From positions 16,953,354 to 17,017,353 of the forward strand of contig OU744449.1 in NCBI GenBank assembly GCA_916610825.1: a DNA stretch of 64,000 nt. The letters run 5' to 3'. Below, one piece after another: positions 1 to 64,000 of the stretch. Both the position numbers and the translations under genes were made by a program. The number at the start of each line of letters is the position of its first letter. The first letter of the stretch is position 1. Source of the stretch: Haliclystus octoradiatus. Its lineage: Eukaryota > Cnidaria > Staurozoa > Stauromedusae > Haliclystidae. Under the pieces are notes generated by a model. That model was not told where the DNA came from. It worked only from the letters and a program-made list of their open reading frames with translations, and did no database searches.

Positions 1-2569
1 GAATGTGATTGTATACATCTATATTGTACTCTTACAAAAATCCATTAAGTTGTGTTGTAGTGATTATGAAATATTGAAATGTTAATGTGTAATGAAATAT
101 GATAACACTAATACAGTAAGAGAACATAATGTGGCGTGGTTGATGTGAATGGTATCAAGCTGTTATGTTACGCTGTGTTCTCAATTTGACTGACATATGC
201 GCTGTATGAAGTTCATGTGTATATTTCTGTGTTAAGAAATAAGGGATTAGTTACAGTTTAGCCATGGTCGTGTTATCTGATCTCATGAGCTACTTTAATT
301 AGCAAAGTCTACTATACAACAAATAGACTTTATCAAAGTGACATAGACTTATTTAATTGATTATGAGAATAGTAATCCATTAATCAAGTAATTGGATAAT
401 CATCACAACAGTAGGCTACAATTAAATAAAATTCTCAATCAATAATTTAAAATCAATTCAGGTAGTTAGTTGACTTGCTAAAGTCCCGCTTTCTTTTTGC
501 TTCCTCGTTTTCATGATTGGAAAGCGGGACTTGTGTCCTTTGAGAGCCGTTGTACAGAATATTGCGCAACGGTATTTTGTTTGATCCTATTGTTTCATAA
601 ATGTTCACACCTCACAAGGTGGAAAAAGACGGGGCACCCAACACAAGCAAGTGTTCTTATGGCGTATAACGTTCTAAATAATGTTAGCCTGGAATTAGAA
701 ATGTTTACAAACGTTTACAATATTTAATGTTCATTCAGTTCTTCCAAAGTAAGACAAGTAATTGTTTTTTAAAATGGTAGTTTGGTCTTTCGTTAGACAT
801 ATCAAATGACAAATGATCAGAACAAATTATTTACGACATTCAGAAATCATGACTTCACAAGGTTGGCAAGAACGGGAATTTGATCATTATTTGATATCAA
901 TTAAAGAAATGGCAGAGCCAATTGACTATGAAGCATCTCTGCCATTGAAAACAGCTTCGATAGTTTCAACTTGATGATCGGGAAATGCTTTGACGTTTAG
1001 TTTTAACTTGCCATCCATTTATGATTTGATTGTTGTATTTACATTGCTTCTGTTTGTATCATGTCTTGCCCTACATGTACACTGTAATTTGTAGTCGCTG
1101 TCTTTATAAATCAACGTTTGGTGGCGAATCAATACATATTAAATGTAATCTTTCAGAGTTCTACATAAACTCAATAGCTTCGCAAATTTCAGGCTCCATA
1201 TCTACTTTTAAATTTCCCTTAAATCTGTCTGTGTGTTCAATGACGCATCATCATGCAGTCTTTACTGCACGGAAGATGATGCATGATATATCATTAGAAA
1301 GGCCAAATTTTGTGGATGGTTTTAGGCTATTCAAATTATTAAAATGTATCTTCTGCTGCCGATATAGCATCCAATAAACTTTCCCGGTCAAACTTTGTTG
1401 CATTGTATTCGTCAGCAGACATTCCTTACATTTAGCATGACAAAAGACTCCTATTAATTAAGTAATCGCCTGTCAATTTTCTTTAGCTAACAGTAGATTA
1501 AAACACTTTTGTTATTCAAAAGAGGAAATAGCAATGAAATGCGATCTGATAATAACGTCGCCAGAATCTACTTCAGTTTTCTTTAGACAAAGAAGATTAA
1601 AAATACTTTTATCATAAAAAATTAATCAGATTTCAAATATGGTATGGATTGATTGAATCACAATAAGAGAATAATTTTAATTACTTCATCGATATAACTA
1701 TATAGAAGATGTAACTCGGATGTTTCTTTATAGCTCTTAAATTGAGAAAACTTTCACTTTGAGTTCTGTGTTGATTTAATTTTCAAACAACGAAATCATT
1801 ATTTAAGTTGTGGAATACATAAAAGTTGACAAGGGGTTGTTGATGGTGTTTAAAGAAATTGGATTGCACACTGTCGGAGTGTCGGTACTCAGGTCGGTAC
1901 TGTTAATTTGAAATCACAGATACGATTTACTGCCTTATTCTGTATGCGATATTATGATCGTAAAATCCTATTATCTACTTTAAATGTGTTGAGAAAAATC
2001 AGATACAATCTTAGCAATTTTATATCGCCTTTCATGCCTTCGAAACGTAAGAGTTCATTGAGCAGAAATACAAATATGGAGGCAAACAAAAGCCTCAGCA
2101 GCGACAACAAGAAACACCACCCACAAGAGAGGAGACTGTCCGTAGATAGGCAACGATCAGCAGAAGTAAGAAATTCAGGAACGCGAAATTCATATTTAAC
2201 TAGAAGACTACTAAATCGCGAAATAATTGCAAATAATTTCTGACCGGGGCAGTATTTGTCAATTTTGCCTGATGATAGGCATTTGGCATATTTTTTGGGA
2301 GCTTTAGCACTGTAATACCTTCAAGATTGCGCGGTTTTTACTAATTTCGTCTCATTGTTGCCCGAAATTCGACTTGGATATGTTATTGTGGAATGTGTCA
2401 CACAAAAAAGAAGATAATTCAGTGTGCTCACTGCTCACTATATAGACATTATGCAACCGAAATAAGAAGTTTCGTAATTGAGATAATAAAGCTCATTTTA
2501 AATTCAAAACTCAAATGCACTGGTCACATGAGTTAAAATCATTGAAATGCATGTACCTAATCCTTCCTT
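1..2569. other. Non-coding flank, no supported gene
   Basis: No reading frame here resembles a known protein. A short basic, Ser/Lys/Arg-rich frame on the + strand (about 2034-2168) ends at a good donor-like GTAAGA, so it could be an N-terminal coding exon of the downstream RINT1 gene, but nothing in its sequence proves that. The rest is AT-rich non-coding DNA. Confidence 0.5.
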
Positions 2570-2989
2570 ATGCAGGTATCAGCGGCTTTCCCGGGGGGTG
2601 ATGACATCAGGGGAACTCACAGGGACCCAGGGGGATTGATTGAGATTTGCTAGAGAACATGAGCATCTGAGGGAGGGGGATTTTCTCTGTGTTACAAAAG
2701 CAGAAGATCACTCCGGGAGATAACCAACTGGATTTGTAATGCTGTTCTTGTAAAGCGGCTTTTTCCAAAGTGTCTTCAATTATGAATTGAATGCGTTTCG
2801 TTTCTTCATTCGTATTTCTCATCGAAGCTGTTAGAAAAACTTTAAAACTTTTCTATTGCCCTTTTTGATTTTGCATGTAATGTTTAATACTCGAATATGG
2901 CTATCTCCAACGTATGGAATGTTGTTTTGCAAATCCCGGGGATGCCCCAGGAGTTATCCCCTCCCCGGAAAAGCCGCTGATACCCGCAT
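2570..2989. mobile_element. MITE with ~25-bp terminal inverted repeats
   Basis: The left end carries GGTATCAGCGGCTTTCCCGG and the right end is its near-exact reverse complement (CCGGAAAAGCCGCTGATACC), giving inverted termini about 420 bp apart. The interior has no coding capacity, and the G-runs next to both termini stand out from the AT-rich surroundings. This is the architecture of a non-autonomous cut-and-paste element. No confident target-site duplication could be read, so the superfamily is unknown. Confidence 0.7.
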
Positions 2990-3527
2990 TACTGATTTAT
3001 TGAATATTTCATTGGCATGAACCAAATCAGATTCTTATTTAATTTCTACTTTATGGATAGTAAGTCACATAGGTGACGAGAATATATATTTTTGTTTGCT
3101 CATTTCATTCACAAACTGTTTAAATGATGTTTTTGTCAATTTTATACATTTAATGCAAACTTGATAGTATACTTCTCAAGCAAGCCATTGTAATGCGCTT
3201 TACACTGTATGCTCATTCGGTGTTTAACTGGATACTAGTTTATTAAAAATGGAGAAGAGAATAAATTCATGTTTCTTTTCATATTGACGCCCTGGAACAT
3301 TAATATACGACATGCGTCACTTCTTGAAAACTGAGGCGGTTTCTCTGTGTTTTAAGACAATAGATTTCTTAAAGGACACAAGTCTCACTTCCCAATCCAT
3401 CTCAAGATCGGATAACACAGAAATGAGACTTGCGCAAGTCAAGGTAGTTAGTTGTATGTAATCTACCAGGATACAATTTGCTAGCAAGATTGCAGGTGCA
3501 ATACCTGACAAACTATGACATCAGAAT

Positions 3528-3570
3528 GTCTCTGATGAGCCTCTTTGAAGGGATGAAACACGCTTCAGAG
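3528..3570 (+). ncRNA. Degenerate hammerhead-ribozyme-like motif
   Basis: CTGATGA (3532-3538) is followed by a 16-nt hairpin-capable segment, GAA (3555-3557), an imperfect ACAC/GCTT helix III, a C at the cleavage position (3566), and AGA that can pair with the TCT just before the core. Helices II and III contain mismatches, so this is at best a decayed relative of the better motifs at 4958, 46003 and 58319. Confidence 0.25.
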
Positions 3571-4388
3571 CTCAATTATTTTAGGTTTTTATGAATTAAT
3601 AATTGCTGTTTACTCTACATATTCCAATCAATGTCATTTTCACTAAAATTACGTCACTTCTCTAGTCATTAGCTTGAACAATATCCAGGCATTTTGAAGG
3701 TAAAAATTCAGTTGCAGTTTTGATCGCTTTTGCTTTCACGTTTTCAAGTTTTACCTTTCATCACTTAACTTAAGTTAAAGTTAATCACAAGCAGTGTAAA
3801 AAGAATTGAAGAATATCTTTTACCTCATAAAACCATCGTTTTGTTAGTTAGCATCAACAATGTAGTTAATCCTGCACTGAGATCCTGTATCTGAGCATTT
3901 AAGATCAGATTGTTTGTCCTCTTCATGACTTGCTAATCCGGCTATTGTTTTGATAGTTTTTCAAATGATTTCCTCCCTTTTGACTGAACTTTATTCTCAT
4001 GCATGGGCAGTAGTATATGATAAGCTACTGCTGTATCAGAGTGCACTTGCATTTTGAATCAATTTATTTTGTCCCTTGCAGTATTGTTGTAGCCTGGCAT
4101 TGCTCGGCCTTATTTTAGTTTTTTATATTTTATAATTCATTTTTGCATTCTGTTCTGACTTTAAACTGTATAGGAAAACAAAAACGCAAATATGATATAA
4201 TCTTACTCTTATCGTTCAAATTTCTAAAACTTTGGTCAAAAGTTAGAAGTAAAGCAATTATGCTGTAATTTCCAGTAATTTCCTACAAAAACAATTGTAA
4301 TATCATATTTTAAGTTTTTGTACAATCCATGTTTGCTAATGCCTATCATTATAATTACCAACATTTCTTGTCAATAATTTTTTTTCAG

Positions 4389-4562
4389 TTCTAAGATTGA
4401 AACTTCCTTGAAAGGAAACAACAATCAGTCTGCTTTACATTATACGCTTAAGCTGGCTGACCAGGTAAATGAACTTTCGTCTTCCAATTGCCGTCATTTG
4501 CTGGGGTATTGCAGTGATTCTCTTTTGCATTGGCACAAAGAAATAAAAAAAGAAGTCTCTAA
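4389..4562 (+). CDS. RINT1: RINT1 exon (first one recognised)
   Basis: Acceptor TTTTTTTTCAG and donor GTAAGT flank a frame containing LKLADQVNELSSSNCRHLLG followed by a LLHWHKEIKKE segment. This matches the family's SMAELD...CTHLLGF...FWHK region. It starts mid-codon (one base), so at least one coding exon lies upstream. Confidence 0.8.
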
Positions 4563-7500
4563 GTAAGTACTGAAAGCCTTGTGATTCATGTAATAATGGA
4601 TCAATCATATTTAGCATCTAATTGATACTGTATTATTGCTAATTAATAATTGTAGAAAGTATCCAATGATTGATTTGCAAGAAGCATATTAACTCCCATC
4701 TTGAGATTTCAAGTCTATTCAAAGGGAGACAAATGGGTCTGTAATTTACTCAGATCCTCCTGATAAGTTTACAGTAACTTTTTTTCACATGACTGACTAA
4801 CATAATAAAGTAAAGAATACACATAAAATTTCTGATTACAATGACAAAGATGTATATATATATTTATAAAGTAATTGTATGGGCAAAACGTCAATTTGAG
4901 TACTCAATGCTAATAGCAGAGCAATATAGAAAGTAGATCAAAGATCACAAGTTTACTCCGTTACTCTGAGTTTCACGTAAAGACGCTCTTCAGACGGTTA
5001 AAAACAACATTATGGTGTGCTCAAGTATAGACATGCGTTTCTATTGTTTATTATTACATTCTATTGTATTTTTATGCTATTGTTAAATATCTACGTGTTA
5101 TTCTTACAGTTTCTTAAATAATATTTGTTTTCGTGTCGGCATTTGGAAATGAGTTCCGTTCTTTTATTTAATAAATTCTATGTTTATAATAAATTATTTG
5201 GAATTTCTCCGTTAGACATAGATTACATTTTTTAGTTTTATTACTGTAGGCAGCCGCTGTGGCTAGTATTGACCATTTTATTTTGTAATTAGTATATTTT
5301 TCTTTGAGTTCCCAAATGTGTTTGGACAATTCTATGCTGTTTGCATATTTTTTGTTGTTGTGAAGGACATCTTATGTTAGGCTGCACGCTGCTTGAAAGT
5401 GCCTTCAGTTAATCCGATGTAGTTTTGGCCTATGCTGTCCTGTGCCGTGGCCTTGTAAACGAGACTTGAGGATAGGCATTTGTTGTCCAATGGGCAATTG
5501 TCTTTGTTGCGGCAGTTGCAAGTCTTGGTTTAGTGCTGTTATTGTCACTTAGGACTTTATTGTTATGGCTTCTAATTATAGTTTGGACTTTGGCCATGCA
5601 GCTGTAAGATACCTTAACATTATTTCTATTAAAATTCTTGTGGAGTCTATGGGCTTTCGGAAGGTGTTTGTCAATCATCTCTAAGAATTTCTTTGCAATG
5701 TTAGCGTCCACATTTTGGCTGAATGGCGGGTTAAACCACATTATATTCCTTCTTCTGTTTCTGTTAATGGTTTCTGTTCTGTTGTTGAACGGCTGCGTTG
5801 CTTATAGGTAAACTCTGGCTTATATTCACTGGATTCCAATTCAGATACATATGGACCTTTACAATTTTCGAAGACATCCTGATTGATGGATAGATCGGAG
5901 ATTCTTTGAGTTACGGCTATTGGTATCTGCTTGATAATGATCTGGGGATGATTAGATTCTGCGTTAATGTAGATCGGATCGCTGCTTGGCTTTCTGTAGG
6001 GCCATCATAAATCAAGTGCCCATTGGACCATAAATTTCTATCCTCAAGTCTTGTTTACAAGGCCAACCTCACAATGCCACAGGACAGCATAGGCCAAAAC
6101 TACATCAGATTAACTGAAGGCATTTTCAAGCAGTGTGCAACCTAACATAAGATGTCCTTCAAAGCAAAAAGTATGCAAACAGCACAGAATTGTCCAAACA
6201 CATTTGGAAACTCAAAGAAAAACATACTAATTACAAAATAAAATGATTAATATTACCCACAGTGGCTGCCTATAGTAATAAAACTAAAAAATGTAATCTA
6301 TGTCTAATATTATAATTTATTATAAACGTGACATTTTATTAAATAAAAGAACAGAACTCTTTTCCAAGTGCCGACACGAAAACAAATATTATTTAAGAAA
6401 CTATAAGAATAACATTTGGATGTTTAGCAATAGCATAAAACATACAATAGAATGTAGTTAAGCAATAGAAACGCTTCCTTAAGTCATGTATATACTTGAG
6501 CACACCATAATGTTTTTCATTCAATAAACGGTCTGAAGAGCGTCTTTATGCGAAGCTCAGAGTAGCAGAGTAAACTCGTGATCTTTGACCTACTATTTAT
6601 ATGTATATTATACTTTAAATGCTTTATTCTTACTCAGAACATTGATGATGACCCTCAAAGATTTAAGTTGGCCAGTTGTTGCTGTTATAAATGAAGGATT
6701 GAATACTCAAATGAAGAAAGACAAGCCTCAAGATTTGAAACAAGATATTGACCTGGTTAAATTGCTATGTGAGCTGTATCTTTTCATTCACATTTTTTTT
6801 TACCGCCTCTTGTGCTTTGTCAAAACTGAAAGTGTCTTAGGCAGCTGAATTTAACTAATAGAATCTATCAAGCAAATAACGATGCACTGAATGATTAAGA
6901 TGTGTGAAGTCTAACAAAATACTTATTGACGTAGCTGAATAAAAACATTTTACATAAGTATCAATCATTGAAGATTACATGTATTGAAAATGAATTCAAG
7001 TCAACAGACAAACGCATTGATATATATTCTTGAATGTCTTCTTAAAACAGTCTTGGTTCAAAATGTATAGTTCACAAATAAATATCGATAAAAATAACGT
7101 ATGATTAGAGTGTTACGATGAACAAATAGTTCACATTCTCCGTGAACTATTTGGTTTAGAACATAACCAGCTCTGATTTGTGACTGCTTGGGACGCTTTT
7201 TAAGAGCATTTGTTGATCTTACAAACCCTGATCAATTATGTAATTCTTCTATATTGATGACATCATCAAAGCTAGGGCGAGAGTTGCTTGGCACGTTGGG
7301 TTTCAATTTTCAAAGCTGCGAGGTAAGCCATTTGAATTTATGGTTTCATAGGGCTTTGTCCTGGTTTTTTTTACCGCTATGATGTTGTGAGATAGTTTCA
7401 TAGGTGTTAACCAATCAGATTGCAAGAATTATTCGTAGCAAAACCTTGTTATGTTCTAATGGTAGTCAAGCTATTAGTGTCACAACATACATACAAAGTT

Positions 7501-10500
7501 ACAAACAACCATAAACATTTTAAATATAGCAAGCTCCATCATTTATGAAAAACTATCATGTTAATATTATATACATTATTACTATTATTATATTATTATC
7601 TGACTACCAATATGAAACCATTCAATAATAATTCTAATAACGACTCAAATACGTCTGTTGCTATGTATGGCATCAGATTAATCTGAAATTTTTATCATAT
7701 TCTCAAGCTGTGTATCCATTTACCTTAACATGGATCCAGAGAATCAAAGATGGAGCTTTGCGGAATCTCAGTGCCATCATTTATCCTTGAGAATCTTATG
7801 GCCCCATTTAAGGAGAGGTTCTTTTATCATTTTTATGGAGACAAAGCAACTAACTCAATTGATAAAGTAAATGTTGTATTATCACATATTATTGTTTTAA
7901 TGCGATAAACATGTTTACTTGCATATTCATAGAATTAAATATCCTCATCCTTTCAATTACCGGTATGTATTATTTGCTTGGTTGAAATCAAATCATCCAA
8001 AGCCATTGAACTGGTCCTTGTGATAATTAATTCTTATATTATCGGTATTAACTGTAACAAAATGTAGGCTATCTGCACCTTCATAACTTTTAACATTAAC
8101 TCTACTTTATTCCATGTGGTCTAAAGCCCTGGGAAAACGACCGCAACATTTGCGTGACAAATCTGTGTTTTGTCTGACGTTTGTTTTTCGCGTTTTGAAG
8201 CAGTTATTTCAAGAGCGGCTAAACGGACAAAATTATTTCAAAAATTATCTACAACAACTCAGACTGAGTTGTTCAAATGGAAGCCATGGAGAAGCCACAG
8301 CATCGAAAGAGTTCAATACATTTATTTCGAACGAAATGGTTCAAGTAGGATAACAAAGACGTTCGATAAAAAATTCCTTGGAAAATGTTAATAAAATACA
8401 CCATCCAACATATCAGACAAAATCGAAAGAATGGCTAAAGGACAAGCGAATCGCACAACGATTGATGGAATTAAAAATATTGTGAAAATTTTGTTCACGT
8501 TTGCCCAGGGTTTAAGGGACTACGCTTAACATCATATGAGACTTAGATAACTAAATGTTTATGAACTTAGAAAACATTTATATACAAACACATGCAAAGG
8601 TTACACAGCTACCAATTCAGCATTGCAACCAATTACGTATCCGTATCTCCTCTGCACCATATTTATTCAATCTTGCTACAATGCTCTAATAATTATAGGT
8701 ACAGAGCAGTTTGAATCAAAATAAACAAGCCTGCTTCAACTCATGCTAAAATGTGTGCTACTGATTCACTGTCAAATCTCAGTATGTGAACAGACTCAAT
8801 GTCTATCAAAGTAGTAACCTTTTTCAGAATTAAGAAGTAGCCTATAGTCGGTTTAGAAATGTAAAAGCAAATTGACTAATAACTCTGGATAGTAATGTAG
8901 AGCAGTGCTTTAATACAAATTAATGCGGTCTGTAAACTGTAACCTGGTGTCTGTAAACTGCATACATGTGTTTGTGCGTACGTTTCACAGAAACTTTCAT
9001 AAATGTTCGCATTTCCAGAAAGGAGGTTGGAGCAGTGCAATAGTTACCCCACCCATCGTCACGCGTAGCGCTAAAGGAGGCCGAGATTGGCAACAATTTT
9101 GGCTTCCACTAAATTGGATTACACTGCATTATAAACGGTTTTTATTTCAACAGCCTGAATGGTTTCTGTCTCAAACTGTCAGATGGATGCATGATCATGT
9201 TTCTGTAATTGAAAAAGTTCTCAGCCGCTTCCTTCCCTCAAATGACCAAAGTAAAGTGAAGATATCTGAAGTGCAGGTAAGAGGTTCTTTGTTTTTCTGT
9301 GTAAAATTAATCCAATTACTCTAAAGAAACTTACTGCAAGGTTGGAACATTCAATAAAAAAAACATAACAAGGTTTTGTTGTGATTCATTCTTGCAATCT
9401 GATTGCTTAACGCAAATGACGCTAAACCCCCATATACTAGCCTGCGTCCAGACTAAAATGTTTCTTAAAGGAAAGTGGAAAGTCTGCGTAGCCGACCAAG
9501 CAAAGCCATTTGCTGACACTTCACTAGACTTGCAATCACAGTGAAGCAATCCTATTGGTTGGCTTTGCTCACGTGATTTTGATTCAATGTCAACCACTCA
9601 GATTGTCTGTATCAACCATGTGATAAACAAAATTGGGGTCACACTTCGGAAGGATTTGGAAGGCAATCTGGTTTGCTGAAAATATACAACATATTTGTGA
9701 ATGAGTTAAATTTATTTTAAAATCAAGTAATGTTAAAATTATAGTTCAGTGATGAAAAATTCAAAGCCAGCCAGCTATTGACAACTCATGTTTTATTTTC
9801 ACATGGATTTTCACATGATCAATCCTTTTCGGACGTACAGAGCACTTCGAACATCTGGTAAGCGATTAGGAATGTCACTTCAAAAAGTCAGAATTCAAAT
9901 TTACAAATATGGGAATTACATAACAGTGGTATTTTATAACATTTCATTTCATTTCATATATTTGCAAAAAAAAAAAAACATAAATGGTAATTTTTTGTAC
10001 AGGCAAGCAAAGGGAAATTATATAGTAATATAATTTGCACTGATGTGCAGCCTAATGAGAGTGCTTCAAATAGCAATCTAAATCAATCTTATGTAATTTT
10101 GAATTAAAGGTTATTAAGGAGGAAGAAGTCACTACTTCATCCGGTAACTGATTCCATAATGGAATTATGCGATAAAAAAAGGAATAAAAAATTGAATTAT
10201 TTACAGGTATTGAACGTGCAACGAATTGCATAGAATGTCCTCTAAGTTTACTTATGTTTCGTTTTATAAAAATGTTATCAGGAAAGTCAATTAGATTATT
10301 TATAATTTTGTACACCATGCATAAATCAAATTTAATTCTACGGATTTCTAAAGATTCAATTTCAAACAGGGCCAAACGACTGTGATAACCATTATCTTTT
10401 AATCTTGCTCTAGAACACACATATTTAGTAAAACGTCTTTGAGTTGATTCAATCAAATCAATGTCTTTTTGTAAATAAGGACTCCATAGTTGGGTGTCTT

Positions 10501-13500
10501 TTTCTAATAGAGGTCGTACATAGGTAGTATAGGCTTTAATAAGTAATAAGGAATTGTGCATTGCGTGAGGTAAAGCATTTCAGTAGAAGGTAAGATCTTG
10601 TTTTAGCTTTAGCGGAGATAGAAGAACAATGAGTAGAAAATTTAAGATCTGAAGTAATGATGAGGCCAAGGTCACAAAGTTTTCCTGTTTGCTTCAGTTT
10701 GTTACTCCCGAGGAAATAATCAAGCTCACTTGCGTTGGATGTACCAAAGGATATTGTACTACATTTATCATAAGCAATTCTCAGTTGCCAGCTTTCGGCC
10801 CATGTTGCAAATTTATCTAACGATGTTGTGAGTGCATTGACAGGGGAAGAATCATTTCGAGCGACAAAAAATTTTGCATCGTCTGCAAACAGACGCACTT
10901 CGCACAAACCATCCAAACAGCTCTCAATATCATTAACATAAAGTAAAAAGAGTAGCGGTCCTAACACAGAACCCTGTGGGACACCACTGGAAACTGGGAG
11001 AGAACTTGAGATTTCATCAGATACAATGACGCTTTGCGAACGACCAGAAAGAAAGGATTTAATCCATTCAAAAAGTTCGTATTTGATGCCGTAAGATTCT
11101 AATTTGGCTAAGAGTTTTGAATGTGTAACAGTGTCAAATGCTTTAGCAAAGTCTATATATACAACATCGACACGTGAGCGTTTGTTAATTGAATCATACC
11201 AATCATTTAAAGTCTTTAACAGTTGACTACAAGTAGAACGCTTTCTGAGAAAGCCATACTGTCGATCAGATAAAATATTGTTTTCATTTAAATAAACTAG
11301 TAGGTCATCTACAATGATACGTTCCATAACTTTGCAACAGATGCAGGTTAACGATATGGGTCGATAATTACTACGGGAAGCTACGTCACCTTTCTTAAAA
11401 ATTGGCGAAACTAATGCTTGTTTCCAGATATCAGGTAGGATGCCGGTTTTTAATGACAATTCAAATAACATAGATAAAGGAATAGTAAGTTCAGAGGCTA
11501 TTGCTTTGAAAAATATTGGTGGGTAGTCATCTGGTGTTCGAGATACTTTTGTGGGCAAGGAAGATAATGTCTTGTAAACTTTTTCGAAAGAGAACTCTAT
11601 GAATTCCAATGAAGTATTTTCGTTAGCCGAGTCTGGAATGTTAGGTATGCTGTTATTGTCCTGTGTAAAAACACTAGCAAAATATTCATTGATAAGAGTT
11701 GCTTTCTCTTTGTCATCTGTAGTAACAGAAAGATCATTTTTGACAATAGCAGGAATTGTAGAGTTAGATTGTGTTTTACCTTTAACGAAGGCGTAACATT
11801 TTTTTAATGAGGGGTCAACTAGTAGCGAGACTTCGTAATCATGATGAAACTTTTTACTGCCTTTTCATAATCTTTGCATGTATCTTTATACAATTTCTTT
11901 TTACACGGAGATTCTTTAGACGATTTGTACAAGGACTTCTTTTTGCAACGGAGTAATCGAATGTTTTTAGGATAATTGGGTTTACGATTAGAATTATGTT
12001 TATATAACGGTACATATTTTGAAGTAGATAAGTTGAGAATATCGCAAATTTTATTCCAAAAAGTTTGAACATCATTTTGACTTTCCTGTAACATATCAAT
12101 CCAATTTATGGTAGACAAGTAAGAATTAATAGAATCATAATCTGCTTTATAAAAATTTCGACGTTTAGTAGGTTTTGATTTAGGGAAGCGGTCATTACTA
12201 TAGTTGCTGACAGCTAGGTTAAATTCAATAGACTGATGATCACAAGTAGACGTGAATGGTTCGGTGACTTCAGTGCAAAAAATAGCATTGTCTTGGGAAC
12301 AAAAAACAAGGTCAAGAATTTCATCATTTCTGGTAGGCGAGTTAACAAATTGATTGAGTCCATTTCGAACAATACCGTCTAAAAACATTGTAGTATTTGA
12401 AGATCCATGATATTTAGGAATTGACCAGTCAATACAAGGAAAATTAAAGTCGCCAATAACAACAACTGGAAAAGCACTATCAGTGCTAACAAAGTCAATA
12501 AATAAACACAGTAAATTCACTTCAGTGGAAGACAAAGCCGACGAAGGAGGGTTGTACAAACAAACTAAACGATATCCGATATTTGATATGTGTATATCAG
12601 CCACAACATATTCAAGAGTGTGAAAAGTAGACGGGATATCAACAGTAGTAACTTTCAAATCTTTGCGTATTAAATTGCAACACCACCCCCAACAGTTGAT
12701 GTAATTCTGTCTTTTCTAAGTACTTGATAATCACGTTGGGTGATTAGCGAGTCAGGCACACAACATTTCAACCATGTCTCTGTTATAGCAATGACATCAT
12801 AACGATTAGATGAAAGTAGACAATCAAAAAGATCCAATTTGTTCATTAATGAGCGTGCATTAAAATAATAAAACTTTAAAAAACAATTATCTTTGCTTGC
12901 CTGTGACCATTATTGTGGAATTTGATCAATGTTTTCCGCAAATACGTTTTCTTCTCGATTAACTACTCTGGCGTTTTGTTTAGCGATGGTCCAATTTGAG
13001 ACATCGCCTCTTTGTTTGATTACATAACGCTCACCAGGGGCAGCGTTTGAAATTTTTTTTTTTTAAATCATTATACAAAGGTTGCAAAATTTGTCTTTCG
13101 TTAAATGTCAAGCACTGACGAATGTGAACACCAGGAAAATTTTCTGAGTCTTTCAGTTTACTGGCAGATCTCAAAATAACATCTCTATCATTTTGGGATA
13201 CCAACTGGATTTTAATTAATTGAGGCTTGTTAGTTGCACCCTTCTCGGTGGGTGGTTTACCAACTCTGGTAATTCCAGCTATTTGAACATTGGAACCACA
13301 AACAAACGACACAATCTGATTAACTTTTTGTTTGTCAAACTCCTGAGATATAAAGGGGACTCCAGCCATTATTAACATCAAGATAAAAAGGACCAATTCC
13401 TTCTTCAGGTTAGACAGTATACTATACAAACCATAATATACTAATATTATATACCAACCATAATATAATATATAATATACCATTTCTACTCAATTTTCCC

Positions 13501-16500
13501 TCAAATGAGTGACATAAACTTTGTCTGTTTTCAACGATTTATTCCAAAGTTTGATTGTTTTTCAATGTTCAACATGTAAACGGGATTGTTATTCTTACAA
13601 TTGAGATCGGAAATTAAGGTTTCTATAAGGCGACATCAGTCTAGTGCACTGTCAGCAAAACAGCTATAGTAGGGGAGCCAGGAGCAAAGAAACCGCAAAT
13701 TGTGATACTAGCATAATTTTAGGCTTAATCGAAAGGGAATTGAATGCTTTATCGATATAGGGTGTGACCCTGTTAAAATAATTAGTAATTTCGGCAAAAT
13801 ATGTAGTTCCTTACATTCATGACGTCATAAAGAATCGTAACGAATGTGGTTACATTATTATAGAGTAAATTTTTGATTTAACAAACAAAAATCTATTATA
13901 TGAATGAAATATGCTACAAATGATCAATAAAAGTAGAAATATGTCTATAGCAATATAGTTAAAGCATTAAAAAGTCATGCAATCCTTGCGCATGCGCATT
14001 ACATAATCAGTCAAAATTAGCGATGATTGCCATATTATAACAACGGTACAATTGAATGTATATTTACTGTTGTAATATTTTATACTTTTAACCCAATGAA
14101 CAGTCTATAAAATAAAAACTTTATCGATCAACCGAGATACACGTAGTATAGATTGCCAATGTAAACGTAAAATTTTCAAAGCTATCAAATATAAATTTAA
14201 TGCTGTATATTCTATGTAACATTATGTAAAAACCGAGATGTATATCCAACATAGGAAATGAGTTCGTTGTAATAGTCTATAGCTGATAACCATATAATTA
14301 TAAGTTTTCAAGAGAAGGAAATCTTCTAATTTCGGATTAAGAATAGCATAGCTATTTTCTAGAATCACATTTTGATGAAAATCGTAAATTATACTTAAGC
14401 AATATCAATTGAGTAACTATATTTTCTTGATCATAAGATGATGACGATGATAAATAAAATGTTTTTAAAAGTTTATAATTTACAGGAGTTGATTACTAAC
14501 TGGTACTATCCGTACATCCTCCTTTACAGTTTTTACATAATTTTGTGCAATTCAAATTTGCTTTGCGGCATCCACATCTATTCTCTTGGCAGCCGTTTTT
14601 AAGGTTGCATGAGCATCTTATAAGCTCCCGACAAGCATTTGCTATTGGCAGTAGATTGGACCAGAGCGGTGTAAGGCTATCTTTCTCCATTTTCCAGCCC
14701 CAAAGTAATGGGCTTGGGTACGCTGGCTCGGCAATCAAGGACTGGGCCCACACATGTCCGCTCTGATAAGCTGAGCGGTATATATGCTGCAGCAAAGCTG
14801 AAGAAGAGGGTGGCATATTATCGATTTGCCATGTTTTTTGAGGTAAATAGTTCTTCTTTAGCTTTGTTTACTTTTAAAATATCAGAGGTCGAAGCATATA
14901 AAATAACAATGAAACGTTCAAGAAGATTGCAAATGCTTTCCATTGGAAGAGTTGCACAGGGTTGAGAAATGAAAATAAATGCATCTGTTGCATCAGGGAA
15001 TGCAAGCCATGCATTCCAACCAAATCTTTTACCTTTGCCAGAGAAAAATGAGGTTGTATCACATCCCGTTAAGGAGTGGAAACCAATAAGCGCCAGTGAC
15101 TTATTTTCTCCTAGAGAAAAGGCTATGTCGTCGACAGAAATAAGTGTACGATGCTTTCCCACTCCAAAATCAATCCAAAAAGTATCTAAACCCTCTTTTC
15201 TCAATTGAAAATACAGACCAACAGCCAAAACCAATACGTCAGTATCGACTGTCCTTACTAAAATATTTGATTTCCCTTCTCTAACCGCATCTAATACATG
15301 TAAAAATATCCTGGTGTCTGCTTCTTCTTGACTACATGTCAACAGTTTAGTATTCGAGATCGCAGAGTTTTTAATAATCTTTTCTTCGTAAGTGGAAATA
15401 AAGACAACATTTGAAATATGATTAATGCAAAATTCTGCAATGCCCTTGAACAATTCTTCTTTATTTACAGAATTTCGTAAAAATTCTTGCCAATTCCTTG
15501 GAAGTTTATAATTTTCGCTAACTTGTCTTCTTGCTCCGTGTCCGCGAGAAGATCTCATCGAAGCCTTCAGGCTTACTTCAAACTATCTGTCCCAGATAAA
15601 ATCTACTCTAGACAGGTTCAACGAGCCATAGTACCATTGTTATTAGCAAGTGATGACGGAAAGGGATGGTTCTCATGTCGGAAAAATACCTCCATGTCAA
15701 TATCTCTCGTTTTACCAACTACAAATAGTCTGCTGAATAAATTGATATCAGCTTTCATATTTTTTACTAACAAATCAGAGCGAGTGGGAGCTTTGATAGT
15801 TGAGCTGAATAGTGTAAATTTATTTTGCTTAATGCTTGTAGAAAAGGGCACTTCATTAGTCTCCAATCTTTCTTTGACAAATTTTTTCAGGCATTCTTTT
15901 CCTGTATTCTCTATTATGTAAAGAGAATTTACAGCCTCTTGCGGTTTTATTATTCTACTATCAAGGACAATGAGATCAGCAGTATCTTCAAGAAATGGAT
16001 TTCCAAAGTGAGAAAATGCGGAAACTAAATTAGTGACATTTTGATGGAACGTCTTCTGCATAGATTGGTATTGACTGTGATGCATCAATTTCTGTTTATT
16101 TTCTGTTACATTTTCAAACTCAGCCAGTAGACGAGAAATTTCAGGACCACAAACAATGAAACGTTTAAGCGCACTAGGGTCATCAAATAAACCAACTGCA
16201 CCCCCTCTTCCTTTCACCAACTTGTTGTTCCATTCATGGGCGTGGTCAATGCCTACAGAAGAAAACGGTCTCTTGGTTTTATTCACAGTAAAAGCACCAT
16301 CAAAAGCTTTGTAAATCGATGGATGCTTTTCTGATAAGCATCGTAGATCCCCCAAATGTACTGGAAGCCATCGTGCATAATTGTGGTGATCTAGAGCAAA
16401 GAACCATGGTGCCATTGCTTGCATTGTATCAACATATAATTCAAAATCCATTTCTCTGAGAGATCTTACAAACATTAATAAAAGTAGTTCAAGATTATAG

Positions 16501-19500
16501 ATCATCAACCAAAAGTAAAATGTTGGAGACTTTATCGCCATTGATTTTTTCCATTCTTCAAAGTTTATATCACAGTCATTAAAGGCGTCTGATAATTTAT
16601 AGGCAGTAAAGAGAAGTTTATGCAGAGCTACAACAGTAGTTTCGTGAGCAAAACGTGTTTTTGCGATATGTGCAACTTTAATAAAGGAATCAGCTGTACC
16701 AGAGGATGTACATGTGGATTCAATTAAAGCTGATGTCCACCCACTTCCATCTAACAACTTTCCAATGAGATGCACAAAACTTGCTCGATATGTAAAGCAC
16801 CAAGAATAATAAAAAGTCGACTTTCGTCATAAACTGTTATTGTATTATTCCATTGAAAAAGTTTGGAACTTGCATAAAGTGGTTGATCTACAGCCATAAC
16901 TGGAATCTGATTTTCATTTAGATATTGAGTCGATTTTATAATGATATCCATACCATGTTTTATCATGGCAATTGATTTCGAATCTTCAAAGAACAAAGGT
17001 AAAAGAGAAACTATTGATTTATTAATAATAGTGTCTTGAGTTCGATCAGCATGATATGAAGACCAGGTTACATCAAGTTTATTGTTATCTTCTTCATAAA
17101 TTTGAGCGTGCTCACACCAGCTCTTTTCCATCAACCACTCTTTTTCAAGACTACTTAGAGGTGCATCTAACCACTTTTTGCACAACAATGGCATAGGTGG
17201 AGTTCTAGTTTTGAGAATAGCAGATGGAACAATCGTATAAGAGCTTGGCATTGATGCTGATTTTTGTATTCTTGAAAAGGATGTATCAGTATTCAACACT
17301 ACAGGTCGTTTCTTTGCAGGGTGTTCACACCTTGGTTTTTGAAACAATGATATGCTAGTACCATGAAACGAATTTTTCGAAGTTGTACTCGTTGGATTAT
17401 AATCTATGTTGTCATATGCAGATACAGTAAATTCATCAAGCCATAAAGTTGATGGGCAGACGACACCTTCCAATTCAAATTGGTTTATAGCTGAAGTACA
17501 TAATGAGTTGGAGATTTGTAGAACTCGTGTATATGAAATTGAAAGTCCATAGGAATGTAATTTTTCAACAAGATCCTTGTCTCTATGCCTGCTATGGATT
17601 AGCATACCTATAAATACAGGAAATGGTGTTTCTCTCTTTCTCAAGGTTCGTACTTTGTTGGTCTTCTTTTTTTTGTGTGGCAGTTAAATACAATTAATTG
17701 AGCAATTGCCAAAGCTGCTTCATCAACATTGCTATCGATAACATCTAGGTTAGCAGAAGTACCTGAAACAATCATACTAATCAGCGCTAACAGTGAAGAA
17801 GGAACTGACTTCAACTGACAGTTTTTATCAAAAGTTCCATCAAATTCCTTTGAAGCCTGTACATTTATGTCATCTCTGACTCGTTTTGCTACAGCTCTAA
17901 GCTTGAGGCCCTCATCGTAATTGTTATTTTCGTAGAGCTGCCTGATAAGGCTAGATACAATTTCATTGCTCGTGAGAAGATATTCTCTTTGAGACTTTTC
18001 AAAAGAAAATCCTTCCAAATGTTCCAATAATCGTCCTCGGAAACGGGTTGTGTGGACATAGGGGACATAGGGAATGTCAAACAGAGATAATAAATCAGAG
18101 AGTCTCGTTTGATACATCTGGTGTAATTTTGGCATTGAGAAAACAACTTCTCCGGTAGAATGTAGAACAGATTCTTCGATATGGTCAATAACTTCTGCAA
18201 ACACAATGCCTTCACATGTACTTACAATATATTTGTCACTGTTCTCTTCACGGCGTAGGCTGCAGGATTTATTGTATATATTTACTAAACAAATTTTATG
18301 ATATTTTGATTCCATTGCTACCATGTCCCCGGTATCTAATTTAGTCAAAAGAGCAGTGTCATTAAGCTTTTCTGCTCAAACTAATAGACGTTGCCCAAGT
18401 TCTTTTGTGCGTGCATGTACTAGGTCTCCAAGATCTTCAGAAGAAGGGCATTCACAGAAAATACAAACGTGTAAAAGGGACTTCCAACCCTTACCTCCGC
18501 GGTGGGACTTCCTTCTTGGCTGATCAGATGGTGAATCATCAGTTGCTAAACATCGTTTGGTTGCTCTTTCTAGCTCTTTTGAGTTGAATTTATTGTAGCA
18601 ATTTCTGTGCCATTTTGCCTCTTTGGTCATAAGAAAGTTATCAAGATTATCATTGTCGACAATGTCATATGTACTTAACCAATTTGGAAATGCATTCAAC
18701 TCTCCAAAACCTTTCAAGTTTATTGCTAGTGCAATGTATCCTTTATGAACAGTTTCATTCGTAGCTAAAGGCTTACGAGCTGGACAAATTAGTTTCAGTT
18801 TAGTGGAAATGTTTTGGCATAACAGACATTAAAATCTATGTCTGTATCATTGATATTGTAATATATTATTTGGCTTTTGGTGCTTGGTTGATGGGACGGC
18901 TGGCGGTTGACCATAACCAGGGCTAGGCTACCGTAGACAGCAGACCTGTCACCACCAAAACCAAGCACCCGTCACACTGCTATGTCAGTGGAATACCTAA
19001 TATACTTACCTAACCATGTCGAGAGAGAGAGGAGGGAGGGTGTGGAGAAAAACTGATCAGTTGCAATATCGGTTAGCCTCATTGCAGTATAGCAATTTCC
19101 TCAAGTGCAGTATAGGACGAAATCCGTAATGTGCAGTGTAGCACATACTAATATATGATGATGAATCTGTGTAGTGTAACACATACTCCGTACTGTGCAG
19201 TATAGCACATACTATACAAGTGCAGTATAGCACAATACTCAAAAAGTGCAGTATAGCACATAAAATAAAGTGATGACAATGTGCAGTTTAGCATCGGCAT
19301 ACCTTGATGTCACAAGGATGCCACATTGCATTTGAATGAGACAATTAGAAAATGTTATTGCACATGTAGCACATGATAGTATGTAGTAGAGTGATATGCC
19401 CGGAATTCGCAAAAGCAAGATCTTCACGATTCTCAAAGAGGTAGCAACATGAAAATTCAAGAGCTTCTCAAAAGCAACTAGCAAGCTAGATCACGATGGC

Positions 19501-22500
19501 AAGAGTGATTGACACACCCAGCCCTTTGGGACATGCGCACACATACAAAGGGGTACTGTTACACTCACCGACTCGTATTGCTTCAGTAGTCGATCCGCTA
19601 ACCTGCTGCGGTTTTATCATTGCATCTTGTTCACTTCCGCTACTAATAAACAGGTCCTAGATAGCCTAACAGTAGCACACCATACATCATTTTAACTTCA
19701 CTTAAATCTTTGATTTAACCACATTTAAAATCTATGTCTGTATCATTGATATTGTAATATATTGTTTGGCTTTTGGTGCTTGGTTGATGGGACGGCTGGC
19801 GGTTGACCATAACCAGGGCTAGGCTACCGTAGACAGCAGACCTGTCACCACCAAACAGAAGCTCCGAGGTGCCTGGAGGAGAATGACAGGTCGACCTGGT
19901 ATTCCCACCATACAAGTCCCAAGCACTGCCAGGCACATGTAGAGTTATGACAGAGCAAGCGCCAACTTGACCAATTCACTGGGATCTGTTCTTGTATAGA
20001 GAAGGTACGCGTTACTCGTCCATCGTCCCAATGCTTTGATCAAATGAGGAGGTACCCCATTCTTAGCAGCTACTGTCGCTGCTCCGATGCGGAAACTGTG
20101 CGTGGAGTAATTACCAGGTACTTTGGCATTTGTGAAGATTGTTCTCAACCAGCTTGACATACGTTCCCTTGAGAGTGGCTGGCCTGATTGCAGAAGAAAG
20201 AGAGGCCCTGATTGGCTTCCTTGCAAATTTAGATAGGCCGACATTGCCGTTACTGCACACAAAGATTGCGAGCCACAACCTATATAGACGTGACAGCCTT
20301 TTCGAAGCTGGTCTGTTTTTGATGCTTTTATGAAGACTTTCATGCATGACGGCTTTGCTAGATTGTCCATTGCGATATCTGACACTTGAAGATGTATCTC
20401 TGGATTGAATGAACTCATGTTTGGCACTGTAAGCTCTGCTGCTCTCAGGAACCCAAAGTACGCCAATGAACACGCAGCCCAGAACATTACATGGTCAGCA
20501 ATATTTGGGTTCACCGACTTGTGTATGACCAGCATCAATTGATCGGTGATTGGTAATCTCTGCTTTGTTGTGGAACCTTGTGTTCGTTGGACGCCACGGA
20601 TCACCTTCTGAAGTTGCAAGGCGCCATTGGTGTTGTCTGGAAAGCCTTGGTCAATATGCAACAACCGTATCGCAGCCAAATATACCTTGATTGACTGATG
20701 ATTGATTGACTTTGCCAAGTTTGTCACGAATAGGCACAGCGTGCTTTCTTTAGCTGGACACGGATTTGGATACCCAATCTCATGAGAGAATGCTATAAAT
20801 TTACGCTGTGCTGAAGCATACGAGCGTCGGGTAGATGGTGCCAGACTGTTGACCATGTATTGCTGACACTGATGCTGTAGGGCATTCAGATCAACGATGC
20901 TAGCAGCTGAGGTGGTAGTAGTGTTGGCAGATGTTGCGCTGATGGGGCCAATTGCCTGAAATCCTGCCAATAAAATCGAGATAGTGCATCAGCAATACAA
21001 TTAGAGTGACCAGGCAAATACTGACATGAAAACGTGAAATTGAAGTGGGCTGCTGCCATCAATAGGTGACGGACAAGGCGCATAATGTCAGCTATTTTTG
21101 AAGTGCGGTGGTTTACAATAGCCACCACTGCCTGGTTATCACATTGAAACAAAATATGCTTGCACTGCCATGATGCACCCCATACATGAGCAGCTAACAC
21201 AATTGGAAATAGTTCCTTGTAAGCAATTGATGTAGGCTCCTGAGAACATTGCCATGAACCATTAAACCAGCGTCCGTCGTAAAAGGCACCATAGCCAACT
21301 ACTCCAGACGCATCTGTTTGGATCGTCACGTCATTTACCGCCTCCATGCCTGGATACAGCCAAAAGCTTACACCATTCCATGAGCTAAGGAATGAATTCC
21401 ACCATTCGAGGTCTAACTTGAATTCCTGGTTGAGACGTATACGGTGATTAGGGGCCTGGAAGCAGCACAGTAAGTTGATCATACGACGTATGAAAGTTTG
21501 ACCCGGCCAAACTACCTTAGCGGCATGGTGTAGGACACCTATCAGAGATTCAAGCTCTTTTCGTTGACACCACCGTTTTCCTAGCCAACATTTTATAACC
21601 TTATGGATTTCTGCTAACTTTTCATTGGGTAATTTGGCAGTTTGACGTGTGGAGTCTAGCTCAATGCCAAGAATAGTAAGGATGGTTGTGGGACCCATAA
21701 ATTTATGTGGGTGTAAAGGCAATCCCAATTCCGTGCATTCCTTAATGGCTACCCTGAGGTATTTATTGCAAATGCCTGAATTTGCTGGGCCCACCAATAT
21801 GAAATCGTCCAAATAGTGCGCAATGTGAGATACATTGTGATTGACGCGTAAAATCCATTCCACTGCCTCTGCAATTGTGTTAAAAATAAATGGGGCAGAT
21901 CGAAGCCCAAATGGCAAGGCCAAGTCCACAAAAAACTGCTCTTGCCATTTCATTCCCAACATGTGACGGTCCAATGGGTGAACTGCCACATTTTTATATG
22001 CGGCTTCCACATCAAATTTCGCCATCAACGCCCCAATTCCACAGGTGCTAATCATCCCAATTATTTTATCCATTGTGATATACTCTAGCGTAAACTCCTA
22101 CTTGTTAATCCCATCATTTACGCTGAATCCTCTAGGTGAAGACAAATCTACTATCAGGCGCCATTTCCCTGGTTGGCTTTTTTTGGGTAGTACTCCGAAA
22201 CTGCTTACATGCAAGTCTGTTAATGGGGATTTGGTGAATGGGCCAGCCAGTCTGCCTTTGTGGAGTTCATTTTCCAAATAATTATTAATTACAGTGGGAT
22301 TAGACTCCGCGGATGGTTTGTTGCGACTGGCAGAGCACAGTTTCCGGTTACCATGGAAACCAATTCGGAAACCTTGTCGTATTCCGTTCAACACGTAGTC
22401 GACAAACTGGCGGTCTGGGTGACTCGCCAATTGCTCTGCGAAACGACCCACGCGCAGTGGTGTGACCTCCTGAACAGATGGTAAGCCAGTGGTTGCTGAA

Positions 22501-25500
22501 AAATAGAAACGAATATCAAGTTTTCACTACACTATACACTCTAGACCTCGCCGGCAGCCATTTTGTGGCTCATTTATCCCGTCCCGTCCCGTTCTTTCTT
22601 TATTTATTCATCATTACATCTGTTGTTGTTGAGTTGGAAATCTGTTATATATATGATCGCTACTTATTTCAAAATGGTGTAAACGAGGAAGCTCACAAGG
22701 TAGCTCTGTTTTTTGTTTTTATTATTAAATAAAGGCTGAAACCGGCTGTAATATGATGTATTTTTTCTCTTCCCTTTTAAAAGAAATATTTCATAATTTA
22801 ACCAGTTTCCCTTGTCATTGCTTGGGAATATTTTTTACACCCCATATGTCTGAAGGCGAAATCACACCGATTTTTCAGGCTAGAGCAATAAATTGCTCTT
22901 ATTTTCGTTGTTTTCAATTTTAATAGAAAATTATGATTTCCTCTTACCTGACTTGATCGTTCATTTAGTGTTTGTTTTTCTTTATGAATCGACGAATAAC
23001 GCCTTGTTTACGATCGAAAGACTGATTTTCACGGTAATATTATGACAACAATCTGACTATAAATTAATCCAATCAAACCCTTTCTTGATTCAATGTTTTG
23101 AGAGAAGTAAATGATGCAAGTCGCGATCTGTAGTTCGTTTTAATTAAATGGTGGTATTTTTTTTTTGCACCGCAGCACATGTAACTTGCTCTATTGTTTT
23201 GCTGCTTCGTTCCCTTCTTGTGAATTGTGGTTTCTCTGTCACGTGGCCCTGCCGCTACTCGTGTTACAATCAAAACTGAACACAAACACTTACAGCACCC
23301 GATCTAGCCTGGGAGGCCCCTAGACAGAGCCTCTGGGAAAGGTTATATTTTTTCTGATCCTTATATTATTCTTATTATTTTTTCCTTGCGCCTAAAGACC
23401 GTAAGGTTTCGAAAGAATCGCTGTAAGTCTTTGATTGAAAGAAATTGCATACTTATATGAATGAATGTTATATGCTGAAGTTGGTGGACCTGCTATATCC
23501 GTTAGTCGACTTAGTTAGGTCTGAGTATGTAAGAGTATAATGTTACACGGCGCCTGAACCTGACCTATTGACTTATCGTTTAAGAAATTGTATAATTGTT
23601 GGACACAATTCCGACCACAGAATGAAAAGACGACAAGAGACAACAACGACTAAATCAAATCTCAATATTGTGAGCAATTGATAGTAGCAACATAACAATG
23701 TAGATAATTGATAACTGAACCTTTGGTTTACAAAATTTGTTGTAATATTTAAGTAGATTAAAGTTTAGATAGATTAAAAGTAGATTAGGACATTGTACAA
23801 TCTTTGAATTATTATTGTTGTTAGAAGATAACAAAAAGTATAAAAAACTATTTTTATTGTTGTTGCATTCCTTGTGACTTGCTACAACCTGACAGCTTAA
23901 ATCACATAGAATGTCCTTATGTTACTTTGCTAAATGGATTAATTACGTTGTGTATTATTTTGAGTCTTTGTATTGGCATTGCGGTTGTTGTAGTTGGTCG
24001 ATGGCCCGCCCTTACGGAGGCAGTTGACAAATGGGTGGTTGAAATTGCAGTTGGAGCATTTATGTACATTGCGACACAAACCTTCTTTGTACGCACACTG
24101 ACCATCGTTCCACGACCGGCAGATACGAGAGTCCCGTACGGGCTGTGTGTTTCGCTGCTGTTGAGTCCAAGAGCTTGGGGCGCTGCCAACACTAGCAGAA
24201 CGTGCAGCTGACCCCGCCGTATGAAAACTATATAATTGAGTATTCAACAACGACCAGTCTGTGAGTTGTGTTGCAGCCGCATATTCTCGAAATGCCCTAT
24301 CATAATGTAACCAACAGTGGCCAGAGAACTGGCGGAATGTTCTAATTATTAGAAGTTTGTAAAGGGATAAATCCCGCCAGCGTGGCGGACAGTAAGTAGT
24401 GGCAATCATCATGTATATCCCGAATGCTTCAACCCATGACAATTACAATATGTCATTCGTCGCTCGCCGTGATCTCTTTCAGGTAGTGGTCAGAACAAGC
24501 ATGCCATTGAGCATGACTTGGGGCTCCGGCTCGCTCTCCGTTAGTTCTGAAGGTAAGAGCTCACCGATATCCATGAATTTCCCGGTCACTATCTGAGTTA
24601 CCAGCTTAGCCGGCACTGGCGAACAGCCGGGCCCTAAAATAAACGGCTGGTGAAGGACAGGAGTGCTCTGGGGGGCGACGGCAGTTTGAGTTTGAATGTG
24701 AGAGGACAAATTAGTTGATGGCATCGATAAAGGGGGAGGATTGCTGGACAGAGAAGAACTCACTGCGGAAGCAGCATCGGTAGCTGAGACTGGCATAGTA
24801 AACGTGTCCACAAAATTCGGTACCGATTGACATTCAGACATACCTTCTGGTTGTTGAACCGCTGTAGCTGTCGACGAGGCATGAGGGGCCAGAATACTCT
24901 GGAGAGATTTGACAACTTCTTGTGCCACTTCTTTGACGATAGATTGTCGATCTTGCGCAGAAAGTAACGAAGTTCCACATTCTGGTACAACGACGGTTGA
25001 GGGCGACTGCAACGCCGAAGCGGCGTCACGAGAGTTTCTCGTCTTTCGCTGAGCAGGCATAGTTGTTATACTTTATTGACGTTTTAATACAGTAGATATC
25101 GATCCAGAATAAACCACCAACAACGAACGATAGATAATGTTTAAATAATGATGAATGATGTTTTAAAACAGGAAAACAGGATATATATGAGTAGATATAG
25201 TAAAACAGGATAAATATGAGTAACTATAGTAGAACAGCAACCAGTGCTTAAATAGATAACGATAGGAGAATTCGCAAAAGCAAGATCTTCACGATTCTCA
25301 AAGAGGTAGCAACATGAAAATTCAAGAGCTTCTCAAAAGCAACTAGCAAGCTAGATCACGATGGCAAGAGTGATTGACACACCCAGCCCTTTGGGACATG
25401 CGCACACATACAAAGGGGTACTGTTACACTCACCGACTGGTATTGCTTCAGTAGTCGATCCGCTAACCTGCTGCGGTTTTATCATTGCATCTTGTTCACT

Positions 25501-28500
25501 TCCGCTACTAATAAACAGGTCCTAGATAGCCTAACAGTATCACACCATACATCATTTTAACTTCACTTAAATCTTTGATTTAACCACATTTTGCCGTAAT
25601 CTATGCCTGCTTCACTACTTTTTCCACCCTCATTGCCAATTGACATAATTATTTATTCCAATTTACTTGCTAAAACAAAGACTAAAGACTATGCATGGGT
25701 ATTTAGCAGTGAATGAATGAGTTGGATTTATGCTGTGCAGGCTACAATATATACAATTTGCTCACGTCAAATTCAAATTAAGTGTTCGATATAATACATC
25801 TAATCATGTAGAGAGTAAAAAGAGAGGAATGCATGCAGTAGACGATTTTACAGAAAATATTGCATATTAATTTGTTTTTTATGTGTTATATTACATTTCG
25901 AGAGTATTGTATATGAGGTCGGATATCCGACGAAGACATTTATCTGGGGGTTTCATTTAGGGTAAATGTATCAGTCGTGACATTTCTCGTGGAAGAAGCC
26001 TAATTTGGAATATTGAAATACTGTTCTGATAAAGAGTGAATTCGGCCTCCTGAGATGATGCTAAAATAATAGAACAAACAGAGACGTTCTGGGGTCACTA
26101 GGGGTCCCTATTATGGCACGATCAATGCAAAACATCCTTATACTGTGATCCATAATTCATCAGTGAATATTGATCTAACAACATTTACGATTTTACATTT
26201 ACCGGAAAATCTTGTAAAGTAACAAATTCTTATTTGATGACGATATAAACTGGCTATATCTAAGATGAAAGTTTAAAGATGCGGCCTACCTGTTGTAGTA
26301 TAGAAATCACTTTACGTTAAAAACATGAATCATACACAATAATGAGCAATGAATATCCAGCTGAAAAATATCGCAAATATCGAATATCCAGCCGAGTCTT
26401 GCAAATGTTGTCCACATTGATGTTCGTGACAAAATAGCGCAACCACAGAAAATCAGTAACTGATACATTAATAATTCCGTCTTCCAATACGCATGCGCAG
26501 TTATCAAAATGTACTACTTGAATCATAAAATACAAAGATGTAAGACAGTTAGTATCGTATAATAACATTTATATCAGTCTTTAATTACAATCGAAGTTAA
26601 TTGCACTATGTAAATAAAATTTTATAAAATCACGTTTTCACCACATTTGAAAGCTCATTCTATGACATCAGAATTCAGTAAAATTCGATTTTTAAATACT
26701 TGGAATTTTTTTCGCTTGGGTCACAGGCTAGATCGACATAACTTTAAATTGTCTTTCTAATGAGCCTATTTTTATGCTAGTATCACAATTTGCAGTTTCA
26801 TAAGGGCAATTTGCTCCTGGCTCCTCTACTACTATGCTTGGTCGGCTACGCAGACTTTACACTTTCCTTTAAAAAGTTTTAGTCTGCACGCAGGCTACCA
26901 TTTACGGGCTTCAATATTTCAAGAAACAACTGACGTCCAACACATTTAATCAGAGCATTGTCTTGCAAGTCACAAAAAGCAAATACATTAAATTTTTGTA
27001 GAATATCTCTTAAAATTAAATTACAATGAGTTTTATGTTGCAGTTTCTCAGGGTGTTTGTTCAAAAGATATCACAAGGCTTGCGGAAGATATATCCGAGC
27101 CAACAAACAAACACTGTAACAGTTTATCGAAATATTTTGCACAAATTGACTAACTTTGCTGAATTGATATTTGTGGAAGCATAACATAAATTCATTTCAT
27201 TACATCTCCTCTTAAGTGACTACATTTTGCAAGTTCCTAGCTGAATAACAACCACTAGATTATTGGCATCAAAAGAAAAGCTTTTGATATGCAAACAAAA
27301 GCCTCTAAAATTATCAAAAATTTAAATTTCTCCAAATGAAAGTTAGCAATGTATTCTAAAACGTAATCACAAGCTCAATACTATGCTCTTTTAAATCACC
27401 AGCAATGCGTAATATTAATCCGTAAGGAATAATACTGTATCGGATCCTGGTCAAGAGAAGGGAAGTATCAATTTCTTGATATCAATATTTTCATCTCAGC
27501 TTATTCAAAAGTTCAAGGAAAGTGTATGTTACCACTTTCTCAGTGACGTCACTAGAATAGAAGAATTACATGCTTAATTGATCAGGGATGGTAATATCAA
27601 TAAATGCTCTGTAACAAGCATACAGACTATCTGGTACTAATCGGGGCCGCTAATGTTTGAAACCAAATAGTTCACACTTTATGTGTGTCGTGTCACTCCA
27701 GGAGAAAACTCGAAGGTGAAAACGACTCGCTGTGGCAGCTCGTGATTTTCTGATGCATTCCTGCTTTCTCCTTACATGCCACTCGTGCAGCTATGAGTCT
27801 ATAGTTCATGGAAAATGTGAACTATTTGTTTAATATTCCCTAAATAGTCTGCTCATTTAAAACTCAGAGTAAGATTATAATTTTATATTTCTTTTTTTAA
27901 TTTTATATAATTCTACTTATACTGTATATTCATTTGTGTTTTTCTTCTTTAGGACAAGTTTGTTATGCAACTTGTAGACATGTGTGCTGCAAAAATAGAA
28001 ACATCCCTAGAGCTGATAATTCCAAGTGATGGTCTGCAAACTGACAATAACTTACTGGCTCATTGGATTGATGAAGTGATATCTTTTGAAAGTGAAATTC
28101 AATCCACCTACTGTACACCAAACTCAAAACTTCCTTGTTTGAAGATTTTTACTAAAAAACAATATCTGCCTGATTGGTTAGTCTTGGAGAAACATCGTAA
28201 GTAATTCAACATGCCAAGGAATGTCCCAAGAATAATAGTTTTGTAAACTGAAATAAGAAATACAAGCATGTATAATTGCAGATGTTGTGATTAATTGTTT
28301 AAGCTAATGAATTGTGGCCCCTTATCATTGAACTATCATAAAAATGTTTATGACAAAGAACATGTTATGAATTATCATATTCATGAAAGTATAGCCAGTC
28401 AAGATTAACTTACTTTTGATATTTTGACGTTTGTTAATCTTTGTTAGATGTTGTGATATTTATATTCATAGATTTAGACGAAGATATTTGTGTGTTTCTG

Positions 28501-31500
28501 GATTCTTCAAATGCTTGGGAGATAAGAGAAACGGAAGAGCCTTCAAACCCTAATTTCAAAGTCCCATTGTGTGTAAATAATTTCATTACAGATCTTCTGC
28601 TGATGTCAGGTACATTTTCTTATCAATATTTGTGCTTTTACTTGTTTACATTGTACCGCCTTCATATTTTTATAAATTTTGCCATTATCGTTGTTCATCA
28701 TAAGAGGTTTGTTTAGGTCACGTATGTAAAAGTAGAGTTCATGAATTCAAAATCTTTGGAATGGATAGATAAGTTTGTGAATAAAAGTATTTAAAAAGGA
28801 TTGGCAAAAGCAACTTTCTGGAGCTCGAATCAGCTCCAGTTTTCCTAGGAAAATAAATCTTTGCATCACAAGCAATGTGCACGGCATACCAAAGCACAAT
28901 AGCATGTTAGTGTTATTGCTGCCACAGTAATGTAATGAAATTTGATATTGCAGGATGTGTAAATCCCATCGACCTTTACTCTTGCATTTATTATTCAACA
29001 AGCCAGCTTTGTAACTAATATATAACTAATTTAATTGGACTCATGAAGAAAATTGCAATGGAGAGTATTTTAGATTGCTGAATTTACAATAAATTTCCAA
29101 ATGCCATCATTGTAGTCGGTAACAGCAAAAGCATATATTTTTTTAATGATCGGCTAGGGTTTACATATTTCAATGTGTTTCATTAATTTAATATCCTATT
29201 TCAATTTCTCCTGTTTAGAGAGGTCTGGAAAAATTGGCGATGATAAAATCCAATGTCACTTCGACCAAGTCCAAGCTGATGCACTGCATAGATTTGTAGA
29301 TAGAATGCAAGAAATTTGTTGCGAAAGGGAAGATAAGAAGATGGCAATTGTAAATGGATTAAACTATATCAGAACAGTAGTCGAAGACTGGGTAGAATTA
29401 AAGGTACATTTTGTTGTAGTCTAAACCTATAATTGTAAGTTCTCACAAGCATTTCTCCTGCACATCTTTCTAAATCTGAGATAAATGTGAACGTAAGATT
29501 TTATCATTGACTTTTCCAAGTACTGTAATTCATATTGCTATTGTCCATTTGTGATCTTTCCATGAATCCCTAATTCTCCCCCTCTTTCCCCCAATCAAAC
29601 ATAGTTGATCTGGGCGACAATATTTTTGAATTAGCAAAAATATTGAAGACAGCACAAAACTTTTACAGAGTAGTTTGCAGAGAAGATTGGAATAGATGAA
29701 AGGAATCTCCCAAATATTTCAAAGATCATGTTTATTCCAACTTAAGAGCTATTCAGAGGTTCAATCAAATGGTATACCATTCCATATATATATGGAATGA
29801 TGCATACAATTGTTTATTTAGGTAGGTTTTCTTGACAGTTCTTATATTTATTCTTACTGTATCCCTATTTGTTACATATTTTACCTGTAAACCGACCGAG
29901 AAAACAGCGCAAAAATGGACCTCATACAAGCTCACATACGTAGATGTTTGCATTTGTAGGTACATTATAGATAACTCTAACCAGACTACAACCCTTTGAA
30001 AATTATTTTTGTCTTCAAAATGGTAGCTATCATTTGGATGGTTATCAGTTCAAAAAGGTGCCCATTCTAAAGGTAACCATTTTGTCAATGTATTGGTGTT
30101 GCTTTTGTAGATGCTCAGTTCTGCTGCTGTTGATGACAATCTATATGACTCAAGGGAAATGACACCCTGTAGCAGTGCTTGGAATGATCTCACTAAAAAA
30201 CTGGACAATCAAATCAATACTTACTTGAGGGAGCTTGCTGTTAAATCAGAATTAGAAATTATTGAAGTGTTAAAGACTTACAGAACTGCAAAGTAGGAAC
30301 CCATAGCTTGATAAATTGAATAGATGAATTGAATCGAAGCCCATCGTGTCAGAAACATATAAGCCTTCCAAGCACCTGTACAAATTTGGTTTTCAAAATA
30401 GTTGAACATTTTGAAAATTGTAACCAAAATAGCTAAAAAGTTAACTTGTTGTTTCGAATCTTATAATCTGAAAGCTGATCACATGAATTCAAATGAAGGC
30501 AAATTTGAATCCAAATTTTGAAAATGAAAACAAAACTAATATATGAAAACCTTCTGATTTTGTGCTGTTATTCCAGTTACCAAGGTTCCTGGGGATTGCT
30601 CACTTGCACTTTGTGACAACCCTCCAAATGCGCACGTACCACTCTTCAGCTTATTATAATGCATTTCCCTCTGGGCTATTAATCTTCCATGAAAGATGTT
30701 ACTTATTTGATGTTCAAATAAGATCAACGTTGCATAATTATACTTACATTGACCTGGGGATATGATTATTAGTCAGACCTTAGGTCATATTGCTTTGCCA
30801 ATTGAGCCAATTCTTCTATTTAGGAATCACTTGCTGCTGATAGAATAAATACACGTATCTTCCAGGAAACCTATCTATTAGATACATGTGTGTAGTTATT
30901 GTGGTTTTGTTGACATTTGCAGAGACTGGTCCCAAATACTGACATAAAATTACATACATGACAGACTGCCACTTAAATTGATAAATTAGCTTTTTCATCT
31001 ATGAATAGAAAAAACTTTTATGCAGTGGTTGATAGCGAAAAGAGTGTTTTGCAATAGGCAGGATGTCTTATTTCAATATTCAAAAATCCTAGTCTCCTGC
31101 ATTCTAATAGTAAAATATCTCGTCACAAATTCCTTCAAAAACTAAGATTTTTTCCAAACTTTCTGCAATATCTTGCAATATCTGTTGTATCCATATTTGG
31201 CAACAAATATCTTTTGAATTTCTCCATCAACTTTTTGCACTGGTGCATTATTGCTGATAATATTTTTTGACGGTACTTTGCGGATATCTTTCCTATTCAT
31301 CTAAATATGGCACTTTCTTGTATATTTTCTATAAGGAGTTTAGGTAATGCTGCTCATCCAGGCGCTTTGTTATTGTGCCTTTCATCCATATTTTGTTGTT
31401 CAGTGTGGTTGGTCGACATCTGGCTCAACCCCTTTTAAAAAATTTCTAATTTCCTAGTATTTTTGTCAAACTAATGTTTTGATTGAGTCTTCTGATGTCA

Positions 31501-34500
31501 GCTGGTATGGAATCATATGTGTATGTTAACGGCTCAAGCAATGTTGATTTAGAAGATAGATTTGTCCTAAATCTGCGGGCCATCGATCATTGTGTCGGAC
31601 TGGTGCCAATCCTTTCAGGGGTATTTCTATGAGCCAATCAACTTTTCTGCAATTCTGAACCAGCATCAACGGTTTCTTTTTTCATCATTGCTTTCACAGT
31701 CTTTACTGCTGACTCAGCCTTTCCATTACCTTGTAAATGATGCTGACTCAATGTTTAATGATCAAAATTCCAATCTTGTGAAAACTGAGGAAGTTCGTTG
31801 GATGTCGAAGACTTTCCATGAAGTAGTCTTTTGTAATGGATCAACTTCTATGAAGTTCCTATGGATCAACTTCTATGAAGTTGCTATGGATCAACTTCTA
31901 TGAAGTTGCTATGGATCAACTTCTATGAAGTTGCTATGGATCAACTTCTATGAAGTTGCTATGGATCAACTTCTATGAAGTGGCTACAATGATCCACAGT
32001 AGCAGTGAAGTCTTTATCCTGCCAATGAAAAAGGTCTGTTGAGATTTGGTTTGCTATCATTGGCGTGATATTTTGTTAGTGATGGTCATGATTTTCTTCT
32101 GTTGATTGGTTGCTTAACTTAGACATACTGTACTTTAAATATACACATCATGTCTTCAATCTTTGCATTCATATTTGGCCAAGAAATACATTCTCTGGCT
32201 CTCCTTGGGCTTTGCTTGTACACTTAGGTGGCCACAATGAACTTCCTCTTTCGTTATTTGTCTCATGATGGATGGTATCACAGCTCTTTCACTCTTGTGC
32301 ACTATCCCATTGACCATTGCCAATTCATGTCGGAAATTGAAATACGGATGAAGGTGTTATCTTTATTTTCTGGCCATTCCTTCACTGCTGAATCCTGTTC
32401 GGCTCAGAATATCTGTCAAATGTTGTTCCTTCCCGGCTTGTTTCTTAGGTACGTCTCTCAATTCTTTTTTTATTATTTCCAATGGCTTGTTGTCACTCAT
32501 CTCCTCCCTTCACTGAAAACCTATGCGATATGTGAATTTCTGTTATCAATGACAGACAGTGAATTTCCATTATCATTATCCCTAACAAATATACTTGATA
32601 ATTGTTTGCTAAGTAGGCATGCTTTTGACGAGTTGTAAGTGACAATAATACCTTCACATTTTGTGCCACACCTGTCTTATTTTTCAGTGAAGTATTTAGA
32701 AAGGAATAGAGCACTCAGCAGCTTTTACATTTTACAATCTTTCTTACTATGCTGCGACTATAGCTTTTTAATGTCTTCATATAGTCTTTTGCACATTTTT
32801 ATGTTGGTCATCGTCAAGCTCGGCCAACGCCATAACCTTCTTTTCTTTTTCAATACCTTTTGAATATATACCGAATCGTTTTTATACCCATGACGAACAA
32901 TCTTTAAGGTACATATAGATCAATCATAAGTAAGGTCCAATCGATTGAACTGCATAAATGGAAATACAAAAATTTGTCGGAAATAAGTGAGTGTTTAGAT
33001 GGCAAAGTTGACCAATCAATGTTTGGGAAATTAAAATATCCCCATATAACAGAAGTATCTGGTGCATTAGATAAAAGTGAAAATAATATTCTGGTTAGAT
33101 CTTTGGAGTAATCCGGGGGTCGATACACACAAAAAATCTGATTCGAGAACTATTTTTGCCAAGATCGACTGCTAAAATCACAGCATCATTGAACGTCAAT
33201 GGATCTATAGCCATGTCTCACTTATAGCAATTATGTCATTCAATAATGTAATGCTTCGCATAAGTTCAATAATAACACAGTGAATGTAGGGTTAACTTTT
33301 ATCATCACAATTCGACACACTCGATCTCGCTACACCATTTTCTATCTAACTCTATATTTTTTACAGGAATTACACTTTGACCTCAACTATATTATGCAAT
33401 AGACAGATAGGGGACACATGACATAACAATGCAAATGACGACATTCAAAGTATTTACATGTAGTGACATCTAAATATATGTTGCATTACAATAACATACG
33501 AAGAGATGGTATATATCATAATGTATGTATGTATCATATAGGTATATAAGTATGTATCATGCATTTAGATTATTTAAAATAATCAAGATAGATGATGAGA
33601 AACATTGCTTATTCCAACGTCATTCAAATCAAATGCATGTAATCAGGTTTGAGATGAAGCATGAATTGTTTCATTGGGAATATAATGTTTTTGATTTTGC
33701 CTTCAAAAGACTGTGCAGGCAGAGCCACTTGTCAACAAAATTACTGGGAGGGGGGTGTATGACAGAAAGGGACCGAGTATTTTTTGCTTATCTGCATTCC
33801 ACTGCCTTGACTAAGGCTTGACTTGCAAGCTGTTTATGGAATTTTTCCAAACAAAGTGGAACAGCAGAAAGAGACCTAGTAGCTGATACAAAAATTATTA
33901 TAGCTCAACTTAAAATGATTGCATGAAAGAAAAAATTGTGTCTATTATTAGCGATATGGCTGAAGTGTAATAACGTGCCTACTGTATCCGCTTATTTAAT
34001 AGTGTTAAGAAGGTACACAAGAGTTAAATACTGTACTACAATTTGCAATTTATAGTAATTACAGTTGGTTCAGTTATTACCATTACTAATGAGCTTCCAA
34101 GTTTTTGGCAATTTGCCCACTTCTTCACTACTTCATCTAAATCGATCTGGTCAGTCCTTCTCACAAGCACGCTTTATAAGACTTTTCAGGCGGTCCTGTT
34201 TCATTGTGCTCTGCATCAATGTCTTTATTAATTTGAGCTTTGAGAAGCTCCGCTCATTTGACGCTGCTGTGATTAGGGCTGATAAGACTAGGCGCATGCC
34301 CTTTATGTTAAAGGGGATAGACTTTTGAATTTTCTGCAGTATTCAGCAGCTGTACGCAATGAAGTATTAATAATTTCAAGAGTAAAGAAATCTGGGGATT
34401 GAGTACTTCAAGGAAATGTTTGCAGTAGAAATAAATTTGCCAAAGAGAGATTAATTGCAGTGTCAGAATTGCATCAATCCTTTTTGGTATTAATATTTTT

Positions 34501-37500
34501 CTTTGATGACGGACATATTCTTCCTCCTATTCTTGACTCCATGATAGGGGGCAACAACAACCGTTGCTTTAATCTCGTTGTTGATACTGCTATGGTCTTC
34601 CCTGATATGATTTATTGTGAATATAGTAACATTAAGTGCTTCCGGACATCGATGATGTTAAGATCGAAAGTTTCAAGATTTCTTGAAATTGCTTTGTATG
34701 ATCCTTGATAGGTTGCTTCTAGAGGTTTTTTTAACTCGACCAATTCATAGCCAGACTTGTGTAGATGTGGTAAGTTTAGGTTCAACATAAGATGAAATAA
34801 TAGTAGGAGTGTGTGAAGGTGCTCGATGAAGATATGGTAAAATACAACGGAGTTGAGTTACGAGAGTTTCAGGAGAGTTAAAGTTGAATGCCATTGTACG
34901 AGGAATTAAAATGTTTTCACTAGTGATAATGCTGTAGAAGGTGATAAGGCGGATTCATCAGGTGACATACGGGTAGCTAGGAGGGCCACTGATAGAGTAC
35001 GGAGCCACCAGTCCTTGTTGTATGCGCGAAGAATTGTCTTGATTGTGGGTGACTGCGTTCGATTTTGCCTTTAGATTGAGGATGGTAGGCTATGATGCGG
35101 ACACGGTAAAAAACCAACTGAGGAGGCGAGAGACTTTTGAACTTCGGCAGCTGCAAATTGACATTCACGATCTGTTGCGACGTACAAAGGAACACCAAAT
35201 GATGTGATCCAGATAGATAAAAATGATGTGGCAACAGTAGCGGTGGTTATGTCAGAAAGTGGTGTGGCTTCTATCCAGTCAAAAAACGATCAATCATTGT
35301 AAGTACATGACGTCGAGAAGGGAACAAAGAAATAGCAGGATCAGATTGTGCAGGACCTTCAGAAATATCGATCGTTAATTATATGATGGGTTTTATAATT
35401 ACGGAAACCAAAAAGGCCTAAAGAATGAAATTGTTCAATTAAAATAGTACGAAGTGGTAATGGGACATATGTATCGCATAAAATTGTTATATTATAAGGT
35501 TATAGGAATGATTTTAGATTAAGGTTAGCAGGTGGTGGTGAAGGCTCTATGGAGTTAATGTATTCAGTAAGGATTGATAGATGTCGTAGTCGTTGAGATT
35601 TGAATGCTTCTGCTAATGGACGATGATCAGTGAAAAGAGTGACTGGACGGCCTTCGATGAGTGGTTTGAAAAACAATGTACCAATGTAAGCAGGTTTTTG
35701 TAAAAGCTTGAATCATTTTTTGAGCAGAAGATAACTTACGACTGAAAAAGCAAAGAGGTACAGGACCATTGCGTGTGGTTTGATGTAGAGCTGCTCCTAC
35801 GGCATAATTAGATGCATCGGTTACAAGAGTATAATTAGTGCGATCAGGATTAAGACGGTATAATAAAATGCGTTGAGATAAAATAGCTTTGATAGATAGA
35901 AATGCATTTTCAGCAGAAGGTGTCCATATGTAATCATGCTTAGCATTCATAATTTCGTGTAAAGGAATAAGCTAATTTAGAAAATTCAGGTATAAAACGA
36001 CTATAAAAATTGATGGAACCAAGAAGACGTTGTAATGACTTATGATCAACAGGCGTAAGCCAATTAGTAAGTATTTCTGTTTTACATGGGCGTGGTTTGA
36101 TTCCATTTGATGATATGGTGTAAACAAGAAAACCAGGTTCAGTTTGTGCGAATCTACATTTAGATAATTGTAAAGGTAAATCATGATCGCTGAGAGCTTG
36201 GAAATTAGTTTTGAATGTTCGTAATGTTCATCTAAAGTTTCTGAAGCGATTAATATATCATTGATGTAAGCAAATACAAATGGAAAAAGACGTAAAATAT
36301 TGTCTATAAAACGTTGAAAAAGTTTGTGCGGCATCCTTGAGACCAAAAGCCATTCGATTAAAATGAAAGAGACCAAATGGTGTCATTATTGCGGTTTTAT
36401 GTTTATCTTCTTTATGTTTATCTTCATTGGAATTTGGTGAAAAGCACGAACAAAATCTAAATTTGAGAAAATTGTTTTATTTTGGAGTTGATGTGTAAAA
36501 GATTGAACATGTGGTAACAGATAACGGTCAGGACGAGTAATCTAATTTAATGAGCGATACTCACCATAGGGCGGAATTTTCCTGTGGGAATTCCATCTTT
36601 TTTTCTTAGCGATCATGTGCAAAGGCGTTGCCCAAGAGCTGTCTGATGCAGGTCTGTTGGACTTATGTAGCCATAATTGAGTAATCGTTGAATTCGGAAT
36701 GAGCAATGTCAAGTTTCTGTCTGTGATAGTTGACGAGCACGTGCGTGAGTAGGCTGAGACGAACCAGTATCTATACGATGTATTGTGCCGTGAGACACTG
36801 CAGTTAACGTAGGGAGAGTACCGCCTTCTTTGTAGATAAATAAAGACGAATGTTCTTGAATTAAATTAGATATTTATGAAGGTACAGAAGAAGGAATTTC
36901 AATAGAAGATGTGATTGTAAATCAATACAATAGTAATAGAATTTGATGATAATTGTACAGATAAGTTTGTTAAGGGATCAGTTTAGTTTACGATGTCCAT
37001 AATCAATCATAAGTTTGTGATATTCTAAATAATCGCATCCCAAAATTGGAGTAGTAACGTCGGCTACTATAGAAGTCCAACGGAATGATCGTCGTAATCT
37101 TTTGAATATACGGTTGAATAGATTTGTCCGGAAACATTAATCTGGTTGCCATTCGCAGCTTTTAGAGAAAAGTTACAAGAAGAAATATGGACAGAACTAA
37201 CATAACGTTTTGGGATAATGCTTACGGAAGAGCCGGAGTCAATCAGGAAATGTAAACGTGTGATATAGTGTATTCCTACAATCAATCCGAGTAAACGTGT
37301 GCTATAGTGTATTCCAGCAATCAATCCGATGTAATTTTGAGTCTGATGGCACAATACTTATCCGGTACGATTTCTATCCCTGTGTTGATTCAAATAACTA
37401 TGTGTTACATAATATGTTATAGATTGTGACAACCCCAAGCTAGAGTTATTGTCCACCACTGTATAGAAATTTCATGTCATATGACATCGGCGTTTGTCGT

Positions 37501-39855
37501 ACAGTATGCCATCCTTTGAAACATTTTAATTGCTATTCTGCAAAGGGTAAAGTTATCCTCCTAGTATTGTATGCTTGATATCGTGTGGTTATTGATTTTG
37601 TAACGTCAAAACCAGGTAAATTATAAAGCAATGGACCTTTGGATTGTAAGCATCAAGATTGTTTAGTTATCTCAATAACGCTATGTCTTAGCTGATTCAA
37701 TTTATGTTCATCAAGTGTCATAAAGTATTTGACTGTGAATACTGCATCCTGTTTTAAATAGTATTACTAGGAGTAACAATAGCAGATCTGAGGCATATAA
37801 ACGTGTGCTTATAGTGTGTTTATACAACTGTAAGAAAAATGACCTACATACAATACTAGGCATGCAGGTACATTTACATCAATTACGTCTCTTGGTGTCA
37901 ATTAGGGGAATGAGAGTAAACCAATTAAGCAGCTAGCTATTCTATACAGTAAGTAAACTGATTTTTTACACTGTGATTTGTTAATAATTAAGTATGATTA
38001 CTAATGTGATTTGGTCCCAGTGTATAATCACCACCTACACAAAAACTACTTTTTACGTGCAATTCCCATTAAAATCTATTTCACATCCACTGCGGGATCC
38101 ACTGGCAGCTCTAGAAAATCTGTGATAATACAATCTTAGCCAAAAAAAAGCCATTTAGTTTCACATTTCTCAATAAGAAACAGAATATTTATGTGATATC
38201 ACCTCAAGATTTAATTAGTTAATGTTGAAGATATTTTTAAAAAAACTGCAGCTTTAAACTGTTATGCATTGTGCATTAAGATGTATTCTGATTTGTTTTT
38301 CCAGTTGGCACAACTTTGAATCACCAAAAGAATTTGTTGTACGTGTGCTTTCAACCCCTGGCTGTCATCTAATCATTACTTTACGCCAGCACCTCAACAC
38401 TTTCCATTCTTACCTTTCCTCCAGTTTGTTCAAGCATGTTTTCAAAGATATAATCTGTAAACTTGATGCTGATTTTACTGAGCAGGTAGGCTTATTTCAT
38501 TTTTGTAGTTGCTAGGGTCAGAGTTATCTATTTACAAGAGTTGCGAAACTTTTTCATGTGCCGCTTTTCAGCTCCAATTGGACAGATGCCAGTCACGTCA
38601 TTTTATGGACACCATTTTCGTTCCATTCGTGAAATTTGAACAAATCGAGCGAAAAAAATAATATCATGATACGAGCTGGATTTTTGCCTTACTTATATTT
38701 TGAAACAATTCCCTCTTTAACAACGCATATTTGTTATCGATATGACGTTTTGCATGGAAATTATACAATCTGTGTGGTAGTAGCAGTTCGTTCCATAGAA
38801 AAATTAATCAAATACACGCAGAATTTTACTTCACATTGTTATTGAAAATTTATTACATTATGCTAGACTAATCAGAGTACAAACATACTTTTAAAATGTA
38901 CACATGGACCAGCTCCATGCCCCAATTATTGCTATCCTAATTTTGACGGAAGAGGCATTGAACAGGTTCAAGGTTCGGGTGCACATTTTATATTTGTTGG
39001 ACTCAACTTAGTCCAGAATATCATATAGTAAGTATAACATTGTATATAGTTAGCTCCAAATGACCATGTGTTGCAAATAGAGCCAATCTACTCAATGATT
39101 TAAACATTAACATAAACGCTAGCCTCAAACGTCACATGGACGAATTTGTATTGGTCTTAATTTTGTTTCCAAATTCCCCAATATTTTCTTTGATGTTTTT
39201 ATAGTTTGTTATGCAATCAAAGTTCAATGAAGGTGGTGCTTATCAATTTCGTTTTGATTTGGAGGAAAATTTGTTACTACTTTTCACCCTGTGGGATATT
39301 CCAGTTGATAAAGGAAAGCGTTTCATGCAAAGGTAAAACCAATAAAAAGTAAACTGTAAAGGATATATCTGTTAAAATTGTCTCTTTATCGACCGAGCCT
39401 TTTGAACCAAATTAGGACTGGTCTTCAAATCTATGCACTCGATCCCAACTGACTTCAATGGTAAATGTGACGAATATTTTCTCCAAGTTAAATCCCTACT
39501 GTTCTGCTCTCTTAAAAAGATGTTCTGGTCAATTGATCTAGCCTAGGAAAACTACGTCATGTTCTATGCAAACGGCTGAGACAAAGTTCAAACTTGTGCT
39601 AGCTCAATGCTAAATTAGGTTAAATGTGGCTTTCTTTATTGTAGGACACATGAATGCAATGTATTGCTCAACTTCTTACCTGGAACTGGCGCTTTAGTAA
39701 GGGACATGTTATCAACTTGTTATCAACCTGGACACAAAAGAGGAGACTGTTGCAAACGACTAGATACAGTTTTGAGTGATAACAACATAGTAGCACTGAC
39801 TTATCCCCAAGTAAGAACTGTTTTGCAATGCCGTATTGATTGGCCACAAATTTGA
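4389..39855 (+). CDS. RINT1: RINT1 (RAD50-interactor 1 / Tip20-like tether), eleven exons, N-terminus not found
   Basis: RINT1 belongs to the Dsl1/NRZ tethering complex (with ZW10 and NAG) that captures Golgi-derived vesicles at the ER; the family is also linked to checkpoint and telomere functions. Exons placed here: 4389-4562, 6638-6768, 7207-7322, 9019-9276, 27953-28196, 28472-28609, 29219-29403, 30111-30292, 38305-38485, 39205-39332 and 39645-39855 (stop). All have AG/GT borders and compatible phases, giving about 649 residues. Landmarks matching the family are a CRHLLG..LLHWHKE segment, LKDLSWP, QQPEWFLSQTVRWM, HWIDEVISFESE, LNYIRTVVEDW, FNEGGAYQFRFDL and a C-terminal V..VLQCRIDWP. Human RINT1 has about 790 residues, so roughly 150 N-terminal residues (coiled-coil region) are missing or too diverged to see upstream of 4389. 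Introns 4 (18.7 kb) and 8 (8.0 kb) are packed with transposons. Assignment is from family knowledge; exon edges are inferred by eye. Confidence 0.88.
4903..6005 (-). mobile_element. Penelope-like element fragment, RT C-terminus linker and GIY-YIG endonuclease, with 3' hammerhead motif
   Basis: Read on the - strand, the frame contains PQIIIKQIP..V.QRISDLS, then a WFNPPFSQNV...KKFLEMIDKHLPKAHRLHK block (5741-5620), VKVSYSCM, a Cys-rich CNCRNKDNCPLDNKC zinc-binding stretch, and YIGLTEGTFKQR of the GIY-YIG nuclease. This is the typical 3' half of Penelope pol, where RT and GIY-YIG act together in target-primed insertion. Stops and frameshifts show it is dead, and the RT core is absent. Downstream (4958-4997) lies a hammerhead-type core, and the end at ~4907 carries CTAATAGCA, shared with two palindromes elsewhere in the window. 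A second fragment in opposite orientation starts right behind it. Confidence 0.85.
4958..4997 (-). ncRNA. Hammerhead-ribozyme motif in Penelope-like element
   Basis: On the - strand: stem I half CCGT, core CTGAAGA, stem II GCGT-CTTT-ACGT, GAA, helix III ACTC/GAGT with a one-base loop, A at the cleavage position, then ACGG pairing with CCGT. All three helices can form and the invariant core bases are present (position 7 is A, which is allowed). Helix III is minimal, as reported for hammerheads of Penelope-like elements. Cleavage is predicted, not shown. Confidence 0.75.
6006..6595 (+). mobile_element. Penelope-like element fragment (GIY-YIG part), opposite orientation
   Basis: From ~6018 the + strand encodes CPLDHKFLSSSLVYKA, then QDSIGQNYIRLTEGIFKQ and LSKHIW-like traces with stops. 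It is a second, diverged copy of the same Penelope GIY-YIG region found in reverse at 4903-6005, so the two form a long inverted repeat whose outer ends are the hammerhead-bearing tails. It is non-coding now and lies in the RINT1 intron just before exon 6638-6768. Confidence 0.8.
6529..6568 (+). ncRNA. Decayed hammerhead-ribozyme motif
   Basis: This is the mirror copy of the 4958-4997 motif. CTGAAGA and stem II are retained, and stem II carries paired changes (GCGT/ATGC). But the first base of helix III is G instead of A and stem I (CGGT/GCAG) is disrupted. Probably inactive. Confidence 0.55.
6638..6768 (+). CDS. RINT1: RINT1 exon
   Basis: Acceptor TTACTCAG and donor GTGAGC. It encodes TLMMTLKDLSWPVVAVINEG and then a DIDLVKLL stretch, aligning with the ..LAQLHWPFIAP..LETLFCQLL region of the family. 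Phase joins cleanly to the exons at 4389 and 7207. Confidence 0.8.
7115..7163. repeat. Short hairpin repeat (CAAATAGTTCAC family)
   Basis: CAAATAGTTCAC and its complement GTGAACTATTTG face each other across a few bases. The same termini bound the ~175-bp repeat at 27659-27833, so this is probably an internally deleted copy of that MITE. Confidence 0.55.
7207..7322 (+). CDS. RINT1: RINT1 exon (inferred from phase)
   Basis: Borders AAGAG/ and /GTAAGC. It encodes SFVDLTNPDQLCNSS..., which fits the LLKLQTSDEL position of the family. Start phase 1 and end phase 0 are exactly what the neighbouring exons require. Similarity is weak, so the call rests mainly on phase and position. Confidence 0.6.
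7323..9018. other. RINT1 intron, no other gene supported
   Basis: Contains an (ATT)n-rich patch near 7560-7600. Two overlapping short frames at 8114-8391 have no recognisable domain and are treated as chance or decayed repeat sequence. Confidence 0.5.
9019..9276 (+). CDS. RINT1: RINT1 exon
   Basis: Acceptor ATTTCCAG and donor GTAAGA. Its frame contains FWLPLNWITLHYKRFLFQQP and then EWFLSQTVRWMHDH, corresponding to the ILPIQVMLTPLQKRFRYHF..KPEWYLAQVLMWIGNH signature of RINT1. Phase 0 at both ends. Confidence 0.88.
9439..9508 (+). repeat. ~70-bp repeat, inverted partner at 26836-26903
   Basis: TAGCCTGCGTCCAGACT ... AGTCTGCGTAGCCGACC. A closely similar copy lies in reverse orientation at 26836-26903, just outside the right end of the large DNA transposon. 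The pair could be the terminal inverted repeats of an outer element into which everything else inserted, or two independent short repeats. Confidence 0.6.
10052..11850 (-). pseudogene. Reverse transcriptase of CR1/Jockey-like LINE
   Basis: Read from high to low coordinates the frame carries NYRPISLTCICCKVMERII (RT block 2), QYGFLRKRSTCSQLL, VVYIDFAKAFDTV (block with first catalytic Asp), SSGVPQGSVLGPLLFLLYVN, and the catalytic RLFADDAKFF (FADD box). A thumb and C-terminal region resembling other CR1-type pols follows (RPLLEKDTQLWSPY..., I.PLWNQLPDEVV). The last 170 residues are in a shifted frame (overlap near 10536-10561), and another frameshift near 11850 separates the RT from the endonuclease. 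The protein would act by target-primed reverse transcription. Confidence 0.88.
11819..12870 (-). pseudogene. AP-type endonuclease (EEP fold) of the LINE
   Basis: The N-terminal NARSLMNKLDLF and DVIAITETWL boxes are readable at about 12850-12770, then GGGVAI. After a frameshift near 12680 a 279-residue frame carries VVIGDFNFPCIDW (catalytic GDFN) and STCDHQSIEF (SDH-type box), followed by a Lys-rich linker. In LINEs this domain nicks the target DNA before the RT primes. The frameshifts make it a pseudogene. Confidence 0.85.
13031..13483 (-). pseudogene. ORF1-like nucleic-acid-binding domain of the LINE
   Basis: The C-terminal ~90 residues (VNQIVSFV..., ITRVGKP, KPQLIKIQLVS, DRDVILRSASKLKD, HIRQCLTFNERQ) resemble the RRM/CTD part of LINE ORF1 proteins. 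The N-terminal part of the frame is Tyr/Ile-rich low complexity and probably not real. The domain ends in the endonuclease-side flank, as expected for ORF1. Confidence 0.65.
13667..13770 (+). repeat. Left terminal inverted repeat of the DNA transposon
   Basis: Begins TAGTAGGGGAGCCAGGAGCA and pairs with 26718-26831. CTA lies immediately outside. Confidence 0.8.
14496..18829 (-). pseudogene. Transposon protein: zinc-binding N-part, XPG/PIN-like nuclease, Cys-rich C-tail (frameshifted)
   Basis: Reading 18829 to 14496 in successive frames: LLC...LICPARK (paired Cys), a CIFCE zinc knuckle, LVHARTKELGQRLL, then after a shift LDTGDMVAMESKYHKICL. Next come SISYTRVLQI and SKNSFHGTSISL (17644-16751), GSGWTSALIES..SSGTADSF (16775-15618), NWQEFLRNSVNKEELF and TCSQEEADTRIFLHVLDA, followed by VRTVDTDVLVLAV and GFHSLTGCDTTSFFSGKGK (15558-14818). 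The Asp-rich boxes resemble a FEN/XPG-type or PIN-type nuclease active site. The last 106 residues hold GHVWAQSLIAEP, WGW and a CRCxCxKxxxNC-type cysteine cluster (CSCNLKNGC...CGC...C..LC..C..GC). The same architecture is abundant in cnidarian, fish and mollusc genomes as unnamed proteins. Frameshifts at ~18360, ~17645, ~16770, ~15600 and ~14817 make this copy inactive. Confidence 0.8.
18831..18959 (-). repeat. Ngaro B2 split direct repeat
   Basis: 129 bp, one mismatch to 19727-19855 (TTATTT versus TTGTTT). Its outer edge is the element's 3' end. Confidence 0.9.
19069..19300 (+). repeat. Minisatellite of a GTGCAGTATAGCACAT unit inside the Ngaro 3' end
   Basis: About eight diverged copies of a unit centred on GTGCAGTATAGCAC, itself nearly palindromic, spaced by 10-35 bp. 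It lies between A2 and B2, where Ngaro elements normally have no spacer. Irregular spacing and divergence exclude a CRISPR array. Confidence 0.7.
19403..19726 (-). repeat. Ngaro A2 split direct repeat
   Basis: 324 bp, matching 25268-25591 with two differences seen by eye. Directly joined to B1. Confidence 0.92.
19727..19855 (-). repeat. Ngaro B1 split direct repeat
   Basis: 129 bp copy of 18831-18959, immediately next to A2. The B1-A2 junction should equal the junction of the circular intermediate. Confidence 0.9.
19945..20970 (-). CDS. Ngaro tyrosine recombinase
   Basis: 341 residues, uninterrupted. The N-terminal SAM-like half contains APSTRRSYASAQRKFIAFSH and ESTLCLFVTNLAKS. The catalytic half has LAYFGFLRAAELT (first catalytic Arg), THSFRIGAATVAAKNGV (H-x-x-R box) and LGRWTSNAYLLYTR (Trp/His position and the nucleophilic Tyr). 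These proteins integrate the circular double-stranded DNA copy made by the RT. The frame overlaps the 3' end of the RT frame by about 85 bp, as is usual in this group. Length and residues look complete, so it may still encode an active enzyme. Confidence 0.92.
   Translation of the reverse strand: MAGFQAIGPISATSANTTTTSAASIVDLNALQHQCQQYMVNSLAPSTRRSYASAQRKFIAFSHEIGYPNPCPAKESTLCLFVTNLAKSINHQSIKVYLAAIRLLHIDQGFPDNTNGALQLQKVIRGVQRTQGSTTKQRLPITDQLMLVIHKSVNPNIADHVMFWAACSLAYFGFLRAAELTVPNMSSFNPEIHLQVSDIAMDNLAKPSCMKVFIKASKTDQLRKGCHVYIGCGSQSLCAVTAMSAYLNLQGSQSGPLFLLQSGQPLSRERMSSWLRTIFTNAKVPGNYSTHSFRIGAATVAAKNGVPPHLIKALGRWTSNAYLLYTRTDPSELVKLALALS
20886..22451 (-). pseudogene. Ngaro reverse transcriptase / RNase H with one in-frame stop
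   Basis: The frame runs through one TAG (22098-22100). It carries VINNYLENELHKGRLAGPF, HVSSFGVLPKKSQPGKWRLI, then VDLSSPRGFSVND, LMAKFDVEAAYKNVAVHP (first catalytic Asp), DLALPFGLRSAPFIFNTIAE and HIAHYLDDFILVGP (YLDD box). An RNase H domain follows, with VTIQTDASGVVGYGAF, KELFPIVLAAHVWG, FQCDNQAVVAIVN and HSNCIADALSR. It should copy the element RNA into DNA. Apart from the stop the reading frame is intact, so the nonsense change is recent or a sequencing or allelic variant. The start at 22451 is only the first Met; the frame is open to ~22490, where an acceptor-like CTATTTTTCAG is seen. Confidence 0.9.
22490..23938 (-). other. 1.45-kb non-coding segment between Ngaro gag and RT, possible intron
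   Basis: On the - strand the RT frame begins just after a pyrimidine-rich TTTCTATTTTTCAG, and the gag frame ends near a GTAATT. No coding sequence lies between. Either the element's mRNA is spliced here, as in some DIRS-like elements, or extra DNA was inserted between two ORFs. Confidence 0.45.
23939..25060 (-). pseudogene. Ngaro gag-like protein (two frames)
   Basis: The first part (25060-24479, 193 residues) is Ser/Pro/Thr/Ala-rich with a short helical segment (QSIVKEVAQEVVKSLQSIL). The second part (from 24442) has WVEAFGIYMM, PPRWRDLSLYKLLIIRTFRQ, WLHYDRAFREYAAAT and a zinc-knuckle-like CRSWNDGQC...C..C..C.F.HP...C cluster, the pattern of DIRS/Ngaro gag. The two parts are joined only by a frameshift near 24445-24480. 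The protein would package the element RNA. Confidence 0.82.
25268..25591 (-). repeat. Ngaro A1 split direct repeat (5' end)
   Basis: 324 bp, near-identical to 19403-19726. The outer edge ACATTT meets the interrupted transposon sequence at 25592. Confidence 0.92.
25592..26717 (-). other. 5' non-coding part of the DNA transposon
   Basis: Sequence continuing the interrupted transposon outward to its right TIR. No protein similarity was recognised; it should hold the promoter and first coding segment of the transposon gene. Confidence 0.45.
26718..26831 (-). repeat. Right terminal inverted repeat of the DNA transposon
   Basis: Mirror of 13667-13770, with a ~14-bp extra stretch after GGAGCAAA. 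CTA follows at 26832-26834. Confidence 0.8.
26836..26903 (-). repeat. ~70-bp repeat, inverted copy of 9439-9508
   Basis: GGTCGGCTACGCAGACTTT ... AGTCTGCACGCAGGCTA, the reverse complement of the 9439-9508 repeat with a few changes. Confidence 0.6.
27659..27833. mobile_element. ~175-bp MITE with AAATAGTTCACA termini
   Basis: ACCAAATAGTTCACA at the left faces TGTGAACTATTTGTTTA at the right; the interior is non-coding. The same terminus occurs at 7115-7163. Confidence 0.65.
27953..28196 (+). CDS. RINT1: RINT1 exon
   Basis: Acceptor TTCTTTAG and donor GTAAGT. It encodes DKFVMQLVDMCAAKIE, LLAHWIDEVISFESE and LPDWLVLEKH, aligning with HLVDEVLLFEREL and RWLTVE of RINT1. It is the first exon after the 18.7-kb intron. 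Confidence 0.9.
28472..28609 (+). CDS. RINT1: RINT1 exon
   Basis: Acceptor TATTCATAG and donor GTACAT. It encodes LDEDICVFLDSSNAWEIR and a VNNFITDLLLMS segment, matching the KMDSMLSSEAAWV...FMTLLLVI part of the family. Confidence 0.85.
28610..29218. other. RINT1 intron without recognisable content
   Basis: Only AT-rich sequence; no element or exon recognised. Confidence 0.5.
29219..29403 (+). CDS. RINT1: RINT1 exon
   Basis: Acceptor CTCCTGTTTAG and donor GTACAT. The frame shows FDQVQADALHRFVDRMQEI and then MAIVNGLNYIRTVVEDW, the equivalent of LVDDFRIRLTQVM...ILNAVNYISTVLADW. Confidence 0.92.
30111..30292 (+). CDS. RINT1: RINT1 exon
   Basis: Acceptor TTGCTTTTGTAG and donor GTAGGA. It encodes SAWNDLTKKLDNQINTYLRE and ..KSELEIIEVLKTYRTA, a helical segment aligning with [34 protein letters not shown]. 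Confidence 0.82.
31240..32480 (-). mobile_element. Ty3/gypsy retrotransposon remnant A (RNase H end to integrase)
   Basis: On the - strand, with many stops: KEQHLTDILSR (RNase H end, ~32420), HELAMVNGIVHKSERAVIPS with HCGHL (integrase zinc domain, ~32345-32230), a decayed core, LQGNGKAESAVKTVKAMM (~31740-31690), and a C-terminal ..TKRLDEQHYL stretch near 31350. This is the usual gypsy pol order. No LTRs were recognised, and the copy is long dead. A 25-bp tandem repeat (31835-31985) has expanded inside it. Confidence 0.8.
31835..31985 (+). repeat. Six tandem copies of a 25-bp unit
   Basis: The unit ATGGATCAACTTCTATGAAG plus five bases repeats at 31836, 31861, 31886, 31911, 31936 and 31961 with almost no divergence except in the first and last copies. 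The unit contains an imperfect AACTTC/GAAGTT inverted pair. Confidence 0.95.
32904..33240 (-). pseudogene. LINE endonuclease fragment
   Basis: - strand traces of NDIIAISETWL (~33235-33205), then YRPPDYSKDLTRILFSLL and SVIWGYFNFPNIDW, the typical LINE AP-endonuclease order. It is a short, broken fragment of a second LINE family. Confidence 0.72.
33241..34739. other. RINT1 intron, no feature recognised
   Basis: No protein-like frame, tandem repeat or inverted repeat stood out on either strand. Confidence 0.5.
34970..35300 (-). pseudogene. Gypsy B integrase core fragment
   Basis: MIDRFFDWIEATPLSDITTA, SFGVPLYVATDRECQF and AYHPQSKGKIER (S/P-Q-NGxxE-like box) are readable across frames. Catalytic Asp positions are partly preserved; stops abound. 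Confidence 0.75.
35627..35950 (-). pseudogene. Gypsy B RNase H-like domain
   Basis: The frame reads AFLSIKAILSQRILLYRL, then YTLVTDASNYAVGAALHQ and PLCFFSRKLSSAQK, the canonical start of the gypsy RNase H (TDAS box). A frameshift follows near 35700. Confidence 0.85.
35972..36690 (-). pseudogene. Gypsy B reverse transcriptase
   Basis: The upstream half shows a KKDG...FRP stretch and RYLLPHVQSF-like traces (36690-36470). The palm carries QRFIDNILR and FVFAYINDILIAS (YxDD equivalent, first D changed to N) at ~36330-36230. The YIND change and several stops show inactivity. Confidence 0.82.
37067..37354 (-). pseudogene. Gypsy B aspartic protease
   Basis: HFLIDSGSSVSIIPKRYV (D-S-G catalytic motif) followed by FSLKAANGNQINVSGQ is the typical retropepsin start of gypsy pol. 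The N-terminal part repeats a YIGLI.GIHY unit twice, a small local duplication (37260-37340). Confidence 0.85.
37355..38304. other. RINT1 intron, no feature recognised
   Basis: AT-rich; no readable domain or repeat. Confidence 0.5.
38305..38485 (+). CDS. RINT1: RINT1 exon
   Basis: Acceptor TTGTTTTTCCAG and donor GTAGGC. It encodes STPGCHLIITLRQHLNTFHS and then LFKHVFKDIICKLDADFTEQ, matching [38 protein letters not shown]. Confidence 0.92.
39205..39332 (+). CDS. RINT1: RINT1 exon
   Basis: Acceptor GTTTTTATAG and donor GTAAAA. FNEGGAYQFRFDLEENLLLL matches [22 protein letters not shown], the best-conserved RINT1 signature. Confidence 0.95.
39645..39855 (+). CDS. RINT1: RINT1 last exon
   Basis: Acceptor CTTTATTGTAG. 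CNVLLNFLPGTGALVRDML corresponds to the IVLNLNVGSALLLKDVL region. The protein ends V..VLQCRIDWPQI and a TGA, close to the family's ILLNLRTNWP end. Confidence 0.93.
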
Positions 39856-39879
39856 TGTACTGATTAAATTTAAATCTTC

Positions 39880-40185
39880 AAAGATTATATCCCGGATATT
39901 GGGAGATTTTTTCTTTAGATAGAGAAAAAATTCCATTCAAACAAGATCTTCTTGTGTTTTTACTTTGCGCGATCATTTCTCCTTCAAAAATGCAGTCAAA
40001 GAGACGATTTTAGGTTAATTTTGTGTCTCTGTTGGAGGAAAAAGAGTGAGACACAAAATCGTAACTTTGATGGCATTTTTGAGGGGGAAATGCTTGCGCA
40101 ATTTAAAAATACACGAAGAACATGTACTGATAGAAAATTTGTCTCTATCTAAAGAAGCATTCTCCCAATATCCGGGATATACACT
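39880..40185. mobile_element. TTAA-flanked palindromic MITE (short copy)
   Basis: Ends are TATATCCCGGATATTGGGAG and its complement; the whole ~300 bp folds into an imperfect hairpin. TTAA follows the right end (40186-40189), while the left flank has diverged. Same family as 50513-51447 and 51986-52545. Confidence 0.85.
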
Positions 40186-41299
40186 TTAAGAAATTTAGAT
40201 TTACGATTTAGCAATCAGGTAAAAATACAAATTATCAAATATAATAATATAATAATATAGTAAGTGACATGATTTATTCATATATTTATTATCGAAATTT
40301 AAGAAAACATCGTTTGGTAACTTCTTGTAGCCCTTTTCAAACATGGGTCCTGAAAACAAAACAAAAAATTTAATTCTCCAGTCGGCTTTACGGTAGAAAA
40401 AAGTACCTCTGATCATTTGTATTTGTTTATCCTCTGAATTCACTTACTTTCCACATTCACTCCCCTCTTAACCGGCTTCAAACAACCTAAATTACTCTTT
40501 TGGCGGTTAATTCTTCAAACCAATCTAACAGCAACTGACAGACAATCTTATCTGACAGGAGGAATGTCAGGAAATGCAATTTATCAATAGAGTGATTATA
40601 TGGTGGGGTATACTGTTCTTCAAGTCAAAATTGGACTGAATATCCCACACTTGTGTCATATAAAAATCGGGGGACTCCTGTAAATTAATAGACAGGGTAT
40701 TTTGTCATGTGTTAAGAATATCCATAAACTTTTGAAGTAAATATGTTTCTAAAGCGAAGAAAAAAGACAAGTAGCGCCCATAAAACTCCTAGATTATGCT
40801 TGTAAAGACTTCATAGAGATGTTTTCTGTGACGAATGAACCAAATCAAGCAATTTGTGCTTTTCAAGTACTTCAACAAAACTAGTAATGATTTCTTACTT
40901 GTTAACTTTGAAATATAAGACAGCGATGAAAGACACATAATTTAGAACGTTTCGTTAAATCCTTGATAGCATCTTCAGGTAGAAGAGTAGAAATGGAAAT
41001 TTACAAAATATTTATACATAAGAAACTGAAGAACATAAATTAGATATGGTATTACTAACAAATTCCTAACGAAGAGTTACAGTAATTGATTTGGCAGAGT
41101 CTAATGAGGTATTGAGTTTAGGCTTGATTTGCTCGCAAGCATTTGACAGACAAAAGTATTATCGAAAAAGTATAATTATGTTTTTGGTTTCACGTTTTTA
41201 ATTTATCAGGAAGCTCATAATTAGTTTATCCTCCTATTAGGTACTCATAAAAACGAAAGTAAAACTTTATATTATAGATAGATCACTTTAACACGCATT
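40186..41299. other. No feature recognised
   Basis: Downstream of RINT1; AT-rich with no readable protein or repeat on either strand. Confidence 0.5.
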
Positions 41300-42690
41300 G
41301 TGATGTGATGTGATATATATTTGATCATAAAAGCAGAAATATATTACAAATGCTATGAATTTATGACCAGGGTCAACCCTTAAGCAAATCTGCTTGTTTG
41401 TTTGGGTGACCCTATAGTTACAATATATATTGTTTTACAGTAATATAATGTTTCCATATAAAGTACTGTAACTTTGAATACACTAATGAATGATAATAAT
41501 AAAGAATAAATCAATACATTTTTTATTAGGCTTAGCATTTTCTATACTAATACATTGATAATTGAGTACAGGTTTTAAAAACACTATTTCAAAATAAAAG
41601 AAAAAGCTCAGAAAAGAGTAACAAAATATTGGAAATTAGGTTAAACAAGCTTCGCATATGTAGCAGTTCCGTTCACAACAAGTTGTGCAGTATTTTCCAA
41701 TCAGATGTTTTTTAAGATTCTTAGTGAAACCAGAGATCGGTAGCTGCAAGTCAAAATCGAAAGAATTCCACAAGGCTGGGAAATGATACGGAGGTAAACA
41801 TTGGAGCATAGAAGATCTGGCAAACGGTACAATGAAAACATTGTTTTGTCGGCGATGTTTTTGTTGAAATTTAAAGTTAATAAATTTAAATTTATTTTCA
41901 AAAGTTGTAGACTTTTAAATAGGGGCTCAGAATGTGTGAGCCTTAGCTTGGACATAATTACCCTGACACATGTTTTTTGCAGTACCATTAAGGGCTTAAT
42001 TTGTGCACTATTTCCCCAGATTTCCAGTGCATATTCTAGATGCGGTTTTACAATGGCATTGTATATCTTCAGTTTGTGATTGAAATTTAAATAGTTTTAT
42101 TCCGAATAATAGAATAGATGCTTTGTCGTAATTTTATTCGCACATGGTCGATGTGAGCGCGCCAATTTAATTTGTTGTCTATAAATACTCCAAGAAATTT
42201 CACAGCTTTTGTTTTGAAATCTGTGCCACAACGTTCTAATAATTGATTTCCAATACAAATTTTAAAATTTTCGAATTTCACATTTCCAAAGAGAATAAAT
42301 TTGCACTTCCCAGCATTTAGGGTAAGTTTATTTGCAGTAAACCATTCAGCAACACGACTTAGTTCGTAATTAACATCAATTTCAAAGATGACAATATCAT
42401 TTCCAGCTAACTGCAAAGTAGTGTCATCAGCAAAAAGGTTGACATCAAATTTTGTACAAAGAGGAAGGTCATTTATGAATATTAAAAACAAAAGTGGGCC
42501 TAGGATACTACCCTGTGGTACCACAAGGAATCTTACAAGGCAGGGTTGACGTAGTGCCATCAAAAAACAAATATTGAGAGCGATCTTTCAAATAATTATC
42601 AAACCATAGTAGCGACATATCATTCAAACCGTAGTGCGACAATTTTGAAAGTAATATGTCATGAGACATTGATTTACTTATCATTGTATA
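41300..42690 (-). mobile_element. 5'-truncated non-LTR retrotransposon (Jockey/CR1-like)
   Basis: - strand: SMSHDILLSKLSHYGL (~42690), VVPQGSILGPLLFLIFINDL, VNLFADDTTLQLAG (FADD box), ANKLTLNAGKCKFILFG and KFLGVFIDNKLNWRAHIDHV, then a C-terminal frame at 41988-41701. The 3' UTR ends in repeated CACAT units near 41300, preceded by GGGTCACCCAAACAAACAAG. The same 3' end recurs at 60749-60880. The RT is broken and 5' truncated. Confidence 0.85.
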
Positions 42691-42952
42691 TTCAACTATT
42701 TTTTACAATTATTATCTTGTGGGTGGGACATCTGTATCATGAACCATGAACAAGGAGTCATACCAAGAACATCAACAATTATTCGTTTTATAAAGTTTCC
42801 AATCGAAAAGCTACAAGGGCTAACTTTTGCTTTTTAGCATTATTTATTACAATTTTCAACTCCTAATTTAAATTAATTAATTAATCGTATCATCGTTCAA
42901 CTATGTAGTAGAAGTTATTTAAGAAATTATGGAATTCCTTTTGATGCTTCTA

Positions 42953-45045
42953 TGCATATCTCTAGCATGAAAAATTACAGCATCACTAAAAAAAATATGT
43001 CCTTTATCATATCATATCATATCATATACCACCTCTGAATCGTATTGATGGATCAGTAGCTTGCAGTGGCGCTGATATTGCCGAAACATTAAATGCGCAA
43101 TTCAAATCTGTTTTTATTACTGCATGACAACAACCAGCCGCTTCATGTTACAAAGCCAGTGGAGGCTGATCTAGAATATATACAAATTACTCCCACTAAA
43201 ATTATGCATCAAGTTAAACATTTAAAACCAAACCTTTCTTCTGGGATTGACGTGATCTCTTACGCATTTATCAAAACGTTTGCTGATCAGCTAAATGTTA
43301 TCCATTATACGTATTGCTCAATTGTTCCCTGAAGACATCCTGAAGATAAGACTTACCAACATATCAAAATCGTCAAAGTAAAAGTGAGACTTGGGCAAGT
43401 CAAACATCATCCCTCTTTCAAAGACATCATTGCCATCTAGTAATCGAGCGTCGTATCGACCGATTAGTCTAACATCGTGCGTATGTCGGCTGATGGGGCG
43501 ATTACTTAAAGACGATTTAGTTAATCATTTTAAAAATGGTGGTTTCATCAGTATAAATCAGCACGGTTTTACATGCCTCAGATCAGTTGGATGCAGCTGG
43601 TGTCAAGGGTCATCCTTTTAATTGGATGAAGTGTTTTATGACTGAAAGATTACAAAGAACGACGGTAAATGGTGTGTCCTCTGATTGGTCCAAAGTTGAG
43701 CAGGTTTGCCCCAAGTGTCAGTACTGGGACCTATTTTATTTTTGCTCTACATCAATGATTTGATATATGTCGTCAAAGAATGCAACATCAAACTATTTGC
43801 TGATGATTGTAAAATCTATTTCCAAACAAATTCTGTTAATGACCATCAAAGATTACAAGATGACCTGAATAGAATAATGTGCTAGGCAGACAAAAGTCAA
43901 TTGACTATTGCTATACACAAATGTAAAATACTACATCTAGGTTCAACGAATCAGCATAAGCCTTATTTTATCAATAATACTAGATTAGAATCTGTTTCTG
44001 AAATAAAAGACCTGGGAGTATTAATGACATCCGCACTAGATTTTCACCCTCATATATCGTCGATTGCTAGAAAGGCTGGAATTAGAGCAAAGATGGTACA
44101 TCATGTTTTCCGTTCCCGTGATTTCAATTTTCAAAAACAGATGTTTATAACCTGTGTACGCCCTATTCTCGAGTATCGATCACAAATTTGGTCACCATTT
44201 CGTTCTAAAGATATCGACTAGAGAGGCTATACAGCGCCAATCTACGAAACGTATCATATTTTACTTAAACTCGGATTTAGAATTACCTTATCATGAACGC
44301 CTAGTAAATTTAAATCTCGATAGCTTACAAAAGAGACGTTTACATTTTGATTTAATTCTCTACTTTAAATTTATTAATAACTTGGTAGAAACTGATGACA
44401 ATTCAATATTTCAAATTTCCAGTCATGTCAGATAACTAATGCCTACCTCACATCTAGATGTGTATCGTAACTCATTTGTGTTACGTTGCATACATATTTA
44501 TAACACCAATTACCTCTAAACATTCGCTCCTCTAAATCTGTACATACTTTTATATCTAAATTAAGTTCTGAAAAGTTACCAAAATATCTTAGATACAGCT
44601 AATTTATAATGTAACTGTATTATTATGTACTACTATTTTAAATGTTGTATATAAACCAACCATTGTTGTTTTACAGAAATGAAAAATATTATTATTATAG
44701 CTGATTGCACAATTTGTTTGAGGACAACCGATTTCTTTCAAATAACTGTCCTTTTGGTTTACTCTGAGAGACGATCATTGAGCATCGCCAAACAACGTTG
44801 TGTAGATCAAAATGGTTTTGTTGCTTTGAAATGTAGTTGGGGTTGAGGCTTCGACAGACATTATTTCTACTTTATCAGGTTCCATTTCAAACTTTGACCC
44901 AAAGCTTGCCATGGGCAGAAACAGCGTGTTTCAAAAAGTATCAGTAGTAAACATAAGCAGATAAAAACAAACAGCAATAGAATATAATGCAAGAATAAGC
45001 GAAGTCGATTGTAAACCACGTTTGCCGTATAATGTGTCCATCATA
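42953..45045 (-). pseudogene. Fucosyltransferase pseudogene, N-terminal part, split by a LINE
   Basis: 44697-45045 and 42953-43010 match, in order, the first ~135 codons of the intact fucosyltransferase (59733 down to ~59330), including the start region (GTGTCCATCAT), the membrane anchor and the GCATATCTCTAGCATG segment. Between them, at the base equivalent to ~59383, a LINE fragment (43011-44696) is inserted. Small indels shift the frame. Homology ends at 42953, so only the N-terminal portion was duplicated or survives. Confidence 0.88.
43011..44696 (+). mobile_element. CR1-like LINE fragment inside the fucosyltransferase pseudogene
   Basis: + strand frames: KIMHQVKHLKPNLSSGIDVI, then SYRPISLTSCVCRLMGRLLK, VLGPILFLLYINDL, IKLFADDCKIYF (FADD), EIKDLGVLMTSALDFHPHIS, CVRPILEYRSQIWSPF and LPYHERLVNLNLDSLQKRR. 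At least four frameshifts or stops. It resembles the LINE at 9937-13663 (same C-terminal pattern RPLLE..QLWSP) but is a separate, older copy. The left border is an (ATCAT)n run, the right border an (ATT)n tail. Confidence 0.87.
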
Positions 45046-45817
45046 AATAATTACTATTTACCCCCATTTATTCTGTGAGAAAATTGCCAAAGACTAATGC
45101 CACATTGGATAGTCCCTATCAATCACAGCGGAATTCTATCATCTAAAATACTAGATCTTGATCTGCCAAATCACCTACATCAATCAGCTACCCTATAATA
45201 CGTATGTCCCATGTACTACTGTATTGCATCTCCAAGGCCCGTATAACCTGGGGGAGTACTTCAATATGGGCATGTGCCATTTTTATGGGTACCATTTTGG
45301 CACCTTGCTGACAATGTTGGGTATCAATTTTGGAATCTTGCTGCGAAATTTCCAATTTCCAGCTGTGAAACCGGGATATAGCCTGCTGTGAAGTGCCCGG
45401 ACCCCTACTGAGAGACGCCAAAATGGCATTTGTAATGCAAAATTCAAAATGTGAGGAAATAATCCATTTTTGCCAATTTTGGGGTAACATTTCCAGCAAA
45501 ACCTGCAATTTTGGGGTGCTAGCAGGATTTTCGATATGACTCACCCCGTACGGTTTTGCGAGTTAAAAGTGAAACTGTTCAAGTTGAATATTTACCGAAG
45601 GTCGAATTGTTTGGCAGTTTACAAAGCGGTTGTTCAGGGATAAATCGCATCTCCATGCTAAATATTAAAACGTTAGAGCTTTGTCGACTCCATATACAGA
45701 CCTTATTTATTATTTTAAAATTATAAATGGCTATGTAGATCTTGATAGAAATTTAATTAAATTGTATCCCGACTAATATTATATATATATATTGTAAAAA
45801 TAATAAAATTTATGTTT
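45046..45817. other. No gene supported
   Basis: A 118-codon frame on the - strand (45188-45544) is open but has no domain. The DNA there repeats CCAATTTTGG and CAAAATGGC words, more like a decayed repeat. Confidence 0.45.
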
Positions 45818-45915
45818 ATCTAATAGCAGATAATATAGGGCTCTATGTCTTCATTTGACAGAGCGGTAAATAATAATAATATATGGCGAAAGAGTCAAAG
45901 AATACACATTCTTTA

Positions 45916-45958
45916 CTGTTACTCAAGTTTCACGCTTTTCACAGCGATCTTCAGACAG
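45916..45958 (-). ncRNA. Hammerhead-ribozyme motif
   Basis: Mirror image of 46003-46045, identical in sequence on the - strand. Confidence 0.75.
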
Positions 45959-46002
45959 ATTTTTTACTCAAAAAGATTTTTGAGATTGATTGAGTAAAAA
46001 AT

Positions 46003-46045
46003 CTGTCTGAAGATCGCTGTGAAAAGCGTGAAACTTGAGTAACAG
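46003..46045 (+). ncRNA. Hammerhead-ribozyme motif
   Basis: CTGT, CTGAAGA core (46007-46013), stem II CGCT/AGCG closed by GTGAAA and flanked by a U-U pair, GAA (46030-46032), helix III ACT-TG-AGT, A at the cleavage site (46041), then ACAG pairing with CTGT. Compared with the 4958 motif, stem I changed on both sides (CCGT/ACGG to CTGT/ACAG), which supports the fold. Confidence 0.78.
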
Positions 46046-46093
46046 TAAAGAATGTGTATTCTTTGACTCTTTCGCCATATATTATTATTATTG

Positions 46094-46926
46094 TAAAAAT
46101 ATATATATCTTTATATTGTAAATGACTGAATAATTCATTGCGAAGAGATAGAAGAAATAGGTTGATTTGCCCGAAAATTGATGGAAAACGTCTTCGAGTC
46201 ATAATCATTCGGTGGGCCCGCTGATTTCGCCTAATCTACGTATCACAAGACTTCGTTTCAACCTTTCCTTAATTGTATTCCCGAGCAGGATAATTAAGAA
46301 CGCATCGCTTAAATGGCTTGATTGAACCATGATTGAACATCTAGCTCAAATGCAATTTATGCTCTGTTATTGATTGTGTTGTCATCTAGACCAGTCCAAA
46401 AAGAACATATAAAACTGTAGTTTATGCAGTTTGGATCGTCTGTGCATTTCCCGGGTGCATTGTAATAGCTTAATGATCGAATGAGTTCACACCGGGCACA
46501 CCTATAATGTAGATCCCGGGGGTACATCCACTGCTAAACAGTTGTGTTACATCAATTCATTATCATTAAGTTAACATTCGTATCCTCAGAACTCATCCAA
46601 TGTAAAAGAATCCAGCCAAGGCAGCATAAATCATCGTTATCTTTTATTTAAAGAGAGTTTTCATAAAAAAATATGGAATACAAAAAATAACAGCTACAAA
46701 TTAATTAACTATAGAATAAAGCTAATAAAACTATTTGACGAAAGCTATTAACGTCTGTTCCTATATATATATATATATATCTATTTGAAATAACGTTTAA
46801 GTATAATATTCTTTGAAACTCAACTAATTGAGCGTTACACATATTGTATGCTGTCCATTGCCGTCCGTTACATTGCTGAATGTGTAATTATTTGTTTTCC
46901 CACTGCCAGTATCTTATCCATGATAA
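46094..46926. other. No gene supported; short (AT)n at 46764-46780
   Basis: No domain or long repeat recognised. Confidence 0.5.
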
Positions 46927-49430
46927 ATTTAAAATTAAACGAGACTTACCTGTAAGTTGAAGTTTGATAGTAATTCTCCGAGGTCATGGTCCTGAGCTAA
47001 GGAGTCAGAAATGAGATGTGCGCATGCGTGCATGTCTAATCAGTCTTTACAGCGTGAGCAGCTCTCGCAAAATCAAGGGAGGGTCCCATAAATAGATGTA
47101 TAAGTCATCATATTTCCAATAGGGAGGGTGACTCCTTAGCTCAGGACCATGACCTCGGAGAATTACTATCAAACTTCAACTTACAGGTAAGTCTCGTTTA
47201 ATTTTAAATTCTCCTTCGGTCATGGTCTCCTTAAGTCAGAAATGAGACTTCAAAGAGCGAGAGTTGCGAATTAAGAACCAGGAACAGATGATAAGAGCAC
47301 GGAAATCGTACCTTATTCAATATATATAGAGTACTTTGCTTCGTTGTGTTGAGACACAATACTTAGCGTTGTAATACTAATGCTTGTCAATCTATGTTGA
47401 CATACTTATCATATAAGACATACCTATCTGTATAGAAGGTATATTTACCATGTGATAGAAATGTAATTCATTCAGAATTGTAAAATAATGGATAACAAAT
47501 TAACAATCGGTATCTTTATGAAATCAAATTGAAATCATTACAAATATCCAGCTACGTTATGCACAGGGTCTGCAGAGTAGCGTATTCATAACTTGAAATA
47601 CCAGGAGATGTCGATAGACTTCTGGTTTTAGCTAAGCCTATTTTTCGACAAGTAATTTGCATAGGTGCAAATGATCTAGTAGAGTAGGGACCTTGCTCAA
47701 CATCGTTGTTATAAGCATCGGTTATTGCATAACACTGTAAGTATTGCAAGTCAATTGAGTCAAGTTTGACTTAAATCGTATCTTAGCAATATTGTGTCAC
47801 TTCCCCCTCAAATTTTGCAAAACAAATTGCAAAATACCAGCAAGATTCAAGAAACCACTTTAAACAAAAACTGCACGAGCAGAGCAGCAGCAGTCGCATT
47901 TGGTTTTTGCAAAAACACAATAATCTTATGCAACGGAATTTTTCCAAATTCAGAAAACTATAAATTTGTATTGAGCAGCAAACATACAGCCATACCAATG
48001 GATCCAAATTATATCATGCCCATCATTACCATAATATGATACGGTAACATGATAAGAATCTATACGAGGCTGTAAAAGGATTATGCTGGTAGCATACCCA
48101 TACCCTTGACTAGTTTGCAGTGTGAACATCGAATGAGTGTTGAAATAATGCAGGGTCTGTCCCATGTCACAAGGAAATCGCCTAGGCGCAGATTGCAAGT
48201 AAGCTCGTTTATGCCTCTGTGTATTATACACACTAAGGAGTATAACTCAAGGCAGTTCACCTTTTTTGTTAAAAAGTACCATGCACATTCCACATGCGTG
48301 TTCAACAATTGTGACAACATCTTGCAGGTTGCAATATCAGTTGTAACAGTAGCATTATTATTTTAATAGTTGTGTGGTTGCTAGCTTTCTATAGAGGTAC
48401 TGTTTTGGCAATAAGGCAACACATGCTGATTCTGATGCAGGATGCGAAAGATCTGAACAGCACGTATTTGATTGTTGTTCTTAGTATTGGCATTGTGGCC
48501 TTCTTACAGCCATGTCAAACAGAAAGAATGGATAGGACTACAAGTTTTGTTTCCACTATCGATTTTTAGATAGTACAGATGTACCTATGTAAAATGCATA
48601 CATTATATAGTAGGTTGCCAGTATTCTATAGGTCATATTGATAGAATCAACATCATCATAAACAAGAGGCTTTTCATATGAGCAGTATCCATGGTAAACA
48701 ATGAAGCATATTTTATACTATAGCAGATTGCAATAATATGACAACAGCTTTACCTTAAAAAGCTTTAAATTAGCATTAAAAGGTTGAGTAAACAATGAAG
48801 CAATGTAATGTTGCAGGTTGCCTGTATAGCATATAAGCTATTTTGCTGCTGCAGGTGTCATAATTATTAATCATTATCAATAAAGTACATTAATAATATA
48901 GTTGGTATTTCCGACAGAAGCAAAAACATTGAATGTTTTTTCCCCGATTAATTGTATTGAGGATTACAATAAAGCTATGTGATAATATAGCAGATTGCCA
49001 GTACAAACCCTATTGTGTTGCATGGTGTCATATTATAATTATACATCATTGGTATGTATGACATCAGCTAAAACATGATATGTTTTGTCACAATCATTGT
49101 GGTTAGTAATTGCAATGAGACAGTATGATACTATTGCAGGTTGCAAGTATAAGCCTCATCGTGTTGCATGTGTGTCATATTTATAATAATACCCCATCGG
49201 TAAGTATGACAGCAACTAAAACATTGTATGAATTCTGGCATCAATTCCACTGTGGATTGCAATGAAGCAATGTGATACTATACATCGATTTTCCATATTT
49301 TACTGTAGTGCAAATTCTGCACGTGACTGGTAGTGACAAAACACACTTTACACTGATTAGACATGCACACGCATGCGCATATCTCATTTCTGACTCCTTA
49401 GCGAAGGAGACCATGACCGAAGGAGAATTA
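46927..49430. repeat. Nested inverted repeats (CTCCTTCGGTCATGGTC family), probable DNA transposon or MITEs
   Basis: 46927-47010 and 47129-47217 are inverted copies of a segment with AAATTAAACGAGACTTACCTG, GGTCATGGTCCTGAGC and TAAGGAGTCAGAAATGAGA. A related terminus at 47205-47250 reads ATTCTCCTTCGGTCATGGTC and finds its inverse at 49383-49428, so a ~2.2-kb unit is bounded by inverted repeats. The interior holds diverged tandem units and no protein. Probably a non-autonomous DNA element with a duplicated end. Confidence 0.6.
48700..49290 (+). repeat. Diverged tandem repeats of ~160-180 bp
   Basis: The words ATTGCAGGTTGC, GTTGCATG(G/T)TGTCATA, GGTAAGTATGACA and CAATGAAGCAATGTGATACTA recur in the same order about three to four times, with strong divergence. 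No coding. Confidence 0.6.
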
Positions 49431-49579
49431 CCATTGAGATGTACTTATTTAGATATGCTGGAATTGAGGCTTTATTGATTCAGTTATAAACATGCTATAG
49501 TGCCATCATCTGAGAAATGAGCAATGAAACAGTTCACTGCTTGCGTTGGTATAAATATGAACGGATCCAATTTATGCTT

Positions 49580-49960
49580 TCTTCACTACATCTATACAGG
49601 GGTTGAGTTTCTGTAACAAAATTATTTGATCGATTGGGTCAAATGCTTTTCATAATATAATATGAAGCAGATAGTTTATAATCATCAAATGATTTATAAA
49701 AAAAAGTTCATTAAAATATATTGCAGCATCCCCACATAGCCACAATGTAAGGTCCATTTCGAAATCCAAACTAATATCTATAACAAATTGTAGTGTACCA
49801 AAAATCCATAAAACTCACAATGCACATGTCTTTCGATGGTGTTAGATAGTACAGCAGGTAGATTAGATATTGGACGATGACCATTCGGTTCTTATTTTAC
49901 CCTTCCTTTATGAATTGGGATAACTTAACATTTTTGCATTATGAAGGAAATAACAGCTGT
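49580..49960 (-). pseudogene. LINE reverse transcriptase scrap
   Basis: - strand traces PIHKGRVK.EPNGHRPISNLPA (~49925-49860) and KAFDPIDQIILLQKLNP (~49650-49600), RT blocks 2 and 4, with stops between. Opposite strand to the fragment that follows. Confidence 0.7.
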
Positions 49961-50189
49961 TGAGATTGATAAGTTCAATTTCATTATTTTGTGCTTTAAG
50001 GGGCTACACAGGAGCAGCATATTGTAGTAAACCTACCACCGTCTCCAACGAGTCCTGGACTTTTATTTTTATCAATACTATAAAGATCCATTTTCATTTA
50101 TGGTATACGGGATGGGATTTCATCGAGCCCGGTTTGGAGCCCGCATTTGGCTAAAGACATCAATTACTTGAAAGTGTACAAAGGTCATT

Positions 50190-51712
50190 AACCCGGAGAG
50201 TTTGCGGTTTTGCAAACATTAATTATGTGGACGATTAAATAAATTAGACTTAGAATCGCTAGAAGTTCGGCATATTAAAGCTGATCCTTCCCTTATTTAC
50301 AAAATTGTACATGGTATTGCGGATGTTCCATTTGATCAATTGTTTAAAATTGAATCTTCAAAATATTCCTTGAGGTCACATTCATTAACATTAAAATCAA
50401 TATTTCTTGCTAAAACAGACTGTGTTCGATACCAGTTTTGTTGTAGAGTAATACCTTAGTGGAATTCTCTATCAGAAAAACTTGTAACCTCATCCCGTTT
50501 TTCTGCCTTTAAAGTGTATATCCCGGATATTGGGAGATTGCTTCTTTAGATAGAGAAAAATTTTCTATCAGTACATGTTCTTCTTGTATTTTTACTTTGC
50601 GCAAGCATTTCCCCCTCAAAAATGCAATCAAAGTTACGATTTTGTGTCTCACTCTTTTTCCTCGAACAGGAACCCACTTATTTTCCACAAGAGGGTTTAC
50701 ACCGGAAAAAACACTAAACTTTTTACTTATTTGTCTCTAAATAAAAAACCGCTAAACCAAATGACAATCTGCTTTCGGAATGAAATTTTCAACGTTCAGC
50801 TGAAGATTTAGAGCTACATTTGATCAATATTCAAGATCCAGGTAAAGAGATATAAGCATCTAAAGTCGAAAGTTTTTAGTTTTGGATTTTTCTCACTCAA
50901 GTGCTCACACAATTAGCACCTCTTTACGACTTCGTCTAAGGAGGTTATCGCTGCTGGTTATTGAAGGTGTGTGACTATTTTTAATACGCATCAACTATGC
51001 CAACTATGCTTGGACGAAGTCGCAAAGAGGTGTTAATAGTGTGAGCACTTGAGTGAGAAAAATCCAAAACTAAAAACTTTTGACTTTAGAGGCTTATATC
51101 TCTTTACCTGGATCTTGAATATTGATCAAATATAGCTCTAAATCTTCAGCTGAACTTTGAAAATTTCATTCCGAAAGCAGATTGTCATTTGAATTAGCGG
51201 TTATTTATTTAGAGACAAATAAGTAAAAAGTTTGGTGTTTTTTCCGGTGTAATCTCTCTTGTTGAAAATAAACGGGTTCCTGTTCGAGGAAAAAGAGTGA
51301 GACACAAAATTAATCCAAAATCGTCAGTTTGACAGCATTTTTGAAGTAGAAATGATCGCGCAAAGTAAAAACACAAGAAGATTATGTATGAATAGAATAT
51401 TTTTCTCTATCTAAAGCAGCAATCTCCCAACATCCGGGATATACACTTTAAAAGGGGTCTTGGTGAGACAAGCCTCTCATCTTTTTGCAAGGTATTTTCG
51501 TAATTTACGGCATTTAGTAATTATAAAACAATGTAATGTAAAACAAGCAATAATTTTGCATGCAAAAATTTATATTAGTTTTTATTAATTAACATCAGTT
51601 GTAAGCCTTGTAACTAGGTTACATTTTAGTGAGAGATCATATTATGTGACTCTCCCTTGTTTTGCCTGTCAATTTTGACAAAATAAAATGAAATGAAATG
51701 AAATTTCTTCGA
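50190..51712 (+). mobile_element. LINE 3' fragment (RT C-terminus and GAAAT tail) carrying a MITE
   Basis: The + strand reads RLNKLDLESLEVRHIKAD-like sequence, IYKIVHGIADVPFDQLF, LRSHSLTLKS and CCRVIP.WNSLSEKLVTSS up to 50512. It resumes after 51451 and ends in GAAAT repeats at ~51690-51710. Its C-terminus and tail resemble the 9937-13663 LINE. A TTAA-type MITE (50513-51447) interrupts it. Confidence 0.82.
50513..51447. mobile_element. TTAA-flanked palindromic MITE (full-length, 935 bp)
   Basis: Both ends read AGTGTATATCCCGGATATTG inward, and TTAA flanks both sides (50509-50512 and 51448-51451). The two ~440-bp halves are near-perfect reverse complements around a centre at ~50940-51020. TTAA duplication suggests mobilisation by a piggyBac- or Kolobok-type transposase supplied elsewhere; none is encoded here. 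Confidence 0.9.
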
Positions 51713-51985
51713 TATCCAATTGGATCCAGAAAATGTTACGATGTTTGGAACATTCTTTAATACTTCAAATAAATGGTTCAACTATCAGAGACCACAATAG
51801 GCAACCGTTATATCAGATCTTACTGTGTCCTAGTTTTGTAAATGTATAAAAAGCGTTATCTTCAAAACATTTGTTGTTATTGTGACACCTTATGGCTATA
51901 TATGGACACAAATTATTAGTCAACGTATAAGGCACAACATTACTATACGATTCTATACATAATACATTAATGTCTGAACGTTTAA

Positions 51986-52545
51986 AGTGTATATCCCGGA
52001 TATTGGGAGATTGCTTCTTTAGATAGAGAAAAATTTTCTATCAGTACATGTTCCTCTTGTATTTTTACTTTGCGCAAGCATTCCCCCCTCAAAAATGCAA
52101 TCAAAGTTACGTTTTTGTGTCTCACTCTTTTTCCTCGAACAGGAACCCGTTTATTTTCAACAAGAGAGATTACACCGGAAAAAACACTAAACTTTTTACT
52201 TATTTGTCTCTAAATAAATAACCGCTAATTCAAATGACAATCTGCTTTCGGAATGAAATTTTCAAAGTTCAGCTGAAGATTTAGAGCTATATTTGATCAA
52301 TATTCAAGATCCAGGTAAAGAGATATAAGCCTCTAAAGTCAAAAGTTTTTAGTTTTGGATTTTTCTCACTCAAGTGCTTACACGATTAACACCTCTTTGC
52401 GACTTCGTCTAAGCATAGTCGGCATAGTTGATGCGTATTAAAAATAGTAACACACCTTCAATACCCAGCAGCGATAACCTACTTAGACGAAGTCGTAAAG
52501 AGGTGTTAATCGCGTGAGCACTTTAGTGAGAAAAATCCAAAATTT
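51986..52545. mobile_element. TTAA-type palindromic MITE, right half lost
   Basis: Begins after TTAA (51982-51985) with the same AGTGTATATCCCGG terminus, follows the 50513 element through its centre (TTGATGCGTATTAAAAATAG), and stops at ~52545 within the second arm. Confidence 0.85.
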
Positions 52546-52859
52546 TTAATCGCATTACAGGCTTCACTACATACATTCCGTAAATCCGTAGATGTTTCAG
52601 CGGAGAGCCAGCCGTTATCTCAAAGCAGTTATCTCAAATGCCGTTATCTCAAATCGGCCCGATAATCTGGCCGATTCTATACAAAGATGCTGCTCTATCT
52701 AGAAAAGCCTCGCTTTGAAGGAGAGCTATTGATTGGTTTGATTTTTCGCAAGCTTATTTTGATTGGCTGGCGAACATTTAACGGAAGTGATCACCTATCT
52801 GAACTTTTTGAAAGTGGACTTTTGAAAGACTTTTGCTCTCGTGTAGACCCTGGTGTAGA

Positions 52860-52922
52860 CGTAGCCTAAAAGTTGCTACATCAACAAACGTAATAAATTG
52901 TAATCCTCATTCTGTATATACA
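52860..52922 (+). repeat. Left flank of LTR element A, paralogous to 63050-63116
   Basis: AAAGTTGCTACATCAACA and CGTAATAAATTGTAAT followed by CATTCTGTATATA recur at 63.05 kb, where no LTR element is present. Confidence 0.8.
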
Positions 52923-53215
52923 TGATGAGAACTGTAGAATTATGTTGAAGAAATAATAATAACAACGTAGGTTGAATTGATTTGTATGGTATGTTTCTTC
53001 TTATGAATAATAATATTAATTCCAAGTTGACATGTTGATAGTAGACTGTACATTCAGTTCTCATAGTTTTCATAGTTTTCATTTACTGTATTTATAGTGT
53101 TTAGATAAATGCTAGAAGCTGCTAGATCATGCATGGTCATTGTGAGTCGTGCGGGGAGTCATGTAGGTTCTCCTATGTTCTAGAATGTTCTAGATGGTTC
53201 AGGAAGGTTCCTACA
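52923..53215 (+). repeat. 5' LTR of element A
   Basis: TG..CA borders. Followed by TAACTCCCCCCGCCAGATGG, where a primer-binding site would lie; I could not assign a tRNA. Confidence 0.9.
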
Positions 53216-53579
53216 TAACTCCCCCCGCCAGATGGCGGAGCCATAAATAAAAATGCATGATATAGGCTAAAAATGAGAAAGATTAATGCTTTAATATATG
53301 CTAAATTGTAAATAATAAATGTATGTAAATATAAATGTAAGTAATTATGGTATAGTAGAAGCTATTAATGAAGGTTTTAGATATGCTTATAGACTAATTG
53401 CATAACAGTTAATGAGAAAATTCATTACAATTTTGGTGCATACCAATTTGTTTAATTGCTTTGGATTTCCAGAAAAATAAATTTTCATACAAGTGTTATA
53501 TTTGGTTTAATTTCAGTTTCTTCTATGAGCTTGGTAATATCTTCAATATTTCTTTTATAGTCATATTTTTTGCTTGTGA

Positions 53580-53800
53580 GTTTGATGAATTCAGTATTTT
53601 CTTGAGTTGTTGCTTATTCTTGTGTGCTTGATAGTTGTTGCTTATTCTTGTGTGTTTGATGAATTCAGTATTTTCTTGAGTTGTTGCTTATTCTTGTGTG
53701 CTTGATTAATTCAGTATTTTCTTGAGTTGTTGCTTATTCTTGTGTGTTTGATGAATTCAGTATTTTCATGAGTTGTTGCTTATTCTTGTGTGTTCAATTT
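53580..53800 (+). repeat. Tandem ~49-bp repeat in element A
   Basis: Four to five copies of a unit with TTCAGTATTTTCTTGAG and TTGTTGCTTATTCTTGTGTG. The counterpart is at 61550-61790 in element B. Confidence 0.85.
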
Positions 53801-54384
53801 TAAACTCTGTTGTGTGTTCTTGTGTGTTTCTTAGTTCATTTAGTATTCTTAGTGTGTTCATTGTGTTTCAATGTTCTTAGTTGAATGTTGAATGTTTCAA
53901 TATTTAAAAGTTTTATGATGTTGGAATGTCCAATGTTTAGTGTTCAATATTTAAAAGTTCCAAAATATTGGAATGTTCAATGGTTTATGTTAAGTATTTT
54001 AAAATCTTACTTTTTTAGTTCAGTCTCTTCAGTTTTGGGTAATCTAATTCCTTGTGTTCAGTTCCGTTTCTTGTGTTTATTTCCATTTCTCGTGTGTAGT
54101 TCCATAGTTCCACTCTTGTGTTTAGTTCCATTTCATGTGTTTTCTGCGTGTTTTGATTAGTTACGTAAAATGCCATTGTTCCTCAGTGTGAAAATCAATC
54201 TAGTTATATTGTTTTGATTCCGCGGTCGTAAATAAAATGTTGTGTTCAATTCCATGTTGTAATAAAATACTTTCAGATTTTAAATTATGTTGTAAAGTCT
54301 TGAAGATTATTCATAATTAGTTGTTTTTGTAATTCGACGGACCAATTGATGAGTTGTTCTTATAATTCGACGGACCAATTGATG

Positions 54385-56377
54385 TGTCATATATTTGCAT
54401 CTCATTTCGAGATAAAACTTTTTATGGGATATACATGGTTATTACAAATTGAAATTGAATTAATAATATTTTAAATAATTAAATGATAAGATAAGAGGTT
54501 GGTATATTTGTTTCATATAGTATAGTATATATATAAATATGTGCAGAAAACAGTACAGATAAACATAAGTACTATTATATAAATATGTATATATATTTAT
54601 TTATTTATTTATTTATATATATTTTATAATTATTATTATTTTTTTTTTTTTTGGTATTATCCCAATTGTTATGATTATTGTTCTCGCTATTGTTATTATC
54701 GTTACTATTGTCAAGTAGAACATAAAGATTTGATACTTAATTATTATAGGTAATATGTTATTATTATTATTATTATTATTTTTTTTTTGTTTCTTTTATA
54801 AAGCTTCTCTGTTTTTGATGTATTTTGTAGATGAAAGAATTGCTGGACATTTCATGATGTGATAGAGATCACTTGCATTTCCATTGCACTCTTGACAGTA
54901 GCAGCTTTTTTTAGGCTTATGGAAGATTTTATTAGTGCATATTTCATAATGAAAGCCGTGAACGGACAATCTAGCAATGTAACTTCGGTTGCTTTGGTTG
55001 CATGCCTGCCAACTTAGAGTTTTTAGAATAGGTGCGTTTATATAATCACCTGATAGCAGCGTATATACTTTTTGATTGCGTGCTTTGCTATATAATTCAA
55101 TAGTATTTGTTTCGAAAGGGTATTGACTCTTGATGTCTTCAACAAACGAAGGTGTATTACAGAAAATAAACATCAATGTGTTTGATGAATTTGTGTGGAC
55201 ACCAAGAGTACGTTTCAAATATGCTGCTTTTATTCTATCAAGATAGACAAGCTGATTTAATTTTAAAAATGGAGCTATGACTTCGAAGGCGTAAGTAATA
55301 ACAGGAGAAACTTTCATATAGAAAACCATTGAAGCTGTAGTCAATGACACTCTTGGGAGGCTTTGCAAGGCACCAATAGTTACCATAGACTTGTTAAATT
55401 TATTTGATATATGATGTGTGAATGTCAATGTTTGTTGTAAGCATACACCAAGGTAATCATATGACTTGACAAATTCCACGATTTCATTTCCATAAATAAG
55501 GATATCCGTTTTCTTGAGTGCACCTCCTTTTCTAAACTTTACTATTTTGCTTTTCTTGAGGTTTACAAACAGCTGGTTTTCATTACACCAATTAAATAAA
55601 ACATTGAGTCCGCTCTGTAAGGCGTCTTTACTAGAGGAATACAATACTAAATCATCAGCATAAAATAAAAATTTGAGATCTGTACAAGAGGTTCTCAACT
55701 GCGTAGCAAGATCAGCAATAAATAAAATAAACAATGTTGGAGAAAGGCAATCTCCTTGGACAACTCCATGATTTTGCTCAATTGATTTTGAATAATTGAG
55801 ACCATCGTCAATAGAAATATGATTATCTTATAATAATGCAGAAATTAAACGTAAAATCAAACCATTCACACCAAAATCTTGTTTCAATTTTGTGATCAAC
55901 TTAAAACGGTTGACATTGTCAAAAGCTTTCGTAAAGTCTATAAAGCAAGAGTACATGTGCCGCTTCCCTTTGGATTGGGAAAATTGGTTAAAAATATCAT
56001 TTATTAAAATATTTAAAGGTTGCATAGTACCTTTGTTCTCTTGAAAGCCAAATTGTTCAGGTGGAACTAAGTGAAATATATTGTCTTTAAAACGACGATT
56101 AAGAAGTGTAGTAAGTACTTTGAGAGGACAGCATAAAAGAGATATACCACGATAATTATTTGGATCTATTTTTAGACCTTTACCTTTATACAGAAGCTTA
56201 ACTATGCTGCAACACCAGCGCTGTGGGATCTTACCAAGATTCAAACATAAATTAAAAAACATGGTCCACAATGGAAGTAGTTGTTCAATTGAAAACTTCA
56301 AATGTTCATTTGTAATGTTATCTAATCCAGTAGCTTTATGATCTGAAGTTGACAAAATCGCATCAAGGACTTCTTCC
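54385..56377 (-). mobile_element. 5'-truncated LINE inserted in LTR element A
   Basis: CGACGGACCAATTGATG occurs on both sides (54368-54384 and 56378-56394), consistent with a 17-bp target duplication, although the same word is tandemly repeated in this part of the LTR element. The 5' end lies within the RT domain. The A/T-rich 3' UTR includes (TTTA)n, (ATT)n and T-runs at 54590-54790. Confidence 0.8.
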
Positions 56378-56388
56378 CGACGGACCAA
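54796..56388 (-). pseudogene. LINE reverse transcriptase with C-terminal zinc knuckle
   Basis: The upstream frame (56388-55828) reads DHKATGLDNITNEHLKF, DPNNYRGISLLCCPLKVLTT, EQFGFQENKGTMQPL and SCFIDFTKAFDNV. After one frameshift near 55800 comes HGVVQGDCLSPTLFILFIAD, then FLFYADDLVLYSS (catalytic YADD), NLKKSKIVKFRKGG and YDYLGVCLQQ. It ends with a CYCQECNGNASDLYHIMKCP cysteine/histidine motif and stop. Block 5 GVVQGDCLSP and the C-terminal knuckle set it apart from the CR1-like copies in the window; the clade is uncertain. Confidence 0.87.
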
Positions 56389-56389
56389 T

Positions 56390-56682
56390 TGATGAGAACT
56401 GTAGAATTATGTTGAAGAAATAATAATAACAACGTAGGTTGAATTGATTTGTATGGTATATTTCTTCTTATGAATAATAATATTAATTCCAAGTTGACAT
56501 GTTGATAGTAGACTGTACATTCAGTTCTCATAGTTTTCATAGTTTTCATTTACTGTATTTATAGTGTTTAGATAAATGCTAGAAGCTGCTAGATCATGCA
56601 TGGTCATTGTGAGTCGTGCGGGGAGTCGTGTAGGTTCTCCTATGTTCTAGAATGTTCTAGATGGTTCAGGAAGGTTCCTACA
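56390..56682 (+). repeat. 3' LTR of element A
   Basis: Near-identical to 52923-53215; only one or two substitutions are evident. Confidence 0.9.
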
Positions 56683-56686
56683 TACA

Positions 56687-57035
56687 AAGCCAGAACGATC
56701 GCGATCGGGGCTAGCGAAGTATGGTTTGAGATTTGGTCTACGTCCTACTTAATTGTATAAAATGAAGAATTAAATAGTGTCACCAAGTTTGTCCATTCAA
56801 ATATATCTTACTCAATATTGCTAACAAAATATAAATATCAAAGACATCAAAGCATGTATTAGACTGAAAGTACAGCACTTATGATAGCACTCTCTCCTCC
56901 CTTGAATTAAAAACACAATTTACGGATTAAATTATTCTCTGGAAATTTTAATTTTACAGCATATGTTGTCTGACTCGGAATCATATTCCAAAAACGCATA
57001 TGGTTCCAAACCAACTTCATGATGTTCACATGTTG
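56687..57035 (+). repeat. Segment paralogous to 63120-63870
   Basis: GGGGCTAGCGAAGTATG, TTGTATAAAATGAAGAATTA, ATATCAAAGACATCAAAG and TTATTCTCTGGAAATTTT recur in order at 63.12-63.87 kb with moderate divergence, indicating a local duplication older than the LTR insertion. Confidence 0.82.
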
Positions 57036-57348
57036 AACATCTTGAAATCTTTTGCTTCATTACGAATTTAATTTCATTGAAATAGTTTATATTTATAATG
57101 CTATACTCAATTCAAATGACTCAAAAAAGTCGGTAAAAACGAGAATGAAACGAAAACCTCCCAATAACTACAAATTTGAGATAAAAAATGAAACGAAAAC
57201 CCATGCACGTGATCACGACAATGGAGCGACAATATGAGAGTGATTTCTATAACGAAAATCACTTTGTCTAGAAAATCGGCCGACTTCGACAAAACCCCTA
57301 GCCGTTATCTCAAAATTTACTTTTGAGATAACGACTGGCGCTGGTTTC

Positions 57349-57736
57349 AGCGGCCATCTATAAAGTACGTACTCAATTTGTGGGGGAAGGGTTCATATCT
57401 CTTGACTGTCTCTGTAGAACTTTTTGAAATATCGCTAATCTATCATGTTGAAATTATCAGTTCAGTGATGATTAAATTGATTTTTATTGCAGAAAGAGTT
57501 AAACGTTAAACTATAAATGCAACTTGAAAATTTGTATTTTTCAAAAAATGGTCGCACTTGTATACCTTCGGGAACAACAACGACAAAATTCGTAAAAATG
57601 CGGGGGGAGGGTTGCAAAACTGCCAGTACCACGTATTTTTCACGTATGCAGAAGAGGGGTGATCCAAAAGCGTACAGGGGAATGGGGGGGTCAAATATTG
57701 GGACATTTACTTAGCACGTACTTTATGGATGGCCCC
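57349..57736. mobile_element. ~390-bp MITE with GGCCATC(T/C)ATAAAGTACGT termini
   Basis: GCGGCCATCTATAAAGTACG at the left faces ACGTACTTTATGGATGGCC at the right. The interior is non-coding with G-runs. The terminus type is widespread in invertebrate genomes. Superfamily not assigned. Confidence 0.7.
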
Positions 57737-57966
57737 TTATCCACAGTTATTCACTGTATACGCTGCTGTATACAGGATATCTATTTATAGAATTGAAATA
57801 CAAGACGGAGACAAATACATTAGGTAGAAATGGAGTAAAAATGAACACTTGAATAACTTGACTTTCATAAACTTTGATAAAATAATTTTAATACACTTAA
57901 ATTTGCTTGAATTATAAAAACTAATTATAGATTATTAGAATATCAACACCGTGCAGTGATATAGCA

Positions 57967-58113
57967 GGTTAGATATCTTTATTAATATAATTATTATATT
58001 ATGTGGATTTACTATTAACAATTTGTATATAGATAGTTTCTCCCATATCTGGCCATACAATTCTCTTTAACTCCCCAGAATTCTGAATTCTGAAAATTTA
58101 TCATATACTTTAT
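57967..58113 (-). pseudogene. Fucosyltransferase 3'-end duplicate
   Basis: Matches 58459-58588 (last ~30 codons, stop and 3' UTR of the intact gene), sharing ATACAATTCTCTTTAACTCC and CCAGAATTC. Homology stops where an (AT)n run begins. The palindrome at 58157-58442 sits between the two copies. Confidence 0.85.
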
Positions 58114-58128
58114 GCTATATATATATTG

Positions 58129-58161
<33 letters not shown>

Positions 58162-58240
58162 CTAATAGCAAAAAATAGTGCTCGATATCATTTGACAGAG
58201 CTAAATATAATAAAAGGAGTCAAAGACTACACATTCATAA

Positions 58241-58280
58241 TTGTTACTAATAGTTTCATGCTTACGCAATCATCAGACAA
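58241..58280 (-). ncRNA. Hammerhead-ribozyme motif
   Basis: Mirror of 58319-58358, same bases on the - strand. Confidence 0.75.
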
Positions 58281-58318
58281 ATAAACTAAATTAGTTTTAG
58301 TTTTAGGATTTAGTTTAT

Positions 58319-58358
58319 TTGTCTGATGATTGCGTAAGCATGAAACTATTAGTAACAA
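58319..58358 (+). ncRNA. Hammerhead-ribozyme motif
   Basis: TTGT, canonical CTGATGA core (58323-58329), stem II TGC-GTAA-GCA flanked by a U-U pair, GAA (58342-58344), helix III ACT-ATT-AGT, A at the cleavage site (58354), then ACAA pairing with TTGT. Stem I is again compensatory relative to the other loci. Confidence 0.8.
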
Positions 58359-58485
58359 TTATGAATGTGTAGTCTTTGACTACTTTTATTATATTTAGCT
58401 TTGTCAAATGATAACGAGCACTATGTTTTGCTATTAGATAATATCTAATATATATATAGATATCTTTATCAAGATAATTATTATA

Positions 58486-59733
58486 TTATGTGGACTTGTT
58501 AATAATTTGTTGAACAGCTTTTCCCCTATCCATACAATTCTCTTTAACTCCCCAGAATTCAGACAATTTATCGTATACTTTATGCCCGTACGAGATATTA
58601 TGTAACATTTGGCATATTTCACAGGTCCATACTGGTACATACGGCCACCCAATGCTTGGGGTAGTCAAATGATAGTGTTGCTTCCATTGAAAATACTCAT
58701 TATAAGCAGTGTCATTTTTGTCTAGGTAAATTAAATAATCAGCCAGATCTTTGACAGTTGCGAAATCTTCAACATTAATGAAAGATCCCGGTATAGCAAC
58801 TTTTCCAAATTTGTATGGTCCACCACCCATCACAATAGGTATTATGTCATTCTCAATAGGCCAACCCCAGTACTTTTCAGTGATATAGTCTTGACAAAAT
58901 CCATTTTCGAAGGATAAATAAAATTTAAACTCTTTCTGCAGAATATCGCCGCAAGTTTCTCTTGGACAGTTGAAATTGTATTTATAATTTTTACTGCAGC
59001 CTCCAGCAACCTCGATTTTGATATAATTCTCCAGCTTTTTAACATACGTTTCTCTCAATAACCCACAGTGAGACACAACCCAAGCCGCTAACTTTGTTTT
59101 GCCCGTTGCGTAATTTTTGCTAGGAAGAGCAGCGTCGTGTACTGATTCAGTTGCCTTGAAACGAGCATAAGGCAGAAATATATCACTGTCAGTTCGATAA
59201 GTCATTGTCCAATTGAAAATACCATTAAACGGGGTTGGATCAGGAGTATTACCAGGGTTTTCAGATATAAAATAGACCCAGCGTTGCTGACGAGGTCTTG
59301 AAATATTTCTAAGGGACGAAACAGAAGGCATATCTCTAGCATGAAAAATTACAGCATCACTGAAAGAAATATCTCCTTTATCATAGCTGATTGCGCAATT
59401 TGTTTGGGGACAACCAATTTCTTTCAAATAACTGTGCTTTTGGTTTACTCTGAGATTCGACCATTGAGCATCGCCAAACAACGTTGTATAAATCAAAATG
59501 GTTTTGTTGCTTTGAAATGTAGCTGGAGATTCGACAGACAAAATGTCAACTTGCTCAGGGTACATTTCATCATTTGACCTATAAGTTGCCATAGGATGGT
59601 ATACAGTGTTTCGAAAAGTACCTGTTGTAAAAGTGAGCAGATAAAAACATACAGCAACGGAACAGAATGCAAGAATAAGCGATATCGATTGCAAGCCCGG
59701 TTTGCTGTATAGTGTGTCCATCATCTCAGTCAA
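58486..59733 (-). CDS. Alpha-1,3-fucosyltransferase (GT10), single exon
   Basis: A 415-residue type II Golgi enzyme that would transfer fucose from GDP-fucose to N-acetylglucosamine or glucose of glycans. It has a short cytosolic tail, a membrane anchor at about residues 16-36 (ISLILAFCSVAVCFYLL), a stem, and a GT10 N-terminal domain with VIFHARDMP (acceptor-side HxRD-like motif). The donor-binding domain carries CGDILQKEFKFYLSFENGFC, QDYITEKYWGWPIENDIIPI and VMGGGPYKFGKVAIPGSFIN. Two C-terminal cysteine pairs (CEIC, ENC) suit the family's disulphides. Length is normal, no frame break. Start at 59733 gives MTEMM; the next Met is 3-4 codons later. Fragments of a paralogue lie at 42953-45045 and 57967-58113. 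The type-specific gene name cannot be assigned. Confidence 0.93.
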   Translation of the reverse strand: MTEMMDTLYSKPGLQSISLILAFCSVAVCFYLLTFTTGTFRNTVYHPMATYRSNDEMYPEQVDILSVESPATFQSNKTILIYTTLFGDAQWSNLRVNQKHSYLKEIGCPQTNCAISYDKGDISFSDAVIFHARDMPSVSSLRNISRPRQQRWVYFISENPGNTPDPTPFNGIFNWTMTYRTDSDIFLPYARFKATESVHDAALPSKNYATGKTKLAAWVVSHCGLLRETYVKKLENYIKIEVAGGCSKNYKYNFNCPRETCGDILQKEFKFYLSFENGFCQDYITEKYWGWPIENDIIPIVMGGGPYKFGKVAIPGSFINVEDFATVKDLADYLIYLDKNDTAYNEYFQWKQHYHLTTPSIGWPYVPVWTCEICQMLHNISYGHKVYDKLSEFWGVKENCMDRGKAVQQIINKST

Positions 59734-60748
59734 TTATTTATCCCACTCACGCTATGATAAGGTAATGCCATGGTTCACTCCACTAAGTCCATGATTTTCT
59801 GCCAAGAACAAGAACTAGCTCAGCTCACAATCACATGGAAACTACGTTGCTGTCATCTGGAATGATGGTGCTGATGACATGTCAACAAGAGTTGGGACAT
59901 ACTTTGAACACGCCGCTTCATGCGCTGATTAGTTGAGCGCTTTTCACGTGACTACAGGACGCCATTTTTGTTCAAACCTTTTTTCACCAAACAGAATCAA
60001 AACATGAAAATCAATACAAATCGACAATAGCTGCGACGACGATCGACAGGATTTGATAGATAAACTGACTTTAATTTTGATAATTTATTATGTACCTTAC
60101 TTAAGTTGACTCAATCGGAATACTCTTGGTGAAATTAATCTAGATAAATCAATTGTCGTACATTTTTAATATTTAAAAAGACGAGAGTTCGGGAAAACAA
60201 CAATTCGTATTAAACTTCGTAAGTTTTGAACGGCGCTCTGATCTTCATACTGTAGTGGATTGTTCTATATGTCTATTGTTTATCATAATGTATTTCCTTT
60301 GTTAACTGTAAAGCTGCCGTTTGTAGTCACGTATACGTTGTAAATGTAAATTACTGTCTGTAATGTATTAGACCCGTCGTACGTCAAACGTAGCCGCAGC
60401 TGATAGCTAACGTACAGAAAACGCAAATAATGCTAAGAATTATAATGTAATATAATTATATATAATAATTTATACATTTATATAGCGCTTATATAAAAAA
60501 AGCTGTAAGCGCTTTACAAATTTAAATTAAATGAAACTATAAGGAACTAAGAAAGTAAAACAGTATCTAAGACATATAAGCCATCTAAGAAATTATAATT
60601 ATAACCATATATTACTTTTAATTTCAAAAGGAAAAATGTGAAACCATATTAAGTATTATAATATTTCTATTTACTAATCTAATAATATTATTCATATGCC
60701 TATATACCTAATTTCTCAACTATTTGAGGATTTTATAATAACTTGTTA
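59734..60748. other. Upstream region of the fucosyltransferase, no other gene
   Basis: No promoter box can be called with confidence. 60465-60525 carries TTTATATAGCGCTTATA with CTGTAAGCGCTTTACA, an inverted GCGCTT motif common in dispersed invertebrate repeats. Confidence 0.45.
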
Positions 60749-60880
60749 ATTATGGGGTCACCCAAACAAACAAGCAGTTTTGCTTAAGGGTTGACACTGG
60801 TCATAATTTATTAAGCTTATTTTTTATAAATATGTATGCTTTTTTATGACCAAATATATATCACATCACATCACATAAAC
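60749..60880 (+). repeat. 3' end of the LINE family seen at 41300-42690
   Basis: GGGGTCACCCAAACAAACAA, GCTTAAGGGTTGACACTGG and GACCAAATATATATCACATC repeat the tail of the 41.3-kb LINE on the other strand, ending in CACAT units. It is a severely 5'-truncated copy. Confidence 0.82.
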
Positions 60881-60902
60881 ATTATCTAAATCTAACAGTA
60901 TC

Positions 60903-61190
60903 TGATGAGAACTGTAGAATTATGTTGAAGAAATAATAATAACAACGTAGGTTGAATTGATTTGTATATTTCTTCTTATGAATAATAATATTAATTCCAA
61001 GTTGACATGTTGATAGTAGACTGTACATTAAGTTCTCATAGTTTTCATAGTTTTCATTTACTGTATTTATAGTGTTTAGATAAATGCTAGAAGCTGCTAG
61101 ATCATGCACGGTCATTGTGAGTCATGCGGGGAGTCATGTAGGTTCTCCTATGTTCTAGAATGTTCTAGATGGTTCAGGAAGGTTCCTACA
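60903..61190 (+). repeat. 5' LTR of element B
   Basis: Shares all landmarks with the LTRs of element A, minus a short TGG(T)ATG stretch. Confidence 0.92.
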
Positions 61191-61549
61191 TAACTCCCCC
61201 CGCCAGATGGCGGAGCCATAAATAAAAGCGCATGATATAGGCTAAAAATGAGAAAGATTAATGCTTTAATATATGCTAAATTGTAAATAATAAATGTATG
61301 TAAATATAAATGTAAGTAATTATGGTATAGTAGAAGCTATTAATGAAGGTTTTAGATATGCTTATAGACTAATTGCATAACAGTTAATGAGAAAATTCAT
61401 TACAATTTTGGTGCATACCAATTTGTTAAATTGCTTTGGATTTCCAGAAAAAGAAATTTTCATACAAGTGTAATATTTGGTTTAATTTCAGTTTCTTCTA
61501 TGAGCTTGGTGATCTTCAATGTTTCTTTTATAGTCATATTTTTTGCTTG

Positions 61550-61790
61550 TGCGCTTGATTAATTCAGTATTTTCTTGAGTTGTTGCTTATTCTTGTGTGT
61601 TTGATGGATTCAGTATTTTCTTGAGTTGTTGCTTATTCTTGTGTGTTTGATGAATTCAGTATTTTCTTGAGTTGTTGCTTATTCTTGTGTGCTTGATTAA
61701 TTCAGTATTTTCTTGAGTTGTTGCTTATTCTTGTGTGTTTGAGGAATTCAGTATTTTCATGAGTTGTTGCTTATTCTTGTGTGTTCAATT
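61550..61790 (+). repeat. Tandem ~49-bp repeat in element B
   Basis: Five copies of TTCAGTATTTTCTTGAG plus GTTGCTTATTCTTGTGTG. Confidence 0.88.
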
Positions 61791-62332
61791 TTAAACTCTG
61801 TTGTGTGTTCTTGTGTGTTTCTTAGTTCATTTAGTATTCTTAGTGTGTTCATTGTGTTTCAATGTTCTTAGTTGAATGTTGAATGTTTCAATATTTAAAA
61901 GTTTTATGATGTTGGAATGTCCAATGTTTAGTGTTCAATATTTAAAAGTTCCAAAATATTGGAATGTTCAATGGTTTATGTTCAGTATTTTAAAATCTTA
62001 CTTTTTTAGTTCAGTCTCTTCAGTTTTGGGTAATCCAATTCCTTGTGTTCAGTTCCATTTCTTGTGTTTATTTCCATTTCTCGTGTGTAGTTCCATAGTT
62101 CCACTCTTGTGTTTAGTTCCATTTCTTGTGTTTAGTTCCATTTCTTGTGTTTTCTGCGTATTTTGATAAGTTACGTAAAATGCCATTGTTCTTCAGTGTG
62201 AAAACCAATCTAGTTATATTGTTTTGATGCCGCGGTCGTGAATAAAATGTTGTGTTCAATTCCATGTTGTAATAAAATACTTTCAGATTTTAAATTATGT
62301 TGTAAAGTCGTGAAGATTATTCATAATTAGTT

Positions 62333-62422
62333 GTTTTTGTAATTCGACGGACCAATTGATGAGTTGTTCTTATAATTCGACGGACCAATTGATGAGTTGT
62401 TCTTATAATTCGACGGACCAAT
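62333..62422 (+). repeat. Tandem ~33-bp repeat before the 3' LTR of element B
   Basis: AATTCGACGGACCAATTGATGAG-type units (three here, two in element A before its LINE) separated by TTGTTCTTAT. The last unit runs into the 3' LTR, since TGATGAG is also the LTR start. Confidence 0.85.
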
Positions 62423-62710
62423 TGATGAGAACTGTAGAATTATGTTGAAGAAATAATAATAACAACGTAGGTTGAATTGATTTGTATATTTCTTCTTATG
62501 AATAATAATATTAATTCCAAGTTGACATGTTGATAGTAGACTGTACATTAAGTTCTCATAGTTTTCATAGTTTTCATTTACTGTATTTATAGTGTTTAGA
62601 TAAATGCTAGAAGCTGCTAGATCATGCACGGTCATTGTGAGTCATGCGGGGAGTCATGTAGGTTCTCCTATGTTCTAGAATGTTCTAGATGGTTCAGGAA
62701 GGTTCCTACA
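62423..62710 (+). repeat. 3' LTR of element B
   Basis: Matches 60903-61190 over its whole length by eye. Confidence 0.92.
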
Positions 62711-62794
62711 TATCTAAGAATTATAAACAATGCCTTGCAGGATGTGACGCTACACATACGTTAATTGAATTGATTGCCCTGTTTTCACAGAAAG

Positions 62795-62940
62795 TGACGT
62801 CGACACTAGACGTAAAATTATTACAGATGCAAAATCATGTTTTAATTGTTTAAAACCGGCACATATGGCAAATCAATGTTATAACAATATTCGTTGCAAA
62901 TCTTGCGGTAAAAAGCATCATAATTTATTACATTTTACAT
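62795..62940 (+). pseudogene. BEL/Pao gag zinc-knuckle fragment
   Basis: Frame DTRRKIITDAKSCFNCLK, HMANQCYNNIRCKSCGKKHH and NLLHF shows the paired knuckles (C-x2-C-x4-H-x4-C, then C-x2-C-x3-HH) and trailing LLH typical of BEL/Pao gag. About 50 codons only; no pol nearby. Confidence 0.75.
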
Positions 62941-63145
62941 GGAAATTACAAATAGTGTAGCTAATGAGAACAGTTAGAATAGAATCAGTTCTTGGTCAAT
63001 ATGGTGCAATGTACCTGCCTCAATCAAGCAATCTGTTAAGTCTATTTGAACAAACTAAAAGTTGCTCTATCAACACACGTAATAAATTGTAATGTTCATT
63101 CTGTATATAAATTGTAATGTTCTGTTCGGGGTTAGCGAAGTATGA

Positions 63146-63253
63146 TTTTTTTTTTTTGGATGACGGCCCTTCCTGACGCCAACCTATAGTGCTCCAGACA
63201 GGGATTGAACCAGAGACCCTGCGGGCCGTGGTGCCGCACCTACAACACCAAGT
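63146..63253 (-). mobile_element. tRNA-derived SINE
   Basis: On the - strand: a tRNA-like head with a B-box GGTTCAATCCC (63211-63201), then GGCGTCAGGAAGGGCCGTCA, a 3' segment shared by SINE families of many animals, and a poly-A tail (T-run 63146-63157). The A-box is weak. Transcription by RNA polymerase III and mobilisation by a LINE would be expected. Confidence 0.82.
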
Positions 63254-63254
63254 C

Positions 63255-63328
63255 ACAACAATAGCAACCCTCCACTTGCTGGATTTTCTTGCGACAAAAT
63301 CCAGCAAGTGGAGGGTTGCTATTGTTGT
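63255..63328. repeat. Perfect hairpin, 33-bp arms, 8-bp loop
   Basis: 63255-63287 (ACAACAATAGCAACCCTCCA...) and 63296-63328 are exact reverse complements; the loop is CTTGCGAC. No decay at all, and it abuts the SINE. Confidence 0.97.
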
Positions 63329-64000
63329 ATTATCCAATCAGAAGCCAGTTGAGTTTCAACGTAAATCTAGTAAATCTTATCTTACGCTAAAAAGATTACG
63401 TTTTCATTACAGTATTTGAAACTTTGAAGATTCACGTTAAATTCGGCAAAAGTCGTCGAAAGGAAAATGGCGGTATGGTATATATGCACCTTCAATTTTG
63501 CAAGACCGAAGAGGTACTTCATTTTACGACACCAAGGTACGAAAAGGTACTACACCAAGGTTTGAGAGTTGGTTTATAGTCCTACTCAATTGTATAAAAT
63601 GAAGAATTAAATAGTGTCACCAACTTTGTCCACTCAAGTATATCCTACTCAATATTCCTAACAAAATGTAAATATCAAAGACATCAAAGTTTGTATCAGA
63701 CTGAAAGTATAATAAAACATTTATGATAGCAGCACTCTCCTCTCCCTTAAAAAATACAATGTACGTATAAAGTTATTCTCTGGTAATTTTCAATCTTTAC
63801 AGCATATATTCTGACTCTGAATCTTATTCCAAAAACGCATTTTAGTTCCATACCAACTTTATTAGAGAGTTTCAGATGCACAACGAAACAGACAACGACG
63901 ACGGAACGCCCCCATGCGCGTTACTTCTGCGCATGTTTGGCGGGAATCACCATTTGAATGTATCGTCGTTGTGATTAGACTACGACGGAATTTCCTGAAA

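What the first reader, a model, noticed from the sequence alone, without database searches (positions are those of the whole stretch)
4958..58358. Hammerhead ribozymes at three loci with compensatory stem I changes
Seen: 4958-4997 (-), 46003-46045 (+, with mirror 45916-45958) and 58319-58358 (+, mirror 58241-58280) each keep CUGANGA, a closable stem II, GAA, a 3-4-bp helix III (ACU/AGU) and A at the cleavage site. The stem I pairs are CCGU/ACGG, CUGU/ACAG and UUGU/ACAA: both sides change together. Known: hammerheads with very short helix III occur in Penelope-like elements. Inferred: these are functional or recently functional self-cleaving RNAs.
Basis: partly seen in the sequence, partly recalled or inferred. 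Interest (0 to 1): 0.85.

Follow-up and report, generated by a model that had tools for sequence, protein, structure and literature searches.

The report
Hammerhead ribozymes in Penelope-like retroelements
The window holds six copies of a small RNA-cutting motif, the hammerhead ribozyme, sitting in what look like the end repeats of Penelope-like jumping genes inserted as mirror-image pairs, a setting in which such motifs are already known.

Summary
In detail: hammerhead motifs lie at 4958-4997(-), 46003-46045(+) with mirror 45916-45958(-), and 58319-58358(+) with mirror 58241-58280(-). A sixth, decayed copy lies at 6529-6568(+). A structural scan finds 5 against a mean of 0.01 in 200 shuffles. 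Stems covary, more so with a homologue, L001 (probably bivalve host DNA in a symbiont assembly), whose motif Rfam Hammerhead_1 scores at 22.5 bits, E 8e-4, below its gathering score. Rfam recognised none of the window copies.

All copies look like Penelope-like element (PLE) end repeats (pLTRs). The 4.9/6.5-kb pair is two head-to-head, 5'-truncated PLE 3' ends with broken coding. A and B are head-to-head pLTR pairs without coding; A has a 13-bp candidate target-site duplication. PLE identity rests on architecture and recalled motifs; Pfam, NCBIfam, PDB and fold searches gave no support.

Self-complementary stem III points to cleavage as dimers. Stem II starts with U.U in A, B and L001, a published tolerated variant. 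Cleavage is not shown, and is doubtful in cis for A and B, which form 103-140-bp hairpins.

New here: a covarying bulged hairpin 3' of the ribozyme in four of six window arms and in L001. New member of a known kind.

The parts
4958..4997 (-). Hammerhead motif C (stem I CCGU/ACGG, CUGAAGA, stem II GCGU/ACGU, GAA, stem III ACU-CAG-AGU, cleavage after A at 4962)
6529..6568 (+). Hammerhead motif C', decayed (A15.1 changed to G, one stem I mismatch, stem II GCGU/AUGC with G-C at 10.1-11.1); not in the finding
45916..45958 (-). Hammerhead motif A, left arm (identical to the right-arm copy)
46003..46045 (+). Hammerhead motif A, right arm (stem I CUGU/ACAG, U.U at 10.1-11.1, stem III ACU-UG-AGU, cleavage after A at 46041)
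58241..58280 (-). Hammerhead motif B, left arm (identical to the right-arm copy)
58319..58358 (+). Hammerhead motif B, right arm (stem I UUGU/ACAA, U.U at 10.1-11.1, stem III ACU-AUU-AGU, cleavage after A at 58354)
4900..6001 (-). Left copy of pair C: 5'-truncated PLE 3' end (broken linker and putative endonuclease coding 6001-5109), then 3' UTR, hammerhead, 3' hairpin; outer end uncertain
   Evidence: tblastn with the L001 protein E 3.6e-52 over five pieces in three frames; arm alignment 84%
6013..6602 (+). Right copy of pair C, head to head with the left copy and more strongly 5'-truncated
   Evidence: 4924-5500 against 6013-6602, 84%; tblastn pieces 6181-6306 and 6312-6401, E 1.3e-12
45790..45802 (+). 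Candidate target-site duplication of insertion A, left copy (TATTGTAAAAATA)
   Evidence: AT-rich, so moderate evidence
46089..46101 (+). Candidate target-site duplication of insertion A, right copy
45803..46088 (.). Insertion A, 286 bp: head-to-head pLTR pair; perfect arms 45869-45971 and 45990-46092 with an 18-nt spacer; left arm longer at its outer end
58152..58447 (.). Insertion B: head-to-head pLTR pair, arms 58152-58291 and 58308-58447 (135 of 140 complementary), 16-nt spacer, in an AT repeat
45840..45864 (-). Conserved bulged hairpin 3' of hammerhead A, left arm
58180..58201 (-). Conserved bulged hairpin 3' of hammerhead B, left arm
58398..58419 (+). Conserved bulged hairpin 3' of hammerhead B, right arm
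4900..4922 (-). Conserved bulged hairpin 3' of hammerhead C, left arm

Best explanation
The motifs are minimal type I hammerhead ribozymes carried in the terminal repeats (pLTRs) of one family of Penelope-like retroelements in an animal-like genome. In an intact element each pLTR lies between the endonuclease stop codon of one copy and the open frame of the next, as seen in L001. The hammerhead would fold best when two copies of the transcript pair through their self-complementary helix III (dimer), perhaps helped by the element's protein, and cut after H17. About 40 nt further 3', a bulged hairpin lies just before the 3' ends of the inserted copies and probably marks where the enzyme starts reverse transcription. 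The enzyme cuts AT-rich DNA on both strands and copies an RNA from each, or copies one RNA that primes on itself; either leaves two pLTRs head to head with their 3' ends outward. Loci A and B are such insertions reduced to the two pLTRs; the 4.9/6.5-kb pair is one with remnants of coding. Shown here: the motifs, covariation, homology and gene order. Inferred: the PLE name, cleavage, dimerisation, the role of the hairpin and the insertion route.
For: Scan above chance. Covariation on a MAFFT alignment of five distinct motifs (A, B, C, C', L001): 93.2% of 59 cells paired, 9 of 12 pairs with a change on both sides, covariation score 0.817 against 0.302 in shuffles, 0/500; window copies alone 5 of 12 pairs, reached by 1/500. 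C and L001 agree at 11/11 catalytic positions and 7/29 others (core agreement is partly ascertained because L001 was first scanned with a core pattern; the stems were not part of that pattern). Rfam Hammerhead_1 on L001: 22.5 bits, E 8.1e-4. A window-only model finds L001 as its best match outside its own training loci, 17 bits, E 0.025. Coding homology to L001: E 3.6e-52 left arm, 1.3e-12 right arm. Distance from last EN match to hammerhead 112, 128 and 129 nt in C, C' and L001. Helix III plus loop self-complementary at 8/8 or 8/9 positions in five of five motifs. Head-to-head inverted pLTRs with 8-10-bp duplications and an optional 3' tail are described for PLEs (PMC3846280, passages). A PLE enzyme cuts and extends both strands at AT-rich sites, and its hammerhead cleaves only with protein (PMC11167929).
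Against: Rfam gives no hammerhead for any window copy tested, C, A(+), B(+), C'. The PLE proteins were not recognised by Pfam, NCBIfam, PDB sequences, the Pfam GIY-YIG model on that contig or a Foldseek search with a low-confidence model (mean pLDDT 53). Monomer folds compete: B, C, C' and L001 have a minimum-energy fold 4.7-7.9 kcal/mol below the hammerhead (A could not be evaluated because of its 2-nt loop). The double hammerhead beats two monomers only for L001 with its 6-bp stem I (-30.0 against -25.4); for C, B, A, C' it does not (-15.4/-16.4, -8.5/-9.4, -11.8/-19.2, -5.2/-14.8). Transcripts of A and B fold as hairpins of -171 to -204 kcal/mol. Only one outside homologue was found.
Confidence: 0.82

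Rival explanations
1. A and B are miniature inverted-repeat DNA transposons (MITEs) moved by a transposase, and the hammerhead resemblance is inherited sequence without meaning.
For: Near-perfect inverted repeats, no coding, length about 290 bp.
Against: Their arms align with the 3' ends of PLE copies C and C' through hammerhead and beyond. The two arms of A end at different places outside. The candidate duplication is 13 bp. Stems covary. No transposase was sought specifically.
Confidence: 0.07
2. The hammerheads are fossils or structural relics: the family once had self-cleaving RNA, but the present copies, and perhaps the active source elements too, no longer cleave.
For: U.U at the base of stem II in A and B, G.U in C, lost A15.1 in C'; short stem I; unfavourable folding; no Rfam hit in the window. 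In the anole PLE, hammerhead mutants do not change insertion in vitro (PMC11167929).
Against: A has 103/103 identical arms, so its source was recent unless the arms were homogenised, and it keeps 11/11 catalytic positions. U.U at 10.1-11.1 occurs in natural hammerheads and is reported as the best tolerated mispair (PMC3088659, passage); an axolotl motif has it too (PMC7229834, passage).
Confidence: 0.35
3. The main present-day activity of A and B is as double-stranded RNA sources: transcripts fold into long hairpins that feed small-RNA silencing or editing.
For: Full arms fold at about -171 to -204 kcal/mol. Rfam microRNA models match the hairpins below gathering scores, as would be expected of long hairpins in general. 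B starts 39 bp beyond the stop of a fucosyltransferase gene on the same strand as one arm.
Against: No expression data. The stem covariation is that of a hammerhead, not needed for a hairpin.
Confidence: 0.2
4. Chance resemblance.
For: Core is short; Rfam does not report the window copies.
Against: 5 against 0.01 in 200 shuffles; compensatory changes; same place in an independent PLE.
Confidence: 0.01

Closest known systems
Hammerhead ribozymes of Penelope-like elements (Cervera and de la Pena 2014; Lunse et al. 2017; neither paper held, known here from citations and passages in reviews)
   Same: Minimal type I motif with very short helix III in pLTRs, downstream of the endonuclease; helix III palindromic, fitting cleavage as dimers.
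   Different: Host unknown; U.U at the base of stem II in A, B and L001; the motifs here sit in inverted, not tandem, pLTRs.
Poseidon/PAc PLE of Anolis carolinensis (PMC11167929)
   Same: Hammerhead upstream of the point where reverse transcription starts. From the paper's numbers RT starts 85-92 nt after the hammerhead cut (cut at +26, RT at +111 to +118); both arms of B end 87 nt after it.
   Different: In PAc the start codon lies in the hammerhead and RT starts in an AC-rich stem loop; no such start codon was established here, and A ends 104 nt after the cut.
Inverted pLTR insertions of Adineta vaga Penelope (PMC3846280)
   Same: Head-to-head pLTRs, one longer by a tail, short target-site duplications, palindromic junctions.
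   Different: A and B have no body at all; the paper's passages mention solo pLTRs and captured sequences, but I saw no hammerhead in that text (0 occurrences).
Metazoan retrozymes (PMC7229834)
   Same: Small non-coding units with type I hammerheads; one axolotl motif has the same U.U mismatch.
   Different: Retrozymes are direct tandem repeats of about 150-450 bp; A and B are single inverted pairs.

Membership tests
Type I hammerhead ribozyme | Catalytic core CUGANGA ... GAA with A15.1-U16.1 and H17 | tested here: met
   11/11 core positions in A, B, C and L001; C' has 10/11, with G for A15.1; H17 is A in six of six window copies
Type I hammerhead ribozyme | Three helices supported by compensatory change, open at stem I | tested here: met
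   9 of 12 pairs with double changes in five motifs, among them all four stem I pairs, three of four stem II pairs and one of three in stem III
Type I hammerhead ribozyme | First pair of stem II (10.1-11.1) formed | tested here: not met
   Unpaired (U.U) in 3 of 5 distinct motifs, G.U in one, G-C in one. A published natural exception (PMC3088659 passage)
Type I hammerhead ribozyme | Score above Rfam gathering threshold | tested here: not met
   None in the window; L001 22.5 bits against a gathering score of 34
Type I hammerhead ribozyme | Self-cleavage at the predicted site | not testable with these tools
   needs a bench assay
Penelope-like element (EN-containing) | Telomerase-like RT and GIY-YIG endonuclease recognised by profile or fold | tested here: inconclusive
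   No Pfam, NCBIfam or PDB match for L001 or window pieces; Pfam GIY-YIG does not hit the L001 contig; models low-confidence. Naming rests on recalled motifs such as YRDD, FYPSI, WFNPP, YIG and CRH-N-K
Penelope-like element (EN-containing) | Tandem or inverted pLTRs flanking the coding region | tested here: met
   L001: C-terminal frame, hammerhead repeat, N-terminal frame of a second protein in tandem. Window: head-to-head arms
Penelope-like element (EN-containing) | Short target-site duplication, AT-rich target | tested here: inconclusive
   A: 13 bp, with a 12-bp or longer match in 98 of 5000 draws of stretches of 85% AT or more, a null slightly less AT-rich than the real flanks (95% and 92%). 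B lies in an AT repeat; C gave none clear
Metazoan retrozyme | Direct tandem repeats of a small non-coding unit | tested here: not met
   A and B are inverted pairs; no tandem copy was found by self-comparison
MITE / TIR DNA transposon | Symmetric terminal inverted repeats and transposase-type duplication | tested here: not met
   Outer ends of the arms of A differ; 13-bp candidate duplication. B's arms are symmetric

The most novel reading that the evidence does not exclude
A and B belong to a family of palindromic mini-elements, 'foldback retrozymes': two head-to-head ribozyme-bearing pLTRs that spread in trans on a PLE enzyme, defined by the hammerhead at the 5' end and a conserved bulged hairpin near the 3' end that serves as the docking and start site for reverse transcription. 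Supporting hints: both arms start 11-13 nt before the hammerhead with spacers of 16 and 18 nt although the two insertions differ by about 28%, and the hairpin covaries between the window and L001.
Probability: 0.2. Interest if true: 0.65.

Novelty: new member of a known kind. Interest (0 to 1): 0.42.

Why it matters
Hammerheads in Penelope-like elements are known, but what they do in the element's life is described as unknown in the reviews seen (PMC7761336 passages). This window offers a compact test: copies with the ribozyme and a covarying hairpin in fixed order, and insertions whose ends can be compared with the mapped start sites of the one PLE enzyme studied in vitro. If the hairpin is the start site of reverse transcription, it would give PLE annotation a 3'-end marker. 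The shared U.U at the base of stem II in A, B and L001 also shows that covariance models trained on stronger hammerheads may miss this group.

Tried and rejected
Rfam at three depths: no hammerhead in the window; the microRNA-model matches are below gathering scores and are explained by long inverted repeats.

Looking for more PLEs in public contigs: two protein scans of viral contigs and one of genome contigs confirmed none; a degenerate DNA pattern gave 0 in viral contigs and 1 in genome contigs, L001. The L001 genome held no second PLE and no second convincing hammerhead (a second match had E 0.6); 190 relatives of it, G001 included, gave only L001.

Structure prediction: 38 and 53 mean pLDDT; the Foldseek search of the second gave no match at E<=0.001. 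Not used as evidence.

The 146-bp duplication around B (57970-58115, 58457-58585, 79%) was considered as a long target-site duplication and rejected: the arms of B are 96% alike, so the duplication looks older than the insertion, unless the arms were homogenised.

Chance for the hairpin: a loose pattern GCTC-N-GAGY has 15 matches in the window, 5 of them in the pLTRs (two being the opposite strand of the same hairpins). The full bulged descriptor with GCTY/GAG ends has 6 in the window, 4 in pLTRs and 2 elsewhere; letter shuffles of the 150 nt 3' of each ribozyme gave 0, 0, 2, 0, 0 of 1000. The letters were chosen after seeing the alignment. The arms A right and C right lack it. In its pair counts, two of five measures are weak: pairs with double change reached by 33/500 shuffles and pair types by 350/500.
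Full report
Observation. A descriptor scan of both strands finds exactly these five, against a mean of 0.01 (maximum 1) in 200 dinucleotide shuffles. They are three independent loci: A at 46 kb and B at 58 kb each hold the motif twice because they are inverted repeats (103 of 103 and 135 of 140 nt complementary, spacers 18 and 16 nt). Self-comparison revealed a further copy, C', at 6529-6568(+), the mirror partner of C at 4958-4997(-). C' has lost A15.1 and has one stem I mismatch. All six copies have A at the cleavage site.

Covariation. On a plain MAFFT alignment of five distinct motifs (A, B, C, C' and a homologue, below), 93.2% of 59 cells pair and 9 of 12 pairs change on both sides, a covariation score of 0.817 against 0.302 in 500 shuffles, none of which reach it. 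With window copies alone it is 5 of 12 pairs, reached by 1 of 500 shuffles, while the number of pair types is not unusual, 190 of 500. Between C and the homologue 11 of 11 catalytic positions agree and only 7 of 29 others. That core agreement is partly ascertained, since the homologous contig was first scanned with a core pattern; stem pairing was not part of that pattern. A window-only model finds the homologue at 17 bits, E 0.025, ahead of the next non-training match at 13.7 bits.

Homologue. A degenerate pattern for a conserved peptide stretch found one locus in genome contigs, L001, in a record titled as a Solemya elarraichensis gill symbiont. It carries two retroelements and is probably host bivalve DNA; that is inference. 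A frame at 2-1129 is followed by a repeat with a hammerhead at 1250-1293 and then by the N-terminal frame of a second protein. Rfam Hammerhead_1 matches it with 22.5 bits, E 8.1e-4, below the gathering score of 34. Rfam finds no hammerhead in the window: none at gathering, none at E<=5, and none at E<=10 in short stretches around C, A(+), B(+) and C'.

Neighbourhood. With the L001 protein, tblastn finds coding remnants in the left arm of pair C (6001 to 5109, five pieces, E 3.6e-52) and in the right arm (6181 to 6401, two pieces, E 1.3e-12), and nothing else significant in the window. The two copies lie head to head, with 84% identity over 605 columns. The hammerhead lies 112, 128 and 129 nt after the last coding match in C, C' and L001. 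Residue motifs recalled from PLEs (not from a call) mark these as RT and GIY-YIG endonuclease, but no profile confirms it: Pfam, NCBIfam, PDB sequences, the GIY-YIG model on that contig, and predicted structures too weak to use. The arms of A, B, C and C' align from just before the hammerhead outward. A is flanked by a 13-bp repeat at 45790-45802 and 46089-46101; matches of 12 or more occurred in 98 of 5000 draws of AT-rich pairs, a null slightly less AT-rich than the real flanks. B lies in an AT repeat between older duplicated sequence.

How it probably works. Papers seen in part: in the anole PLE the enzyme cuts and extends both strands at AT-rich sites, starts reverse transcription inside the RNA, and its hammerhead cleaves only with protein, while hammerhead mutants do not change insertion in vitro (PMC11167929, parts 1 and 2 of 4 and passages). 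Head-to-head inverted pLTRs, tails and 8-10-bp duplications are typical of Penelope, and self-priming was proposed for them (PMC3846280, passages). Both arms of B end 87 nt after the hammerhead cut and the left arm of A 104 nt after it; the anole figures give 85-92. That is a parallel, not proof. Helix III with its loop is self-complementary at 8 of 8 or 8 of 9 positions in all five motifs, as noted for other dimeric hammerheads (PMC3088659, figure legend passage). Energies favour the double hammerhead over two monomers for L001 only, monomer folds compete in the four motifs evaluated, and A and B as whole transcripts form hairpins of -171 to -204 kcal/mol. So cleavage is plausible for the family, with two transcripts or with protein, and doubtful in cis for A and B.

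The U.U pair. The first pair of stem II is U.U in A, B and L001, G.U in C and G-C in C'. This is a known exception, reported to be the mispair that best supports cleavage (PMC3088659 passage), and one axolotl retrozyme motif has it (PMC7229834 passage). Its presence in an independent PLE makes simple decay a less likely reading.

A second conserved RNA element. A hairpin GCUY-UNN(N)-loop-(N)NNA-NN-GAGY with a two-base bulge starts at nt 52 (A left), 40 (B left and right), 36 (C left) and 44 (L001) after the ribozyme; the arms A right and C right lack it. In five sequences 97.5% of 40 cells pair and 3 of 8 pairs change on both sides; the covariation score is reached by 0 of 500 shuffles, but the count of such pairs by 33 of 500. 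RNAalifold predicts the same structure unaided. The full descriptor occurs six times in the window, four of them in pLTRs. I propose that it is the start or docking site of reverse transcription. I did not meet it in print in searches, but the key PLE hammerhead papers were not held, so this is weak evidence of novelty.

Verdict. The ribozyme motifs are real and belong, with good but not profile-proven support, to Penelope-like elements. That is a known association. The hairpin and the palindromic mini-insertions are the parts worth following.

Noticed in passing
18829-25591 (-): Retroelement with split direct repeats (25268-25591 with 19403-19726, 99.4%; 19725-19855 with 18829-18959, 99.2%), a tyrosine-recombinase-like frame 19945-20988 and an RT 20886-22097: arrangement like Ngaro/PAT (DIRS order; that name is recalled)..
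   Followed up: partly
58486-59733 (-) and 44692-45044: Fucosyltransferase gene (Pfam Glyco_transf_10, E 2.6e-50) and a partial second copy (82%). Insertion B begins 39 bp beyond its stop codon, so one B ribozyme would lie in sense in its 3' UTR region..
   Followed up: partly
52923-54387 and 60903-62397: 1.5-kb direct repeat, 95%, with further 300-bp parts at 56390-56684 and 62423-62715..
   Followed up: no
50508-51452, with parts at 51981-52542 and 39865-40203: Long palindromic repeat family (945 bp, 87% inverted self-match); explains the sub-threshold MIR821 match..
   Followed up: no
10052-12715 (-): Non-LTR retrotransposon frames with Exo_endo_phos_2 and RVT_1 domains..
   Followed up: no
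L001 2810-6568 (-): Second retroelement frame of 1252 aa in the contaminant contig, which supports its being eukaryotic host DNA in a symbiont assembly..
   Followed up: no
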